Made by a program: the position numbers and the translations under genes | From: Sinohyriopsis cumingii | Taxonomy: Eukaryota; Mollusca; Bivalvia; Unionida; Unionidae | Reading direction: 5' to 3' | Assembly: GCA_028554795.2 (NCBI GenBank) | Contig: CM068825.1 | Location: 91,322,951 to 91,386,950, forward strand | Length of the DNA: 64,000 nt | The notes under the pieces: model-generated | The model's database searches: none | What the model saw: the letters and a program-made list of their open reading frames with translations, nothing else | Told to the model about the DNA's origin: nothing | Shown: piece after piece, positions 1-64,000 of the stretch | Numbering within the stretch: the stretch's first letter is position 1 | Layout: each line of letters begins with the position of its first letter

Positions 1-63
1 TACTACACAAACATCAACCTAAGAGCAGTGGGTAACATATTAAGAAGCATCAACAGCAATAGC

Positions 64-64
<1 letters not shown>

Positions 65-101
<37 letters not shown>
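65..101. repeat. (AC)n microsatellite
   Basis: Uninterrupted CA dinucleotide run just before the decayed integrase relic. Confidence 0.95.
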
Positions 102-105
<4 letters not shown>

Positions 106-124
106 AAACAATAGTAAACTCCAT

Positions 125-1030
125 CATGGATATATTTTTAGCCAGCATTTACTAAAGTCCTGCTCGTGCAGCTGGTTACGGAGGGATTCAAAACTAGCGT
201 CTTAATGCGAAAACTAAGCTTTAAAAAAAAAAAAAAGTCTGCCAGATGTACGATATTGATTACAAGAACAATCTGTGTACACGTTACACAAAACCCATTC
301 GACAAAAAATGTACACAAGTCAAATCAAAGTAGCTCGCGTCGATCATCAGTGACTTACAAATTTAGCTAATGTATCTCATTTGGCAACGTAAAATCGTGG
401 CTACAGATACGTTTTGTGCCATTGACGTGTTTCGAAACTAGCTTGGATAGTTCCTTTGACTTCCCAAACAAAGTTCAGGGTTAATATGAGCTTTACATTT
501 GGTTTTGAAATAAAGATGTATACAGCATCTGCGATGGTAAACAGACAAAGCCACCGAATTTCTGAACGAAGCTTTTCAAATAGAATTGAAAAATGACATT
601 GATTTTTTTTCACTATTGAAAATCCTAAAACGAAAGCAAGTGTCGTAGAGCATTTTCTGAGAACTTTGAAAGAAAGAGTGTCCAAAATATTTAACACATC
701 AACAATGTCTCAAATTCATCGACGTGTAACCACGTCTTTTTAAAGCTGACACTCAATCGTAGCATTTGATGTTCACTCGAAGAAGTGACCCTTGAAAACG
801 AAGTGATAGTGTTTTGATCGATTGTTTAGAACGTTACATACTAACAAAAGGAAAGAAGTGCTGTTAAACACGCAATCCTCCTGTCTGTAAATTGTAAGAA
901 CAGAGAAGTGTTAAAAGGAACTCTTTATTTGCATGAGTGACTGAAAAAGAAGACGTGAATTATATCGAAAGCATTCTCGATCGAAGAACATAGTCATTCT
1001 TACCTTGGCTATTTTCTTTTCTCGTTTTCG
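125..1030 (+). mobile_element. Decayed Polinton integrase relic (element D)
   Basis: Plus-strand translations in several frames follow the integrase of elements A and B in order. Blocks resembling the N-terminus (LASIY), the KPIR region before the catalytic core, TDKATEFLNEAF, ENPKTKAS and LRTLKERV are followed near 900-990 by chromodomain-linker remnants (EVLKGTLYLHE). The order and spacing fit a Polinton DDE integrase plus chromodomain. It is heavily broken, with many lesions, and clearly older than A and B. No terminal repeats are visible in this window, so the rest of the element may lie to the left or may have been lost. Similarity was judged by eye. Confidence 0.7.
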
Positions 1031-1959
1031 ACGGCTGTGTTAGCTGAACTGCAGGATCTTAAAGGCTGTTTGATATTTGTTATGTTTATGTTTCTTTCGA
1101 CAAAACACTGTGTATATTGGTTACTTTGAGCATTTCACAACAGAAACTGGGAAACACATTTCACAAATTTAGCAACGTTTTTCTTTGGTATAGTCTATTT
1201 ATAGATATGCAATACGGTATACTATGTCGTCAGTGAGGCATAGAAGGCAGTCTGCGAGGATTATTTGAGTTGGGGTGTCAGGCTTATCGGGATATATGTC
1301 ACCGACAACGTTATTTTAACAAGAATACAAAGTTTGACATTGATTACAGGCAAATGTCTCGTTTGTACAATGAAGTGAAATCCAGTCTTTTGGAAAGATC
1401 AACAAAACTGACTTGCAATGCGACTTTGAGGACTTATATAAAGTGGTTATTGATTCAATTCAGACCACCTTGTCCACTCTCGACGGTAAATCGTTTGAAA
1501 TTTGTTCTATTTTATACCAGGATACGATGGTCGTAATTGATGACGCCTTTTCGACCGTAGCTGCATTTAGCAAGTTGACTACACATCAGACAGCCTTGAA
1601 TTAGCGTAAACAGTGATCGCGCATTTTCGATGAAATAAAACCGGTGTATCGTTACTAAATATACACATGTCTATATAAATTATATGGAACCAATGGAATC
1701 TTCTGATTCAAGCAGACAGGGAAATAAATCGAAATTAACAGGGCCGTAAACGGTTAGTTAAAAGAACATTATCATAATCTACAAGTAATATATACATACT
1801 GCAATATATTATTTCTCATACGTTTTACAGTATTTTTTGTTTGTGCCTTAACACAATAATAGATGAAAATATTTAAATTGTTTTAAAAGCCTGCAGTTAT
1901 CAAATTTATTTAGAAAATACGCTCTTTATATGAGACATCAAAAAGAAATCATGTCATAC
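1031..1959. other. Gene-poor stretch beside the integrase relic
   Basis: Two short plus-strand open frames (1270-1536 and 1413-1604) overlap here. They resemble ordinary coding sequence more than simple repeat, but I recognise no family. They could be further remnants of the same old element, since they follow its integrase on the same strand. The rest is AT-rich sequence without evident features. Confidence 0.3.
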
Positions 1960-2085
1960 AGGTGAGAGAATTTGTAATTCGTTCCCTTCAGAGATTTGAA
2001 CCCTGTCCGCAGATTATATCAACAATCGCATAGCCTGCACGCACCAACCTCTATACCCCATTGATCACGAGCAAATCCTCAAATA
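1960..2085 (-). repeat. tRNA-derived SINE-like repeat, copy 1
   Basis: Read on the minus strand, this contains a B-box-like GGTTCAAATCT and a degenerate A-box, with a GTGCGTGCAGGCTATGCGAT segment between them. The same segment occurs in the copy at about 2560-2680. The pattern fits a diverged tRNA-related SINE head. Confidence 0.45.
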
Positions 2086-2235
2086 AGGATGGAACATGAC
2101 GCCTGATATAAGCATTTGCGCGTGGCAGACACATGTGCGTGACGATCCAGCTATAAACTCTGTTCTACTACAGTCACTCCTGATTCATATGACAAATGAA
2201 GGCATATATAAATTAAGAGAGATAGGTATACTCAT

Positions 2236-2481
2236 GTTGTTGTTGTTGTTGTTGTTGGGTTTAACGCCATTTTTCAGCACACGATAGGCTATACATGGCG
2301 GCCAGTATTATTGGTGGAGGAAGAACCCGGGAAGACCCGAAAAGAACCACCGACCCACGAGAAGCTACTGGCAAGCTTTCTCACATACCCACATTGGCTG
2401 AATCCGAGACTCGAAAGGGCGCAGACAGAGGTGAGATGGCAGTGATCCGTAACGGAGAGCGCTTTAGACCACTCGGCTAGG
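2236..2481 (-). repeat. tRNA-derived SINE with (CAA)n tail
   Basis: On the minus strand the repeat opens with TAGCCGAGTGG, a canonical A-box of Leu/Ser-type tRNA, followed by a B-box-like TTTCGAGTCTC. It ends in GGCGTTAAACCCAACAACAA, a tail with a short CAA run. Tails with a GTTAAACCC-like core and a CAA or CAAA run are known from mollusc SINEs, which is my main reason for suggesting a molluscan host. The body between head and tail was not assigned to a named SINE family. Confidence 0.7.
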
Positions 2482-2554
2482 TGTACTCATGACTCCCAGG
2501 ATTGTACATGATGATACATAATAATAAGTCGTGAAATTATAGATTGGCAAATAA

Positions 2555-2682
2555 TATCATATACAGGTTAGAGAATTCGCTCCATATTGTTTCGAAACCA
2601 GGTCAGAGGGTTACGGCAAAAATCGCATTGCCTGCAGGCACCAACCCTACAACCGCTCGACCATGCGCACAGACTTTCCACC
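2555..2682 (-). repeat. tRNA-derived SINE-like repeat, copy 2
   Basis: On the minus strand it shows an A-box TGGTCGAGCGG, then TGCCTGCAGGCAATGCGAT, then a B-box GGTTTCGAAAC. It is clearly related to the copy at about 1960-2085. No typical SINE tail was found, because a CA/TA microsatellite follows close by. Confidence 0.55.
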
Positions 2683-2734
2683 ATCACCCCAAAAAATGAT
2701 CGTACATAGTCACAACGATGGAACATAGTCGCTG

Positions 2735-2781
2735 ACACACACACACGCACAGATATATATTTATGTATGTATGCATATACA

Positions 2782-2860
<79 letters not shown>

Positions 2861-2862
2861 GC
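2735..2862. repeat. Compound CA/TA microsatellite
   Basis: (CA)n, then (GT)n, a long (TA)n and (CA)n again. It yields spurious open frames of alternating residues on the minus strand. Confidence 0.95.
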
Positions 2863-2865
2863 ACA

Positions 2866-4200
2866 TATGACAGGCGGTTAAAGGCAGCTAATGAAAGATT
2901 ATGAAAATTACATAAGTAGTCCCACGTTCGAAGCTTAAACTAGATCATATTATTTAGGTATATCTTGAGCACACAGACAATAACGTTTTTGATAAATGTA
3001 CTTTTTAATTTCATTCATTCCATAATATTTTAAAACAAAATTTCCTGTTTTGATCTTAAGCTAGAGAGACTAGTTATTCACATTTAAGTCATTTGACAAT
3101 AAATATGAAACTACATTTAGGAAGTGATGAATGAAAATTTGCTTTCCAATGAACGCTTATAACATAGAAATTACTATTGTTTTCAGAAACTCACTAAAAG
3201 GGTAACCTAATATAAATTTCTCCTTGGCCTATAATATCGCAAAATACCTGAACAAATATGGAGTCCTACTTTTATGTATCTTACTTACCAGCTCCCCCCC
3301 CCCCATGTCATATTAATTCTCTGTCTCTCCCAGCGGAGTAAGCATTACTCCGCTGGGAGAGACAGAGAATTAATGTCTCCTAATTTGCAATAATTCACTT
3401 TTCCCTCTCTCTCTTCCCGGTATCCAGACTAGAGTACTGTCCCTTTGACCGTCACACTGTACAGCACAGATTTCAGACTTGGTGTCTTGTCAAAATGCCT
3501 TGCTATCCAATAGCCTGATATAATAACATGTTCATGTCTAATTGAATTTTTTTGGGCAGTTTACCGATAGTATTACTGTTCAATGTTTAGTGTGAAGTGA
3601 AAGTTTTTACAGTACAAGAAATCATTAGTTTGGCAATACACAGGTAATTGAATCAGGGAGAAAAAGTATTTTAAAAACTGTCAGAATAGACGATTCTTCT
3701 TGGCTAAGAAAAAAAAAAGTACCATTGTATGACCTAAGTTTTTGAGAGTTGATTTGAAACTGCCGATAGATGAAAACGTGTTTTTCTTGCTGGTCTCCGG
3801 TCAATGGTTTATGGCATTTTTTGAACATGGTTCGTTATAGTCTCCAGGCGTGTGCAGTAAAACATGACGTTTCTAAATATTGGACACACCAATTATATTA
3901 CTGTAGTCATTCGAAAATAAACTTAACACTATTTGTTTAAATTGAAGCATGCAAAAATTGCTAATGCATATTTCTAACACAGAAGATGCCTTTGTGATCA
4001 GAATATCATAAAATATGGGAACCTAATCTTAATTTTCTTCGCTCTACAACGACACAAAATAGCATAAAATATGTCCTACTTTTCTTTCTTTTAACATCCA
4101 CTACGCCTATCTGTCTGTCTCTATTACACATGTTAATTCCCTGTCTCTCCCTACAGCGTAATGTTAATTCCTTCGCTCTCAAAATGTCTCACTCATCATG
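2866..4200. other. AT-rich flank without genes
   Basis: Nothing coding is supported. Two stretches, about 3200-3330 and about 4020-4160, share the order of several short blocks (ACCTAAT, CCTACTTTT, TTAATTC, CTGTCTCTCCC). They may be diverged copies of one dispersed repeat. A perfect hairpin lies within the first. Confidence 0.5.
3312..3374. repeat. Perfect 30-bp inverted repeat (hairpin, 3-nt loop)
   Basis: Arms 3312-3341 and 3345-3374 are exact reverse complements around the loop GCA. Such a long perfect palindrome is uncommon by chance. It may be the inverted end of a small transposon or a recent fold-back duplication. Confidence 0.95.
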
Positions 4201-4202
4201 GA

Positions 4203-4242
4203 AAATAATAATAATAATAATAATAACAACAACAATAATAAT
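4203..4242. repeat. (AAT)n/(AAC)n microsatellite
   Basis: Trinucleotide run of AAT with a few AAC units. Confidence 0.9.
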
Positions 4243-4384
4243 GACTACGAAGTGTTGCCACACATCCTCTTTTTCACGGACATGTCCTCCTTTTAGGTCC
4301 TTAAATCTCTATGCAGATAGTAATACAGATACACCCACTCTAAGGAGTGTCCTCTTTTTTATAAGTTTAAATGTGTTAACCCTA

Positions 4385-4429
<45 letters not shown>
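4385..4429. repeat. (GAT)n microsatellite
   Basis: About fifteen GAT units. They explain an apparent poly-Asp open frame on the plus strand. Confidence 0.95.
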
Positions 4430-4430
<1 letters not shown>

Positions 4431-5014
4431 GTATAAGAAACTCAGAAAAGGGTAACATTTACTCCAAACCATCGGTTTGGGTACTTTTTTATTGCGTTCT
4501 TTTGACAATATTTAATTGTGTGCACTATCCTCACGGTAGCTAAAGATGCAATTCATGTGGCTAGGTCATTCAATAAGAAACGACCTTTGCTAGGTACAGT
4601 CAATTTTAACCACTACTATCTTATTGAGCATAAATGTGTTGAAATTAATGTTTATCTTTATTACTGTAGAAGAATGTTTAAGTTTTACAAATTTATGTGC
4701 ACTGTGCTCGCAGTTGACGGTCAGATAGTTGACGAGTATGGATAACGGTCAATAGAAAAGTGATTTTGTGAACATTACAGTTATCTAATTTCTTTTGCTC
4801 AGAAACAAAATGTTCGTCTATGATGAAATGACACTGTACTAAATGGTTGGAGCTCTAGTCTTCTGTTACAACGTTGTCAGCCTTAAATCAATGCAAAGTT
4901 TTGTATCATTGTATGTTTGTGAATGTTTATGCATATGTTTACGATTGATTAAAACCACTCACCCCTCTCTTGTGTGTGTTTGCAAACTATGCTTGTGTGA
5001 GAGTGTAGCCTGTG

Positions 5015-5132
5015 CATGAACACTCATACCACTTTTGTAGTAGTATATAAGAATAGAGTGAGCATAAACACTCATACCACTCTTGTAGTAGTATATAAGA
5101 ATGGAGTGAACATAAACACTCATACCCTTTTT
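5015..5132. repeat. 48-bp minisatellite, about 2.5 copies
   Basis: The block AACACTCATACC recurs at 5019, 5067 and 5115, a period of 48 bp, with TTGTAGTAGTATATAAGAAT between occurrences. Further right (about 5180-5300, 5575-5640 and 6330-6420) looser repeats of GCTGGATTGTAAGGTGTGTG form a second degenerate repeat family. The intervening sequence shows no gene. Confidence 0.85.
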
Positions 5133-5984
5133 GTTGGAGTGTAGAGGCGTGTGTTTGGATTGCAATAAAAAAAGAGGGTGCTGAATTATAGGAGTGTATG
5201 TTAGTTGTCAAAAAGTGGGTGCTAGATTGTATGGTGTATTTGTATAGTAATGAAGAAGTAGTTGCTGGATTGTAAGGTGTGTGTTTGGATAGTAAGTTAA
5301 CCCCCGACGTAACACGATCATTGAGTTCCCAAGAGTGGTCGCGTACTCGAAGTGTTTGAGTTCACTCCCTTTAATTTTGATTTAAAAACATGTAATTCGG
5401 TTATCTTTAATAATATTAAGTTTAGCCGTTTGCGATTTTTTTTTAGTTTTAGGCAAATAAATTCATTATTATTTAGTCTTCACTAAAAATTAAATTACAA
5501 AAATCATATAGCATTAACGCGGAATTCGCTTAAGTTGAAATCGAGAAAGTCATGGAATGACTGTAATCAAAACGAGGATGCTGGATTGTAAGGTGTGTGT
5601 TTGGATAATAATCGACAAGCGACCGCTGGATAGTAAATGTAGTGTTCTGGTTTGTAAAAAACATTTTCACATTAACACTCCCATTTGAAGCTATAATGTC
5701 ATAGTCCCATAGGTTTACATGTAACGTCACGATGACCTCAAACTACGAAGTAATATTATTAATTTCCTGTTTGAGGATGTAAACTTTCGACCTATTGATG
5801 CAATATTACCACACCGATGTTAAACCTATGGACCATTTTAACACAAGTTTTTCCATAAGTACCCAGAATGGCTTGTATTGAGGTCAAATGGTGACAACTT
5901 CAACTTAAAACCCCGTTTATCCCTTCTTGTTTCTGTTATGGTATGTTTGTATGTAAGGATATAACCAGGCCAAGACCCAGGGTA

Positions 5985-6135
5985 AGGCGAACGAGGCAAC
6001 CGCCTTGGGCCCCGCGCTTTCAGGAAATCAACTCCGCAATGCAATTTTTTGCTTGTGGCCCCGCACATCGCTTGCAGCCTTGGGGCCCCACATGCTGCCT
6101 TGGGCCCTGCACATCCTAGGGCTGGGTCTGGATAT
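5985..6135. repeat. GC-rich dispersed repeat (possible DNA transposon end)
   Basis: A GC-rich island in AT-rich flank with several GGGCCCC/GGCCCCGC and CTTGGGGCCCC blocks. Such blocks occur in terminal parts of some non-autonomous DNA transposons. No partner end or target duplication was found. Confidence 0.35.
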
Positions 6136-6182
6136 AATAATTTGTCTATCAACACTTAATACCGTTATGTGATAGTATATTA

Positions 6183-6184
<2 letters not shown>

Positions 6185-6217
<33 letters not shown>
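6185..6217. repeat. (GT)n microsatellite
   Basis: Simple GT run. Confidence 0.9.
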
Positions 6218-7112
6218 TATTTCATGCCCCTTCTTTTCATCCTACCCATCTTTTTTTCTGTTTTTGTATATATGTAAGTTTAGGGGGTAGTTAATAAAAA
6301 AAAATAATACAACCATTTTCGTTGGAGAGTAGAGAGGGGTGTTTGGATAGCATTGATTTGTTTGGAAGTATAAGTGCTGTATATTTGGATAGTATAGGAC
6401 TATAGGTGGTGTGTGTTTGTGACCTGGTGTCTGTTTGGCTTTGTTATCGTTATCTTAGATATGATCGACCACGGTTTTATTGCCCAGATCGAGTGAATAA
6501 TAATATAAAATGAGAAATTAATGAATGGAATAACAGAGATCTGAGCAGAGATAAAGAATAAAATAATACGAACTGCCGTATATGAAGTGCCATAATTCAA
6601 TCAATTACATAAACAAAATAAATGGTTTTCTTTCTCCCAGAGTTAAAGAATTACACGAATTTCAATTAGCCGTTATGTTACTTATAGAACAAATTTCATC
6701 ATATGATCGAGTGACTGATCGAACTCAAATTGTCTGCATGAAAACACCAACTGGTACATCCGGTTCTTTCCAAATTGCTGCTGGTGATTGGTCAGCGTTA
6801 CTTCTCTTTCCTTCTCTTTCTCTCCTTTTAGCATCTCGGGTCATCAACCTACTATTTGCAGTCTGCACTATCTTCCACTGCGCAGTCCGTATCGAGCTAT
6901 CTTGTTTTTCCTTCTGCTTTATTTGAGATTCGTACCTCTTTATCATGTCGGATCTCTTCTCTTTTCGTGTCCCTCATTTCCGACATGCGCTTTTTACGAC
7001 AATCTGACGAGAAATACTTTCTATTCCCCGGAGTAAAGATTTTCCTTTCGGTAGAAAAACTTGGACTGTTTAGTTCAACGAGAGGAACTACTCTAAAAAC
7101 ATGATTTTATCT
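6218..7112. other. No supported gene
   Basis: Overlapping open frames on both strands around 6580-7100 show no recognisable domain and no consistent coding signal. I treat them as chance frames. Confidence 0.5.
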
Positions 7113-7157
7113 GGGAACACACATACACACACACACATACACACACACACACACACG
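7113..7157. repeat. (CA)n microsatellite
   Basis: CA repeat with a few interruptions. Confidence 0.9.
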
Positions 7158-7200
7158 TCCTCATTTAGCTTATCCAATCAGGATTACTACTTTGCCCGCC

Positions 7201-7298
7201 AAAAACCTTTATCACTCCCAACCAAGTCGGAATAAGTCCCTTAAGTCCCAAAAACCTTTATCACTCCCAACCAAGTCAGAATAATTCCCTTAAGTCCG
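7201..7298. repeat. 49-bp tandem duplication
   Basis: AAAAACCTTTATCACTCCCA begins at 7201 and again about 49 bp later, with few differences between copies. Confidence 0.85.
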
Positions 7299-7774
7299 CC
7301 TTCATTGAAAACTATTATGGAGAGTCTCATTTTATGACTCCTGTTTCAAATGGACCACAACTTCCTAAAATATTCTTTGGTTTATATAAATTCTGGACAT
7401 TTGACTAATATGACTTCGCGTTAACATTGCGCTCCTATCTGTTCCGAACTGTTACACAAGCGGGTTCTAATTAAAATTCAATTCATGCCCCAAACAGAAA
7501 AGATTGGATTGTATCCCTTGCAGTGAACAAGTTACTGAGGGACTTGCCAAGACGTCAATTTTAATGGGTAAGTGTCACACGGACTACGAAAGAATGTACT
7601 GTGAAATTTATACAACAGACAGATTATTCTACAAAATGTTGCAGCCCAACAATGTTGAATTGTAGATACAAAATTTAACCATTGCTATTCATTTTTGTCT
7701 ACATAATATTTCGATATTGTTTCCTTCACGATTTTAATATAACTTCACTTTAATTTTTATATTTTTTTCCTAGA

Positions 7775-7850
7775 TTGGCTGGCACCCAACACGGCCGGGC
7801 CCCACAGTAAGTCTGTACCTACTACAACGACAGTTACGCCACTGTGTCAA
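7775..7850 (-). repeat. Possible hAT-type transposon end
   Basis: The minus strand reads CAGTGGCGTAACTGTCG followed by GGGGCCCGGCC. A CAGTGGCGTAAC start is common at hAT transposon ends. The opposite end and an 8-bp target duplication were not located. Confidence 0.35.
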
Positions 7851-8236
7851 TGTCTCGTAGAAAACCCATATGATTGCAAGAGTTTCTTGTTAAATACTGA
7901 CATAAACACACAGAGAAAATATGCTTGTGCCAGAAAAAAGACCACTCGCCCGTGCACAGCTTGTTAAAAAAGGAATAACCTCTCCCTAGGTTACTCCAAT
8001 TTGCTTCTGTAGGTGAGTATTTATGGAAAGCTTGATCAGTATGATAATAGTGTTTGGTATTGTTGTTTACAGATCAAACTCAAATCCTTCTAGACCCCCA
8101 TGACATTGTCTGCACATCGCGAGAGCCCCCGTCCCGCGTGCGAAGTTACCACGAGGGACTCAAATACAGCGCAAATGCGAGACGAACCGCTATTATCATA
8201 CTGCTCGTGGTTAGAGATTCAGCAACTAATTACGGA

Positions 8237-8635
8237 AGTAGTGAAGTGGGATACCCTAGCGGCAATGGGAATTAGCATTACAGAGACCCCTGGGACACTC
8301 TGGCGACAATGGAAAATTAACATGGAGAAAAATCGTGGGACACTCTGGCGACAAGGGAAATTAACATGGAGAAAAAATTGTGGGACTGTTGAGCGACAAG
8401 GGGAAATTAACATTGGAAATAGATTTTGGGACTGTTGAGCAACAAGGGGAAATTAACATGGAAATAAATCGTGGGACTGTCTAGCGTCAAGGGAAATTGA
8501 ATATGGGATTTTTATTTTTTATTTTTTTTTTTTTAAAAAAATTTTTTAAATAAATTTTTTTTTTAAAAAAGGGGTAGGCAATTGAAAGTCATTCTCTTTT
8601 CGAGAAATATGGGTGGCCCTGAAAAGGGCCTTTGG
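8237..8635 (+). repeat. Left inverted terminal repeat of A
   Basis: It matches the reverse complement of 28229-28618. The outer part holds about six tandem-like units of roughly 40-45 bp (GTGGGACACTCTGGCGACAA, then AATTAACATGG). An A/T homopolymer-rich zone and the histone-type stem-loop of the adjacent gene follow at the inner edge. Confidence 0.95.
8592..8633 (-). terminator. Histone-type mRNA 3' stem-loop
   Basis: On the minus strand CCAAAGGCCC, TTTC and AGGGCC form a 6-bp stem with a 4-nt loop (8615-8630), followed by ACCCA and then TCTCGAAAAGAGA. This matches the metazoan replication-dependent histone 3' signal, including the cleavage-side ACCCA and a purine-rich U7-type downstream element. 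It lies about 20 nt after the stop of the gene ending at 8655. Confidence 0.9.
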
Positions 8636-8654
8636 CTTTCTTCTGCTTCTTCTT

Positions 8655-9002
8655 CTATTTCCTCCATTTCCTCATCCAGCCCCTAATCTTTCCCCAAATT
8701 CCCTTCTTCTTTCTCTTTTCATTTTCCGGTATCCAGTCCGGGTGACCCATGGCTCGGAACTTCTGTTGGATTTTTATCCAGTTATTGTTCAGTCTCTCAT
8801 ATTCTTCTTTTTTCTTTCTATTCTCTTCTTCTTTTCTATCTTTTGCCCACCTGTCTTTAATTTTCTGCACTTCTTCCTCTATTATCTTTTTCATCTTTTC
8901 TTCCGCTTTCTTTAGTTGTTCACTGCCCCTTTTCACGAACTTCCACTCTGACCATTTCTCTAGCTCTTCTAAATAACATCTCACTCCTTTTACCTTGTCC
9001 AT
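8655..9002 (-). CDS. Small coiled-coil accessory protein with Lys/Trp tail
   Basis: A 115-residue, highly charged protein. A central helical region (about 20-75) contains the family pattern seen in the neighbouring genes, with hydrophobic positions followed by IIEEEV and then KDRW. The last 18 residues (KKKGIWGKIRGWMRKWRK) would form a strongly basic, Trp-rich amphipathic helix. A similar tail (KIRSWWRNRRN) ends the equivalent gene of element B at 61058-61441. The gene lies directly downstream of the 76-residue frame at 9006-9236, probably on the same transcript, and ends in a histone-type stem-loop. No known domain is recognised. Binding to nucleic acid or membrane by the tail is inference. 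Confidence 0.7.
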   Translation of the reverse strand: MDKVKGVRCYLEELEKWSEWKFVKRGSEQLKKAEEKMKKIIEEEVQKIKDRWAKDRKEEENRKKKEEYERLNNNWIKIQQKFRAMGHPDWIPENEKRKKKGIWGKIRGWMRKWRK

Positions 9003-9005
9003 AGA

Positions 9006-9236
9006 CTATTTTATAGTCCCCACTCTTACATACTCTGGTTGAATCAATCCTCTCAATCTCTTAACTTCTTCCTCTATCATCTCCTCTATCATCTTCCTCG
9101 CTAATTGTAGTTCATTGACATAGTCAAGACTTTTTCTCAAACTCCATTCTCTTTCTATCCTTTCAATAGTATATTCTCCATCCATCATCCAAAAGTAAAC
9201 ATTTCTTAAGTCATTAAACAACGCCGACACTTCCAT
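9006..9236 (-). CDS. Small helical accessory protein
   Basis: A 76-residue frame of the same accessory family: after a short N-terminus it carries LQLARKMIEEMIEEEVKRL, matching the helical core of the neighbouring genes. It starts about 50 nt downstream of a TATA-like TATAAGAA preceded by the shared CACGTCCGCGC box, so it is the first reading frame of its transcript. The frame at 8655-9002 follows almost at once. The single corresponding gene in B (61058-61441) has the helical core and the basic tail in one protein. Function unknown. Confidence 0.6.
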   Translation of the reverse strand: MEVSALFNDLRNVYFWMMDGEYTIERIEREWSLRKSLDYVNELQLARKMIEEMIEEEVKRLRGLIQPEYVRVGTIK

Positions 9237-9282
9237 CTTGTATCTGTTATTCCGTAGAATGGTTCGAACGACGAACGTGGTG

Positions 9283-9400
9283 GGTTCTTATAGTGAAAGC
9301 GCGGACGTGATGGAAAACATCCCCCTAAAAACATAAAATTGATCTTACCTAGATCATGACCAAACAACGCGCGGACGTGAAGGAAAACATCCCCCTACTT
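9283..9400 (-). promoter_or_regulatory. Accessory-gene promoter with two CACGTCCGCGC boxes
   Basis: Minus-strand order: a box reading ATGTTTTCCTTCACGTCCGCGC (about 9369-9396), a near-palindromic ATCTAGGTAAGAT spacer, a second box (about 9299-9326), then CACTATAAGAACCCAC as TATA box, with the start codon about 50 nt further. The same arrangement precedes the coiled-coil genes of B (60893-61010). Confidence 0.65.
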
Positions 9401-9611
9401 TCTCATTTCATATAATAAAACCCAAACTATACTCTCCACATACGCTAAGAAACAATAAAGAAACCCATAATCTACTATTCGCACAAACATACCTGGGCTC
9501 TTACAAACACTAACACACAAACACATACCCTCACACTAAAAAAAGTCTGTTTATATTCACACTACTCTACCTTCACACATTGGCAAATTGATTGTTATTT
9601 CTTTTCTAGAG
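9401..9611. other. Spacer between accessory genes
   Basis: AT-rich, with a coding-strand TG-rich stretch after the stem-loop (GTGAGGGTATGTGTTTGTG-like). The same stretch follows other stem-loops in A and B. No gene. Confidence 0.6.
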
Positions 9612-9637
9612 TATTGGGTAGCCCTGAAAAGAGCTGT
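9603..9637 (-). terminator. Histone-type mRNA 3' stem-loop
   Basis: Minus strand AGCTCT, TTTC, AGGGCT (9620-9635; one G-U pair) followed by ACCCA and a TAGAAAAGAAA purine block. It lies about 35 nt after the stop at 9670. Confidence 0.85.
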
Positions 9638-9669
9638 TGGTTTTTTTTTTTAACTCCAGATGCACCTAT

Positions 9670-9987
9670 CTAATGATTGCACCTTCCTGGCCTGGCGCCA
9701 CACACGCATCTTCTTCCCCAGTCTCCTTTCACCTTTCTTCTTGGGAGTGCAGAGGCGGGATATGTGGCTTCAGAATCCCAATTTTCTGTCTCTGGGATTC
9801 TGAAATTTCCTCTCTCCTCTTCTTTGTTTCTTCTCTCCTCCTCTTCTTTTCTTCTTCTTCTTTCCTCCTCCTCCTCTTTCATTCTTGCCTCTTCGACAAT
9901 GGCCTCCGCGGCCAGTTCATTTAGTATGCGCCTGGCATATTCCAGGTGCATCTGGAGTTCTAGCAGTTTCACAGTTCTGGTATTCAT
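9670..9987 (-). CDS. Coiled-coil accessory protein with Glu/Arg-rich middle
   Basis: 105 residues. Residues about 8-35 (LLELQMHLEYARRILNELAA) form the helical core, and about 36-60 are almost only Glu, Arg and Lys, a predicted charged single helix. The C-terminal part is different and conserved with B: FRIPETENWDSEATYPASAL and a CVCGARPGRC end with three cysteines. The B counterpart is at 60101-60436. Conservation of the two ends with a length-variable Glu/Arg middle suggests that the ends carry the function. The gene uses the shared CACGTCCGCGC promoter and ends in a histone-type stem-loop. No family recognised. Confidence 0.7.
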   Translation of the reverse strand: MNTRTVKLLELQMHLEYARRILNELAAEAIVEEARMKEEEEERRRRKEEEERRNKEEERGNFRIPETENWDSEATYPASALPRRKVKGDWGRRCVCGARPGRCNH

Positions 9988-10039
9988 TGTTTTGTCAACG
10001 AATGAACAGGGTAGCTAGACTGTCCAGCGAGTTTCAATT

Positions 10040-10145
10040 TACAGTGAAAGCGCGGACGTGAAGGAAAACAACCCCTAAAAAAACATAGCATTGATCTTAC
10101 CTAGATCATGACCAAACAACGCGCGGACCTAAAAGAAACACTCAC
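10040..10145 (-). promoter_or_regulatory. Accessory-gene promoter (CACGTCCGCGC box pair)
   Basis: Minus strand: a diverged outer box (GGTCCGCGCG, 10131-10140), a GATCTAGGTAAGATC near-palindrome, an inner box (10050-10076, CCTTCACGTCCGCGC) and then CACTGTAAATTG in the TATA position before the gene starting at 9987. Confidence 0.6.
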
Positions 10146-10450
10146 TCACTTTTTATACTGCTCATTACTATTCTAAAAAATTTTCATTAATCACTTCAAT
10201 ATACTATTCACATACGCAAAGCAATACAATCAAACCCCAAATCTACTCTCCCCACACCTCAAACAGCCAAAAAAAAAAAACAAAAAAAACAACATCATCT
10301 TAATCTACTATCCACACCAACGTACGTGAGCACTTACAAACACACAATCCTATACACAAACACATACCCTCACATTTTTAAAAAAAGAGTTAGTGTTTAT
10401 TATCACACTACTCTACCTACACACATTGGCAAATTGATGGTTATTTCTTT
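10146..10450. other. AT-rich spacer between accessory genes
   Basis: Contains an A-rich run near 10268-10300 and the TG-rich stretch that follows stem-loops. No gene seen. Confidence 0.6.
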
Positions 10451-10485
10451 TCTAGAGTATTGGGGTAGCCCTGAAAAGGGCTGTT
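10449..10485 (-). terminator. Histone-type mRNA 3' stem-loop
   Basis: Minus strand AGCCCT, TTTC, AGGGCT (10467-10482), then ACCCCA and TCTAGAAAAGAAA. Located about 37 nt after the stop of the poly-Q gene. Confidence 0.85.
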
Positions 10486-10518
10486 TTTTTGTTTTTTTTT
10501 GTTTGCTATGGCAATCTT

Positions 10519-10878
10519 TTAGTTTCTAAGAATGCGATGTCCTCTGAGGATAGACTTTCTGGCAATAGGTCTGCTTCTTCCGAAAGAGAAGAAGAACTCT
10601 TTGGTGTCGATACGACAATCGACAAAGCCTCTGTCAGGTTCAGGTTGTTGCTGCTGCTGTTGTTGTTGTTGCTGTTGCTGCTGTCTCTGAAGTCTGTACT
10701 TCTCTGTCCATTCTTCTTTCTCCCTGTTCACTTCTTCTCTGAAGAGCTCTTCTATCAGGTCTTCAGTGACTTTTAGCATTCTCACATTCTCTATCTCTTC
10801 TGGCTTCGGTATCAGACTGTGTCTGACCCTATGCAAATTCACGTAGGCTTCGTTTAGCTTAGCTAGTTTGGAGCACAT
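10519..10878 (-). CDS. Accessory protein with helical core and poly-Q tract
   Basis: 119 residues from the ATG at 10878. The frame is open further upstream, but that part runs through the promoter box, so I prefer this start (MCSKLAKLNEAYVN), which is shared with B (59248). Residues 1-62 form the family helical core (VTEDLIEELFREEVNREKEEW). About 13 glutamines follow at 66-78, then a C-terminal part with FVDCRIDTKEFFFSF and an Arg/Ser end. The B copy at 59248-59604 has the same layout with a slightly different Q count. It is regulated like its neighbours: shared box upstream, histone-type stem-loop downstream. Function unknown. Confidence 0.75.
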   Translation of the reverse strand: MCSKLAKLNEAYVNLHRVRHSLIPKPEEIENVRMLKVTEDLIEELFREEVNREKEEWTEKYRLQRQQQQQQQQQQQQQPEPDRGFVDCRIDTKEFFFSFGRSRPIARKSILRGHRILRN

Positions 10879-10917
10879 CTTCGTAGGAGGATGAGTCGAC
10901 AATGGATGGTTAGACTG

Positions 10918-10975
10918 GAAACTTCTCCGGTTCTTAAAGTCAAAGCGCGGACGTGAAGGAAAACATCCCCCACAC
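10918..10975 (-). promoter_or_regulatory. Accessory-gene promoter box
   Basis: Minus strand GGGGGATGTTTTCCTTCACG then TCCGCGC (10945-10970), followed by TTTGACTTTAAGAACC in the TATA position. The same sequence occurs upstream of the B copy at 59156-59200. Confidence 0.65.
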
Positions 10976-10979
10976 GGTT

Positions 10980-11215
10980 TTCGAGTCGCAACGTTCAATG
11001 AGTGTTATGAGAGGGATAGTAAGAAATTAAAGAGCATCAATCAAAGATTCTTATAGCCAAACAAACGACAAAGGCATTTTTTTTCAAAACACAACATTTT
11101 TTATTCAAAATCACTTAACACTAACAAACAACTCTAACATTTTTAACAATAATCCAACAATATAACATCAAACATTTTTTTTCAAATGGCAAACATTTTT
11201 TTCTCAATTCACACT
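10980..11215 (-). promoter_or_regulatory. AT-rich 3' region of the protease gene with poly(A) signal
   Basis: Minus-strand AATAAA at 11100-11105, about 110 nt beyond the protease stop codon, and no stem-loop. It contrasts with the histone-type ends of the accessory genes next door. Confidence 0.6.
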
Positions 11216-11800
11216 CTACTTTAAACAGGGCTGACAACGTTGTGAATGAAATTGTGATTTCCACTGTTGGAAGTCATTAGGCCATTGATGGACACTACGT
11301 TTCCTAGCTTGAGACAAAAGATAAGCATAATGGTCACAAAACCATCGATCTACTTTCACATCGTTTCTAGAAGAAGAACGAGGATCAAAATGAGTCACTA
11401 AATGTTCTAAGGAATAACCTAGGCTGCGATGATGCAGAAAATACACACAGTACTGTCCACACACCAAGGAATCTGTGCCTTGTAATTTCATATTATTGAA
11501 TCGGGTGGTCTGAGCATTTCTTCTCATAAAGTCAATAATATCGTCTTCCAAAGGGGGCAATCCATACGAATCGAAATATTCCACACATCCTTCTTGAGGA
11601 AAGTAAACGGCTACCCAGTGGGTTCCTGGGAGATGACTGTCGTCCGTGTTGATCACATAAGCTAGATGGTCTTGAGGTTTGCGATGAGGGAGTTCATCTT
11701 TAGCACAGACGACAGGATTCCAAGAAGCCGTGTACGAACTGTGGTTCAAAAGGTAATAAAGTTCCCAGGTATCCATTGTTTTGTGTGGTTTCTTCTTCAC
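11216..11800 (-). CDS. PRO: Adenain-like cysteine protease (capsid maturation)
   Basis: Polinton protease related to adenovirus protease and Ulp1-type C48 peptidases. The catalytic set is visible: His61 in GTHWVAVYF, Asp77 in EYFDSYG, Gln116 and Cys118 in CGQYCVYFL. It is expected to process capsid or core precursors during virion assembly, by analogy with adenovirus. About 194 residues, normal for the family. An internal ATG at 11776 (MDTWELYYLL) is the more likely start, because the upstream residues overlap the preceding gene. It follows the conserved hypothetical at 11797-12300 with an overlap. The frame looks whole. Confidence 0.9.
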   Translation of the reverse strand: MKKKPHKTMDTWELYYLLNHSSYTASWNPVVCAKDELPHRKPQDHLAYVINTDDSHLPGTHWVAVYFPQEGCVEYFDSYGLPPLEDDIIDFMRRNAQTTRFNNMKLQGTDSLVCGQYCVYFLHHRSLGYSLEHLVTHFDPRSSSRNDVKVDRWFCDHYAYLLSQARKRSVHQWPNDFQQWKSQFHSQRCQPCLK

Positions 11801-12300
11801 AGGTAATAATAAGTCATCAATTCGATCCTGACTTTTTGCTTGAAAATGTTTGACAAATAACCGTTTCTTCGTTTTGTCTCCTCACTTTGATTCAGGAGAG
11901 CTTCGATGCGATCGATCTCTTGAGTGGTTAATGGTGGACAAGAATGTTCACGCAAGTCTTTATACCACTGATGCAACATGTCTTCGTCCGAGATGAGACT
12001 CCAAGCATCGTCCAGGTACTCGTCCAATTTTTCTTCTTGACTCAACATCAAGCATTTATCGTGTTGAATTTGACTGGGATGATCGTTTTGACATCCATAG
12101 CAATTTTTCTTGATCAATTCCGTCATTTTTTCGACCAAGTGTTTGGCAAAACAGCAGACTAAATGGGCTTCTTGTTCTGGCCATCTTGACTTCATCATGA
12201 CAACTTCTTCGTCTTTGTCTTGGGATTCTTCTTCCACAGTTTCCTCACATTCCATCTCCAAAGTTTCTCCACTAGTTAAAGAGGGATAACAGTCTTCCAT
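11797..12300 (-). CDS. Conserved Polinton hypothetical with NCYGC motif
   Basis: 167 residues between capsid and protease genes. An acidic N-terminus is followed by LIKKNCYGCQNDHPSQ and HDKCLML, a Cys/His arrangement I recall from proteins next to capsid genes in other Polintons. The C-terminal half is helical (QEEKLDEYLDDAW). It may bind zinc through Cys and His in the motif, which is inference. The B copy at 57841-58326 is very similar. The gene is packed tightly behind the major capsid gene and overlaps the protease gene, so probably all are expressed together as late genes. Confidence 0.75.
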   Translation of the reverse strand: MEDCYPSLTSGETLEMECEETVEEESQDKDEEVVMMKSRWPEQEAHLVCCFAKHLVEKMTELIKKNCYGCQNDHPSQIQHDKCLMLSQEEKLDEYLDDAWSLISDEDMLHQWYKDLREHSCPPLTTQEIDRIEALLNQSEETKRRNGYLSNIFKQKVRIELMTYYYL

Positions 12301-12305
12301 AGCTT

Positions 12306-13628
12306 CTAATAGTCTAGAATGACTTCTCTCAAACTGTTGATTTCTATGGTATTGTCAAATTCGGCATACAGGATGACGTTCACTGTGTGCCCTGCTTCTA
12401 GTGCACTCGCAAACTGAATTTCCACACGAATCTGGCCAGATTTTATAGGGTGGAAATGTCCCTCGTCGCTGCCTTGGTCTGGAGTGAAATCGAAAGCCCA
12501 CAAAGCATAGCCTCCTGCATAATCCTCGTACGTAATACCGTGACTGGCGTTGGTTCCTAACTGTCCGGTGGCTTCGTACAGGGACAAGTACGATCTCAAG
12601 TAATTCTTCGCGGCACCAAAGCTAGGTTCGAAAGGTCGGGTACACAAGGTCTTGCCATCGCGACTGACTTCAATCTTGGACACATTGTAATGATGAAAGT
12701 TGAAAGGATTTTCGTTGTAGGCTCCGTTGAAGGCTGAATTCTTGACGATACCAACAATCAAACGCTTGGGTAACTGTCCTTGGAACAGATGATCTTCGAT
12801 CATGGATCGCTGTCCAGAAGGAATGGTGAAGGTTTTCACTTCCAATCGTCGTATCGGATACTTAGCGGTCGTTCTGCTCAACGTCTGACTGATGTCGTTT
12901 CCCACTTTAGGTAACACTTCCACACGACGCACGTAGAGTCTGGCTTCTTCGATGATAGTTTTGTAAGTGGCATCAGCAGCAGCCATCAAATGGAAAGGGA
13001 CACTGCTGCGATTCAGTCTCAAGCGGATATCCACTCCGTTCAGCAAATACTTTTCTTGTAACCACATGTCCAAATGCAAGCGATCCATCAGTTCTAAACT
13101 ACGACTTCCAGCAATTTTCTTTCGTCGTTCTACAAATCCCGTTGTATTTTGAGCATCCCTAGCAACTGTAATGCTGTTGAACCTAGTCGCTTGGTCAGGT
13201 TTCCATACCACGCAAGCATCCAGATGAGTGTTCTTGGCTTCTTTACCGTACGTCAAGAGATTTTCCAGGTAGGCTCGGTAAGGGTAAGTATCCATGTTGC
13301 TGCTGACTAGTTTGTTATTCAAGTACAAGTCCACTTCGCTAAACAAGGAATGCATGAAATTATTGATGGGAGCTACTACATCATCATCGGCTAGGTTAGC
13401 GTTGGGTGGTTCGATCACTTTCACTTTCAAGTACAGGTAACTGCTATTCAGATCGATGTAATCTTCGGGCTGTCCTTTGATTTCAAACTCGATGGGAGCG
13501 GAATCGGCCAATGAGGAGACGGGATGAAATTCCACCCACTGGGATTCTTGCATCGTCATCATGGTGGGGGGCATGGCAAACATATCCAGTTCCGACTTGG
13601 AACAAGCACATGACTCTCGGTGCATCAT
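12306..13628 (-). CDS. MCP: Major capsid protein (double jelly-roll)
   Basis: 440 residues. It resembles the Polinton/adintovirus major capsid: an N-terminal segment with SAPIEFEIKGQPEDYIDLNS, then LYLNNKLVSS, DTYPYRAYLENLL and LDMWLQEKYLLNGVDIRLRL. The C-terminal jelly-roll part includes GYALWAFDFTPDQ, HFHPIKSGQIRVEIQF and VILYAEFDNTIEI. This protein should form the hexon-like trimers of an icosahedral particle. The frame looks whole in A. It is flanked by the pX-like gene and the NCYGC gene, the usual late block. Confidence 0.9.
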   Translation of the reverse strand: MMHRESCACSKSELDMFAMPPTMMTMQESQWVEFHPVSSLADSAPIEFEIKGQPEDYIDLNSSYLYLKVKVIEPPNANLADDDVVAPINNFMHSLFSEVDLYLNNKLVSSNMDTYPYRAYLENLLTYGKEAKNTHLDACVVWKPDQATRFNSITVARDAQNTTGFVERRKKIAGSRSLELMDRLHLDMWLQEKYLLNGVDIRLRLNRSSVPFHLMAAADATYKTIIEEARLYVRRVEVLPKVGNDISQTLSRTTAKYPIRRLEVKTFTIPSGQRSMIEDHLFQGQLPKRLIVGIVKNSAFNGAYNENPFNFHHYNVSKIEVSRDGKTLCTRPFEPSFGAAKNYLRSYLSLYEATGQLGTNASHGITYEDYAGGYALWAFDFTPDQGSDEGHFHPIKSGQIRVEIQFASALEAGHTVNVILYAEFDNTIEINSLREVILDY

Positions 13629-13640
13629 TTTTTCTGTGTC

Positions 13641-14057
13641 TCAATAATCGAAAACGTCTAAGTCTCGAACGGTTCTTCTTTTCTTGGCCTTTCTAGCTTG
13701 AAGTCTGGTGAAAGGGTGTTTTCTTCGTCGTCTCTTTCTGCCTTGTCCTTGCTGAATGCCTGACTCGGTAGCGTGCAGGGCATTTATAGGTGTGTCTCGT
13801 CGGCCTAAAATGTCTTTGCCTGTTTGCAGCAAGACATTTTTGCCTGCCCTCATGAAGGCTTCTTTGGGGTTTTGTTTGTCGATGATGACATTTTGGAGAA
13901 ATTCTTTGCCTTGTGTCAGTGCCGCATCTTTCAAGGCGTGCAATCCGCGTGTCACCATCGGTTTCAACACCGGGGCCACTGAACGAAAAGCCGATTTTAA
14001 CATATCTCCTAAACCGTGTCCTCGCTGTCGAGCAACCCCTCGGTACACTGGATACAT
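13641..14057 (-). CDS. pX-like basic protein
   Basis: 138 residues starting MYPVYRGVARQRGHGLGDML, a start typical of the pX-like (adenovirus core/mu-like) Polinton protein. An amphipathic helical part (LKPMVTRGLHALKDAA) follows, and the C-terminus is rich in Arg and Lys (GRKRRRRKHPF). Probably a virion protein that contacts DNA or membrane; this is inferred from the family. It sits between the minor and major capsid genes, as in B (56086-56502). The frame looks whole. Confidence 0.8.
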   Translation of the reverse strand: MYPVYRGVARQRGHGLGDMLKSAFRSVAPVLKPMVTRGLHALKDAALTQGKEFLQNVIIDKQNPKEAFMRAGKNVLLQTGKDILGRRDTPINALHATESGIQQGQGRKRRRRKHPFTRLQARKAKKRRTVRDLDVFDY

Positions 14058-14060
14058 GAC

Positions 14061-14995
14061 TTACGAATCGTGAGAGAACCGTTTTCGAAAATGGAGTTTC
14101 ACTGTGACTTTTCCTTTGGTGAATGGAATATTTTGTCCCAAATCTCCTTTTATAGTAATGTTGACCGTGTCCAAATACAACTTGCTGACAGGCAAATAGT
14201 GAGGATGGACAAATTCGCGGTGGACGTGATAAGTGTTTCCACCTTCCTCGTCAGCGTTCGTGGCAGAATCCACTTTGAAAGGAATGACACGCAGTAACGG
14301 CACGGAGGTGTGTCCCACCACGTTGTACTCCACCACATCGGAATACACGAACATCAAATTCAGTCCTTGATTCAGTTCTACCGGGGCACGAAATAACTTG
14401 CTAAAAGATTCGTTGACGGAAACGATGGGTAATTCCTTTTTCTTGAGCATGGCCATTCTCATGTTCTTGTCTCCGCCCAACATGTCAAACAATTCAGGAC
14501 AAAATAAGAAATACAGGATTTTTCCCCCTCAGGAAAAAATTTCATCAGGAAGCGACGAGTTGTTTTGTGGTATTCCAGGGTGACACTTTTTCTGGCAAGC
14601 TCCAAAGCTCTCAAAAACACGACATTAAACCTGGAGACCATGGTGCTGACCAAATGTTGACCACTAAAATAATAGCCTGGGGGAATGAACAAGTTGTAGG
14701 TCCACGTTTTAGTTTTGTCGTTATAGGATTTATTGTCATATTTGACATTCTTATCCAACTCCTGTTGCACTTGCTCGTCATGAACTTCCACCGTAAAAAA
14801 ATTTTGATTGGGAAGGACATCGAGGACTTGGGTCGGGTGAATGATTTCCACTAAAGCCACTTCCCAATGGGCTTCGTGATCTAAGGGGATGGCTTGAGGT
14901 AATTTGGCTGTGTAACAGCACAACGTGTTGTGGGGAAACACCTCCATGGAACTGTTGCTGGGTAAGGTTAAGTAAAATTGGTTTTGGTGACTCAT
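14061..14995 (-). pseudogene. mCP: Minor capsid protein (penton-like)
   Basis: The N-terminal part shows the conserved Polinton minor-capsid opening: SNSSMEVFPHNTLCCYTAKLP, a WEVALVEI strand and a PPGYYFSGQHL segment. The later part has LNQGLNLMFVYSDVVEYNVVG and HPHYLPVSKLYLD. This is the single jelly-roll vertex protein in the family. The region is broken, with about one break. It is placed next to the pX-like gene as in other Polintons. Confidence 0.85.
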
Positions 14996-15035
14996 AATTC
15001 CAGAGTTCTGTGGCTGTCCGAGGGGTTAGTGGACG

Positions 15036-15422
15036 TCAGAGGCGTGTCTCCGCCCAAAATGGGGTTCTGGTTGTGGTTGTGTTGTTGTTGGAATGGTCAC
15101 TGGCACTGGCACTGGACACAAGGTTCCCGTGGTTCCCGTTCGAGGTGAATTTCAGGGAGGGATTGGGAAGCAGGTAACCGATGCAACTGCTCAATAAAAT
15201 GGTCCACAATTGTTTGTCTCCTTGTTGCAAACTCAAATTGGCAATGGCTGCCCCGATGACACAATACACCACGAAGATTTGGCAGAAAAAGACGATTTGC
15301 GTTTTAGGCACACGTTCTCCGCACCACACCCACAAGGGTTGTTTTTGTAAATCTTGCACAGAAGAACTAGGTGAAGGAGTGGTCGACGTAGCTGCGTCTG
15401 TGTGAAAGGGCATGATGGTCAC
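15036..15422 (-). CDS. Two-helix membrane protein of Polintons
   Basis: 128 residues. Ser/Thr-rich N-terminus, then WVWCGERVPKTQIVFF leading into a hydrophobic helix (about 48-68), an NLSLQQGDKQLW loop and a second hydrophobic stretch (LLSSCIGYLLPNPSL), with a Ser/Asn/Thr-rich tail. VPK-then-helix and SSCxGYLLPNP are patterns I recall from small membrane proteins of animal Polintons. It may sit in a virion or cell membrane; role unknown. The start overlaps the integrase region slightly. The B copy is at 54734-55156. Confidence 0.75.
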   Translation of the reverse strand: MTIMPFHTDAATSTTPSPSSSVQDLQKQPLWVWCGERVPKTQIVFFCQIFVVYCVIGAAIANLSLQQGDKQLWTILLSSCIGYLLPNPSLKFTSNGNHGNLVSSASASDHSNNNTTTTRTPFWAETRL

Positions 15423-16527
15423 TTCTTTTTATAGTCGATGACTTGCGAAGCGTCGATCCAAGAATCAAAACTGGGTGGATATCCTTTCCAACGTACTTTG
15501 ACTTCTTTGACACGTCGTTTGCCCACTTTACGGGTTCTGCGTTCGAGAATGCTTTCGATGTCGTACACGTCGTCTTCTTTTTTGGTGACACGTTGTAACT
15601 CGGGCAAATAAAACGTTCCTTTGAGCACTTCTCCGTTCATGTCTTCCAATTTATAGACGGCAGGATGACGACCATGCACTCGTCCAGTGACGCGAAACAA
15701 TTCGGTCGTCCAGTTAGGTAAGTAACCTTTGTCGAAAGTGCGTTTGGTTTTGCCAATGCGCACCCAATCTCCTACGGCCAACATTCCACTTTTCTTGGGG
15801 ACAGCCCTCGTCGGGACGTACCAAACAGGCGCTCAAACACCAACACTTCATTCTCGGGAGTCACTTCTTGCGGGGCACGTCCGATGCTTCGATGGTAAGA
15901 TTGGTTGTACGTTTGCACCAGGTGCGGTAAGATGTCGATGTACTTCAGAGTGTGGTGATCCGTAAAATATTTCCACATGCGTTCTTTCAAAGTGCGTTGA
16001 AAACGTTCCACGATGCTGGCTTTGGTTTCGGGATTCTCGGTGGTAAAAAAATGAATGTCACGTTTCTTTAGTTCTTTTTGGAAAGCTTGGTTCAGAAATT
16101 CGGTGCCTTTGTCCGTTTGCCACCGAAGAGGGTGACGACCGCTTTGTTTCAACACCCGTTGCAGGGCTCGCACTAACTCGCTACTCGATTTGGAAGTCAA
16201 GGGCACGACCCAGGCAAATTTGGAAAAGACGTCGATGACACAAAACAAATATTTGTAGCCACGATTGTAGCTGGCCAAATGAGAGACATCGGCTAAATCG
16301 GCTTGCCATTGATGATCGATGCCTTCCACTCGGGTGCGACTTCTGGCAAACTTGCGTCGAATGGGTTTGTGTAAAGTGTAAGTAGCTTGTTCTTGTAACC
16401 ATCGTTGCACTTGAGGTAAACGGAGACTTTTCAGTCGCGTTTTGGCAGCACGATACAATTTTTGAACTCCTGCGTAACCTGCAGGATGGGAGGGATCGTA
16501 GTAAATGCTGGCTAACACCTTCTCCAT
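15419..16527 (-). pseudogene. INT: Polinton integrase (RVE core plus chromodomain)
   Basis: Retrovirus-type integrase of the Polinton family. The catalytic triad is visible in the core: Asp77 (WQADLADV), Asp139 (WQTDKGTEF) and Glu174 (KASIVERF), with a spacing typical of DDE integrases. Upstream is a helical N-terminal part with HPAGYAGVQKLYRAA. Downstream come the GDWVRIGKTKRTFDKGY linker fold and a chromodomain (YDIESILERR, VRWKGYPPSFDSWI). The chromodomain could direct insertion to modified chromatin, as known for chromoviral integrases. The coding region is carried on adjacent reading frames, about one break. This enzyme would make the 6-bp target duplications seen here. Confidence 0.9.
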
Positions 16528-16538
16528 TTTTTGGTGTG

Positions 16539-17222
16539 TTAATTAGTCACCCACTCTTCGGTGATGCTACTTTGGGTGGGTCGAAAGGGTGGTTTGGAAA
16601 CGGATTTACGTGTCCAATGGGCTACGGGAGTAGAAGTCGAAGGTAGTGGTGGTGGAGGTGGCAATGGAATGGCTTTGGTCTTCTTTTCTTTTTTCACTTC
16701 TGGTTTCCCTTCTTTCTTTTTCACTTCTGTCGAAGGAGGAGTGGACATCATCTTTTTAACCCAAGCTTTCATTTCTTCTCGTTGGGGTGTGGGGGACGGG
16801 GTCAACAAGGATGCTGCAATCTTACTCGAAATGGAAGCTGCTGACGGTGTTTGAAACACTTCTCGCATCTCTTCTTCCTCAGGTCTTCGTGGGGTAGCAT
16901 CTCTGGTGACCCCTGGGTATGGTAGTAGTGGTGGTGGTGGTGGTGGTAGTGATGATGGTGCTGGACTTTTCATCAAGGTCTTAAAATCTTTCAAAGTGGG
17001 TAGAGCTGTTTCGTCTAAAGCTTTCTGGTGAAAGAGTTGCAGTCGTTGCAAGAGTTGACCGTACTTTTGCGATTTTTCTGTTTCGGACAAATCTTGGCGA
17101 TCCATCAAGGACTGCAATTCGTGTTGTAACTGGGACATCTCGCTCAAATTGGGATTGGGAGGTAAATGCGGGGTGCGTTGTTCTTGCCACCGATGGTATT
17201 CCATCCATCGTTTGTAAGGCAC
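16539..17222 (-). CDS. Conserved protein upstream of the integrase, Pro/Lys-rich
   Basis: 227 residues. It starts with PYKRWMEYHRWQEQR, a type of opening I recall from short Polinton proteins encoded just before the integrase. A helical region (about 30-85: LQHELQSLMDRQDLSETEKSQ) follows, then low-complexity Pro/Ser and Lys stretches and the end SSITEEWVTN. The B copy (52978-53607) keeps the first 100 residues but has a different Pro/Val-rich middle, so the linker evolves fast. Function unknown. Its stop lies 11 nt before the integrase start. Confidence 0.7.
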   Translation of the reverse strand: MPYKRWMEYHRWQEQRTPHLPPNPNLSEMSQLQHELQSLMDRQDLSETEKSQKYGQLLQRLQLFHQKALDETALPTLKDFKTLMKSPAPSSLPPPPPPLLPYPGVTRDATPRRPEEEEMREVFQTPSAASISSKIAASLLTPSPTPQREEMKAWVKKMMSTPPSTEVKKKEGKPEVKKEKKTKAIPLPPPPPLPSTSTPVAHWTRKSVSKPPFRPTQSSITEEWVTN

Positions 17223-17295
17223 TAAAGCTAGTTTTCGTCTTTCGATGGAGTTGTCAGCGGTCGATTCTGAGATCTTGGGACTTCCGAGGGCCTTT

Positions 17296-17682
17296 TTATC
17301 TTGCTCCCACCAGTCCTCCCAACATGGTTCCCAAGACTCCTTTTAGTATGGGGCCTAACAAGAGGGGTAAAATGCCTCCACGTTGGACCAACATCTTTTT
17401 CTTTTGACGAATGGGGATTTTCTTTTGAACCATTTGGCGAAGAACGTGACGATGTTTGCCTAAGCATTGCTTCTGGTGTTTGGACAAAGGGATCGTGCCT
17501 TTCAAGACGTTCAAACAGCATTCGCACACGGTATCAATGACCTCTTTGGAGGCCGATTGAATGAGTTTTTTTCGTAGAGGTGGAGAAGCTTTGGACAGGA
17601 CAGATAACATGTCTCCATGTTTGACTAAACGTGGTGGTAGTCCTTTCCTTTTCTTTCCTTGGGGTTTTCTGGAGGGTGACAT
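17296..17682 (-). CDS. Small basic protein with C-terminal hydrophobic segment
   Basis: About 129 residues from MSPSRKPQGKKRK. A Lys/Arg-rich N-terminus, a helical Cys-containing middle (DTVCECCLNVLKGTIPLS, then HKQCLGKH-like residues) and a Gly/Leu-rich hydrophobic end (GGILPLLLGPILKGVLGTML). I recall similar proteins beside Polinton late genes in several animals, with the KKKMLVQRGG motif before the hydrophobic end. Possibly a membrane-active virion protein. The B copy at 52542-52928 is nearly identical. Confidence 0.7.
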   Translation of the reverse strand: MSPSRKPQGKKRKGLPPRLVKHGDMLSVLSKASPPLRKKLIQSASKEVIDTVCECCLNVLKGTIPLSKHQKQCLGKHRHVLRQMVQKKIPIRQKKKMLVQRGGILPLLLGPILKGVLGTMLGGLVGAR

Positions 17683-17731
17683 CTTGAGGAGCACCAAAAC
17701 ACTGATACCCCGACTTGGTCACAGGCCTTTT

Positions 17732-18664
17732 TTATACTGGAACGCGTCGCCACTGATTGTCTTTACGTCGTATTAGTTTGAGGACAGGCATGACACGTCG
17801 TGCAGGGGTACGTAACGGACTAAATCGAGCCAGTTCTTGCTTGGACAAATCCAGTAAACTTTGTAACATGCCCGATCTTTCTTGGACTTTGATTTTGGGA
17901 GAAGGTACTTTGTGAGGAGCAGCCACTGACACTAAATTGGAGGGTCCTGCCACTGGGGAAGTTCTTTTTGGGGTCATCAACGGAGAAGTTCTTGGTGTGA
18001 TCAACTTTTCAGTTCTCGTTGTCATCAACGGAGAAGTGGATGAAGTTGAGGCTGCCGGAGACGCGGTCACCGCCGTGGCAGGTCGTGGTTTGCGAGTGTA
18101 AAGTTGCGTCCTGGCCGAAGTGCCTCTCTTGCGACTAGTTTTCTTCTGTGGACTTTTCTTTTTCTGGGGACTTTTTCTCTGTTTCTTTTTCTGGGAGCTT
18201 CTTTTCTTTTTCCGGGGTGGTGTCTGGTAAGAGGAGGGTCCCGCCACTGGAGAAGTTCTTCTTGGGGACCTGGTCTTTTTCTTCTTGGGGCTTCGTTGTA
18301 CTTTTTTCTTGGGGAGAAGTTTGGGGGCATTAGGATCCCATCTTAAGAGAGAATGAATGATGACCCCTCCTAGAGTACCGCTCCCTCCAGGTTTCAAAAT
18401 GATTTGTTTTTTGGTTTGAGTGTCGATGCGGGGATCGGCCAGTTGGGTCAAAGCGACTTTGTTTCGATCGAAAAAGCGTTTGGATTGATGAGGAATCTGA
18501 ATGATTCCTTGGAGTATTTGACGTACCGTCACCGTGAACCATCGTAAGACTTCTTTGAGACTAGCTTCTAAGACACGAGCTCGTATTTGTGGATTTTTTT
18601 CTCGACTGATGCCATACAAGGCACGAATCAATTTGACGGGAAGATGCGACTGAAGGGACGTCAT
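17732..18664 (-). CDS. Basic S/P-K-rich protein (DNA-condensing candidate)
   Basis: About 310 residues from the ATG at 18664 (MTSLQSHLPVKLIRAL). The frame is open further upstream, but that part overlaps the ATPase gene in another frame. Residues 1-110 are a folded domain with ALYGISREKNPQIRARVLEA and a Gly-rich LKPGGSGTLGGV. Next come dense SPKKKK, SPRRTSP and SPQKKK repeats like those in histone H1 and sperm basic proteins, then Ser/Pro-rich linkers and a conserved end (LLDLSKQELARFSPLRTP). It probably neutralises packaged DNA or anchors the core; this is inference. The B copy is at 51534-52481. Confidence 0.75.
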   Translation of the reverse strand: MTSLQSHLPVKLIRALYGISREKNPQIRARVLEASLKEVLRWFTVTVRQILQGIIQIPHQSKRFFDRNKVALTQLADPRIDTQTKKQIILKPGGSGTLGGVIIHSLLRWDPNAPKLLPKKKVQRSPKKKKTRSPRRTSPVAGPSSYQTPPRKKKRSSQKKKQRKSPQKKKSPQKKTSRKRGTSARTQLYTRKPRPATAVTASPAASTSSTSPLMTTRTEKLITPRTSPLMTPKRTSPVAGPSNLVSVAAPHKVPSPKIKVQERSGMLQSLLDLSKQELARFSPLRTPARRVMPVLKLIRRKDNQWRRVPV

Positions 18665-18732
18665 GTTCACACTGTGTGAGACAGACGAAAAAGGGTCTGA
18701 GGTTTTTATAGATTTTTTTATGGGGAGTGAAA

Positions 18733-19461
18733 TTAAGTCGAGGACGGAGACGTGTACAGGACAGGCCCTCCGTCTTGGCACCAGTGGTGAAACAAGTGGG
18801 TACGAAATCGCAAATCCTCGGGGGTCGTAGGTTTCAAATCGACGAGTAAATAGGCATGTGGAGTTTGAGTGGCATCGTCGTACGCCTGAGTCAGCCAAGG
18901 TGTTCCTAACTGTTTGGCTAAGACTTGCACTTGCGATTTGTTTCGAGGGCTTTTAAACAAGACCACGTAATGCGCATTGAGACTGATGGTGCGATGGGCT
19001 TTACTTTGTTGAAACGAATTTTGGGTGATGTAAACGACACTGGCATTACGGTGATGCCCTTTGCGCGTGAACCACAGTTTAATTTCTTCTTCGTCTTCTC
19101 CTAACATCTCGTCAAAAATGACCAGATGGGTTTGACGGGAGTCAGAGACGATGCCGTCGTCTTCTTTAGGAATGCCTTCCACAAACACGATGGAATCGCC
19201 TTGACTTTCTCGCAAGAGGCTGTACGCCGATTGCCACTCTTTGTAACACCACACGATCCGCTGAGGTGGCCGATCGATCAAATGATGTTTATGTTCGATC
19301 AAACGTTTGACTAATTCGGTTTTGCCTGAACCGCTAGGTCCAGCAATGAGCATGTTAAAGGGATGGCGAAGATACAAAGTCTCCCAACTGGCACGATCTA
19401 AGTGTTCGTCGATGACTTTGACAGTAGAGGAAGAGGGAGCAGAGACAGCAGAGGTAGCCAT
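18733..19461 (-). CDS. ATP: Genome-packaging ATPase (FtsK/HerA, A32-like)
   Basis: 242 residues. Walker A GPSGSGKT at 41-48, Walker B THLVIFDEML at 111-120, and a sensor-like VYITQNSF at about 143-150. This is the Polinton packaging ATPase, which would pump the DNA genome into capsids. The length is normal and the frame looks whole. It begins a transcription block: a TATA-like element (about 19505-19513) lies upstream, directly after a poly(A) signal of the preceding unit. The B copy at 50738-51481 is very similar. Confidence 0.92.
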   Translation of the reverse strand: MATSAVSAPSSSTVKVIDEHLDRASWETLYLRHPFNMLIAGPSGSGKTELVKRLIEHKHHLIDRPPQRIVWCYKEWQSAYSLLRESQGDSIVFVEGIPKEDDGIVSDSRQTHLVIFDEMLGEDEEEIKLWFTRKGHHRNASVVYITQNSFQQSKAHRTISLNAHYVVLFKSPRNKSQVQVLAKQLGTPWLTQAYDDATQTPHAYLLVDLKPTTPEDLRFRTHLFHHWCQDGGPVLYTSPSST

Positions 19462-19504
19462 AGTGTCAGGAATGTCACTTGTGACACGAAAACAAACAAG
19501 ACAA

Positions 19505-19537
19505 GAGTTTATATATTTTTTTCAGAACACGTTTATT
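19505..19537 (-). promoter_or_regulatory. Poly(A) signal and ATPase-gene TATA box
   Basis: Minus strand: AATAAA at 19532-19537 ends the upstream unit, and TATATAAAC at about 19505-19513 lies about 45 nt before the ATPase start. Compare AATAAA at 50663-50668 and TATATAAA at 50684-50691 in B. Confidence 0.65.
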
Positions 19538-19544
19538 GAATGTT

Positions 19545-19913
19545 TTAAACATGAATACGAAAGACAAAAATACATAAAAGCCAAAGGCTTAAGTACAAGG
19601 ATAAAAGGCACATGATAACCATTAACGTGGAATAAAAACATGTGTCTGTACAACATGTTTTGGGTAATGTTCTAACCAGTTCTATAGTAGGGGGTAAGGT
19701 CACACAAGTGTCCTCCCGAAAGGGTCTTTCAGGCCTGTCCACGACAGTCCTGTCCTGGGTGACGGGTTCTTCTGGCACCGTCACTAACTCGGGTTGAAAA
19801 GTAACTTTTTTCCTTGAACAACTCTCGTGCATACTGGGCCACTTCTTGGGTCCAAGCCTCAAAATCCCATTCTTTCCAGGCACGGACATCTGTCCAATGG
19901 GGATGTAAGTCAC
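19545..19913 (-). CDS. Overlapping frame with C-terminal hydrophobic segment
   Basis: 122 residues in a different frame from the gene at 19729-20052, which it overlaps. It contains KVTFQPELVTVPEEPVTQDR and LPPTIELVRTLPKTC, and ends in A with a membrane-helix-like stretch (LMVIMCLLSLYLSLWLLCIF). The frame is also open in B (50270-50557), but the end differs there. It is either a real overlapping gene, or expressed by splicing from the gene before, or chance. I cannot decide. Confidence 0.35.
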   Translation of the reverse strand: MTYIPIGQMSVPGKNGILRLGPKKWPSMHESCSRKKVTFQPELVTVPEEPVTQDRTVVDRPERPFREDTCVTLPPTIELVRTLPKTCCTDTCFYSTLMVIMCLLSLYLSLWLLCIFVFRIHV

Positions 19914-20052
19914 AAGCTACACACACATCGTCATACACGTCTTGGGCAGCTAAAAGTTGACGAATCTTTTTTTCCTGTTGAGGTCGAGAAGTATCCAGAT
20001 GAAAACGCAAGGCTTTGTGCAAAAGGAGTTTTTCGTGACCATTTAAGGCCAT
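19729..20052 (-). CDS. Small accessory protein, unrecognised
   Basis: 107 residues from the ATG at 20052 (MALNGHEKLLLHKALRF), which overlaps the stop region of the upstream 74-residue gene. It is helical and Trp-containing (DLHPHWTDVRAWKEWDFEAW), ending in Arg-rich residues. Conserved in B (50131-50454) almost residue for residue. The short helical bundle could fit a death-fold or similar adaptor, but no diagnostic motif is visible. Part of the early-side block between the F-box-like genes and the ATPase. Confidence 0.6.
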   Translation of the reverse strand: MALNGHEKLLLHKALRFHLDTSRPQQEKKIRQLLAAQDVYDDVCVACDLHPHWTDVRAWKEWDFEAWTQEVAQYARELFKEKSYFSTRVSDGARRTRHPGQDCRGQA

Positions 20053-20267
20053 TGAGGTGGTAAGTACTGATCGTAAAGAGTCCACAAAGAATCGGCTGGT
20101 AAACGAAATCCCAGAAAACAAGTCACTAAGACACACACCACTTGTCGTCCCAAATTGAATGGATACAGTTCTTGTAATAATCGATGGTAATGATCCACGG
20201 TTTGAATATAGTCATTAAGTTCCTTCCACGGAATCTGTTCAATGATATGTGACATAAGCCGTGGCAT
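20043..20267 (-). CDS. Small hydrophobic accessory protein, unrecognised
   Basis: 74 residues (MPRLMSHIIEQIPWKELND start), with a Tyr/His-rich middle (DHYHRLLQELYPF) and a hydrophobic stretch (QVVCVLVTCFLGF) that could be a membrane helix or a buried helix. Its start overlaps the end of the preceding F-box-like gene and its end overlaps the next gene, a compact viral-type arrangement. The B copy at 49916-50140 differs at only a few residues, which suggests purifying selection. Function unknown. Confidence 0.6.
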   Translation of the reverse strand: MPRLMSHIIEQIPWKELNDYIQTVDHYHRLLQELYPFNLGRQVVCVLVTCFLGFRLPADSLWTLYDQYLPPQWP

Positions 20268-20718
20268 GGATTCCTGTTTTTGTACTCTCTTTTTTTCGGA
20301 AGCAATACACGTACATTCTACCCAGACATCTTCGTTCTCCAGTAGGAAATCTAGAATACTGTAACCTACAGTTCAAACTTCGATTAGAAGTTTTCTCTTC
20401 CACTAAGTAGATTCCATGTAACAAATGTTGGTAATCCTTTAACTCGTCTTCCTCAATGCGTTGCTCTAGGTGAATCTCGAAGTAACCAAAATGACGAACA
20501 TTTCGTTCATTCACTAACTCACTAACAAGGTCTGACCACTGAAACAATTTCTGACGAATCAGTCCTCTTATATCATTCAGGTACCAGTGGTTAAAGATCT
20601 GGTGACGTAACGGATGCAATTGTTACTTACGTTTGACTTGTATTTTGACCAGCTCTCGGTAAATCCTTTCTCTCAACTCCTCAGGCAAGCCCAAAATGTT
20701 CTCTTGTAAAGTATCCAT
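20239..20718 (-). pseudogene. F-box-like paralogue 3
   Basis: The N-terminus reads LPEELRERIYREL, the same F-box-like start as the two upstream neighbours. The later part has HPLRHQIFNHWYLNDIRGLI and a conserved EEDELKDYQHLLHGI segment. The region is broken in A (about one break); the B copy at 49447-49944 is open. The start overlaps the end of paralogue 2. The family is discussed under paralogue 1. Confidence 0.65.
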
Positions 20719-20953
20719 AAGTATATACACTGTTTTTGGAATCCTTGGGTGGTGGCCAATAGCCTCGTTTACCTTTGTGCCTGATGTAATATCCACTCAT
20801 AATCAGTCTTCTTATACTTTGGAACAGAGCATAATTTAAAAACGGTTCAATAACTTTGCGTTTGCGTTTCACTTGTATTTTGATCAGTTCTCGGTAAATG
20901 CGTTCTCTCAACTCCACAGGCAAAGCACGAATGTTCTCTAGCAAAATATCCAT
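20681..20953 (-). CDS. F-box-like paralogue 2 (short)
   Basis: 90 residues. Starts MDILLENIRALPVELRERIY, like paralogue 1, then diverges to FLNYALFQSIRRLIMSGYYI and a Lys/Pro-rich end. The shared first 30 residues with different C-terminal parts point to tandem duplication followed by exchange of the downstream domain. The B copy at 49212-49484 is nearly the same. An F-box would link a substrate-binding part to the host SCF ubiquitin ligase; this role is inference. Confidence 0.65.
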   Translation of the reverse strand: MDILLENIRALPVELRERIYRELIKIQVKRKRKVIEPFLNYALFQSIRRLIMSGYYIRHKGKRGYWPPPKDSKNSVYTYGYFTREHFGLA

Positions 20954-20965
20954 GAATAGGTCATA

Positions 20966-21424
20966 CTAAATCCTCTTTGGTCTGACACAAGAAATGTACT
21001 CTTTGCACAGACATGGTTTTACTTCAGTGTCGAATTTAAATCGTTTAGTTACTAATTTACACATTACAATTCGTTCAGAAGTTTCCTCTTTCACTAAGTT
21101 GACATTGTGTTCAAGATGTTGGTAATTCGTTAACTCTTCCTCTGGAATTCGATGCAGTAAGTTTACAATGATGTAGTAGATAGAATCGTCCATAACAAAC
21201 CAATCCTTTTTAAAACTAGGGGATCGTTGATCAATGTCTGTCCAATAGAACACTTTCAATTGAATCAGTCCTTGTATAGCCTTCAGGTACCAGTGGTTCA
21301 AACACCGGTGACGTAACGGATGCAATTGTTCTTTACGTTTCACTTGTATTTTGACCAGCTCTCGGTAAATGCGTTCTCTCAACTCCACAGGCAAAGCACG
21401 AATGTTCTCTTGTAAAGTACCCAT
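20966..21424 (-). CDS. F-box-like paralogue 1
   Basis: 152 residues. Residues 5-30 (ENIRALPVELRERIYRELVKIQ) match the core F-box pattern LPxEL-x2-I-x2-L. After it come HPLRHRCLNHWYLKAI and an EEELTNYQHLEHNVNL segment shared with paralogue 3. F-box-bearing proteins are known in poxviruses and other large DNA viruses, where they redirect host ubiquitin ligases. The motif is short, so an F-box fold is likely but not proven. Three such genes lie in tandem between the BIR gene and the small genes before the ATPase, the same as in B. Confidence 0.65.
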   Translation of the reverse strand: MGTLQENIRALPVELRERIYRELVKIQVKRKEQLHPLRHRCLNHWYLKAIQGLIQLKVFYWTDIDQRSPSFKKDWFVMDDSIYYIIVNLLHRIPEEELTNYQHLEHNVNLVKEETSERIVMCKLVTKRFKFDTEVKPCLCKEYISCVRPKRI

Positions 21425-21446
21425 GAACAGATTATGGTGAGTTACT

Positions 21447-22190
21447 TCAATGTCTCGGTCCCACTAAGGGTAAGTAATGACAATTCGGTGACCATCGAAC
21501 ATGTTCTACGTAGGCCGAATCTTGCGGTTCCCAGTGGTGAAGTGACACACCGCAACTGAAGCACTTGACTTTATCTCCTTCGCCCAAGTAGAAAAATCCG
21601 GCTCTGGCTAATTCTTCGGGGGTCGGTCCTCCCAGATACTTAGGCCATTTTCCTTTGAACGATTGAAGACGATTTTCAAAGTCACAGTATTCCGACAAAC
21701 GCACAGGGAACGAATATTCGTCTTTCACAGGTTCGTTTCGATGAGGGTTGAGTGACATGGGTAGGAGTTTGCTCAGGGCTGGATGACATCCGTAGGGGGG
21801 TAGACGTGAAGGTGAACATCCCCCTTTAAAACGAAACCCAGTAAAATGTCCAAGAGGACGAGTGGCATCGCTTTCGCATCCCTCAGGTTTGACACGCACA
21901 GCATCACTTTCCATGATAGGGGTAGTGAGAACAAAGTTCCCATGATGCTTTACGGCATCGCTAAGGTCACAGCGTACAGCATCGTTCCCATCGCAAGGCT
22001 CACAATCGCACTCGTCTGCAAACTCCGTTACGCAATTACAATGGTAACCACATGGACAATCGCAGTTTCCCTCCGGACATTTTCCGTCGCAATGCATGGG
22101 TCTTATCCATCCAATATTAGTCACACTAGAGGAAGATACAACTTTTTTACAATCCCCAAACTGGAACGATGTCTCTTTCAAAGTATTCAT
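21447..22190 (-). CDS. BIR-domain protein (IAP-like) with Cys-rich N-terminus
   Basis: 247 residues. The BIR domain spans about 168-240: RLQSFKGKWP, ELARAGFFYLGEGDKVKCFSC, then HHWEPQDSAYVEH and SPNC, with zinc ligands Cys210, Cys213, His230 and Cys237. BIR proteins bind caspases or their activators and block apoptosis; baculoviruses carry similar genes. The N-terminal half is unusual: a Cys-dense segment (about 34-66, CDGKCPEGNCDCPCGYHC) and then three loose SDAVR/SDATR repeats. No RING finger is seen. The B homologue is at 48089-48721. B also has a second BIR gene that is absent in A. Confidence 0.88.
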   Translation of the reverse strand: MNTLKETSFQFGDCKKVVSSSSVTNIGWIRPMHCDGKCPEGNCDCPCGYHCNCVTEFADECDCEPCDGNDAVRCDLSDAVKHHGNFVLTTPIMESDAVRVKPEGCESDATRPLGHFTGFRFKGGCSPSRLPPYGCHPALSKLLPMSLNPHRNEPVKDEYSFPVRLSEYCDFENRLQSFKGKWPKYLGGPTPEELARAGFFYLGEGDKVKCFSCGVSLHHWEPQDSAYVEHVRWSPNCHYLPLVGPRH

Positions 22191-22303
22191 CTTGTTCGCT
22201 TGGTCTTGGTAGTCACAATGAACTATCGATCTTGCCTAGGGTTCCTTTTTATATACAGACCAATACCGACGTGTCCATACGGTAAGGTGAAATGATTGGG
22301 AAG

Positions 22304-25300
22304 TCAAACTCGCTTCTGGTACACGATTTGATAGACTTTTTCCAAGGGCCGACTGACGATGTGGTGAGTGGGTAAACGTACAATCTTGTTCGGTTGATAG
22401 GTGGTCACTTTAAAGTTTGCATCCTCTCCCGATTGCAAGGCTTCTTTCAATACCCCAAAGTTCACCACTCGACTGGTACGATAATTCAGAGTCAGTCCTT
22501 TCACTTTGCACGTCGTGTGCACTTCTCCTTGTGGGTCCCGGTATTCGTAGCCGTAATTTTTGGGACCGCCACTGACGAAACTTAGAATCTTGTTGTCGGG
22601 ATGCTCGTCTGTCCAGGCTCCTAAACGGTCTCCTTCGATGTCAGGGTGCTGTTGACTCGGGTGATGGATGTAAATGCAACTGTCCGTGTCAAAGTACAGG
22701 ACGCGTTCCCCTAACAGTTCTAAAGCTTCGTACAATTTTAAGCGAGCATGAGCTGTCACGTAAGCCGCAATGATGACATTTCCAAAAGGGTCGTCTTGTA
22801 CAAAGTCCAGATCTTCTTCGTAATTGACCAAGATCAAATCCTCACTAACGACGTCGACCTATTTCATGTATTTGGTTTTGTCGTGAATCATCTGAAAGTA
22901 CCTGGAAGGTTCTGTCAAATATTCCGTCTTGGGTAAACACGGTCGTTGTGCCATTTTACCCCACAAGCAATTTAACATCACTTTGGCAAACGATCGCCTG
23001 CCTTCGTTTTTCTCGATGTGGTCTAAAGACATGCCTTCTTGTTCATAGTATTTCTCTTTGAATTGTATTTGGTCTTCGGGAGTGTGACACCAGGACGGAT
23101 AGCCGCTGGCTTCTTGCTTCAGTTTCAAAAAGGCATCCACGTAGTCGGCGAAAATGCCTTTCTGACTGAGATCACCCTTGTGGTATTGTTGTGTCTTAGG
23201 AAAGTGGCAAATTTCGTACACTTCTAACAGTTGGTATCCCATGTCCAGAGCTTTGAACAATTCTACGCTGACCCAGGTTCCCGTCAAGGCACGTTCTTCC
23301 TGGGTGTACTGACAAGGTTGGTCTTGGTTGCACGTTTCGGCACAAGTACGGCACAATGGAAACATCAGTTTGCCTTGACAATGGTGAGGTAAGACGGGAT
23401 GGTATAGGTTCGTGGGAGGCAAAACTTTACACTTGATCAAGCCTTCGTATTGTCGAATGTTTTTCAGGTCGATGTGTTCCGTTAACAATTGCGGGTGCCC
23501 TACAGGAAAGCGACAATATTTGCACACTTAGGGATACAGCGAACACACGTCCAAGTATTTGATTTCTTCTCCTTTCTCTTCGTCGGCTTGGTACAGCAAA
23601 CAGGTGGCATTGGTCCTTCCTCCGTACAAACTATCCCTCGGGTTCAGTGGGTCCATTAACTGGTAACTTTCCACGAGGCGTTTAAACTCGGGATCGGTTT
23701 TCATACGGTGATCGTACTCGTGTTCCCACATTTCCACCACTTGGTATCCTTCCTGTTCTAACTTTAGGCGTCGCTGACAAGTGTCCTGGTACAAGTCTTC
23801 CATGGTTCGTTGCAAAAACTGATTTTTAGTGCCACGGTCAGGGTAACAGACGGGACATCCGTGAAATAAGCAACCGTTAAACTCGTACACGATCTTGGGG
23901 TTTTCTAAGTCCCAGCCATCGACCGAATACATTCCGATGGTCTTTTCACCCCCTCCGTTGCGAGCATGCTGAATCCACTTGTCTTCCTCGTTGCACAAGT
24001 AATGTAACCAACGTAGGGCTTTGACCGAGTATTGACGTTTGACATAGTGGGTCGTTTGAGGGCTGATGACAGCTACGATGTTTTCAGGCATGAATCGTTG
24101 CCGGTACACTAAGGAACACGCTTTGGCAATGGTGCAAGCTTCTTTCAAAGGATCGACCCCTCCGTGTTCCATGAACAGTTCTCGAAATTTTCCACAGCAA
24201 CGCCGTAAAATGTCCACGTCGGAACGACAATACTTTAGCATTTCTTCTTGAAAGTCGAAAGGGTCCGAGGCGTGAGCCTGGTACCAAGCGTAGAAAGCTT
24301 CTCGTTGTTCGGTACGCATGTTCTCGGGGTCGTAATATCGAGCCTCAGGTAAATGATGTAGAACGGCATGTTGATTGGCTTCCGTATTGAAGAAGTGTGG
24401 AAAGTACCCTTTAGCCATTTCTGTCATTCCAAACGTTTTAGGCATTCGACTCAAAGGCATGGCCAAATAGCTCATCGAATCTTTAAACTGTACTTGTCCC
24501 ACTTGCATGAAAATGATTTTGGCTCCGTTCAACGTCACTTTAGGACGCTCGGTGCCTTGTTCCGTATAGTATCTCAAAAGAAACTGTCCATCGTATCCGG
24601 AAAAATTGTGAGCCATCACCGTGGCATGACGATGACAATCTCCGTAACGTTCGATGTCCTCTTGGCTCCACGTCTTGTCGATGGGGTCTAAGACCCATTG
24701 GGCAAAATCGGCTAACGTGCTCGGTCCCCGAAAGATTTTTTCACGCCCTCCGGGAATCTTGCTGCAGTGAGGGCAATGACTGAAAATAGGTTCTTGAATG
24801 CACTTTTCGCACGCTCGATGAGCCACGCAGAAATTAGGAATGTGAATGCCAGTCTCTTGCATGCACTCGAAATCGAAAAAGATGAAATTGCCTTTCTTCT
24901 TGTGACCGTCCTCTTTCTCTGTGGGGGGTTGGTATTTTTGCACGTAGCATTGGTGTTCCAAGTCCACGATGTGGTGACAAATGTGACATTTTTTCTTTCC
25001 TCGACATACGTGTGCCTTGGCATTATTGGTAAGTATGCCTTGTCCACAGGTAGGGCACAATCTCAGCAGTTGACAAGCACGTTTCTTCTGTGAACCTTGC
25101 GTCTCCAAATGTTGTTGGTAACAGGTAGGGCTGACAAACGTGCGCAGACAAGTTGAACAAGGCACTGGTTCTTCGCTCAGACAGGGTGTAGAGGCCAAAC
25201 ATCCTGAGCATTTCCATCCAGAATGCTTGTGTTGCTCTCGATTATTATAACCATAATCACATTTCTCACAGTAATAACCGTATCTCAGGAATGCAGTGAT

Positions 25301-26276
25301 ACTGGTAATGGTATCGAAATGTTCATCGTGATAATAGACATGAATGTATTTTCCGTCCTTAAAATCTTGGCCTCGAAACAACAGAGGTCCGGCATTTCTT
25401 GAGGGTGCACTTTCAAGGTGTATCGTGGAGCTAGGGCATCCTGTAATTTTTGCATCTCAGGAATGCCGCAGGGTGTGTCTTTGGACAGTCCGGCTTGTTG
25501 TAACAGGAGTTCTGCTTCATTTCGTTGTTTGGCTCGATCGGATCGTTGAACAGTTTTCCAGGTTCTTTTCCATTCTACCGTGTCGTTCTTGTTGGCATAG
25601 GTTCGTCCCACCACGATGGCACGGGCTAAACACATCTGGTCTTGAGGGTTGTTAATTCGGACGAGACTTGTTTTGGTGTTGCGAAGGTCGTCCACCAATA
25701 ACATCTTTTTGCGTGCAGTCCCTTGAGGAGGAGAGACGTGGGTCATGTCCAGTGTGGCTTTACCATCGGTGATGTCAAACTGATCATTAGATTGTTGTAC
25801 GTGTTGAATCTTGTCCATGACTTTGGAAGCGGACAATTCTGCAGGGGTGCTAAACTCGATCCAAACAGGGGATTTCAAACCGTCGTGTTGTATGGAAAGT
25901 CTCAAGCGATCGTCTTCTTTGGGTTGACATTGTCGCTTGAGTGCAGTGAGCAAAGAATCCCACACCCCAGTGATAAACACTTCTGCTTTCTCTAACGGCA
26001 CTTCAGCCTTGAAATCTTTAAACTTCACCGTGTATTTGTAAGCCGTGGTTCTAAATTTTCTAGAGGAGCGCTTTTCCGTCTCTCGAATGGAATAGTATTT
26101 TTCAGGGTTGACTAAGGGTGGTGAACTTGGTTTAGAGGGTTCGGATTCTGGTTCACTCATGTCCTCTTCAAAATCACTGGCATGAATTTGTGCCAAGATT
26201 TCAGCCCTGGTACGAGGCGATAGATCACGTTTCTGCCTCTTACTTTCTTCTTCTCAAATGAATAGGATCGTTTCAT
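22304..26276 (-). pseudogene. PolB: Protein-primed DNA polymerase B
   Basis: All Polinton PolB hallmarks occur in order on the minus strand: a Cys/His-rich zinc region; exonuclease motifs FFDFEC, AHNFSGYDG and YCRSDVDIL; the endonuclease-like YEFNGCLFHGCPVC insert; and polymerase motifs DVCSLYP, a LNCLWGK block and [10 protein letters not shown]. This enzyme would copy the linear element from a protein primer bound at the terminal repeats. It is broken in A, about four breaks; the B copy is less damaged. The start is placed at 26276 by match to B (MKRSYSFEKK). It is divergent from the zinc-knuckle gene at 26411. Confidence 0.92.
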
Positions 26277-26410
26277 CTTGAGTGCAAAACGTCAAATGAC
26301 TCAAGTTTAAACACGATAGACTAATTTATAGTCATGGCAGACCAGCGTATATAAAAGGGTGTGTGTCTTGTCCTGTCACTATTCATTTCACTCTCAAGCC
26401 GAGCACAACG
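26277..26410. promoter_or_regulatory. Divergent promoter region, PolB and zinc-knuckle gene
   Basis: A strong TATA box TATATAAAAG at 26348-26357 serves the plus-strand zinc-knuckle gene. The polymerase start lies at 26276 on the other strand, and an ATAAATTAG element near 26320-26332 may serve it. The same region in B is 43377-43510. Confidence 0.6.
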
Positions 26411-26880
26411 ATGGAAGAGACTAGCCAAATCGAACGTTTCGTCAGAGCTTTGCGAGGGGTCATTAGAAAATTCTCTTCAGACCAGCCCACGGACTACTCT
26501 CCTTCCTTTCGAGATAAAAGTCAAGATACTTGCTATATCTGTCAGAAGAAAGGGCATTGGTCTTCAGAGTGTCCAGACCGTCAAAAAAGAAAAAAACAGG
26601 GGCTAAAAAAGACAAAAGTCAAGATATCTGTTATTATTGTCAAGAAAAAGGACATTGGTCTCCAGATTGCCCAAAAAAGAAACAAGAGGAGTCAGAAGAA
26701 AAGAGGAATTCTTCAGAAGAAGAGAGGGATTCTTCAGAGGAAGAGAGGGATTCTTCAGAGGAAGAAGAGGAAGAAAGAAGACAATTCTATTTACAAGAGG
26801 CAAAGAAACAGGAGAAGAAACGAAGAAGGGAAGAAAATGAGGAAAAGACGGTGAAGAAATTCAAAAAACAGAGAGACTAA
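26411..26880 (+). pseudogene. Double CCHC zinc-knuckle protein
   Basis: The first zinc knuckle reads CYICQKKGHWSSEC and a second CYYCQEKGHWSPDC follows, the CX2CX4HX4C pattern of nucleic-acid-binding knuckles. A SSEEERD repeat block and a Lys/Arg-rich end come after. I place the start at 26411, because an upstream ATG at 26363 lies almost on the TATA box. The region is broken in A, about one break; the B copy at 42882-43376 is open. Zinc knuckles bind single-stranded RNA or DNA. Its position divergent to PolB suggests a replication or transcription role, which is inference. Confidence 0.8.
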
Positions 26881-27115
26881 ACAAGGAGAAAGAATTAGTC
26901 AATGAACTTTTTATTAAAGTGTTGTGTTGTGAATTGTGAATTGGATTGTAACAATGGATAAAAGAATAAATTAATTATATAAGGTAAGTGTCTTTGAGTT
27001 TTGATTTTAAAATAAGAACGTACACTCACGTACTCATACAAAGACACGTACTATAGGGGGGTAAAATGGGTTGGTTTTTTTTTTTTTTTTTTTTTGAGTT
27101 ATTGGCAAATTGAAA
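26881..27115. other. Spacer between convergent genes
   Basis: AT-rich 3' regions of the zinc-knuckle gene and the Gln-rich gene, meeting tail to tail. A T run lies near 27077-27096. A polyadenylation-like ATTAAA (26915-26920) could end the zinc-knuckle transcript. No gene. Confidence 0.5.
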
Positions 27116-27118
27116 GGC

Positions 27119-27160
27119 TATCTCTTTTCGAGAGACGTGGGTGGCCCTGAAAAGGGTCTT
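27119..27160 (-). terminator. Histone-type mRNA 3' stem-loop
   Basis: Minus strand GACCCT, TTTC, AGGGCC (27143-27158; one imperfect pair), then ACCCAC and TCTCTCGAAAAGAGA. Lies 26 nt after the stop of the Gln-rich gene. The B copy at 42615-42630 has a perfect stem. Confidence 0.85.
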
Positions 27161-27183
27161 TTTATTTTGGTGTAGGGGTGAGT

Positions 27184-27759
27184 TCAAGCAATCAACTTTA
27201 ACTGCCTTAAGCCTTTGCCACGGCCAAGGCCTGCTTCTGGACTGCGTAATGTTGATGATGATTGGGTTGAAATCACTAAGGGTGGTACGGTAGGCTTAGT
27301 CACAGGGTTGACGTGTTTAGCTCGGGAAGGTCGTATTCTCTTCGGTCGTAATAAAGAAGTCTGATACATTTGTTTCAGACTTCTTAACTCCGCTAAAATG
27401 TCCAACAGTACCGTGACCGTTTGATTTTCACCCTCTTGTTTCTTTGCTGCTACTTCTTCTTGCTGTTGTTGCTGTTGTTTTTTTCTTACCTCTTCTTCTT
27501 GCTGCTGCTGCTGTAGGAGAAAAGCTTGTTCCGCTTCCTTTTGTCGTTGTATAAATTTCTCCAATTCTTCTTTCTGTCTCTGTCTAAAATTCTCCACTTG
27601 CGGTAATGAAGAAGGTAACGAAGGTTCCGGAACAAATTCTTGCGAGGTAAGAAAATCCACAAAATCCCAGTTCACCTCTTCTGAAAGTAAGTCCGGGTTC
27701 CCTTGGGCAGTCTCCCCTGCTGGTGCACCCCAATGGATCGTTTTCTGAGTTTCCGTCAT
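27184..27759 (-). CDS. Gln/Glu-rich coiled-coil protein
   Basis: 191 residues. The N-terminus (about 1-60) has an acidic, hydrophobic part (LLSEEVNWDFVDFLTS) reminiscent of an activation domain. Residues about 65-115 are a long Gln/Glu/Lys coiled coil (QKEELEKFIQRQKEAEQAF, then Q runs). A leucine-rich helix follows (VTVLLDILAELRSLKQMY), then a basic Ser/Pro-rich end. It might be a transcriptional regulator, but no DNA-binding domain is recognised. It is one half of a divergent pair with the gene at 27979 and carries its own histone-type stem-loop. Confidence 0.75.
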   Translation of the reverse strand: MTETQKTIHWGAPAGETAQGNPDLLSEEVNWDFVDFLTSQEFVPEPSLPSSLPQVENFRQRQKEELEKFIQRQKEAEQAFLLQQQQQEEEVRKKQQQQQQEEVAAKKQEGENQTVTVLLDILAELRSLKQMYQTSLLRPKRIRPSRAKHVNPVTKPTVPPLVISTQSSSTLRSPEAGLGRGKGLRQLKLIA

Positions 27760-27978
27760 GTTGAATCACTGTCGCATAGATTGACTGCCCACAAGCGCTG
27801 GAGAATCTATATAGACCACGTGACGTCACAGACTGCTCTCTTCGGATTGGATGCGGGCTGACTGAATTTTGTAACGCGTGTTTGGATTGGTCAACAAACT
27901 CAATCCGTTTCAATCCTTCCTCTACCTATAAATAAGCGCAGTTCACTGCATTGATTCACCTGTTCTCGTCGCTTCAAG
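27760..27978. promoter_or_regulatory. Divergent histone-like promoter
   Basis: A 219-bp region between two gene starts. For the minus gene: TATA box TCTATATAG (27806-27814) next to an E-box CACGTG (27817-27822) that overlaps a full CRE TGACGTCA (27821-27828). Two ATTGG boxes (inverted CCAAT) lie at 27846-27850 and 27886-27890. For the plus gene: CTATAAATAA at 27926-27935, about 50 nt before the ATG. The arrangement, two TATA boxes with shared CCAAT boxes, resembles divergent H2A-H2B gene pairs. The same elements are kept in B (41789-42007). Confidence 0.8.
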
Positions 27979-28209
27979 ATGTGGACCACAGTCGAATCAT
28001 CTGCCCTTGTGTCTTCAATGATGTTTAGGACGGACATGCTCATGTATGTCCGGTCCAAGTGGACCGTTGTCGACAAGTCAGACACCAGTCTGTGGATACG
28101 AAGAGTGTACGTAGAAAGACAAGGTTGCCTGAAGAGGACACTGATTTATGGCCCTCGAGTAAGACGCAGCTTGAGGACAAGAAGATGCCGCAGATGCCCT
28201 TTATGTTAA
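27979..28209 (+). CDS. Small Arg-rich accessory protein, unrecognised
   Basis: 76 residues. A Met/Ser-rich N-terminus, a probable beta-rich centre (MLMYVRSKWTVV, SLWIRRVYVERQGCLKRTL) and an Arg-rich end (RVRRSLRTRRCRRCPLC) that could act as a nuclear signal or RNA-binding arm. Compared with B (41555-41788) most changes fall at third codon positions in this frame, which supports this strand as coding although the opposite strand is also open. It ends 24 nt before a perfect histone-type stem-loop. Not a histone and no known family. Confidence 0.7.
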   Translation: MWTTVESSALVSSMMFRTDMLMYVRSKWTVVDKSDTSLWIRRVYVERQGCLKRTLIYGPRVRRSLRTRRCRRCPLC

Positions 28210-28228
28210 TGGATACATTAACATAAAC

Positions 28229-28273
28229 CCAAAGGCCCTTTTCAGGGCCACCCATATTTCTCGAAAAGAGGAT
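28229..28273 (+). terminator. Histone-type mRNA 3' stem-loop
   Basis: CCAAAGGCCC, TTTC, AGGGCC (stem-loop 28234-28249), ACCCA at 28250-28254, then TCTCGAAAAGAGG. It matches the metazoan histone consensus at every position I know of. It follows the gene ending at 28209. Confidence 0.93.
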
Positions 28274-28618
28274 GACTTTCAATTGCCTACCCCTTTTTTA
28301 AAAAAAAATTTTATTTTAAAAATTTAAAAAAAAAATCAAAAAAAAATCCCATATTCAATTTCCCTTGACGCTAGACAGTCCCACGATTTATTCCCATGTT
28401 AATTTCCCCTTGTCGCTCAACAGTCCCAAAATCTATTTCCCATGTTAATTTCCCCTTGTCGCTCAACAGTCCCACAATTTTTTCTCCATGTTAATTTCCC
28501 TTGTCGCCAGAGTGTCCCACGATTTTTCTCCATGTTAATTTTCCATTGTCGCCAGAGTGTCCCAGGGGTCTCTGTAATGCTAATTCCCATTGTCGCTAGG
28601 GTATCCCACTTCACTACT
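28229..28618 (-). repeat. Right inverted terminal repeat of A
   Basis: Mirror of 8237-8635, with about six sub-repeat units and the A/T-rich zone. It is slightly shorter than the left copy because of homopolymer length. The inner edge coincides with the stem-loop of the adjacent gene. Confidence 0.95.
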
Positions 28619-28624
28619 TACGGA

Positions 28625-30138
28625 TCCAAATCCCAAATGCATACGATTATAAGCCACGTTAACCCCACAGGTGCAGTTCTCATGACTCACCCTAATACCC
28701 AACTACTACACCGCCGTTATTGATCGCGACTACAATTTATTCGACGATATAATAGCGCAAATGTTGTCAGGTCAACCACGTTTTTGGTTATACCAAGAAC
28801 TTTTCGCGACTATGACAACAGAAAACGACAGAGAGCTTCCGTGTATTAACAGCGAAAATAACAATAATCGCTGGTCGAAACAAAGCTTCGGGTCATCGAA
28901 GAAGCCATTTCTAAGACTTTAAAGGGCGTTTGTATCGAAGATGAAGAGTTCTGCAGCATTCTCGTCGAATTTGACAGATACCGCGATGAAAAAGTTCAAA
29001 GATCCGAGAATGAGGCGTATGCTTCCATTAAACTAACCTAACGAACCAACGCAAGAACTATGCGCTAAAGGTAAAATAGTGTTAGCCGCACACTATCCCT
29101 TGCATGGCAAGCTAGATTATTGCCAGAGCCGTTTGTGTACCTCCAACCATCACAGACGCCGACAATCGCTCTGCGCGACTGTCATTAGAGCAATGACGAA
29201 CACTGCGACCTGATTTTTGGGTGAGGGGCTGATATCACATATTCTTTAAAAGTTCCAATTTTCTGCATGCAAATTTGATTGCACACATCGGTGTATATTT
29301 TATACACTTACCGGTATTTGTCTTGGCTGTGCAGCTACCGTCGGCTGAAGGGTTCTTTTGGTGACATGTAGATTATATTGCCTGAGCAAATCATATGTTT
29401 GGTGACTTGTAAATCCACCTGGAATAGCACAATCATTTATCCTATTGCCATTTTGAAGTTCGCGCTTGATTTGGCCTGTTACCAATTATTGGCATGTGTC
29501 TAAAGTGTACGCGGTTTTGTTCCGGAATGATTTATGTGCAGCGAAATTGCATATTTTAATGAACAGGTGCCGTCATACCCACAACATCGTCCTTCAGTAT
29601 CAACACAGATTTGTGGGGTTGATTTATCGGACTAGGCGATTGCAGCCAAAGTATCCAACCATATTAAGTAACAAACAAAAAACAACAGTGCCCACGAAAG
29701 AAAAATAGTAAGCCTCAAATTAAATAAACAGCACCTAAAGATCAAGTTACCCGAATCACTGCAAGGTTGTTCTAGCGGTTATCACAAAGCAAAACGGAAA
29801 CTGGTGAGCTGTAGAGAGACGCATCGCCTAATTGGTTCTTTTCTATCTTTTTAAAAAAAGATTCTTTCAGGCCTATTCAAGATTTTGATGTGAGCCTGAC
29901 TAGATCATATTATTCTTATATCCTGCTGATACTGATGCAGACAATTTTTTATTATTATTTTGCTGTGTTTATCTCACCGAACTGAGCAAAACTAATAATT
30001 TAACCATTCAATTAAATTATTTATTTAATGCTGAAAAATCATTCTCAAGTCACACGCATTTCCATGCACCCAAAAACCTTAAAAATGACAGAAACGATAA
30101 AAAATGAAATGTTTTCAGAACCCGTCAGGAGGAAACTG
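28625..30138. other. Spacer between elements A and C
   Basis: No gene is supported. Around 28715-29040 short plus-strand segments look coding-like in changing frames (for example DYNLFDDIIAQMLSGQPRFW and CIEDEEFCSILVEF) but match no family I know. They may be an old coding relic into which A inserted. The rest, including a minus-strand frame at 29300-29485, is unassigned. Confidence 0.35.
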
Positions 30139-30416
30139 AGCAGCAGAGAGGGTGAAAAGACCTTTTCATGAAACGTCATTTGTGGGAAAAAAAGGCTTCC
30201 TACGAAAACGAAAGAAAAAAAAAGTCAATAACACCAAACCGAAGCCTCTAACTTACCGAGAGTTTCTCTAATTGGGTTAGTTTTTTTAAACTTTATCTTG
30301 GTCGTTCGTGTTTTTCTAAATTTGTATGTGCGTTCGTTTACCCGCCGCTCGTTTCATTCAGGTCGCACCCTTTCTGTTGCCATAAATATATGAGTAATTA
30401 AATCATTATTATATCA
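30139..30416 (+). repeat. Left inverted terminal repeat of C
   Basis: Reverse-complement match to 62055-62331 with scattered differences. Shared blocks include AGAAACTC then GGTAAGTTAGAGGCTTCG, and AAACGAACGCACATACAAAT. Not related to the ends of A and B. Confidence 0.85.
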
Positions 30417-30712
30417 GTCTCACAACCAAATATTTTATCAGGACCTATATGATATCGTGATCGAGGATCATGCACATTTATTGTCATAAATCCGTGTGGA
30501 GTAGATTGTGCTTTTGAAAATAAGTTTTTGAATCTAATCATATCCATATCCCCACTACGCCAAGTCTGATGAATAGTTCGCAGAGTATGTGTATCAACTC
30601 CATTAAACACAACTAAAATATTACAGTTATCTCTGATCACTTTAGATATTTGTGTATATCGCTGAGTAACATAAACAATCAAATCCAGCAAGGATATTTT
30701 CTCGAGGCACAC
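30398..30712 (-). pseudogene. Packaging-ATPase fragment (element C)
   Basis: 104-residue fragment with VYVTQRYTQISKVIRDNCN, which fits the sensor region of FtsK/HerA packaging ATPases, followed by a PHGFMTINVHDPRSRYHIG segment typical of the C-terminal part. No Walker motifs are seen nearby. Fossil fragment of the C genome. Confidence 0.6.
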
Positions 30713-30799
30713 ACAAAATCATAGACTTATATACAATGATCGAAACAAGGAATAAATGCAAATGGTTTATGATAGGCTCTACAACTACTTGTGACAAAT

Positions 30800-30985
30800 C
30801 TTGTGTAAACGAATTCTGTGGATATCATTTAAAAGTGAACGGAGAGGGAGTTTAGGACCAAAACCGTGTCCGAAGTGTGGTGTTGGAGTAGAGGAGAAAC
30901 GCATCTGTGTGTGCAATGTTGTGGTAAAAAATACAGAGAACTGAAAAGATATTATGATAAAATATATCACTGATAGTAAAGAAAA
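30800..30985 (+). pseudogene. Cys-rich small-protein remnant (element C)
   Basis: Plus-strand remnant with PCPKCGVGVEEKRIC, a CxxC-type zinc-binding look. Short and decayed; identity unknown. Confidence 0.35.
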
Positions 30986-31059
30986 GGTTTTAAGAAACGC
31001 TGAAGACTATCTTGCTAGATTTTCAAAATAATAATCCTAAAAAATAATATTATTTATAA

Positions 31060-31510
31060 ATGGAACAAAAAGAATTTGTAAAAGATCATATCATAAAGAA
31101 TTACGAGGCATCTCGTGATGGCATGATCAAGAACTGGCGACTAAAAAAGTCAGTCGGTACTGTCACTAATACTGGTTATCTAATGTTTTGTGTTGATGGA
31201 AAGAAAAAATATCACTCTCATAAATTTAGTTAAGAATGTTATCACGGAGTAATCGAAGATGGCCTTGTGATCGATCATATTGATTCAAATCCCAAAAAAT
31301 AATGATTTGTGTAGTTTGAGATCTTTTACATAGAGCCATAATTGCAGATTTTGAAATACTGGAAGATGTACAACAATTGGAAAAAAAAAACGATTGAATC
31401 CGTAAGTACAGAGACTGGTAAAGAAATGGTATTTAAATCAATAAACGCAGCTGGCAAATATACAAATCTGCTTTCTCTAAGAAATATAAACAAATGATAA
31501 CTTTTCATTA
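31060..31510 (+). pseudogene. HNH homing-endonuclease-like remnant (element C)
   Basis: Plus-strand pieces in the order expected for a NUMOD/HNH nuclease: an N-terminal part with NWRLKKSVGTVTNTGYLMF and HSHKFS, then LVIDHIDSNP (the HNH core motif) and finally SVSTETGKEMVFKSINAAGK, a NUMOD1-like DNA-binding repeat. Such enzymes are common in phages and giant viruses. It is broken, several breaks. Lies just inside the left end of C. Confidence 0.6.
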
Positions 31511-31559
31511 TTGTTGAAGGGTCTGTCAAGCTAAGATTTATATCTCCGGTGGAGTACAA

Positions 31560-32415
31560 ATATATGATAATTTAACCATCTGTGTGAGAATTAGTATCAG
31601 TGAAGTAATATAATATTGTAATGGTTCTAATTAGTGAAAGGATATCTACATCTTGATGTCATCTTCGTTGACAAAAACAAGGTAGAAAATCAATAAGTAA
31701 CGCGTGATTGTAATACAGTTGAGTTATTTTTAGATCTGTAGGTAAACAGTATACAGACCTCAATGTACCTCAACCTTGACAGAGTAAAGGGCAGAAATAT
31801 ACGTGCCTATTATTTTAATACAATGTGTTCTGGAAAATGAAAGTAAATTCATGCTGTAGTTTTACTCAGTATATAATATTTTATTCTCATTCAGATTTTT
31901 TTCTTATAATAATCATCTGCAGGAAATCCAGCTTAGGTAACTTTATAATAATGTCTGAAACATATCTGTAAGGTTGGAACATAGCGTATTTCTAGCTTGG
32001 CTGATTCTCATACTTGGGATTCTGTGTTCGAAACTCGTGACTGACATACTGTCGACGGTGGCGATATTTCGCAATTTTTTCATTGAAACAAAAAAATACA
32101 ACCTCCCCGCCATGTCACCGCATGGTGGGTGATCTTTTGCACTCTCCCGAGGTTGATTATGGTGTGCATGTGTATGTGCGTGTGAAGAAATCTGTTGAAT
32201 GTAGAGAAGGCTCCCGTATATGTATTGTTCCGTCCATAAAACAAAAAGTACATGCTGCGCCGTCCTTAGAATTATGTTATAGAATTAATATTATATGTAT
32301 TGTGCCGTCCTTAAAACTAACATTATATGTTGTGCCGTCCAAAACAAAAAAGGTCGATGTTGGTTTAAAACCGCCAACGATGACCTAATATATTTTATTT
32401 TAAAAATATATTTAT
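31560..32415. other. AT-rich stretch inside C
   Basis: No convincing gene. A GTGTTCGAAACTC near 32020 resembles a tRNA B-box, so a SINE fragment (about 31970-32400) is possible. It carries repeated TATTGTGCCGTCC/TTGTTCCGTCC blocks at about 32220-32340. Confidence 0.35.
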
Positions 32416-32419
32416 TATA

Positions 32420-32850
32420 TAATGAATTATGAAAATATTAATGATATTATTTCTGCAATAAGAATATAAAAAAGTATTTGCGATTTTGAATCATTATAGA
32501 CACGTAAGTTTGAAGATAGATATACACTACCAGCGGAGCACAGATTTATTGAGCTCATCAAACAAGTTATGTTCTAATCTTTGGCTGCTGTGAAAGATAC
32601 GGAAGTTAAAAGATTCGTATCGCTTTCGAGCGTGATCGATAAAATTACATCATAATTAGCTCACGAATAAGAAACGAAAAACATTTTTAACACGCGCGTG
32701 AGGCAGTTGAAAAAGTTTATGTCAGATCGTGAAAATGAAAACAATGAAAAATTTATTAGCGAAAGTGAAAGTAGTGACGAAAGTCAAAATAGTAAAGGGG
32801 ATTTTGAAAGTGAAAGTATTGACAACGTCACTGATGAAAATGAAAGTTAG
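32420..32850 (+). pseudogene. Acidic-protein remnant (element C)
   Basis: Plus-strand coding-like pieces with RYTLPAEHRFIELIKQV and an acidic Ser/Glu-rich end (FISESESSDESQNSK). Decayed; family unknown. Confidence 0.35.
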
Positions 32851-33149
32851 TTCAATGTCGCGGTCAATTATCTTCTGACTTTTATTCTACCTCAGAAATA
32901 AAAAAAATTCTGTTACAAATATATATTTTTATGAAATTATCATTATACAATTGTTCATCTTCAATATCATATCAATTGATTTAATTTCTTCTTCATGAGC
33001 AACAAAATTATTAGAGTTTATTGGATCAAGTTTGCGTAGAGTAAGATAATCATAACGAAGATCAGAATTCCATGGTTATTTCTTTCGATATTGTGGTTCA
33101 TTTAGATAAAAAAAATTCGTTAATAGAGAAATCATGTCGTTGATGTTCT

Positions 33150-35893
33150 GGCGGTCTTTTATACTTTGGAGCAAAGGTCAGTCCATTTTTCTGCCAATAC
33201 CGCCCTCCTCCTGGTAGAAAAAACAAGCTGGCTGACTCTCTCTTTTTGGAGCAGTTTCCGAATCTCCTGGACTATGGAAATTCCATAGGTGGCAACCTGA
33301 TTATTCTTGGAGATTTCAACTTTCACTTTGACTGTCCCGGAAACTCAAACACATCAAAACTCATAGATTCCTTTAATGTTTTCAACCTCAAGCAGTCAGT
33401 TAACCAACCCACCCATAAACGTGGTCACATTTTTAGACTGGATTCTTCATAGACCTGATGATAACATTCTACGGTCCTCCCTGGTATCCATGACCTTGCA
33501 TCAGATCACCTCTGCATTATATGCCATCTTGACGTATCAATCCCTAACCTTCCACCTTTATCTGCTACTAAGAGAAACCTCCGTATGATAAATAGAACCA
33601 GATTAATGCACAACATCCAAGCTAACCTAATAACTTGCTTACCTCCTACCGCAGAACAACTCGATAACTGTCTGCGTTCATTACTTGACAAACATGCCCC
33701 AGCTACCAAGTGCAGAGTATCAATTCAAAAGTGTTCTCCATGGTATAGCAGTGTTAGGGACCAGCTTCGCACAGCTATACGAGACCGCCGTAAAGCTGAG
33801 AGGCTTTGGCTTTCCACCAGACTCACTATTCATAAGCAAATCTATGAAGTCGCTAAGAAGAATGTCACAGATATAGTTCATGCAGCGAAATCAGCCCACT
33901 ACACTACTAAGATCATGGAAAGTTCCAGCTGCAAAGAGCTCTTCGAGATTACTAACAAGCTAATGTCAAGGAACAAATCAACACCACTTCCAACTACCTT
34001 CTCTCCAGTCGACCTTCCGGACATGTTTGCAAATTTCTTCCGTGACAAAGTACAAACCATTAGAGATAAGCTTGACACCACAATTTCAATTGACTCGTCG
34101 TCACCATACAGCTGGGATACAGAATTTGAGCGGCAACCATTAGCAGCATTTGAACCTGTCTCTATAGATTTCGTACGTACAATCGTGATGAAGAGTGCAC
34201 CAAAGTCATGTGAACTTGATCCAGTTCCAACATCACTGCTGCTTGAGTGGTTAGATCCAGTATTGCCTTCACTAACTGATGTTATTAATACCTCTCTCTC
34301 CTCTGGGGAATTCCCATCATTTTTAAAAACTGCCATTGTAAAGCCTCTGCTGAAGAAACCAAACACTAGACCATAACGATTTAAAGAACTACCGCGCAGT
34401 TCATGATCTCCCATTCATATAAAAATGTTAGAAAAGGTTGTTCTATCCCAGCTTGTATCTCATCTAAATTCAAACAGTCTTTTTAGCAATGTACAATCTA
34501 CATATCGCCCTTGCCACAGTACTGAAACTACTCTTCTAAAAGTAGTTAATGACATTCTCTCTGCGTTGGATAGCGGAAAGATTACAGTCCTTATCCTCCT
34601 TGATTTGTCTGCAGCATTTGACACAATAGACCATGATCTATTACTTCACCGTCTCCATCATGTATTTGGCATTCATGATACAGCCTTACTGTGGTTCAAG
34701 TCCTACTTGGTCAACAGGACACAAATTGTATCTGCAAATGGAATACACTCCAGCCCAGTTGATCTATGTTGTGGTGTTCCGCAGGGGTCTGTTCTTGGAC
34801 CTGTTCTCTTCATTGTGTACACTCAGTCGCTCTCAAGTGTCATAGATAATCATCCAGTGTCTCACCCATTGTACGCTGATGACACCCAAATATACAAATC
34901 TAGCCACCCAACTGAAGTTGACGCTACCATCCAAGGTGTAAAGAGGTACAGTTCTGATGTGAAATCGTGGATGACTTGTAACAAGTTGCAGATGAATGAT
35001 GATAAAACTGTGTCCATTCTGATCAGAACACAAAGACTTTCTCATTCACATCCTTTACCTCAAACAATAAATATCAGCAACGCCAACATTAAATTCACAC
35101 AATCAGTACGAAACCTAGGTGTTACTCTGGACAGTACTCTCACATTACACCAACATGTCATGAGCATATGCAAGGATGCATATCTTGAGCTGAGACGCAT
35201 CATCTCAATTCGCAAATATCTTTCAGTTGATGCCACTAAAACACTTGTGTGTTCATTAAGACTGGACTATTATAACTGAATTCTGTCTGGTTCATCTCAA
35301 TATCTACTCCATAAACTTCAGAATGTTCAAAACACAGCTGCTCGGATCATACTTAGAGTACCATGATCAGAGCACACCTCCCCGCTCCTCTGTACCCTAC
35401 ACTGGCTATCCATTCGATCCAGAATCAAACACAAAATTTGTTCTCTGTGCTACATTTCACTGTCGGACTGTAGTCCGACATATCTATCTGACCTCACCCA
35501 TGGGTACACACCAGCAAGATACTTACGCTCCTCTTCTGACAATCGTTTACTCATTATTCCCACTATGAAAACAAAGTCATATGGACAGCGTTCTTTTGCA
35601 TACCAGGGCCCAGCAACGTGGAATGAATTGCCCACTGAACTCAGACACAAAGATACAGTGATCACATTCAAGAGGGCTCTCAAAATTCACTTATTTCGAC
35701 AGCAAGAACAATGTTAAAGACCGAATAATGTTTCCTACCTGAAATATTCTCAGCATGTTTTTTATTTTTTAATGTTTTTCTAATTTCATGTTGTTTGTTT
35801 TTGTAATAATATTATTATGTTTCTTATCTTATAGGTGTTGTCTAATGTTGTAAAGCGCTTAGAGCTTCTAAAGATTAGGCGCAATACAAAGTC

Positions 35894-35926
<33 letters not shown>

Positions 35927-35930
35927 TCAC
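33150..35930 (+). mobile_element. CR1/L2-type LINE, 5'-truncated
   Basis: Non-LTR retrotransposon inserted in element C. It begins in the endonuclease domain (CQYRPPPGRKNKLADSLFL, LIILGDFNFHFD, 33165-33452), continues through the linker (33585-34376) and the reverse transcriptase (34425-35279) with motif A LLDLSAAFDTIDH, GVPQGSVLGPVLF and the catalytic YADDTQIY. It ends with the conserved C-terminal piece (GPATWNELPTELR). The 3' end is AT-rich and closes in an (ATT)n tail. The reading frame is interrupted by stops or frame changes near 33452, 34376, 35278 and 35365, so it is dead. No target duplication was resolved. Confidence 0.9.
35897..35927. repeat. (ATT)n LINE tail
   Basis: Microsatellite tail directly after the LINE 3' UTR (GCGCAATACAAAGTCCTC), as typical for CR1/L2-type elements. 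Confidence 0.85.
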
Positions 35931-36165
35931 GCCACCCTAACACACTTCTGATCGATAATTGATAAATGTCTACAACATAATCTAGAGAGTTCTTTTTTGT
36001 ATTGCAGCTGATAACGTTGGTTCGGGCACTATTATAGCTATTTTTTATTCTTGTCCAGTTATATATTTTATTCTGCGCTAGAAGTCATCACTGATTTGTC
36101 GGATTTGAAAATTACCTGTGGGAATTCTTATAACTTGCGAATCAGGAATTCCATCATCTTTATTT

Positions 36166-36880
36166 TTATTTGCAAATACCAGTGAAGTATTTGTTGGCAA
36201 TCCACCAAATGATTTTGGTCTGATATTTGGCCAGCTGTAATATAACTCGTAATTGTGCTAGCGTTATTTCTTTCGCTGGAATTGCAGTTGGAAAGTTAAT
36301 ACTAAATTCTGGATTAGTTGACCTTACTGATATCATCGTAGTTCTGACGGGGTTGACAGTCTGCTGAAGTAGCTCGTTCGGAGTTGACATTCTTATTTAA
36401 ATCCTGATTTTTTAAATCAGGCGTGGATTCTATCAAAGTCATTACTTCCTTGTAAATTTTAATCATCTCCGTGAACTGAAAATCTGATATTTTTCCCTCA
36501 CGAAGACTTGTTGATAATAACGAGGATAATTTGGAATATGTAACCGTCGATGTTTGTAATTTTATTTTATAATCATGCAATTTTGTGCTTGTACACGTGT
36601 ATATTTTTTTGCGATGATATTAAGAACACCGGCAATTGTTGTTGCAGTTAAAACCCAACTTGTTACAACTGCTGCTGATGTCACTGTTATTGTTGATAAT
36701 AATACGCCGGTTCCAGCAATAACAGCAAACGCCGAATATACAATCATGTCAACGACAGCTACGCGTCTGTGATATTTTTTACTTTTACTGTGTATTTGTC
36801 AACGACATTTTTTAGCTTCGTTTGCCACTCACGTGCTTGATTGTATCTAAAACGTTGAACGTTGATTGGGGAGCTCATTA
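36166..36880 (-). pseudogene. Membrane/coiled-coil protein of element C
   Basis: Minus strand: an N-terminal SSPINVQRFRYNQAREWQTK, a hydrophobic helix pair (about 36620-36740: IVYSAFAVIAGTGVLLS and VLTATTIAGVLNII), then a helical part with LSSLLSTSLREGKISDFQF. I recall similar proteins (short helix, membrane part, ISxALxDGxISxxEF) in other Polintons. Broken, one to three breaks. Role unknown. Confidence 0.5.
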
Positions 36881-36899
36881 TGTTTTAAGTAGGTGGTAG

Positions 36900-37950
36900 T
36901 TTATCGACTAATTCAAGACACCAATAATACAACATGGGTTTTTGCCTTTTTCTTCGGGTTCCACCACGAATATTCCGTCGTCGATTTGGTCTAGTGCTAC
37001 TAACATATATCCAAAGGACCCACTTAGTGGAAAACGCCGTGGAATCGTAGTAGATATTGTATATGTTGCAGTGTCGAGTACTAAAAATCTGTATAACCAG
37101 GTAACCTCAGCGCGATGTTTAACGGATTTATTGAGTGGTGACCGTAATGCTTTTCCAGACACTACTGTATGTACTACACTGTCGGTAATTATTTTTTTAT
37201 GTCAGAAAGTTTAATATCAATAACCGCTGGACTTTAAAAAATTCGTTAATGGCTATATTTGTGTTTCTACGAAAAATTTTAAACGCTTGTACATGATTAA
37301 AGTATTCAGGTCTAAATGTGGCCATTCCGTCATTGGTTGTCATTAACGAGTTCATCATGGGAATGTTGCTATCATCGACATATTTCTTCGTTGCAGCGTC
37401 ATGGTTTGATCCTGGTTCTCCAAGACCAATATTTTTTTTTATCACTCATATTGAGAGAACCAATCATTGTATCACCTGCGGTTAATAAACCATCATTGAT
37501 CTCAGTTCTGATCATGTTGTTGTTGCTGTCTACATATATTTCTGTTACCACATCATCATCTGATTTTGGTTCTCTCACTTTAATAATTGTATTTTTACTC
37601 CTATTGAGATCGCCGTACATAATATCTCCAATTATTCTGATACGTACATCAGTTTCTCCCAGATTGATAGAAGTGATTCATCTGAGTTTTTAATTTTGCC
37701 ATTTTAGTAAACACCACTAAGTTATCTTCTGTTGCATCTGGAACCCGCAGAATAATATCTGTCAACGGGATATTGCTCGTCTTTAATCGTCCTTGTTTGT
37801 CCTGAAAAACAACGATTTCATTTTGGTCCAAATTTGCAAGACTCAAAAGATTATCGAGTTCGTCCTTGACATCATCAAGGGTTGCATATTTAGATAAGTC
37901 GCCCTGCTGAGTTTTACTCAGGCGAGATCTTCCGTTAATATCTAATAATT
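36900..37950 (-). pseudogene. Phage-tail-fibre-like protein of element C
   Basis: Minus-strand pieces with NLVVF repeats (ENEIVVF/DNLVVF-like), GDLNRSKNTIIKVREPKSDDD and DKKNIGLGEPGSNHDAATKK followed by YVDD. LxNP/LxEPxxxxDAATKxYVD is the classic repeat of phage tail fibres and of some viral fibre-like proteins, where it forms trimeric shafts. In a Polinton relative it could be a vertex spike that binds cells. Broken, several breaks. Confidence 0.6.
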
Positions 37951-38082
37951 ATACTTTAAGATCTGTTTAAAACGATTAGCGGCTACTTGTATACTCATGC
38001 ACTACTTTATGAGGCGGTAATGTTGATTTTGATACAGAGTCGAGTACAGCAATTACTTCATGACCAAATATTGACGGATCGG

Positions 38083-38395
38083 TTATGGTTTTTGTTGGTA
38101 ATGTTGGATTTTTATTGATTTTACGTAACTTATAAATATTTTTGGTGGAGCCAACCCATATGAATCAAAATAAACAGTTCTGCTTGGATCGATTGCGTTT
38201 GCAACCCAATGAGTACCAAGACAGAAACTATTATCAAGATTAATAATACCTGTTTCAGTATTATTTGGTTGTTTTGGTAATCGATCACGCATAAAAACAC
38301 CTCTGAAGCTTTTTGTTTTTATTTTTTTTAGCAGCATCAAGTAAATCAAAATTTGACATTGGACGGATTAACGAAGTGTTCCTGGAAGTATCAAG
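38083..38395 (-). pseudogene. PRO: Adenain-like protease remnant (element C)
   Basis: Contains FCLGTHWVANAIDPSRTVYF then DSYGL, the catalytic His and Asp region of Polinton proteases, as in A and B but diverged. Only the first half of the family is recognisable. Broken. Confidence 0.7.
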
Positions 38396-38429
38396 CCTTT
38401 CCTGTATCGATAAGGGGTTCCTGGTAATC

Positions 38430-38813
38430 TTAAACCTTTCCCTCTTTTTTAAATCCTTGTCTTGTTGCTTTTTTAAATGCCATTCCAGCAGCAGTTCCAA
38501 CAGCACCAAGTGCAGATGATTTTACTGCAGCTGGAGCTTCAGCGGCTATTAGCGCTGGTATAGCTGCCGGAAGTGGAAATATACCGCCTGTTTTAATTGA
38601 GTCTTTAACCGCACCAGCAGAAAGATTGAGTTTAACACCTTTTCTTGATTGTTTGGCGCTATTGAAATGCCTAAGTTGACGTTCTGACAATGATAGTTTA
38701 ATTTGACCACCCGTGATCTGATTTTTTTTTAGTGATATTTTTATTCTGCAGTTCTTTGCTAAATTTGATTGAAACTTTTTAATCTGACCAGGAGTCACAT
38801 GATGATATGACAT
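38430..38813 (-). CDS. Small capsid-associated protein of element C
   Basis: 127 residues: SYHHVTPGQIKKFQSNLAKN, then SLSERQLRHFNSAKQSRKGV and LNLSAGAVKDS, and an Ala/Gly-rich hydrophobic segment (GGIFPLPAAIPALIAAEA). Repeated LS-x2-Q elements before a GGxxP hydrophobic part are what I remember for a small protein adjacent to capsid genes in animal Polintons of this lineage. Possibly membrane-active. The frame is open, but neighbouring genes are broken. Confidence 0.55.
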   Translation of the reverse strand: MSYHHVTPGQIKKFQSNLAKNCRIKISLKKNQITGGQIKLSLSERQLRHFNSAKQSRKGVKLNLSAGAVKDSIKTGGIFPLPAAIPALIAAEAPAAVKSSALGAVGTAAGMAFKKATRQGFKKEGKV

Positions 38814-38833
38814 AAATATCGTGAGCGATTTAA

Positions 38834-39905
38834 TTACATGTTTTCTACTGGAACGTGAATAACTCTCATTCGTCCACCAACACCTTCAAGTGTCATTGCT
38901 TTGTCTGAGAGTATAACAGAAACTGCTCTGTAACCAGCAGCAGGCAGTCGAGCTACACGGGCTCGGAAATGTATATCTACGACAGATTGCCTGAATAAAT
39001 CTAAATGTTGCAACGAAAAGTGATAGATTGGATATAATGTTGTGAAATCCCGCTGAGATATCTGCAAACCAGTGTCAACATTTTGATCTTGCCCCATAAA
39101 TGTCATTAACTGATGATAAGCACGTGCAACATGACTTTGTACAAATTTTAACAACACGTATCCATTTATCCTCAAAGCAACTTCATAAACTCCAAGTGTG
39201 TTAACTACCATTGGATTTCGTTCTTGTGAATCTATTCTAACATTTTCCTGAAGTGCGATGAATATATGTCGTGGTGCAGAAACTCCTTGCAGTGATGATA
39301 TCTGCCACGTGAATAACCCAGCTACATTAATTTGAACGCTCTATGTAGCCACAGTGACGGTTTTGTTAATATTACTTTACCAGCAACAACTGCGTTGGGT
39401 TGCCAGATTGCATCATTGTCTGTGGCTTTTCTTACAATTACGACAGTGTGTTTATATCCGAATATAACTTTTATAACATTTCTACAAAATCCAAAGATAT
39501 GTGATAATGGAATCACCCAAGAAAAGAGTCGTCTTCATTTAACATTGATCTACATGCGAAAAATACTAAGTTGAAATTTTCGTTAATCGACACAACTGTG
39601 CCTTCAACATTTTTTCCGTAAATCATGATATAGCATCGTTAAATAATGCCATGACACCATTATTAACAAAACCAACTCGATTATCACTTCCGTACGCTGT
39701 ATCATCTGCTTTTAAAAGTTTACCTTTTACTTTGATAAACGCTTCAGCAGGTAAGAAATATGTGCTTATATCTTGAACTTGAAGTTCGATTCGACCACAC
39801 TGATTTGGTACACGTGCGTCATGATAATAATACTGATAATCGCATATAGATTCATCTTTAAAAACCGAAGCTCTATATCAAACGCTGGATTGGATACACG
39901 TTTTA
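38834..39905 (-). pseudogene. MCP: Major capsid protein of element C (different lineage)
   Basis: Minus-strand blocks: DNRVGFVNNGVMALFNDA, VIPLSHIFGFCRNV, KHTVVIVRK with DNDAIWQPNAVVAGKV, VNTLGVYEVALRINGYVL, YPIYHFSLQHLD and the C-terminal LEGVGGRMRVIHVPVENM. These match my memory of the hexon-like capsid of Polintons common in cnidarians and other animals, and not the capsid of A and B. Broken, several breaks. Confidence 0.7.
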
Positions 39906-39966
39906 ACATTTTATTATAATTATTATTGTCTAACACGAGGACCACTTCGTGCCATTAAACTTGTTG

Positions 39967-40377
39967 TTATATTTTTTTCTTTTTTTCTTTTTCTTTTGGT
40001 ATAGCTACATGCATAATTTTATTAGTCAATTCTGCAGGAACGACTTCATTAACAGCTAACTCTGCTAGTTTTTTATTATTATTTGCAGCTTGATTTATTA
40101 TTTTACTGATATTTGCAGGCATAATTTCAGTACTGGCAAGAGTAATTGGCTGTGGATTTTGAGGGTTTTGTACTAATTGCGCTAATCTTTCTTTGATAAA
40201 CGAAACTGCTTTATCAGCACGATTGCTAGTAGCACTGATTACCTTATCGCGAATAGCGTCAATAGCTTTCATTCCTAATTGTTTTGCAATCAGTATTGCT
40301 TTTGGAGCTATTCTCTTAAATAAACATTGAACAACATCACCAAGTCCATCTCCGTAAATCGCTTTGTACGTTGGCAA
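39967..40377 (-). CDS. pX-like protein of element C
   Basis: 136 residues starting MPTYKAIYGDGLGDVVQCLF, the same Tyr/Gly-rich opening and helix as the pX-like protein of A and B (YRGVARQRGHGLGDMLKSAF). A helical body with Lys/Arg and a KEKEKKKKI end follow. Located next to the capsid gene in the expected order. The frame is open in a decayed neighbourhood. Confidence 0.65.
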   Translation of the reverse strand: MPTYKAIYGDGLGDVVQCLFKRIAPKAILIAKQLGMKAIDAIRDKVISATSNRADKAVSFIKERLAQLVQNPQNPQPITLASTEIMPANISKIINQAANNNKKLAELAVNEVVPAELTNKIMHVAIPKEKEKKKKI

Positions 40378-41241
40378 TCACGAATTTACTACCATAATTA
40401 TTACAGGTCCACGTTGAGCATTGTATATAATCATTTTTTAAATTAGATGTTGATTAATTAATTGTTTTTAGTCGCTGTAATAAACATCGACAATTTCATT
40501 AATGAGAGAATGATAAATGTTACGATCCATACCATCTGCTGTAAATAATCTTCGACAAATATCAGATATTTCATTAATAATTTCTGGAGAATTATTTCCT
40601 GCACGTTTTCCTCCAATCAGAATTTCTAGCTGGTCAACATCGTCAAGAACACTGTCAGAACAAGCAATAAGGCTGCTTCTAGTTTTTTGACCAAAATATT
40701 TATCATAAGCTTCATCAATTACTTCTTCTGCTGTAGGTTCTCGTTCTTCCTCACTTGTTATTTGGACTGGTTGATCTGATTTTGTTTTTGTTTTTGTTGT
40801 GGTTGTTGTTTTTATTGTGATCGTTGTAAGCTTTCAAGATATTTATTTATCCCATCAATAAATTCAACATATTTTGGATCATCATTTTCAACATTATCAG
40901 TTTCATGGTATACTTTATAAATCCACTTCTACCAGGTTTCACGACTTTCATATTTATTAGCGTACTCAGTTTTCAGAATTACTATTCTATTATCATAACT
41001 GTGCACGGCAAGTGCAGGTAATCTTACCTCTTCAGCATCTGTTATGAAGGAAATATTCATCTCGGAAAATTTAGCATTAGATTTAGTTCTGATTCCTGGT
41101 TGTTTTGTTTCTATTTCTTTTACAACAGCACCTTCAAGTTCTTCTTCACCTTCAAGTTCTTATTGTGGCTGAGGGCCAGATTGTGGTTGAGCAGCAGCTA
41201 CTTCACCTGGAAGATCTTTTAAAATCTTTTTTTTGTTTAGT
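40378..41241 (-). pseudogene. Decayed coding region of element C next to the B insertion
   Basis: Minus-strand coding-like segments, for example SNAKFSEMNISFITDAEEVR, LPALAVHSYDNRIVILKTEY and GINKYLES, then a Gln/Lys-rich stretch and LEILIGGKRAGNNSPEIINE. Probably one or two C genes. The family is not recognised with certainty. Polinton B sits directly upstream on this strand. Confidence 0.45.
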
Positions 41242-41535
41242 AGTAGTGAAGTGGGATACTATACGTACAATGGGAATTAGCATTAAAAACACCCCTGGGT
41301 CAATATACGTACAATGGAAATTTAACATGGCGAAAAATCGTGGGTCAATATACGTACAAGGGGAATTAACATGGCGAAAAATCGTGGGTCAATATACATA
41401 CAAGGGGAATTTAACATGGGGAATAGAGTTTGGACTTGTTTAGGGACAAGGGGATTTTTTTTTAAAAAAGGGGTAGGCAATTGAAAAGTCATTCTCTTTT
41501 CGAGAAATATGGCTGGCCCTGAAAAGGGCCTTTGG
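41242..41535 (+). repeat. Left inverted terminal repeat of B
   Basis: About 294 bp, mirrored at 61458-61797. It contains units of about 43 bp reading GTGGGTCAATATACGTACAA then GGGGAATTAACATGG. It has one unit fewer than the right end. The core of each unit (TATACGTAC) differs from that in A (CTGGCGAC). Confidence 0.95.
41498..41535 (-). terminator. Histone-type mRNA 3' stem-loop
   Basis: Minus strand CCAAAGGCCC, TTTC, AGGGCC (41515-41530), then AGCCA instead of ACCCA, then TCTCGAAAAGAGA. It lies 24 nt after the gene ending at 41555 and inside the terminal repeat. Confidence 0.88.
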
Positions 41536-41554
41536 GTTTATGTTAATGTTTCCA

Positions 41555-41788
41555 TTAACATAAAGGGCACCACATTGGTCTTCTTCTTGTCCTTAGGCTG
41601 CGTCTCACTGTTGGCCCGTAAATCAGCACTCTTTTGAGGCATCCTTGTCTTTCGACGTAGATCCTACGTATCCACAGACTAGTGTTTGTCCTGTGGACAA
41701 CTGTCCACTTGGATCGGACATACATGAGCATGTCCGTCCTGAACATCATGGAAGACACAAGCGTAGAAGATTGCACATCGGTCCACAT
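41555..41788 (-). CDS. Small Arg-rich accessory protein, unrecognised (B)
   Basis: 77 residues, counterpart of 27979-28209 in A. Shared core: SSMMFRTDMLMYVRSKWTVV and SLWIRR-YVERQGCLKR, with an Arg-rich end. Differences from A are mostly silent in this frame, so the protein was under selection. Divergent from the Gln-rich gene, with a TATA box TTATTTATAG (41832-41841, reading on the minus strand as CTATAAATAA) about 45 nt upstream. It ends in a histone-type stem-loop. Function unknown. Confidence 0.7.
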   Translation of the reverse strand: MWTDVQSSTLVSSMMFRTDMLMYVRSKWTVVHRTNTSLWIRRIYVERQGCLKRVLIYGPTVRRSLRTRRRPMWCPLC

Positions 41789-42007
41789 CTTGAAGCGACG
41801 AGAACAGGTAAATCAATGCAGTGAACTGCGCTTATTTATAGGTAGAGGTAGGATTGAAACGGATTGAGTTCATTCACCAATCCGAACACGCGTTACAAAA
41901 TTCAGTCAGCCCACATCCAATCCGAAGAGAGCAGTCTGTGACGTCACGTAGTCTATATAGATTCGCTAGCGCTTGTGTGCAGTCAATCTATGCGACAGTG
42001 ATTCAAC
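41789..42007. promoter_or_regulatory. Divergent histone-like promoter (B)
   Basis: CCAAT boxes at 41877-41881 and 41917-41921, CRE TGACGTCA at 41939-41946, TATA TCTATATAG at 41952-41960 for the plus gene and CTATAAATAA (minus, 41832-41841) for the other. The E-box seen in A is not kept here. Conservation of the other elements in two diverged copies argues that they are functional. Confidence 0.8.
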
Positions 42008-42589
42008 ATGACGGAAACTCAGAGAACGATCCATTGGGGTGCACCAACAGGGGAGACCGCCCAAGGGAACCCGGACTTACTTTCAGAAGAGGTGAATTGG
42101 GATTTTGTGGATTTTCTTACCTCGCAAGAATTTGTTCCGGAACCTTCGTTACCTTCTTCATTACCGCAAGTGGAGAATTTTAGACAGAGACAGAAAGAAG
42201 AATTGGAGAAATTTATACAACGACAAAAGGAAGCGGAACAAGCTTTTCTCCTACAGCAACAGCAGCAAGAAGAAGAGGTAAGAAAAAAACAGCAGCAACA
42301 ACAGCAAGAAGAAGTAGCAGCAAAGAAACAAGAGGGTGAAAATCAAACGGTCACGGTACTGTTGGACATTTTAGCGGAGTTAAGAAGTCTGAAACAAATG
42401 TATCAGACTTCTTTATTACGACCGAAGAGAATACGACCTTCCCGAGCTAAACACGTCAACCCTGTGACTAAGCCTACCGTACCACCCTTAGTGATTTCAA
42501 CCCAATCATCATCATCATCAACATTACGCAGTCCAGAAGTAGGCCTTGGCCGTGGCAAAGGCTTAAGGCAGTTAAAGTTGATTGCTTAA
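42008..42589 (+). CDS. Gln/Glu-rich coiled-coil protein (B)
   Basis: 193 residues, nearly identical to 27184-27759 in A apart from short Ser and Gln run lengths. Order: acidic N-terminus (LLSEEVNWDFVDFLTS), long Gln/Glu coiled coil (about 65-115), leucine-rich helix (TVLLDILAELRSLKQMY), then a basic Ser/Pro/Gly-rich end (GLGRGKGLRQLKLIA). Possibly a regulator acting in the nucleus, which is inference. Its mRNA should end at the stem-loop 26 nt downstream. Confidence 0.75.
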   Translation: MTETQRTIHWGAPTGETAQGNPDLLSEEVNWDFVDFLTSQEFVPEPSLPSSLPQVENFRQRQKEELEKFIQRQKEAEQAFLLQQQQQEEEVRKKQQQQQQEEVAAKKQEGENQTVTVLLDILAELRSLKQMYQTSLLRPKRIRPSRAKHVNPVTKPTVPPLVISTQSSSSSTLRSPEVGLGRGKGLRQLKLIA

Positions 42590-42609
42590 ACTCACCCCTA
42601 CACCAAAAT

Positions 42610-42655
42610 AAAAAGGCCCTTTTCAGGGCCACCCACATTTCTCGAAAAGAGATAG
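42610..42655 (+). terminator. Histone-type mRNA 3' stem-loop
   Basis: AAAAGGCCC, TTTTC loop side, AGGGCC (42615-42630), ACCCA at 42631-42635, then TCTCGAAAAGAGA. Perfect 6-bp stem. Confidence 0.92.
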
Positions 42656-42881
42656 CCCTTCAATTTTGCCAATAACTCAAAAAAATAACCCACCCATTTT
42701 ACCCTTATAGTACGTGTCTGTGTATGAGTGCGTGAGTGTAGCTTCTTATTTTAAAATCAAAACTCAAAGACACTTACCTTGTATCATTAATTTATTCTTT
42801 TATCCATTTTTTACAATCCAATTCACAATTCACAACAGAACACTTTAATTAAAAGTTCATTGACTTCTTCTGTCTCCTTGT
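42656..42881. other. Spacer between convergent genes (B)
   Basis: AT-rich, with a minus-strand ATTAAA-like signal at about 42846-42852 that could polyadenylate the zinc-knuckle transcript. It matches the spacer at 26881-27115 in A. Confidence 0.5.
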
Positions 42882-43376
42882 TTAGTCTCTCTGTTTTTTG
42901 AATTTTTTCACCGTCACACTCTTTTCCTCTTCTTCTTCCTCCTCGCTTTCTTCCCTTCTTCTTTTCATCTCCTGTTTCTTTTTCTTCACCTGTCTTCTTT
43001 CTTCCTCAGAAGAATCCCTCTCTTCCTCTGAAGAATCCCTCTCTTCCTCTGAAGAATCTCTCTCTTCTTCTGAAGAATTCCTCTTTTCTTCTGATTCCTC
43101 TTGTTTCTTTTTTGGGCAATCTGGAGACCAATGTCCTTTTTCTTTACAATAATAACAGGTATCTTTACTTTTGTCTTTTTTAGCCCCTGTTTTTTTTCTT
43201 TTTTGACGGTCTGGACACTCTGAAGACCAATGCCCTTTCTTCTGACAGATATAGCAAGTATCTTGACTTTTATCTCTAAAGGAAGGAGAGTAGTCCGTCG
43301 GCTGGTCTGAAGAGAATTTTCTGATGACCCCTCGCAAAGCTCTGACGAAACGTTCGATTTGGTTAGTCTCTTCCAT
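42882..43376 (-). CDS. Double CCHC zinc-knuckle protein with SSEEERD repeats (B)
   Basis: 164 residues from the ATG at 43376; an upstream ATG at 43424 lies too near the TATA box (about 43432-43440) to be in the mRNA. Zinc knuckles at 41-54 (CYICQKKGHWSSEC) and 74-87 (CYYCKEKGHWSPDC), then four SSEEERD-type repeats (about 101-128), then Lys/Arg and Glu runs. Knuckles bind single-stranded nucleic acid. The acidic Ser-rich repeats look like casein kinase 2 targets. The gene diverges from PolB, which suggests an early role in replication or RNA handling. Such a gene is not part of the usual Polinton core. Confidence 0.8.
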   Translation of the reverse strand: MEETNQIERFVRALRGVIRKFSSDQPTDYSPSFRDKSQDTCYICQKKGHWSSECPDRQKRKKTGAKKDKSKDTCYYCKEKGHWSPDCPKKKQEESEEKRNSSEEERDSSEEERDSSEEERDSSEEERRQVKKKKQEMKRRREESEEEEEEEKSVTVKKFKKQRD

Positions 43377-43510
43377 CGTTGTGCTCGGTTTGAGAGTGAA
43401 ATGAATAGTGAAAGGACAAGACACACACCCTTTTATATACGCTGGTCTGCCATGACTATAAATTAGTCTATGGTGTTTAAACTTGAGTCATTTGACGTTT
43501 TGCACTCAAG
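43377..43510. promoter_or_regulatory. Divergent promoter, zinc-knuckle gene and PolB (B)
   Basis: Minus-strand TATATAAAAG at about 43431-43440 for the zinc-knuckle gene. For PolB, ATAAATTAG near 43458 lies about 50 nt before the ATG at 43511. Confidence 0.6.
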
Positions 43511-46500
43511 ATGAAACGATCCTATTCATTTGAGAAGAAAGAAGAAGAAAGTAAGAGACAGAAACGTGATCTATCGCCTCGTACCAGAGCTGAAATCTTG
43601 GCACAAATTCATGCCAGTGATTTTGAAGAGGACATGAGTGAATCAGAATTTGAAACCTCTAAACCAAGATCGACACCCTTAGTCAACCCTGAAAAATACT
43701 ATTCCATTCGAGAGACGGAAAAGCGCTCCTCTAGAAAATTTAGAACCACGGCTTACAAATACACAGTGAAGTTTAAAGATTTCAAGGCTGAAGTGCCGTT
43801 AGAGAAAGCAGAAGTGTTTATCACTGGGGTGTGGGATTCTCTGCTCACTGCACTCAAGCGACAATGTCAACCCAAAGAAGACGATCGCTTGAGACTTTCC
43901 ATACAACACGACGGTTTGAAATCCCCTGTTTGGATCGAGTTTAGCACCACTGCAGAATTGACCGCTTCCAAAGTCATGGACAAGATTCAACACGTGCAAC
44001 AATCTAATGACCAGTTTGACATCACCGATGGAAAAGCCACATTGGACATGACCCACGTCTCTCCTCCTCAAGGGACCGGACGGAAAAAGATGTTATTGGT
44101 GAACGAGCTTCGCAGCATTAAGCGTAGCCTTGTCCAAATTCACAATCCTCATGACCAGATGTGTTTAGCCCGTGCCATCGTGGTGGGACGAACCTATGCC
44201 AACAAGAACGACACGGTAGAATGGAAAAGAACCTGGAACACTATTCAACGTTCCTATCGAGCCAAACAACGAAACGATGCAGAACTCCTGTTGCAACAAG
44301 CTGGCCTGTCCAAAGACACACCCTGTGGCATTCCTGAGATGCAAAAATTGCAAGATGTCCTAGCTCCACGATACACCTTGAAAGTGCACCCTCAAGAAAT
44401 GCGCGGGTCTTTGTTGTTTCGAGGCCAAGATTTTAAGGACGGAAAATACATTCATGTTTATTATCACGATGACCATTTCGATACCATTACCACCATCACC
44501 GGATTCCTGGGATACGGTTATTATTGTGAGAAATGTGATTATGGTTATAACAATCGAGAGCAACACAAGCATTGTGGAATGAAATGTCCAGGATGTTTGG
44601 CCTCTCCACCCTGTCTGAGCGAAGAACCAGTGCCTTGTTCAACTTGTCTGCGCACGTTTGTTAGCCCTACCTGTTACCAACAACATTTGAAAACACAAGG
44701 TTCACAGCAGAAATGTGCTTGTCAACTCCTGAAATTGTGCCCTACCTGTGGACAAGGCATACTTACTAATAATGCCAAGGCACACGTATGTCGAGGAAAG
44801 AAAAAATGTCACATTTGTCACCACATCGTGGACTTGGAACACCAATGCTACGTGCAAAAATACCAACCCCCACCAGAGAAAGAGGACGGTCACAAGAAGA
44901 AAGGCAATTTCATCTTTTTCGATTTCGAATGCATGCAAGAGACCGGCATTCACATCCCTAATTTCTGCGTGGCTCATCGAGCGTGCGAGAAGTGCATTCA
45001 AGAACCTATCTTTAGTCATTGCCTTCACTGCAGCAAGATTCCTGGAGGGCGTGAAAAAATCTTTCGGGGACCGAACACGCTAGCCGATTTCGCTCGATGG
45101 GTCTTAGACCCCATCGACAAGACGTGGAGCCAAGAGGACATCGAACGTTACGGAGATTGTCATCGTCATGCCACGGTGATGGCTCACAATTTCTCCGGAT
45201 ACGATGGAGAGTTTCTTCTCAGATACTATACGGAACATGGCACCGAACGTCCTAAAGTGACTTTGAACGGAGCCAAAATCATTTTCATGCAAGTGGGACA
45301 AGTGCAGTTTAAAGATTCGATGAGTTACTTGGCCATGCCTTTGAGTCGAATGTCTAAAACGTTTGGAATGACAGAAATGGCTAAAGGGTACTTTCCACAC
45401 TTTTTCAATACGGAAGCCAATCAACATGCCGTTCTACCCCATTTACCTGAGGCTCACTATTACGACCCCGACAACATGCGTACTGAACAACGAGAAGCTT
45501 TCTACGCTTGGTACCAGGCTCACGCCTCGGACCCTTTTGACTTTCAGGAAGAAATGCTAAAGTATTGTCGTTCCGACGTGGACATTTTACGGCGTTGCTG
45601 TGGAAAATTTCGAGAACTGTTCATGGAACACGGAGGGGTCGATCCTTTGAAAGAAGCTTGCACCATTGCCAAAGCGTGCTCCTTAGTGTATCGACAACGA
45701 TTCATGCCTGAAAAGACTGTGACTGTCATCAGTCCTCAAACGACCCACTATGTCAAGCGTCAATACTCGGTCAAAGCCCTACGTTGGTTACATTACTTGT
45801 GCGACAAGGAAGACAAGTGGATTCAGCATGCCCGCAACGGAGGGGGTGAAAAGACCATCGGAACGTATTCGGTTGATGGCTGCGACTTAGAAAACCCCAA
45901 GATCGTTTACGAGTTTAACGGTTGCTTATTTCACGGATGTCCCGTCTGTTACCCTGACCGTGGCACTAAAAATCAGTTTTTACAACGAACCATGGAAGAC
46001 TTGTACCAGGACACTTGTCAGAGACGCCTAAAGTTAGAACAGCAAGGATACCAAGTGGTGGAAATGTGGGAACACGAGTACGATCACCGAATGAAAACCG
46101 ATCCCGAGTTTAAACGCCTCGTGGAAAGTTACCAGTTCATGGACCCGTTGAACCCGAGGGATAGTTTGTACGGAGGAAGGACCAATGCCACCTGTTTGCT
46201 GTACCAAGCCGACGAAGAGAAAGGAGAAGAAATCAAATACTTGGACGTGTGTTCGCTGTATCCCTACGTGTGCAAATATTGTCGCTTTCCTGTAGGGCAC
46301 CTGCAATTGTTAACGGAACACATCGACCTGAAAAACATTCGACAATACGAAGGCTTGATCAAGTGTAAAGTTTTGCCTCCCACGAACCTATACCATCCCG
46401 TCTTACCTCACCATTGTCAAGCAAACTGATGTTTCCCTTGTGCCGTACTTGTGCCGAAACGTGGAACCAAGACCAGCCTTGTCAGCACACCCAGGAAGAA

Positions 46501-47484
46501 CGTGCCTTGACGGGAACCTGGGTCAGCGTAGAATTGTTCAAAGCTCTGGACATGGGATACCAACTGTTAGAAGTGTACGAAATTTGCCACTTTCCTAAGA
46601 CACAACAATACCACAAAGGTGATCCCAGTCAGAAAGGCATTTTCGCCGACTACGTGGATGCCTTTTTGAAACTGAAACAAGAAGCCAGCGGCTATCCTTC
46701 CTGGTGTCACACTCCCGAAGACCAAATACAATTCAAAGAGAAATACTATGAACAAGAAGGCATCTCTTTAGACCACATCGAAAAAAACGAAGGCAGGCGA
46801 TCGTTTGCCAAAGTGATGTTAAATTGCTTGTGGGGTAAAATGGCACAACGACCGTGTTTACCCAAGACGGAATATTTGACAGAACCTTCCCGCTACTTCC
46901 AGATGATTCACGACAAAACCAAATACATGAAATACGTGGACGTCGTTGGAGAGAATTTGATCTTGGTCAATTACGAAGAAGATTTGGACTTTGTACAAGA
47001 CGACCCTTTTGGAAATGTTATCATTGTGGCTTACGTGACAGCTCATGCTCGCTTAAAATTGTACGAAGCTTTAGAACTGTTAGGGGAACGCGTCCCGTAC
47101 TTTGACACGGACAGTTGCATTTACATCCATCACCCGAGTCAACAGCACCCTAACATCGAAGGAGACCGTTTAGGAGCCTGGACAGACGAGCATCCCGACG
47201 ACAAGATTCTAAGTTTCGTCAGTGGTGGTCCCAAAAGTTACGGCTACGAATACCGGGACAAACAAGGAGAAGTGCACACGACGTGCAAAGTGAAAGGACT
47301 GACTCTGAATTATCGTACCAGTCGAGTGGTCAATTTTGGGGTATTGAAAGAAGCCTTGCAATCGGGAGAGGATGGAAACTTTAAAGTGACCACCTATCAA
47401 CCGAACAAGATTGTACGTTTACCCACTCATCACATCGTCAGTCGGCCCTTGGAAAAAGTCTATCAAATCGTGTACCAGAAGTGA
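43511..47484 (+). pseudogene. PolB: Protein-primed DNA polymerase B (B)
   Basis: The N-terminal region (1-300) has a conserved LARAIVVGRTYANKND segment. A Cys/His zinc region lies at about 339-430. Exonuclease motifs: FFDFEC (about 469), AHNFSGYDGEF (about 558) and YCRSDVDIL (about 685). The endonuclease-like YEFNGCLFHGCPVC is at about 800 and polymerase motif A DVCSLYP at about 912. The downstream frame carries LNCLWGK and [10 protein letters not shown]. Protein-primed replication of the linear genome is the known role. Broken, about one break; better preserved than in A. Confidence 0.93.
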
Positions 47485-47571
47485 GTTCGACTTCCCAATC
47501 ATTTCACCTTACCGTGTGGACACGTTGGTATAAAACATTGGTTGTAAGAGGATAGTTACCCCACCAGAAAG

Positions 47572-48030
47572 ATGACTTCACCACAGCAAGAATCGAGTGA
47601 GAAACCCGATGAGAACTCCAAGTTCAAACCCTACCATTTTCCAGTCTTCTTACCTGACTATTGTGATTGTGCCCGTCGATTGGACACGTTTCAGAAATGG
47701 CCTACGGATAGGGAAGGATTACCTTCTTCGCATGTTTTAGCTAGAACAGGATTTGTCTACTTGGGACCTGAGTTAGGATTGGGATACGAGGTACAGTGTT
47801 TCGCTTGCGGACTGAAGTTACGAATGGATCTATGTATCTATAAAGATTCAGCTATTCTGGAACATACTCGATGGTCTCCGCACTGCCCTTACCTTTCTAT
47901 GGCCTTTCCACCCATCACACTACGGTACAATGTTGACGGTACCTTAGAGACGGTACCTTCCAGAACAGGACATAAAAAACGTAAAAAAGGAAAGATGTAC
48001 AAGCTGGAGACTGCATTGCGACTAGCATAA
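47572..48030 (+). CDS. BIR-domain protein 1 (present only in B)
   Basis: 152 residues. BIR pattern at about 35-107: RRLDTFQKWP, LARTGFVYLGP, VQCFACG, then LEHTRWSPHC, with ligands Cys76, Cys79, His98 and Cys105. After the BIR comes a short basic end (GHKKRKKGKMYKLE). No RING. The corresponding interval in A (22191-22303) is only about 110 bp, so A lacks this gene. Like the next gene it may block host cell death; inferred from the family. Confidence 0.85.
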   Translation: MTSPQQESSEKPDENSKFKPYHFPVFLPDYCDCARRLDTFQKWPTDREGLPSSHVLARTGFVYLGPELGLGYEVQCFACGLKLRMDLCIYKDSAILEHTRWSPHCPYLSMAFPPITLRYNVDGTLETVPSRTGHKKRKKGKMYKLETALRLA

Positions 48031-48088
48031 AAAGGGGCTATGGTCAAGATCGATAGTTCGTTGTGACTACCAAGACCGAGCGAACTAG

Positions 48089-48721
48089 ATGAATACTTTC
48101 AGAGAAACACAGAACAAGTTGTTTAGAAAGGCACAATTCAAGTGTGAGGCTTCGGAAGTGGAATGCGATTGTGAGCCTTGCGATGGGTACGATGCTGTAC
48201 GCTGTGACCTTAGCGATGCCGTAAAGCATCATGGGAACTTTAGTGTCACTACCCCTATCATGGAAAGGGATGCTGTGCGTGTCAAACCTGTGGGATGCGA
48301 AAGTGATGCCGCTCGTCCTCTTGGACACTTTACTGGGTTTAAAGGGGAATGTTCACCTTCACGTCTACCCCCCTACGGATGTCATCCAGCCCTGAGCAAA
48401 CTCCTGCCCATGTCACTCAACCCTCATCGAAACGAACCTATGAAAGACGAATATTCGTTCCCTGTGCGTTTGTCGGAATACTGCGACTTTGAAAATCGTC
48501 TTCAATCGTTCGAAGGAAAATGGCCTAAGTATCTGGGAGGACCGACCCCCGAAGAATTAACCAGAGCCGGATTTTTCTACTTGGGCGAAGGAGATAAAGT
48601 CAAGTGCTTCAGTTGCGGTGTGTCACTTCACCACTGGGAACCGCAAGATTCGGCCTACGTTGAACATGCTCGATGGTCACCGAATTGTCATTACTTACCC
48701 TTAGTGGGACCGAGACATTGA
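48089..48721 (+). CDS. BIR-domain protein 2 (B)
   Basis: 210 residues, homologue of 21447-22190 in A, with a somewhat shorter Cys-rich N-terminus (CDCEPCDGYDAVRCDLSDAV). The BIR domain is near the C-terminus: FPVRLSEYCDFENRLQSFEG, ELTRAGFFYLGEGDKVKCF, SCGVSLHHWEPQDSAYVEH and SPNCHYLP. The middle contains GGECSPSRLPPYG-like residues encoded by a sequence almost identical to the accessory promoter box. Likely an inhibitor of apoptosis-type factor. Confidence 0.85.
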   Translation: MNTFRETQNKLFRKAQFKCEASEVECDCEPCDGYDAVRCDLSDAVKHHGNFSVTTPIMERDAVRVKPVGCESDAARPLGHFTGFKGECSPSRLPPYGCHPALSKLLPMSLNPHRNEPMKDEYSFPVRLSEYCDFENRLQSFEGKWPKYLGGPTPEELTRAGFFYLGEGDKVKCFSCGVSLHHWEPQDSAYVEHARWSPNCHYLPLVGPRH

Positions 48722-48743
48722 AGTAACTTACCATAATCTGTTC

Positions 48744-49199
48744 ATGGATACTTTACAAGAGAACATTCGTGCTTTGCCTGTGGAGTTGAGAGAACGCATT
48801 TACCGAGAGCTGGTCAAAATACAAGTGAAACGTAAAGAACAATTGCATCCGTTACGTCACCGGTGTTTGAACCACTGGTACCTGAAGGCTATACAATGAT
48901 TGATTCAATTGAAAGTGTTCCATCGGACAGAGATTGATGAACGATCCTCTAGTTTTAAGAAGGATTGGTTTGTTATGGACGATTCTACCTACATCATTGT
49001 AAACTTACTGCATCGAATTCCAGAGGAAGAGTTAACGAATTACCAACATCTTGAACACAATGTCAGCTTAGGGAAAGAGGAAACTTCTGAACGAATTGTA
49101 ATGTGCAAATTAGTAACTAAAGGATTTAAATTCGACACTGAAGTAAAACCATGTTTGTGCAAACAGTACATTTCTTGTGTCAGACCAAAGAGGATTTAG
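48744..49199 (+). pseudogene. F-box-like paralogue 1 (B)
   Basis: Starts MDTLQENIRALPVELRERIY with the F-box-like LPxELxxxI core, then HPLRHRCLNHWYLKAI and an EEELTNYQHLEHNVSL segment. Counterpart of 20966-21424. Broken in B, about one break, whereas the A copy is open. Confidence 0.65.
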
Positions 49200-49211
49200 T
49201 ATGACCTATTC

Positions 49212-49484
49212 ATGGATACTTTGCTAGAGAACATTCGTGCTTTGCCTGTGGAGTTGAGAGAACGCATTTACCGAGAACTGATCAAAATACAAGTGAAACG
49301 CAAACTCAAAGTGATTCATCCGTTTTTAAATTATGCTCTGTTCCAAAGTACAAGAAGACTGATTATGAGTGGATATTACATTAGGTACAAAGTTAAACGA
49401 GGCTATTGGCCACCACCCAACGATTCCAAAAACAGTGTATATACTTATGGATACTTTACAAGAGAACATTTTGGGCTTGCCTGA
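49212..49484 (+). CDS. F-box-like paralogue 2 (B, short)
   Basis: 90 residues: F-box-like start (ENIRALPVELRERIYRELIK), then HPFLNYALFQSTRRLIMSGY and a Lys/Pro-rich end. Nearly identical to 20681-20953 in A, differing at about ten residues. The end overlaps the start of paralogue 3 in another frame. Possibly an adaptor to host SCF ligase; this is inference from the short motif. Confidence 0.65.
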   Translation: MDTLLENIRALPVELRERIYRELIKIQVKRKLKVIHPFLNYALFQSTRRLIMSGYYIRYKVKRGYWPPPNDSKNSVYTYGYFTREHFGLA

Positions 49485-49944
49485 GGAGTTGAGAGAAAGG
49501 ATTTACCGAGAGCTGGTGAAAATACAAGTGAAATGTAAAGAACAATTGCATCCGTTACGTCACCAGATCTTTAACCACTGGTACCTGAATGGTATAAGAG
49601 GACTGATTCGTCAGAAATTTTTTCAGTGGTCAGACCTTGTTGAACACTTTCAGTTTGGGGATGATGATGGACTAGACGTTCGTAATTTTGGTTACTTCGA
49701 GACTCACTTACTGCAACGTATTGAGGAAGACGAGTTAAAGGATTACCAACATTTGTTACATGGAATCTGCTTAGAAAAAGACGAAACATCTAGACAAACT
49801 CTGACGTTTCAGTTACAGTACGTAACATTTAAATTCCCTACTGGAGAACGAACATGTTTGGTTAGAAATTACCTTTATTGCTTCCGAAACAAAGACACTA
49901 TAAAATCAAGTTGCCATGCCACGGATTATGTCACATATTATTGA
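49447..49944 (+). CDS. F-box-like paralogue 3 (B)
   Basis: 165 residues from the ATG at 49447. The frame is open upstream, but the upstream part is the previous gene in another frame. F-box-like LPEELRERIYREL at about 11-23, then HPLRHQIFNHWYLNGIRGLI, an acidic loop (FGDDDGLDVRNFGYF) and the EEDELKDYQHLLHGI block shared with paralogue 1. The paralogues differ mostly in the last 50 residues, where a target-binding surface would be expected. The frame looks whole here. Confidence 0.7.
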   Translation: MDTLQENILGLPEELRERIYRELVKIQVKCKEQLHPLRHQIFNHWYLNGIRGLIRQKFFQWSDLVEHFQFGDDDGLDVRNFGYFETHLLQRIEEDELKDYQHLLHGICLEKDETSRQTLTFQLQYVTFKFPTGERTCLVRNYLYCFRNKDTIKSSCHATDYVTYY

Positions 49945-50140
49945 ACAGATTCCGTGGAAGGAACTCAATGACCATATTCAAACCATGGATCATTACCATC
50001 GATTATTACAAGAACTGTATCCGTTCAATTTGGGACGACAAGTGGTGTGTGTCTTAGTGACTTGTTTTCTGGGATTTCGTTTACCAGCCGATTCTTTGTG
50101 GACTCTTTACGATCAGTACTTACCACCTCAATGGCCTTAA
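49916..50140 (+). CDS. Small hydrophobic accessory protein (B)
   Basis: 74 residues, identical to 20043-20267 in A except for a few positions (MPRIMSHIIEQIPWKELNDH start; QVVCVLVTCFLGF hydrophobic part). It overlaps both neighbouring genes. Unrecognised. Confidence 0.6.
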   Translation: MPRIMSHIIEQIPWKELNDHIQTMDHYHRLLQELYPFNLGRQVVCVLVTCFLGFRLPADSLWTLYDQYLPPQWP

Positions 50141-50454
50141 ATGGTCACGAAAAACTCCTTTTGCTCAAAGCCTTGCGTTTTCATCTGGATACTTCTCGAT
50201 CTCAACAGGAAAAAAAGATTCGTCAACTTTTAGCTACCCAAGACGTGTATGACGATGTGTGTGTAGCTTGTGACTTACATCCCCATTGGACGGATGTCCG
50301 TGCCTGGAAAGAATGGGGTTTTGAGGCTTGGACCCAAGAAGTGGCCCAGTACGCACGAGAGTTGTTCGAGGAAAAAAGTTACTTTTCAACCCGTGTTAGT
50401 GACGGTGCCAGAAGAACCCGTCACCCAGGACAGGACTGTCGTGGACAGGCCTGA
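50131..50454 (+). CDS. Small accessory protein, unrecognised (B)
   Basis: 107 residues from MALNGHEKLLLLKALRF. Helical, with HPHWTDVRAWKEWGFEAWTQ. Counterpart of 19729-20052. The start overlaps the stop of the preceding gene, so translational coupling or separate splicing is likely. No known domain. Confidence 0.6.
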   Translation: MALNGHEKLLLLKALRFHLDTSRSQQEKKIRQLLATQDVYDDVCVACDLHPHWTDVRAWKEWGFEAWTQEVAQYARELFEEKSYFSTRVSDGARRTRHPGQDCRGQA

Positions 50455-50557
50455 AAGACCCTTTCGGGAGGACACTTGTGTGACCTTACCCCCTACTATA
50501 GAACTGGTTAGAACATTACCCAAAACATGTTGTTGTTGTTGTTGTACAGACTCTTGA
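50270..50557 (+). CDS. Overlapping frame (B)
   Basis: 95 residues in another frame over the previous gene, matching 19545-19913 in A up to the LPKTC region. The end differs, with a Cys run encoded by a TGT microsatellite. Whether it is expressed is open. Confidence 0.3.
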   Translation: MTYIPIGRMSVPGKNGVLRLGPKKWPSTHESCSRKKVTFQPVLVTVPEEPVTQDRTVVDRPERPFREDTCVTLPPTIELVRTLPKTCCCCCCTDS

Positions 50558-50659
50558 TTTTATTCCACGTTAATGGTTATCATGTGCCTTTTATTCTTGT
50601 ACTTAAGCCTTTGGCTTTTATGTATTTTTGTCTTTCGTATTCGTGTTTGAAAAAAAACA

Positions 50660-50737
50660 TTCAATAAACGTGTTCTGAAAAAGTATATAAACTCTTGTCT
50701 TGTTTGTTTTCGTGTCACAAGTGACATTTCTCACACA
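50660..50737 (+). promoter_or_regulatory. Poly(A) signal and ATPase promoter (B)
   Basis: AATAAA at 50663-50668 ends the previous unit and TATATAAA at 50684-50691 lies about 50 nt before the ATPase ATG. Compact back-to-front spacing, as in A. Confidence 0.65.
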
Positions 50738-51481
50738 ATGGCTACCTCTGCTGTCTCTGCTCCCTCTTCCTCTACTGTCAAAGTCATCGACGAACACTTA
50801 GATCGTGCCAGTTGGGAGGCTTTGTATCTTCGTCATCCCTTTAACATGCTCATTGCTGGACCTAGCGGTTCAGGCAAAACCGAATTCGTCAAACGTTTGA
50901 TCGAACATAAACATCATTTGATCGATCGGCCACCTCAGCGGATCGTGTGGTGTTACAAAGAGTGGCAATCGGCGTACAGCCTTTTGCGAGAAAGTCAAGG
51001 CAATTCCATCGTGTTTGTGGAAGGCATTCCTAAAGAAGACGACAGCATCGTCTCTGACTCCCGTCAAACCCATTTGGTCATTTTCGACGACATGTTAGGA
51101 GAAGACGAAGAAGAAATTAAATTGTGGTTCACGCGTAAAGGGCATCACCGTAATGCCAGTGTCGTTTACATCACCCAAAATTTGTTTCAACAAAGTAAAG
51201 CCCATCGCACCATCAGTCTCAATGCGCATTACGTGGTCTTGTTTAAAAGCCCTCGAGATAAATCGCAAGTGCAAGTCTTAGCCAAACAGTTAGGAACGCC
51301 TTGGCTGACTCAGGCGTACGACGATGCCACTCAAACTCCACATGCCTATTTACTCGTCGATTTGAAACCTACGACCCCCGAGGATTTGCGATTTCGTACC
51401 CACTTGTTTCACCACTGGTGCCAAGACGGAGGGCCTGTCCTGTACACGTCTCCGTCCTCGACTTCATTTCACTCCACATAA
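50738..51481 (+). CDS. ATP: Genome-packaging ATPase (B)
   Basis: 247 residues, FtsK/HerA-type. Walker A GPSGSGKT (41-48), Walker B THLVIFDDML (111-120), sensor-like VYITQNLF. The conserved YNxx-like end FRTHLFHHWCQDGG is as in A. It would drive DNA into the capsid. The frame looks whole. It starts the late block that continues with the basic protein. Confidence 0.92.
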   Translation: MATSAVSAPSSSTVKVIDEHLDRASWEALYLRHPFNMLIAGPSGSGKTEFVKRLIEHKHHLIDRPPQRIVWCYKEWQSAYSLLRESQGNSIVFVEGIPKEDDSIVSDSRQTHLVIFDDMLGEDEEEIKLWFTRKGHHRNASVVYITQNLFQQSKAHRTISLNAHYVVLFKSPRDKSQVQVLAKQLGTPWLTQAYDDATQTPHAYLLVDLKPTTPEDLRFRTHLFHHWCQDGGPVLYTSPSSTSFHST

Positions 51482-51533
51482 AAAATCTATAAGAACCTCA
51501 GACCCTTTTTCGTCTGTCTCACACAGTGTGAAC

Positions 51534-52481
51534 ATGACGTCCCTTCAGTCGCATCTTCCCGTCAAATTGATTCGTGCCTTGTATGGCATCAGTCGAGAAA
51601 AAAATCCACAAATACGAGCTCGTGTCTTGGAAGCTAGTCTCAAAGAAGTCTTACGATGGTTCACGGTGACGGCACGTCAAATACTCAAAGGAATCATTCA
51701 GATTCCTCATCAAACCAAACGCTTTTTCGATCGAAACAAAGTCGCTTTGGTCCAACTGGTCGATCCCCGCATCGACACTCAAACCAAGAAACAAATCATT
51801 TTGAAACCTGGAGGGAGCGGTACTCTAGGAGGGGTCATCATTCGCTCTCTCTTAAGATGGGATCCTAATGCCCCCAAAGTTATACCCAAGAAAAAAGTCC
51901 AACGAAGCCCCAAGAAGAAGAAAAAGACCAGGTCCCCAAGGAGAACTTCTCCAGTGGCGGGACCCTCCTCTGACCAGACACCACCCCGGAAAAAGAAAAG
52001 AAGCCCTCAGAAAAAGAAACAGAGAAAAAGTCCCCAGAAAAAGAAAAGTCCACAGAAGAAAACTAGTCGCAAGAGAGGCACTTCGGCCAGGACGCAACCT
52101 TACACTCGCAAACCACGACCTGCCACGGCGGTGACTGCGTCTCCGGCAGCCTCACGTTTATCCACTTCTCCGTTAATGACACCAAGAACGGAAGAGTACT
52201 TGGAGACGTTGATCACATCAAGAACTTCTCCGTTGATGACCCCCAAAAGAACTTCCCCAGTGGCAGGACCCTCCAATTTAGTAGCAGTGGCTGCTGCTCA
52301 CAAAGTACCTTCTCCCAAAATCAAAGTCCAAGAAAGATCGGGCATGTTACAAAGTTTACTGGATTTGTCCAAGCAAGAACTGGCTCGATTTAGTCCGTTA
52401 CGTACCCCTGCACGACGTGTCATGCCTGTCCTCAAACTGATACGACGTAAAGACAATCAGTGGCGACGCGTTCCAGTATAA
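51534..52481 (+). CDS. Basic S/P-K-rich protein (B)
   Basis: 315 residues. Folded N-terminal part (ALYGISREKNPQIRARVLEA), Gly-rich GGSGTLGG, then SPKKKKK, SPRRTSP and SPQKKK repeats resembling H1-type DNA-condensing tails, and the conserved end (GMLQSLLDLSKQELARFSPL, then Arg-rich). Counterpart of 17732-18664; the repeat region differs by small insertions. A TATAAGAACC element about 45 nt upstream (51488-51497) may be its promoter. Confidence 0.75.
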   Translation: MTSLQSHLPVKLIRALYGISREKNPQIRARVLEASLKEVLRWFTVTARQILKGIIQIPHQTKRFFDRNKVALVQLVDPRIDTQTKKQIILKPGGSGTLGGVIIRSLLRWDPNAPKVIPKKKVQRSPKKKKKTRSPRRTSPVAGPSSDQTPPRKKKRSPQKKKQRKSPQKKKSPQKKTSRKRGTSARTQPYTRKPRPATAVTASPAASRLSTSPLMTPRTEEYLETLITSRTSPLMTPKRTSPVAGPSNLVAVAAAHKVPSPKIKVQERSGMLQSLLDLSKQELARFSPLRTPARRVMPVLKLIRRKDNQWRRVPV

Positions 52482-52541
52482 AAAAGGCCTGTGACCAAGT
52501 AGGGTATCAGTGTTTTTTTTGGTGCTCCTGAAGACTCAAAG

Positions 52542-52928
52542 ATGTCACCCTCCCGAAAACCCCAAGGAAAGAAAAGAAAAAGACTGCCTCCTCGTTTAGT
52601 CAAACATGGGGACATGTTATCTGTCCTGTCCAAAGCTTCTCCACCTCTACGAAAAAAACTCATTCAATCAGCCTCCAAAGAGGTCATCGATACCGTGTGC
52701 GAATGCTGTTTGAACGTCTTGAAAGGCACGATCCCTTTGTCCAAACACCAGAAACAATGCTTAGGCAAACATCGTCACGTTCTTCGCCAAATGGTTCAAA
52801 AGAAAATTCCCATTCGTCAAAAAAAGAAGATGTTGGTCCAACGTGGAGGCATTTTGCCTCTCTTGTTAGGCCCCATACTGAAAGGAGTCTTGGGAACCAT
52901 GTTGGGAGGACTGGTGGGAGCAAGATAA
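52542..52928 (+). CDS. Small basic protein with hydrophobic end (B)
   Basis: 128 residues; MSPSRKPQGKKRK start, TVCECCLNVLKGTIPLS middle, GGILPLLLGPILKGVLGTML hydrophobic end. Nearly identical to 17296-17682, a sign of constraint. Possibly a membrane-active virion component. Confidence 0.7.
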   Translation: MSPSRKPQGKKRKRLPPRLVKHGDMLSVLSKASPPLRKKLIQSASKEVIDTVCECCLNVLKGTIPLSKHQKQCLGKHRHVLRQMVQKKIPIRQKKKMLVQRGGILPLLLGPILKGVLGTMLGGLVGAR

Positions 52929-52977
52929 AAAGGCCCTCGGAAGTCCCAAGATCTCAGAATCAACCGCTGACAACCCC

Positions 52978-53607
52978 ATGGAAGGACGAAAACTAGCTTT
53001 AGTGCCTTACAAACGATGGATGGAATACCATCGGTGGCAAGAACAACGCACCCCGCATTTACCTCCCAATCCCACTTTGAGCGAGATGTCCCAGATACAA
53101 CACGAATTGCAGTCCTTGATGGATCGCCACGATTTGTCCGAAACAGAAAAATCGCAAAAGTACGGTCAACTCTTGCAACGACTGCAACTCTATCACCAGA
53201 AAGCTTTAGACGAAACAGCTTTACCCACTCTGAAAGATTTTAAGACCTTGATGAAAAGTCCAGCACCATCACCAGTACCAGTACCAGTACCAGTACCACC
53301 AGTACCAGTGACCAAGACAGAAAAAGGAAAAGAAGAAGAAGGGTTTCAAACTCCACCAGAAAAAGTACGCAAGTTAACAACACCACCTACCTCCAGAATT
53401 GGATGGATTAAAAAGATGATGGCCACCCCTTCTTCATCACAAGAGAAAAAGAAAGTGAAGACAGAAGTGAAACAAGAACCGATATCCCCCGCTCAGACAT
53501 CCTCCTCTTCAACACCTATTGCCGGTCGCACACGCAAAGCATTGCAATCCAAGAAAATACCCCAAGAGAAAAAGAGTAGCATCCTCCAAGAGTGGGTGTC
53601 TTATTAA
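52978..53607 (+). CDS. Conserved protein upstream of the integrase (B)
   Basis: 209 residues. MEGRKLALVPYKRWMEYHRW start, helical part to about residue 90, then a PVPVPVPVPP repeat encoded by a CAGTAC minisatellite, a Lys-rich stretch and the SSILQEWVSY end. The first half is close to 16539-17222 of A; the second half is largely replaced. Function unknown; always beside the integrase gene. Confidence 0.7.
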   Translation: MEGRKLALVPYKRWMEYHRWQEQRTPHLPPNPTLSEMSQIQHELQSLMDRHDLSETEKSQKYGQLLQRLQLYHQKALDETALPTLKDFKTLMKSPAPSPVPVPVPVPPVPVTKTEKGKEEEGFQTPPEKVRKLTTPPTSRIGWIKKMMATPSSSQEKKKVKTEVKQEPISPAQTSSSSTPIAGRTRKALQSKKIPQEKKSSILQEWVSY

Positions 53608-53627
53608 CACACCAATCAACACAAAAA

Positions 53628-54737
53628 ATGGATAAAGTCTTAGCCAGCATTTACTACGAACCCTCCCATCCTGCAGGTTACGCAGGAGTTCAAAAATTGT
53701 ATCGTGCTGCCAAAACTCGACTGAAAAGTCTCCGTTTACCTCAAGTGCAACGATGGTTACAAGAACAAGCTACTTACACTTTACACAAACCCATTCGACG
53801 CAAGTTTGCCAGAAGTCGCACCCGAGTGGAAGGCATCGATCATCAATGGCAAGCCGATTTAGCCGATGTCTCTCATTTGGCCAGCTACAATCGTGGCTAT
53901 AAATATTTGTTTTGTGTCATCGACGTCTTTTCCAAATTTGCCTGGGTCGTGCCCTTGACTTCCAAATCGAGTAGCGAGTTAGTGCGAGCCCTGCAACGGG
54001 TGTTGAAACAAAGCGGTCGTCACCCTCTTCGATGGCAAACGGACAAAGGCACCGAATTTCTGAACCAAGCTTTCCAAAAAGAATTAAAGAAACGTGACAT
54101 TCATTTTTTTTACCACCGAGAATCCCGAAACCAAAGCCAGCATCGTGGAACGTTTTCAACGCACTTTGAAAGAACGCATGTGGAAATATTTTACGCATCA
54201 CCACACTCTGAAGTACATCGACATCTTACCGCACCTGGTGCAAGCGTACAACCAATCTTACCATCGAAGCATCGGACGTGCCCCGCAAGACGTGACTCCC
54301 GAGAACGAAGTGTTGGTGTTTGAGCGCCTGTTTGGTACGTCCCCGACGAGGGCTGTCCCAAGAAAAGTGGAGTGTTGGCCGTAGGAGATTGGGTGCGCGT
54401 TGGCAAAACCAAACGCACTTTTGACAAAGGTTACTTACCTAACTGGACGACCGAATTGTTTCGCGTCACTGGACGAGTGCATGGCCGTCATCCTGCCGTC
54501 TATAAATTAGAAAACATGAACGGAGAAGTGCTCAAAGGAACATTTTATTTACCCGAGTTACAACGTGTCACCAAAAAAGAAGACGACGTGTACGAAATCG
54601 AAAGCATTCTCGAACGCAGAACCCGTAAAGTGGGCAAACGACGTGTCAAAGAAGTCAAAGTACGTTGGAAAGGATATCCACCCAGTTTTGATTCTTGGAT
54701 CGACGCTTCGCAAGTCATCGACTATAAAAAGAAGTGA
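53628..54737 (+). pseudogene. INT: Polinton integrase with chromodomain (B)
   Basis: Core motifs WQADLADVSHL, WQTDKGTEFL and KASIVERFQRTL give the DDE triad. Then the GDWVRVGKTKRTFDKGY linker fold and a chromodomain (YEIESILERR, VRWKGYPPSFDSWID). Broken, one to two breaks. The family inserts the element with 6-bp duplications; the chromodomain probably reads histone marks at the target. Confidence 0.9.
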
Positions 54738-55156
54738 CCATCATGCCCTTTCACACAGCAGACGCAGCTACGTCGACCACTCCTCCTTCACCTAGTTTTT
54801 CTGTGCAAGATTTACAAAAACAACCCTTGTGGGTGTGGTGTGGAGAACGTGTGCCTAAAACGCAAATCGTCTTTTTCTGCCAAATCTTCGTGGTGTATTG
54901 TGTCATCGGGTCAGCCATCGCCAATTTGAGTTTGCAACAAGGAGACAAACAATTGTGGACCATTTTATTGAGCAGTTGCATCGGTTACCTGCTTCCCAAT
55001 CCCTCCCTGAAATTCTCTTCCAACGGAAACCTTGTGTCCAGTGCCAGTGTCAGTCACCACTCCAACAACAACCACAACCAGAACCCCATTTTGGGCGGAG
55101 ACACGTCTCTGACGTCCACTAACCCCTCGGACAGCCACAGAACTCTGGAATTATGA
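54734..55156 (+). CDS. Two-helix membrane protein (B)
   Basis: 140 residues: WVWCGERVPKTQIVFFCQIF helix, NLSLQQGDKQLW, LLSSCIGYLLPNPSL helix and an Asn/Ser-rich tail. Counterpart of 15036-15422. Overlaps the integrase region by a few bases. Confidence 0.75.
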   Translation: MTIMPFHTADAATSTTPPSPSFSVQDLQKQPLWVWCGERVPKTQIVFFCQIFVVYCVIGSAIANLSLQQGDKQLWTILLSSCIGYLLPNPSLKFSSNGNLVSSASVSHHSNNNHNQNPILGGDTSLTSTNPSDSHRTLEL

Positions 55157-56080
55157 GTCACCAAAACCAATTTTACTTAACCTTACCCAGCAACAGTTCC
55201 ATGGAGGTGTTTCCCAACAACACGTTGTGCTGTTACACGGCTAAATTACCTCAAGCCATCCCGTTAGATCACGAAGCCCATTGGGAAGTGGCTTTAGTAG
55301 AAATGATTCACCCGACCCATGTCCTCAATGTCCTTAACAACCAAAATTTTTTTACGGTGGAAGTTCATGACGAGCAAGTGCAAAAGCACTTGAATAATGT
55401 CAAATATGATCTCAGAAATATAATGAAACAACTCGAACGTGGACCTACCAGTTGTTGATTCCCCCAGGCTATTATTTTAGTGGTCAACATTTGGTCAGCA
55501 CCATAAGCTCCAGGTTTAATGCCGTGTTTGGGAAAGCGTTGGAGCTTGCCCAAAAAAAGGTCACCATGGAGTACCATAAAGCAGCTCGTCGCTTCTTGAT
55601 GAAATTTGAGCCGAGTAAAATCGTGTCCATTTTATTTTGTCCTGAATTGTTTGACATGTTGGGCGGTGACATGGAGCTGAGGAAGAAAGTAGAACAAAAA
55701 CCCGAATTACCAGTCATTTCTGACAACGATTCTTTTGCCAAGTATTTTCGTTCCCCGGTAGAACTGAACCAAGGACTGAATTTGATGTTTGTGTACTCCG
55801 ATGTGGTGGAGTACAACGTGGTAGGACACACCTCCGTGCCGTTACTGCGTTTCATTCCTTTCAAAGTGGATTCTGCCATGAACGCTGACTAGGAAGGTGG
55901 AAACACTTACCACGTCCACCGCGAATTTGTCCATCCTCACTATTTGCCTGTCAGCAAGTCGTATTTGGACACGGTCAACATTACTATAAAAGGAGATTTG
56001 GGACAAAATATTCCATTCACCAAAGGAAAAGTCACGGTGAAACTCCATTTTCGAAAACGGTTTTCTCACGATTCGTGCGT
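55153..56080 (+). pseudogene. mCP: Minor capsid protein, penton-like (B)
   Basis: Shows SNSSMEVFPNNTLCCYTAKL, WEVALVEMIHP, PPGYYFSGQHL, NQGLNLMFVYSDVVEYNVVG and the VTVKLHFRKRFSHDS end, all as in A. Broken, two or three breaks. Confidence 0.85.
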
Positions 56081-56085
56081 AAGTC

Positions 56086-56502
56086 ATGTATCCAGTGTAC
56101 CGAGGGGTTGCTCGACAGCGAGGACACGGTTTAGGAGGTATGTTAAAATCGGCCTTTCGTTCGGTGGCCCCAGTGTTGAAACCGATGGTGACACGCGGAT
56201 TGCACGCCTTGAAAGATGCGGCACTGACGCAAGGCAAAGAATTTCTCCAAAATGTCATCATCGACAAACAAAACCCTAAAGAAGCCTTCATGAGGGCAGG
56301 CAAAAATGTCTTGCTGCAAACGGGTAAAGACATTTTAGGCCGACGAGACACACCTATAAATGCCTTGCACGCTACCGAGTCAGGCATTCAGCAAGGACAA
56401 GGCAGAAAGAGACGACGAAGAAAACACCCTTTCACCAGACTTCAAGCTAGAAAGGTCAAGAAAAGAAGAACCGTTCGAGACTTAGACGTTTTCGATTATT
56501 GA
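56086..56502 (+). CDS. pX-like basic protein (B)
   Basis: 138 residues, MYPVYRGVARQRGHGLGGML start, amphipathic helix, and Arg/Lys-rich end (GRKRRRRKHPFTRLQARKVK). Differs from 13641-14057 at only a few positions. Probably a DNA- or membrane-interacting virion protein. The frame looks whole. Confidence 0.8.
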   Translation: MYPVYRGVARQRGHGLGGMLKSAFRSVAPVLKPMVTRGLHALKDAALTQGKEFLQNVIIDKQNPKEAFMRAGKNVLLQTGKDILGRRDTPINALHATESGIQQGQGRKRRRRKHPFTRLQARKVKKRRTVRDLDVFDY

Positions 56503-56530
56503 GAAAGAACAAAAAAAAAAAACAGAAAAA

Positions 56531-57835
56531 ATGATGCACCGAGAATCTTGCTCTTGTTCCAAGACGGAACTGGATCTGTTTGCCATGCCCCCCACCATGA
56601 TGACCATGCAAGAATCCCAGTGGGTGGAATTTCACCCCGTCTCCTCATTGACCGATTCCGCTCCCATCGAGTTTGAAATCAAAGGACAGCCCGAAGATTA
56701 CATCGATCTGAATAGCAGTTACTTGTACTTGAAAGTCCAAGTTCTAGATAAGGATGATGGTGGAGTAGATGACGCTGAGAATATAGCTCCCGTCAACAAT
56801 TTCATGCATTCCTTGTTCAGCTCACTGGATTTGTACTTGAATAACAAACTAGTCAGCAGCATCATGGATACATACCCTTACCGTGCCTACCTGGAAAATC
56901 TCTTGACGTACGGAATAGATGCCAAGAATACTCATCTCAATGCCTGTGTGCTGTGGGAACCTGACGAAGCGACCAGGTTCGACGCATCGGATTGAACCAA
57001 TTCCGGCTTTGAGCAAAGAGAAAGCAAAATCTTAGATAAGAAGAGTTTAGAACTGATGGATCGTTTGCATTTGGACATGTGGTTGCAAGAGAAATATTTG
57101 CTGAACGGGGTCAATGTTCGCTTGAGACTGAATCGCAGCAGTACCGCTTTCCATTTGTTGTCTGATCCTGCTAAGGCTCCTAAAAGCAAAATCGAAGAGG
57201 CCAAACTCTACGTACGACGCGTGGAAGTGTTACCCAAAGTAGGTAACGAAATCAGTCAAACGTTGAGCAGAACGACCGCCAAGTATCCCATACGACGTGT
57301 GGAAGTGAAAACGTTCACCATTCCCAAGGGACAGCATTCTATGATCGAAGATCATCTGTTTCAAGGACAGTTACCCAAGCGTTTAATCCTTGGTATGGTC
57401 TCGAATTCAGCCTTCAACGGAGCCTTCGCTGAAAATCCTTTCAACTTTCAACACTTCAACGTGAAGAAAATCGAAGTCAGTCGCGATGGCAAGACCTTGT
57501 GTACCCAACCTTTCGAACCTGACTTTAGTGACAAGAAGATGAATTACTTGAGATCGTACTTGTCCCTGTACGAAGCCACCGGTCAGTTAGGAACCAACAC
57601 CAGTCACGGCATTACGTACGACGATTACGCAGGAGGCTATGCTTTGTGGGCTTTCGATTTCACTCCAGACCAAGGCAGCGACGAGGGACATTTCCACCCT
57701 ATAAAATCTGGCCAGATTCGTGTGGAACTTCAGTTTGCAAAAGAACTACCAGCGACAGTGAACGTCATCCTGTATGCCGAATTCGATAATACGATAGAAA
57801 TCAACAGTTTGAGAGAAGTCATTCTAGATTATTAG
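56531..57835 (+). pseudogene. MCP: Major capsid protein, double jelly-roll (B)
   Basis: Same landmarks as the A copy: IEFEIKGQPEDYIDLNS, YLNNKLVSS, YPYRAYLENLLTYG, LDMWLQEKYLLNGVNVRLRL, GYALWAFDFTPDQGSDEG and FDNTIEINSLREV. Broken, about one break; the A copy is open. Surface-exposed loops such as the segment before APVNNFMHS differ more between A and B than the strands do. Confidence 0.88.
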
Positions 57836-57840
57836 AAACC

Positions 57841-58326
57841 ATGGAAGACTGTTATCCCTCTTTACCTAGTGGAGAAACTTTAGACATGGAATGTGAGGAG
57901 ACTGTGAAAGAAGAAGAAGTGATCATGATGAAGTCGAGATGGCCAGAACAAGAAGCCCATTTAGTCTCCTGTTTTGCCAAACACTTGGTGGAAAAAATGA
58001 CGGAATTGATCAAGAAAAATTGCTATGGATGTCAAAACGATCATCCCAGTCAAATTCAACACGATAAATGCCTGATGTTGAGTCAAGAAGAAAAATTGGA
58101 CGAGTATCTGGACGAAGCTTGGAGTCTCATCTCGGACAAAGACGTGTTGCACCATTTTTATAAAGACTTGCGTGAACATTCTTGTCCACCATTAACCACT
58201 CAAGAGATCCATCGTATCGAAGCTCTCCTGAATCAGAGTGAGGAGACGAAACGAAGAAACGGTTATTTATCAGACATTTTCAAGCAAAAAGTCAGGATCG
58301 AATTGACGACTTATTATTATCTGTGA
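57841..58326 (+). CDS. Conserved Polinton hypothetical with NCYGC motif (B)
   Basis: 161 residues; IKKNCYGCQNDHPSQIQHDK with CLML, helical C-terminus, DYYL-like end. Counterpart of 11797-12300 with a shorter acidic N-terminus. Overlaps the protease gene start. Confidence 0.75.
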   Translation: MEDCYPSLPSGETLDMECEETVKEEEVIMMKSRWPEQEAHLVSCFAKHLVEKMTELIKKNCYGCQNDHPSQIQHDKCLMLSQEEKLDEYLDEAWSLISDKDVLHHFYKDLREHSCPPLTTQEIHRIEALLNQSEETKRRNGYLSDIFKQKVRIELTTYYYL

Positions 58327-58910
58327 AGAAGAAAAAAACCACACAAAACATGGATACCTGGGAACTTTATTACCTTTTGAACCACAGTTCGTATACGTCT
58401 TCTTGGAATCCTGTCGTCTGTGCTAAAGATGAACTCCCTCATCGCAAACCTAAAGACCATCTAGCTTACGTGATCAACACGGACGACAGTCATCTCCCAG
58501 GAACCCACTGGGTAGCCGTCTACTTTCCTCAAGAAGGATGTGTGGAATATTTCGATTCGTACGGATTGCCCCCTTTGGAAGACGATATCATTGACTTTAT
58601 GAGAAGAAATGCTCAGACCACCCGATTCAATAATGTGAAATTACAAGGCACAGATTCCTTGGTGAGTGGACATTACTGTGTGTATTTTTTGCATCATCGC
58701 ATCCTAGGTTATTCCTTAGAACATTTAGTGACTCATTTTGATCCTCGTTCTTCTTCTAGAAACGATGTGAAAGTAGATCGATGGTTTTGTGACCATTATG
58801 CTTATCTTTTGTCTCAAGCTAGGAAACGTAGTGTCCATCAAAGGCCTAATGATTTCCAACAGTGGAAATCACAATTTCATTCACAACGTTGTCAGCCCTG
58901 TTTAAAGTAG
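58323..58910 (+). CDS. PRO: Adenain-like cysteine protease (B)
   Basis: 195 residues; the likely start is the internal ATG at 58350 (MDTWELYYLL). GTHWVAVYF (His), EYFDSYG (Asp) and the YCVYFLHH block (Cys) identify the Polinton C48-type protease that processes virion proteins. The frame is open. Confidence 0.88.
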   Translation: MKKKKTTQNMDTWELYYLLNHSSYTSSWNPVVCAKDELPHRKPKDHLAYVINTDDSHLPGTHWVAVYFPQEGCVEYFDSYGLPPLEDDIIDFMRRNAQTTRFNNVKLQGTDSLVSGHYCVYFLHHRILGYSLEHLVTHFDPRSSSRNDVKVDRWFCDHYAYLLSQARKRSVHQRPNDFQQWKSQFHSQRCQPCLK

Positions 58911-59060
58911 ACTGTCAATTGAGAAAAAAATGTTTGTGATTTGAAAAAATTGTTTGATGTTATATTGTTGGATTATTGTTAAAAATGTTAGAGTTGTTGT
59001 TTAGTGTTAAGTGATTTTTGAATAAAAAAATGTTGTGTTTTGAAAAAAATGCCTTTGTCT
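58911..59060 (+). promoter_or_regulatory. 3' region of the late block with poly(A) signal (B)
   Basis: AT-rich; AATAAA at 59021-59026, about 110 nt after the protease stop. No stem-loop here. Confidence 0.6.
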
Positions 59061-59149
59061 TTTGTTTAGCTATAAGAATGTTGGATTGATGCTCTTTCAT
59101 TTCTTACTATCCCTCTCATGACACTCACTGAACGTTGCGGCTCGAAAAC

Positions 59150-59205
59150 CGTGTGGGGGATGTTTTCCTTCACGTCCGCGCTTTGACTTTAAGAACCGGG
59201 GTTGT
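59150..59205 (+). promoter_or_regulatory. Accessory-gene promoter box (B)
   Basis: GGGGGATGTTTTCCTTCACG plus TCCGCGC (59156-59183), then TTTGACTTTAAGAACC, about 60 nt before the ATG at 59248. Confidence 0.65.
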
Positions 59206-59247
59206 TTCCAGTCTAACCATCCATTGTCGACTCATCCTCCTAAGAAG

Positions 59248-59604
59248 ATGTGCTCCAAACTAGCTAAGCTAAACGAAGCCTACGTGAATTTGCATAGGGT
59301 CAGACACAGTCTGATACCGAAGCCAGAAGAAATAGAGAATGTGAGAATGTTAAAAATCACTGAAGACCTGATAGTAGAGCTCTTCAGAGAAGAAATGAAC
59401 AGGGAGAAAGAAGAATGGACAGAGAAGTACAGACTTCAGAGACAGCAGCAACAGCAGCAACAACAACAGCAGCAGCAACCTGAAGCTGACAGAGGCTTTG
59501 TCGATTGTCGTATCGACACCAAAGAGTTCTTCTTCTCTTTCCGAAGAAGCAGACCTATCGCCAGAAAGTCTATCCTCAGAGGACATCGCATTCTTAGAAA
59601 CTAA
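59248..59604 (+). CDS. Accessory protein with helical core and poly-Q tract (B)
   Basis: 118 residues from MCSKLAKLNEAYVN. An ATG 24 nt upstream (59224) is possible but has no counterpart in A. Helical core to about 62 (ITEDLIVELFREEMNREKEE), about a dozen Gln, then GFVDCRIDTKEFFFSF and an Arg/Ser-rich end. Same layout as 10519-10878 of A. Ends 30 nt before a histone-type stem-loop. Confidence 0.75.
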   Translation: MCSKLAKLNEAYVNLHRVRHSLIPKPEEIENVRMLKITEDLIVELFREEMNREKEEWTEKYRLQRQQQQQQQQQQQQPEADRGFVDCRIDTKEFFFSFRRSRPIARKSILRGHRILRN

Positions 59605-59629
59605 AAAAAGATTGCCATAGCAAACAAAA

Positions 59630-59671
59630 AACCAGCCCTTTTCAGGGCTACCCAATACTCTAGAAAAGAAA
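59630..59671 (+). terminator. Histone-type mRNA 3' stem-loop
   Basis: AGCCCT, TTTC, AGGGCT (59634-59649), ACCCA (59650-59654), then TCTAGAAAAGAAAT. Confidence 0.92.
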
Positions 59672-59945
59672 TAACGATAAATTTGCCAATGTGTGTAGGT
59701 ATTAGTGTGAATATAAACACTAACTCTTTTTTAAAAAATGTGAGGGTATGTGTTTGTGTGTTTGTGTTTGTAAGTGCTCAAGTACGTTGGTATGGATAGT
59801 AGATTAAAATGATGTCTTTTTTGGTGTTTGAGGTGTATATTTGGGGTTAGATTGGATTGCTTTGCGTATGTGGATAGTCAATTGAAGTGATTTATAAAAA
59901 ATTTTAAAATAGTGATGGGTAGCATAAAAAAGTGAGTGAGTGTTT
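59672..59945. other. TG-rich spacer after a stem-loop (B)
   Basis: GTGAGGGTATGTGTTTGTGT-like run on the coding strand, then AT-rich sequence. The same kind of spacer follows the stem-loops in A. No gene. Confidence 0.6.
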
Positions 59946-59949
59946 CTTT

Positions 59950-60055
59950 TAGGTCCGCGCGTTGTTGTTTTTTGGTCATGATCTAGGTAAGATCAATTTT
60001 ATGTTTTTTAGGGGGACGTTTTCCTTCACGTCCGCGCTTTCACTATAAATTGAAA
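59950..60055 (+). promoter_or_regulatory. Accessory-gene promoter (box pair, B)
   Basis: Outer box AGGTCCGCGCG (59951-59961), near-palindrome ATCTAGGTAAGAT, inner box CCTTCACGTCCGCGC (60011-60038), then CACTATAAATTG as TATA box; ATG at 60101. Confidence 0.65.
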
Positions 60056-60100
60056 CTCGTTCGGTAGTCTAGCTACCCTTGTTGATTGATCAACACCAGA

Positions 60101-60436
60101 ATGAACACGAGATTGGCGAAACTGTTGGAACTTCATGTGCATCTGGAATATGCCAGGCGCCTGTTGAACGAACTGGCTGCGGAGGCCATTGTGGAAGAAG
60201 GAAGGATGAGAGAGGAGGAGGAAAGAAGAAACAAAGAAGAGGAGGAGGAAAGAAGATACAAAGAAGAGGAGGAGGAGGAAAAGGAGAGAAGAAGAAAAAA
60301 TTTCAGAATCCCAGAAACCGAAAATTGGGATTCTGAAGCCACATATCCTGCCTCTGCTCTCTCCCCCCAAAAGGTAAAAAGTAACTGGGGAACAAGATGT
60401 GTATGTGGCGCCAGGCCTGGAAGGTGCCACCATTAA
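60101..60436 (+). CDS. Coiled-coil accessory protein with Glu/Arg-rich middle (B)
   Basis: 111 residues from the ATG at 60101. Core LLELHVHLEYARRLLNELAA, a Glu/Arg/Lys run that is longer and different from A, then FRIPETENWDSEATYPASAL and CVCGARPGRC near the end. Counterpart of 9670-9987. Ends about 28 nt before a stem-loop. Confidence 0.7.
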   Translation: MNTRLAKLLELHVHLEYARRLLNELAAEAIVEEGRMREEEERRNKEEEEERRYKEEEEEEKERRRKNFRIPETENWDSEATYPASALSPQKVKSNWGTRCVCGARPGRCHH

Positions 60437-60460
60437 CCAGGTGTCCATGAAGTTCCAAAA

Positions 60461-60500
60461 AAACAGCCCTTTTCAGGGCTACCCAATACTCAAGAAAAGA
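60461..60500 (+). terminator. Histone-type mRNA 3' stem-loop
   Basis: AGCCCT, TTTC, AGGGCT (60465-60480), ACCCA (60481-60485), then CTCAAGAAAAGAAAT. Confidence 0.92.
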
Positions 60501-60661
60501 AATAACAATCATTTTGCCAATGTGTAGGTAGAGTAGTGTGAATATAAAGACTAACTCTTTTTTAATAGTGAGAGTGTTTGTAACTGTTCACGTAAGTTTG
60601 TGTGAATGGTAGATTATGGGTTTCTTTATTGTTTCTTAGCGTATGTGGAGAGTATAGTTTT

Positions 60662-60867
60662 GTATAGTGAAGTCTGTACTTCTCCATCCATTCTTCTTTC
60701 TCCTTCTTGAATTCCTCCTTGAAGAGCTCTTCTTTCAGGTCTTCAGTGACTTTTAGCATTCTCACATTTTCTATCTCTTCTGGCTTCGGTATCAGACTGT
60801 GTCTGACCCTATGCAAATTCACGTAGGCTTCGTTTAGCTTAGCTAGTTTGGAGCACATCGTTGTAGG
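60662..60867 (-). pseudogene. Inverted partial copy of the poly-Q gene (B only)
   Basis: Minus strand begins MCSKLAKLNEAYVNLHRVRH and runs through the helical core (VTEDLKEELFKEEFKKEKEE), then leaves homology. It is an inverted duplicate of the first part of 59248-59604. In A the matching spacer (around 9415-9440) lacks it: the sequences on both sides join directly, so the insertion happened in the B lineage. No promoter or stem-loop goes with it. Confidence 0.75.
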
Positions 60868-60889
60868 TTTTATTATATGAAATGAGAAA

Positions 60890-61015
60890 GTAGGGGATGT
60901 TTTCCTTCACGTCCGCGCGTTGTTGTTTTTTGGTCATGATCTAGGTAAGATCAATTTTATGTTTTTTAGGGGGATGTTTTCCTACACGTCCGCGCTTTTC
61001 GTATAAGAACCCACA
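60890..61015 (+). promoter_or_regulatory. Accessory-gene promoter (box pair, B)
   Basis: Box 60893-60920, near-palindrome ATCTAGGTAAGAT, box 60969-60996 (CCTACACGTCCGCGC), then CGTATAAGAACCCAC as TATA box and the ATG at 61058. Confidence 0.7.
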
Positions 61016-61057
61016 GTATTCGTCGTTCAAACCATTCTGCAAAGAACAAAAAAGAAG

Positions 61058-61441
61058 ATGGCTTCGAACCACCTTGACAAAATGGAAAAACTGCAAAACG
61101 TCCTGGACAATTTAGGAATGATGGAGCAAATGTTGGTTAACCTAAACGAGGATCACTATTCTTATAGTCCCCATCGAGTGAAGATGGAGATAAACAACTT
61201 ACGAAAAATGAAGGTAATCATCAGTGATCTGTTGAAAGAAATAAAGGAGGAGAAGGAGGATGAAGAGGAAAGGATAAGGATGAGAGCATGGAACGAAAAA
61301 ATTGAAAAAGAAGAAGAAAATGAGAAGAGGAAGAAAGAAGAGGAGGAGAAGAAAGAAGAGGAGGAGAAAAGAAAGAAAGAAAAGAAGAGAAAAAGTGTAG
61401 GACAGAAAATAAGAAGCTGGTGGAGAAATAGAAGAAATTAG
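61058..61441 (+). CDS. Coiled-coil accessory protein with Lys/Trp tail (B)
   Basis: 127 residues. N-terminal half helical (LQNVLDNLGMMEQMLVNLNE; MKVIISDLLKEIKEEKEDEE), middle Glu/Lys-rich charged helix, and end VGQKIRSWWRNRRN, a cationic Trp-rich amphipathic segment. It corresponds to the pair 9006-9236 and 8655-9002 of A, but here it is one protein. Last gene before the terminal repeat; its stem-loop lies within the repeat. Function unknown. Confidence 0.72.
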   Translation: MASNHLDKMEKLQNVLDNLGMMEQMLVNLNEDHYSYSPHRVKMEINNLRKMKVIISDLLKEIKEEKEDEEERIRMRAWNEKIEKEEENEKRKKEEEEKKEEEEKRKKEKKRKSVGQKIRSWWRNRRN

Positions 61442-61457
61442 AAGAAGAAGAAGAAAA

Positions 61458-61502
61458 CCAAAGGCCCTTTTCAGGGCCAGCCATATTTCTCGAAAAGAGA
61501 AT
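61458..61502 (+). terminator. Histone-type mRNA 3' stem-loop
   Basis: CCAAAGGCCC, TTTC, AGGGCC (61463-61478), AGCCA, then TCTCGAAAAGAGA. Perfect stem; the ACCCA position reads AGCCA as at the left end of B. Confidence 0.88.
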
Positions 61503-61797
61503 GACTTTTCAATTGCCTACCCCTTTTCTTTTAAAAAAAATCCCCTTGTCCCTAAACAAGCCCAAACTCTATTCCCCATGTTAAATTCCCCTTGTACGTA
61601 TATTGACCCACGATTTTTCGCCATGTTAATTCCCCTTATACGTATATTGACCCACGATTTTTCGCCATGTTAAATCCCCTTGTACGTATATTGACCCACG
61701 ATTTTTCGCCATGTTAAATTTCCATTGTACGTATATTGACCCAGGGGTGTTTTTAATGCTAATTCCCATTGTACGTATAGTATCCCACTTCACTACT
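61458..61797 (-). repeat. Right inverted terminal repeat of B
   Basis: Mirror of 41242-41535 with one additional sub-repeat unit of about 45 bp, hence 340 bp instead of 294 bp. Confidence 0.95.
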
Positions 61798-61803
61798 TTT
61801 AGT

Positions 61804-62054
61804 TCTTCTTGCTATCTTTTCAGTTTGCAGAGCCGTTTGTTTTAATGTCGGCAGAAGACCTTCAGTAACTTCTGCAACTCTTTCAGTAATCTTTGTAACA
61901 GGTGTAAATAATTGTTCTTTATCTTCCGCATATTCAACTTGTGCTTCTTGTCGTTCTTGCAGTTTTCGTTTGAGAGTGTCATGAACAGGAATATATATTC
62001 TAATTGCTTATAATCGTTCTCTAGCTAATCTACTAGCGTAAGATTCCATTATTG
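61804..62054 (-). pseudogene. Coiled-coil gene of element C, cut by the B insertion
   Basis: The minus-strand reading begins near 62050 (MESYASRLARERL), with IRIYIPVHDTLKRKLQERQE and a heptad-rich TKITERVAEVTEGLLPTLKQ region. B is inserted within the coding-like region. Family unknown; helical virion protein is a guess. Confidence 0.5.
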
Positions 62055-62331
62055 ATATTTTAATGATTTAATTATTCATATATTTATACCAGAAGAAAGG
62101 GTGGGGCCTCATTGAAACATCCGGCGGATAAACGAACGCACATACAAATTTAGAAAAACACGAACGACAAAGATAAAGTAAAAATAATAATAGCCCAATT
62201 AGAGAAACTCCCGGTAAGTTAGAGGCTTCGTTTTTGGTGTTATTGACCTTATTTATTTTTCGTTTTCGTAGGAAGCTCTATTTTTCAAAAATGACGTTTC
62301 AGCAAAAGGTATGTTCACCCTCTCTGCTGCT
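62055..62331 (-). repeat. Right inverted terminal repeat of C
   Basis: Mirror of 30139-30416, ending CTCTGCTGCT and followed by AACTG, which also precedes the left end. Confidence 0.85.
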
Positions 62332-62656
62332 AACTGAGAACCAATTAGAGCTTACCAACTTGCACTTTGTAGGATGGTACACTGCGTTTATTTACTTTAT
62401 TTTAAGCAGATATAGCTAAATTTACATCGACTAATTGAATAGAGTAAATACGCCATCATATTCGTAAATGGGATAGAACTCCCCATTTCTCATCTACTAA
62501 ATGACAATCGAAATCATTTTAAAGCAATGTTGACACAACCCCTACAAATGCAGTTACTAGAAACACCAAAATATGTTCAAAATCCGAAACACAATTAATT
62601 ACAGCTTTTGGGTGTATATACTGGTGTACACATTTATATTATCATTTGTAATTGTT

Positions 62657-62703
<47 letters not shown>
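62657..62703. repeat. (TAC)n microsatellite
   Basis: About fifteen trinucleotide units followed by a few AAT. Confidence 0.95.
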
Positions 62704-64000
62704 ATAATAATAAAAACTTTGATTTAAGCGATTTTGATTCGAATTATTTACTATTTACCAATTCTAGACGCAATCCATGTAATAACGTCAATTTGTCGTA
62801 CTTGATTTTACTCGTTGGAACAGGTGTGATAAATCGCGAATTGGTCAGAAAGATTGTGATTGTGAGAATCCAGAACGTATATTTACGTATTTTCGGTGGA
62901 AATAACGTATACTTGTGTGTTTTAAAGTAGTAGTAAGTTTAATTCCTTGTACATATAACAATATAACACCACCCCTACACCTCTTGTATAGTGTTAATTT
63001 CCGACAGTCATAGTCTAATTCGAATTTTTCCTCTGACAAGGTGGGTCAAATAAACCATATGGTTTCATACATGATTTAAGCTCATCGTTATTATAGAAAA
63101 TTTTCTCTGCTTCTTATTACCCCTTAAGTATCTCGATTTTTGCGAGAATTACATTTGAAGCAGACATACATAAACACATAGCTAGAGTTGGCGTTTTAAT
63201 TAAAGCCAAGGATACGCATTTAATCTCCTGTCCTAATCTGTCCAAGAGATAGTTACCAATCACACCAATCCATTTTCAAGTTGAACTCAGAGTAATTTTA
63301 AACCAAATTAACGATTGGTTTGTGTGAATTTATGAACGCAATGTTCGTTCTTATTAGGAGCATGCTCTCTATCGTAACAATTGACTGGGCCGGGAGTCTA
63401 AATGCGAAGCTATCCAGTTAGACATTGCTGAATACACCGTAAATTTATATAAACATTGGTCAATCAATTCCGGTTCCGGTCGGTGTCAGTTCGCGCTAAT
63501 GTTAATGTGCCTGTGTATTGCATTTGTATGCATGTCGCGTGAAAATGCACAATACAAGTAAGTAATGAACTACCTATCGTACAGTCTTTATGTGTATCAT
63601 TATTATTCTGTAAGACTGAATGAATATCAAAAGCTTTCTCACCAAATTGCATTTACAATGCATTTATATAATTGGCGTGCGCAGGGAACACGTAATTGCA
63701 ATGCATTATGGTGAAAAGGAACGAGCCCCCCCCCCCTCCACGATACTTTCCTTTAGCTAGCAGTATTTTGATTATTATTATTAGCTATATCATTAAACTA
63801 GTCATACAATGTAAGACATTGCACATATAGGTTTCGTTTTAGTGCTGACGCCCAAAACATAAAGATCAGCGTCAAGGGCTGACATGTAGGACTATCCTTA
63901 AACGAGCAAAAACCTAAGAGAAGCGAGGACAGTTGCAGTCATATGTAGAACTATTGGCCTTCAAACTTTCATGACGTATGAAAACAATCTTCTGTCCTGT
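62704..64000. other. AT-rich right flank
   Basis: No gene or element recognised. A C run lies at 63727-63737. Confidence 0.5.

Follow-up and report, generated by a model that had tools for sequence, protein, structure and literature searches.

Five small non-histone genes, present in both of the complete Polintons (A and B) that lie within the window (the whole 64,000-nt stretch of DNA that was analysed, probably from a freshwater mussel), are each followed by a stem-loop and a downstream signal of the kind that ends replication-dependent histone mRNAs. We put at roughly three in four the probability that these accessory genes, termed g1–g5 and situated at the Polinton's two ends, use the host histone pre-mRNA 3′ processing system, and the best reading is that the 3′ ends in A and B are functional SLBP/U7 processing signals carried by genes that do not code for histones.

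Two complete Polintons in the window

A and B are complete Polintons with the following limits.

8237..28618, (-), Polinton A; genes mostly minus-strand
Ends of Polinton A: AGTAGTGAAG...CTTCACTACT, with TACGGA flanks at 8231-8236 and 28619-28624, a perfect 6-bp target duplication
41242..61797, (+), Polinton B; genes mostly plus-strand; related to A, in inverted orientation
Ends of Polinton B: same termini as A (AGTAGTGAAG...CTTCACTACT), with TTTAGT flanks at 41236-41241 and 61798-61803, a perfect 6-bp duplication

The inverted repeat of A spans 404 nt at 95.5% identity, and long BLAST stretches of A and B are 90–95% identical. In Pfam searches, B encodes a type B DNA polymerase (DNA_pol_B_2, 105.7 bits) and a retrovirus-type integrase (rve, 55.7 bits), both over the cut-off, together with an A32-type packaging ATPase (Pox_A32, 33 bits against a cut-off of 22.8); an Ulp1/adenain-like protease is matched weakly, below the cut-off in each element (Peptidase_C5, 15.2 bits in A; Peptidase_C48, 15.6 bits in B). 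In the polymerase, integrase and ATPase, the weak protease match, the inverted repeats and the 6-bp duplications, A and B resemble Polinton/Maverick elements and adintoviruses, and the Polinton setting that the sequence-only reading had assigned to the stem-loop genes is thereby borne out. No major or minor capsid protein was matched in Pfam, by sequence profiles only, among the ORFs scanned. The polymerase reading frame is split in both A and B, and the Polinton also has two BIR genes and one CCHC gene.

Ten histone-type stem-loops follow short genes

8615..8630, (-), stem-loop of g1 in A; RF00032 40.8 bits; 24 nt past the stop of ORF 8655-9002; in inverted repeat
9620..9635, (-), stem-loop of g2 in A; one U-G pair; RF00032 25.7 bits, E 0.0061; 34 nt past the stop of ORF 9670-9987
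10467..10482, (-), stem-loop of g3 in A; RF00032 29.3 bits, E 2.7e-4; 36 nt past the stop of ORF 10519-10878
27143..27158, (-), stem-loop of g4 in A; second pair broken; RF00032 26.8 bits, E 0.0022; 25 nt past the stop of ORF 27184-27759
28234..28249, (+), stem-loop of g5 in A; RF00032 40.4 bits; 24 nt past the stop of ORF 27979-28209; in inverted repeat
41515..41530, (-), stem-loop of g5 in B; RF00032 33.9 bits, E 5.1e-6; 24 nt past the stop of ORF 41555-41788; in inverted repeat
42615..42630, (+), stem-loop of g4 in B; RF00032 41.8 bits; 25 nt past the stop of ORF 42008-42589
59634..59649, (+), stem-loop of g3 in B; RF00032 29.9 bits, E 1.7e-4; 29 nt past the stop of ORF 59248-59604
60465..60480, (+), stem-loop of g2 in B; RF00032 31.3 bits, E 4.7e-5; 28 nt past the stop of ORF 60101-60436
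61463..61478, (+), stem-loop of g1 in B; RF00032 33.9 bits, E 5.1e-6; 21 nt past the stop of ORF 61058-61441; in inverted repeat

All ten stem-loops had been located correctly by the sequence-only reading. Its further claims that the loops keep to the coding strand and lie 20–40 nt past stop codons also hold: every loop is on the strand of the preceding ORF (10/10) and starts 21–36 nt behind the stop of an ATG ORF of 76–193 aa, a distance at which, behind stops of ORFs of at least 75 aa, 1.2% of strand positions fall. When the pattern RGCCCTTTTCAGGGCY was scanned over the window with up to two mismatches allowed, it matched exactly these ten sites, against 0.08 matches expected, and none of 100 dinucleotide shuffles gave more than one match. 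The pattern is exact at eight of the sites, with one change each at 9620 and 27143, the two sites in A where, within a 36-nt window, a fold other than the histone loop is the best local one. The scan with RF00032 (Histone3) that had been proposed as a check likewise returned the ten sites as the sole matches in the window at E up to 10; three exceed the gathering cut-off (41.8, 40.8 and 40.4 bits), and in a permissive scan all ten are recovered at E 6e-9 to 0.0061. As a count, ten copies stands; as ten independent cases it does not, the sites being five gene positions, each present in A and in its relative B, with four loops (8615, 28234, 41515 and 61463) inside terminal inverted repeats. The polymerase, integrase and ATPase genes carry no stem-loop signal.

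Across the ten sites, 59 of 60 stem pair cells are standard. The first pair is G-C at six sites and A-U at four; the double change in this pair that is common to g2 and g3 may be one event, and 467 of 500 shuffles gave one such double-change pair. CCAAA precedes the loop at four sites.

A candidate cleavage site and U7 target follow each loop

42631..42655, (+), cleavage-site/U7-target-like stretch of g4 in B; ACCCA, then GAAAAGAG; a similar stretch lies behind the other nine loops

Directly after the loop stands ACCCA (7/10), ACCCC (1/10) or AGCCA (2/10, both in B), and GAAAAGA starts 14 nt past the stem-loop at nine sites and 15 nt past it at one, such that the core AAAGA starts at the 16th and 17th nucleotide after the loop, respectively; most loops had been said to be followed by ACCCA and a GAAAAGA block, and the latter is in fact present at 10/10. 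The core reads AAAGAG at six sites and AAAGAA at four, and a further conserved block, like TCAATTTGCC, lies 3′ of it. PMC7026596 gives AAAGAG as the purine core of mouse H2a, to which CUCUUU of U7 pairs; the Polinton cores fit pairing with this CUCUUU, mouse U7 being the reference. As far as sequence can tell, the layout is that of a histone pre-mRNA, namely a stem-loop, ACCCA and a predicted U7 target. Together with the RF00032 scores, this layout supports the original identification of histone-type 3′ ends.

The stem-loop genes encode no recognisable histone

61058..61441, (+), g1 of B; 127-aa product, 39% identical in amino acids to that of A across 96 aligned residues
60101..60436, (+), g2 of B; 111-aa product; A/B dN/dS 0.17
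59248..59604, (+), g3 of B; 118-aa product, modelled as two helices (mean pLDDT 71.8); A/B dN/dS 0.12
42008..42589, (+), g4 of B; 193-aa product with a predicted coiled coil and, after it, a basic stretch
41555..41788, (-), g5 of B; 77-aa product with a net charge of +12; A/B dN/dS 0.15
41789..42007, both directions, predicted g4/g5 divergent promoter region; TATA boxes in both directions, two CCAAT and one TGACGTCA; consensus motifs only

Between A and B, dN/dS for g2–g5 is 0.12–0.21, the value for g4 (0.21) having few changes underlying it. Twenty g4 homologues were found, at 59–98% identity, and AlphaFold2 models g4 as a single long helix (mean pLDDT 68.8).

That no histone is encoded, as had been claimed, agrees with the lack of any significant histone match to the stem-loop genes in Pfam. 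Histone families are absent at E ≤10 from the Pfam matches of eight of the proteins (for 61058-61441, from the best 25 of 30), and no histone family is among the matches at E ≤0.1 of the proteins encoded at 9670-9987 and 10519-10878. The product of 61058-61441 matches TAF4, a histone-fold subunit of TFIID, at E 0.07 (13.3 bits, the cut-off being 33; among the best 25 of 30 matches). A hidden histone fold was considered for g3 and g4; their AlphaFold2 models, of low to middling confidence, predict helices only and no histone fold. The promoter layout between g4 and g5 is the same in A (27760-27978), and because a divergent TATA/CCAAT promoter is like that of a histone pair, the cassette may derive from a captured histone gene pair.

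Conservation of the cassette between A and B

For the A/B pairs of the five genes, the cassette (the loop plus 35 nt downstream) was compared with both flanks. The cassette is an island of conservation in g1 (differences at 1/51 positions versus 174/392 in the flanks, p = 4e-11), g2 (3/51 versus 85/374, p = 0.002) and g5 (2/51 versus 110/404, p = 4e-5), and no island is seen in g3 (2/50 versus 23/378, p = 0.42) or g4 (4/51 versus 16/396, p = 0.94). Since the outer inverted repeat divergence, 37% in a first alignment, was inflated by internal repeats (BLAST identity is 78–82%), the islands were also tested against the coding flank alone, which differs at 100/192 positions in g1 (p = 7e-13), 51/200 in g2 (p = 0.00095) and 34/197 in g5 (p = 0.0088); in these three genes the cassette differs at 2–6% of positions and the adjoining coding ends at 17–52%. 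Adding the stop-to-loop spacer to the g2 cassette abolishes significance (12/79 versus 85/374, p = 0.088). In g1, the stem-loop is unchanged between A and B (0/16), although the proteins are only 39% identical. Selection on the cassette is thus apparent in three of the five A/B pairs; gene conversion between repeats could contribute to this conservation. The ten cassettes align with one another past the loop and, therefore, probably descend from one.

Poly(A) signals and hairpin strength

AATAAA or ATTAAA occurs within 250 nt at five of the ten stem-loop genes versus 2 of 17 other B genes. In both copies of g4, AATAAA stands 17 nt past the stop and upstream of the loop, and AATAAA also lies near g1 and g3 in A. 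As a contrast that might support the reading, poly(A) signals were unhelpful, being commoner near the stem-loop genes, and their presence leaves room for poly(A) use. Hairpin strength, tried as a distinguishing mark, was not decisive, the best hairpins overlapping in range: -8.3 to -11.8 kcal/mol for the stem-loop genes and -2.6 to -10.9 kcal/mol for 17 further genes of B. Because strengths overlap and the other genes' best hairpins are dissimilar in sequence and varied in position, it is sequence that marks the stem-loop genes.

A proposed mechanism and its alternatives

In the mechanism we propose, host SLBP would bind the loop, U7 snRNP would pair with the AAAGA core and cut past the ACCCA-type stretch, and the g1–g5 mRNAs would be exported from the nucleus without poly(A); their proteins would be mainly products of S phase, or of stored egg message, when the element can be copied. 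With somewhat less assurance, we also favour a fuller account in which a virus-like element took over the histone mRNA pathway, such that five non-histone genes, served by host SLBP and U7 snRNP, give mRNAs that end in a stem-loop and lack poly(A), the synthesis of accessory proteins is tied to host DNA replication, and the cassette comes perhaps from a captured pair of histone genes in which other coding sequences took the place of the original ones.

The ends might instead have two uses, the loop during S phase and a poly(A) signal at other times, an idea that overlaps with our preferred explanation and that we regard as possible, if doubtful. The AATAAA that adjoins the loop in both g4 copies and occurs close to g1 and g3 of A is consistent with it, as are the precedents of H2AC18, for which dual 3′ processing is reported (PMC9756948), and of H2A.X, for which loop/poly(A) dual processing is reported (PMC7807067), whereas at five of the ten stem-loop genes neither AATAAA nor ATTAAA occurs within 250 nt. 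The AATAAA near some of the genes, the probable single ancestor of the ten alignable cassettes and the g3 and g4 cassettes, no more conserved than their flanks, would also suit a history, unlikely in our view, in which the end of a host histone gene was taken up a single time, was duplicated within the element and is now unused, the mRNAs being polyadenylated downstream. Such a passenger should diverge at the rate of its surroundings, but the g1, g2 and g5 cassettes do not, and one stem pair still pairs after a double change.

An inverted-repeat hairpin acting in DNA during replication, packaging or integration, and copied inward, would account for the four sites within inverted repeats; it is nonetheless very improbable, as the other six sites lie in the interior, each of the ten follows a stop by 21–36 nt on the coding strand, and the loop sequence with its U7-type block constitutes an RNA signal, a DNA hairpin needing neither ACCCA nor a purine core. 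Polintons are relatives of virophages, and in mimiviruses and virophages a stable hairpin of any sequence ends transcripts just past viral stop codons. The Polinton loops share with those ends a hairpin soon after a viral stop codon, yet we find it scarcely credible that any stable hairpin would do here: hairpin strengths overlap with those of other genes and sequence is what marks the stem-loop genes, no RNA polymerase was significantly matched in Pfam among the ORFs scanned, and, unlike mimivirus and virophage ends, the Polinton hairpin has a fixed histone sequence, is limited to a subset of genes and is followed by a U7-type block.

Relation to known 3′ ends

The likeness to the 3′ ends of replication-dependent histone mRNAs comprises the six-pair stem, the TTTC loop, the flanking motifs (CCAAA upstream of the stem-loop at four sites, ACCCA downstream at seven), the purine core at fixed spacing, the short distance from the stop and the short ORFs. 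The Polinton ends differ in the A-U first pair at four sites and the extra TCAATTTGCC-like block after the purine core; unlike histone genes, the Polinton genes code for no recognisable histone and sit in a virus-like mobile element. According to PMC1924863, C. elegans histone mRNAs have a GGCCCT...AGGGCC hairpin and end 3–6 nt past it, and the AATAAA nearby is used rarely if at all; the Polinton ends share such a hairpin and, near some, an AATAAA, whereas the C. elegans genes have an AATCC block where the Polintons have a U7-type purine core. Replication-dependent histone mRNAs are, according to PMC6303110 and PMC1924863, the only known animal mRNAs with a stem-loop end and no poly(A), and we found no published report of SLBP/U7 processing signals on non-histone genes. 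Our findings suggest that the Polinton borrows the host's replication-linked mRNA machinery. If so, the histone-only rule for stem-loop mRNA ends is broken and the pathway gains a non-histone client, the timing of Polinton gene expression becomes directly testable, and g1–g5 mRNAs would be under-counted in poly(A)-selected RNA-seq.

Relatives outside the window

Five contigs in prokaryote metagenome-assembled genomes encode polymerases at 28–33% identity, and we read these as Polinton-type DNA binned with prokaryotes. RF00032 matched none of the five, all of which are under 8 kb save one (13.3 kb). A and B differ from these contigs in carrying the cassette, and all that five short contigs show is that the signal is not universal among Polinton-type loci; a spread across animal Polintons, which the sequence-only reading had proposed to check, was not borne out by these five loci.

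In IMG/VR, there was no relative of the polymerase (by one sequence or a 10-row alignment) or of g4 (by a 22-row alignment), and no match to the stem-loop pattern with ACCCA. A looser stem-loop pattern gave seven matches, none reaching the RF00032 gathering cut-off, and GGYYCTTTTHAGRRCCACC gave two (RF00032 21–22 bits, E 0.04–0.07), of which one lies within a 787-codon frame and both lack a stop 20–40 nt upstream; half a stem-loop plus the purine core gave four (two identical), all in open frames and without an RF00032 match. All three sets were taken as chance. Upstream of one of the looser-pattern matches (L002), at 30 nt, a 126-codon frame ends in a stop.

A g4 homologue of another element ends in a read-through tail, SGPPTSLEKR, that corresponds to a translated cassette, with 10/10 residues as in copy A; against the translation of copy B, none of 20,000 tail shuffles scores as high. 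Read from this translated tail, the stem-loop and its downstream signal recur in a related element.

Two Polintons carry ten histone-type 3'-end signals

The two complete Polintons of the window, A and B, lie in opposite orientations and are 90–95% identical over long common stretches (BLAST). In B, Pfam matches above cut-off mark a type B DNA polymerase, whose frame is split, along with an rve integrase, an A32-type ATPase, a CCHC protein and two BIR proteins; Ulp1/adenain models matched the B protease below the cut-off only. The best named relatives of the polymerase are from the oyster Saccostrea echinata (42–43% identity). Together with the mussel matches of a LINE lying between the elements (see below), this suggests a bivalve host, probably a freshwater mussel. 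Each element carries five small genes that are followed by a stem-loop (SL genes, g1–g5), with g1, g2 and g3 at one element end and g4 and g5 at the other.

The two Polintons
8237–28618, orientation opposite to B: Polinton A; termini AGTAGTGAAG/CTTCACTACT; perfect 6-bp target duplication TACGGA
41242–61797, orientation opposite to A: Polinton B; termini AGTAGTGAAG/CTTCACTACT; perfect 6-bp target duplication TTTAGT

The sequence-only reading had proposed ten histone-type stem-loops behind non-histone genes of these elements. All ten were present at the coordinates and on the strands claimed, and a pattern search returned exactly these ten (0.08 expected). Each loop starts 21–36 nt past the stop of a same-strand ORF of 76–193 aa, a zone that takes in 1.2% of strand positions if the ORF minimum is set at 75 aa. 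All ten loops matched RF00032, the Rfam model of the histone stem-loop, with E values of 6e-9 to 0.0061 and the gathering score reached at three; there was no eleventh match in the window at E up to 10. None of five other Polinton-type contigs carries the signal.

Standard pairing occurs in 59 of 60 stem pair cells, the single broken pair being at 27143 in A. The first stem pair is G-C in six loops and A-U in four; only g2 and g3 show this double change, so it may represent one event. The four loops associated with the inverted repeats are preceded by CCAAA, matching the Rfam consensus. After the loop comes ACCCA (7/10), ACCCC (1/10) or AGCCA (2/10), and GAAAAGA starts 14 nt past the loop in nine cases and 15 nt in one, which puts the first base of the purine core AAAGA at nt 16 or 17 past the loop. 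With its next base, the core is AAAGAG in six cassettes and AAAGAA in four. Together, loop, ACCCA-type stretch and spaced purine core make up the complete layout of a histone pre-mRNA end, as had been claimed. In the ten cassettes, the purine core is closely followed by a third conserved block, like TCAATTTGCC(AAT) (for example at 42660–42673); we know of no histone counterpart. For mouse H2a, PMC7026596 describes an AAAGAG core paired by CUCUUU of U7 snRNA, and U7 snRNP cleavage 4–5 nt past the loop.

The SL genes and their promoters

Also in agreement with the sequence-only reading, no histone was recognisable among the ten SL-gene proteins in Pfam scans run at E up to 10 for eight (for one of them, among the 25 of 30 matches listed) and at E up to 0.1 for two. 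The closest to a histone-like match, among the matches listed, was TAF4 (E 0.07, far below cut-off) in the charged protein encoded at 61058–61441. The g1, g2 and g3 proteins have basic ends and, judged by sequence, may be divergent tandem copies; identity of g1–g3 to g3 of B is 14–29%, its own A copy excepted. The predicted structure of g3 comprises two helices (mean pLDDT 71.8) and that of g4 a single long helix with poorly predicted ends (mean pLDDT 68.8), and the g5 product is small and basic (+12).

Genes g4 and g5 point away from each other, and the 219-bp spacer between them holds two TATA boxes in opposite orientations, two CCAAT boxes and one TGACGTCA site. Histone genes typically form divergent pairs with such TATA/CCAAT promoters. 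TATA-like boxes were seen by eye 5' of g1–g3, and all eight copies of the motif CACGTCCGCGC in the window lie upstream of g1–g3 in A and B. A further block occurs upstream of g1 and g2; within it are a splice-donor-like AGGTAAG and an inverted repeat of 5 bp.

Four copies of block CATGATCTAGGTAAGATCAA, upstream of g1 and g2
9339–9358 (−)
10091–10110 (−)
59977–59996 (+)
60935–60954 (+)

On the minus strand of A, at 8655–9236, a second short ORF (9006–9236) lies ahead of g1, ending 3 nt before the g1 start.

Origin and conservation of the cassettes

Because A and B are related copies, the independent cases are five gene positions rather than ten. Moreover, the inverted repeats span the outer loops and reach 9 nt upstream of them, which makes the g1 and g5 cassettes duplicates of one another. 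The mutual alignment of all ten cassettes continues past the loop, third block included, and we infer that the simplest history is a single capture followed by spread inside the element.

We compared A with B over a test segment (the loop and the next 35 nt) and its flanks (the gene's final 200 nt and the stretch 35 to 250 nt past the loop), omitting gap columns and the stop-to-loop spacer. The test segment differed at 1/51 positions for g1 against 174/392 in both flanks (p 4e-11) and at 2/51 for g5 against 110/404 (p 4e-5), the outer flank of both being the same inverted repeat, whose divergence is inflated by internal repeats (78–82% identity by BLAST). For g2 the counts were 3/51 and 85/374 (p 0.002). 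The hardly diverged g3 and g4 pairs showed no island against both flanks (2/50 versus 23/378 and 4/51 versus 16/396, respectively). Islands persisted against the coding flank alone for g1 (100/192, p 7e-13), g2 (51/200, p 0.00095) and g5 (34/197, p 0.0088). The spacer itself differs at 3/24 positions in g1, 9/28 in g2, 1/26 in g3, 0/25 in g4 and 1/24 in g5; with the spacer added to the cassette, significance is kept for g1 and g5 but lost for g2 (p 0.088). Gene conversion between repeats could have helped to produce these islands. For the coding parts, dN/dS between A and B was 0.12–0.21 for g2 to g5, a rough estimate from short genes made without a test; g1, at 39% amino-acid identity over 96 aligned residues, is too divergent for such an estimate.

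A related g4 gene in a second element

Among 418 candidates, 20 homologues of the g4 protein (E <= 0.01, 59–98% identity) were found on short public contigs. In one, P0142 (65% identical to g4), the frame continues beyond the usual end, and the tail holds SGPPTSLEKR, the exact in-frame translation of A DNA 3' of the g4 stop, spanning loop and purine core; the same region of B translates as SGPPTFLEKR. The tail was spotted by eye before it was compared with the B translation, and 0 of 20000 tail shuffles scored as high. If the first tail codon corresponds to the stop position of the others, the loop would lie about 28 nt past it, as in the window. The residues from the usual stop to the loop have no evident likeness to the window, and with I in place of F at one codon of the loop region, the loop of P0142 may be imperfect. 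The other 19 homologues are uninformative on the cassette: 18 stop at the common C-terminus or close to it, and P0151 is divergent there. The evidence covers one window, one element family and one further related copy.

Likely use of the signal

By analogy with histone genes, we consider it likely (roughly three chances in four) that these cassettes direct histone-type 3' end formation. Host SLBP (stem-loop binding protein) would bind the stem-loop of SL-gene RNA, host U7 snRNP would pair with the purine core, and cleavage 3' of the ACCCA-type stretch would leave an mRNA that lacks poly(A). By extension from known histone mRNA behaviour, SL mRNAs might then be timed to S phase or stored in the egg. 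Mixed use, with polyadenylation alongside the histone-type end, is possible: 5/10 SL genes have AATAAA or ATTAAA within 250 nt, as do 2/17 other B genes, and in g4 a poly(A)-type signal lies immediately 5' of the loop. AATAAA is also described near histone genes of C. elegans (PMC1924863) and near a human H2A gene (PMC9756948).

Replication-dependent histone mRNAs are stated to be the sole known mRNAs with a stem-loop end (PMC6303110; PMC1924863), and those of the bivalve Lucina pectinata are described as carrying the stem-loop, four of them having purine-rich elements close by (PMC6210712). Here the same RNA signal is found on non-histone Polinton genes. In the accessible portions of the open literature, searched for these elements under the name Polinton, we found no report of histone stem-loop or SLBP-dependent ends on Polinton, transposable-element or viral genes; a search there combining virus, SLBP and non-polyadenylated histone stem-loop returned an artificial expression system only, and IMG/VR yielded neither a relative nor a convincing signal. 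We thus describe a known RNA signal on genes for which no earlier report of it was found.

Other features of the elements and their surroundings

Two neighbouring BIR (inhibitor of apoptosis) genes at 47572–48721 in B are followed by 100–200 nt repeats, with a related region at about 20526–22190 in A. The CCHC zinc-knuckle gene (42882–43376, minus, in B; 26411–26854, plus, in A) has the opposite orientation to the polymerase gene, and the second half of its A copy appears by eye to be strongly different, as after a frame change. Positions 257–723 are 73% identical to the B integrase region 53754–54222 and are probably a remnant of another Polinton. Between A and B, a LINE-type reverse transcriptase ORF (34425–35279) matches proteins from Sinanodonta woodiana, a freshwater mussel, at 77–80% identity across roughly two thirds of its length, the best named matches among 120 listed of 7986.
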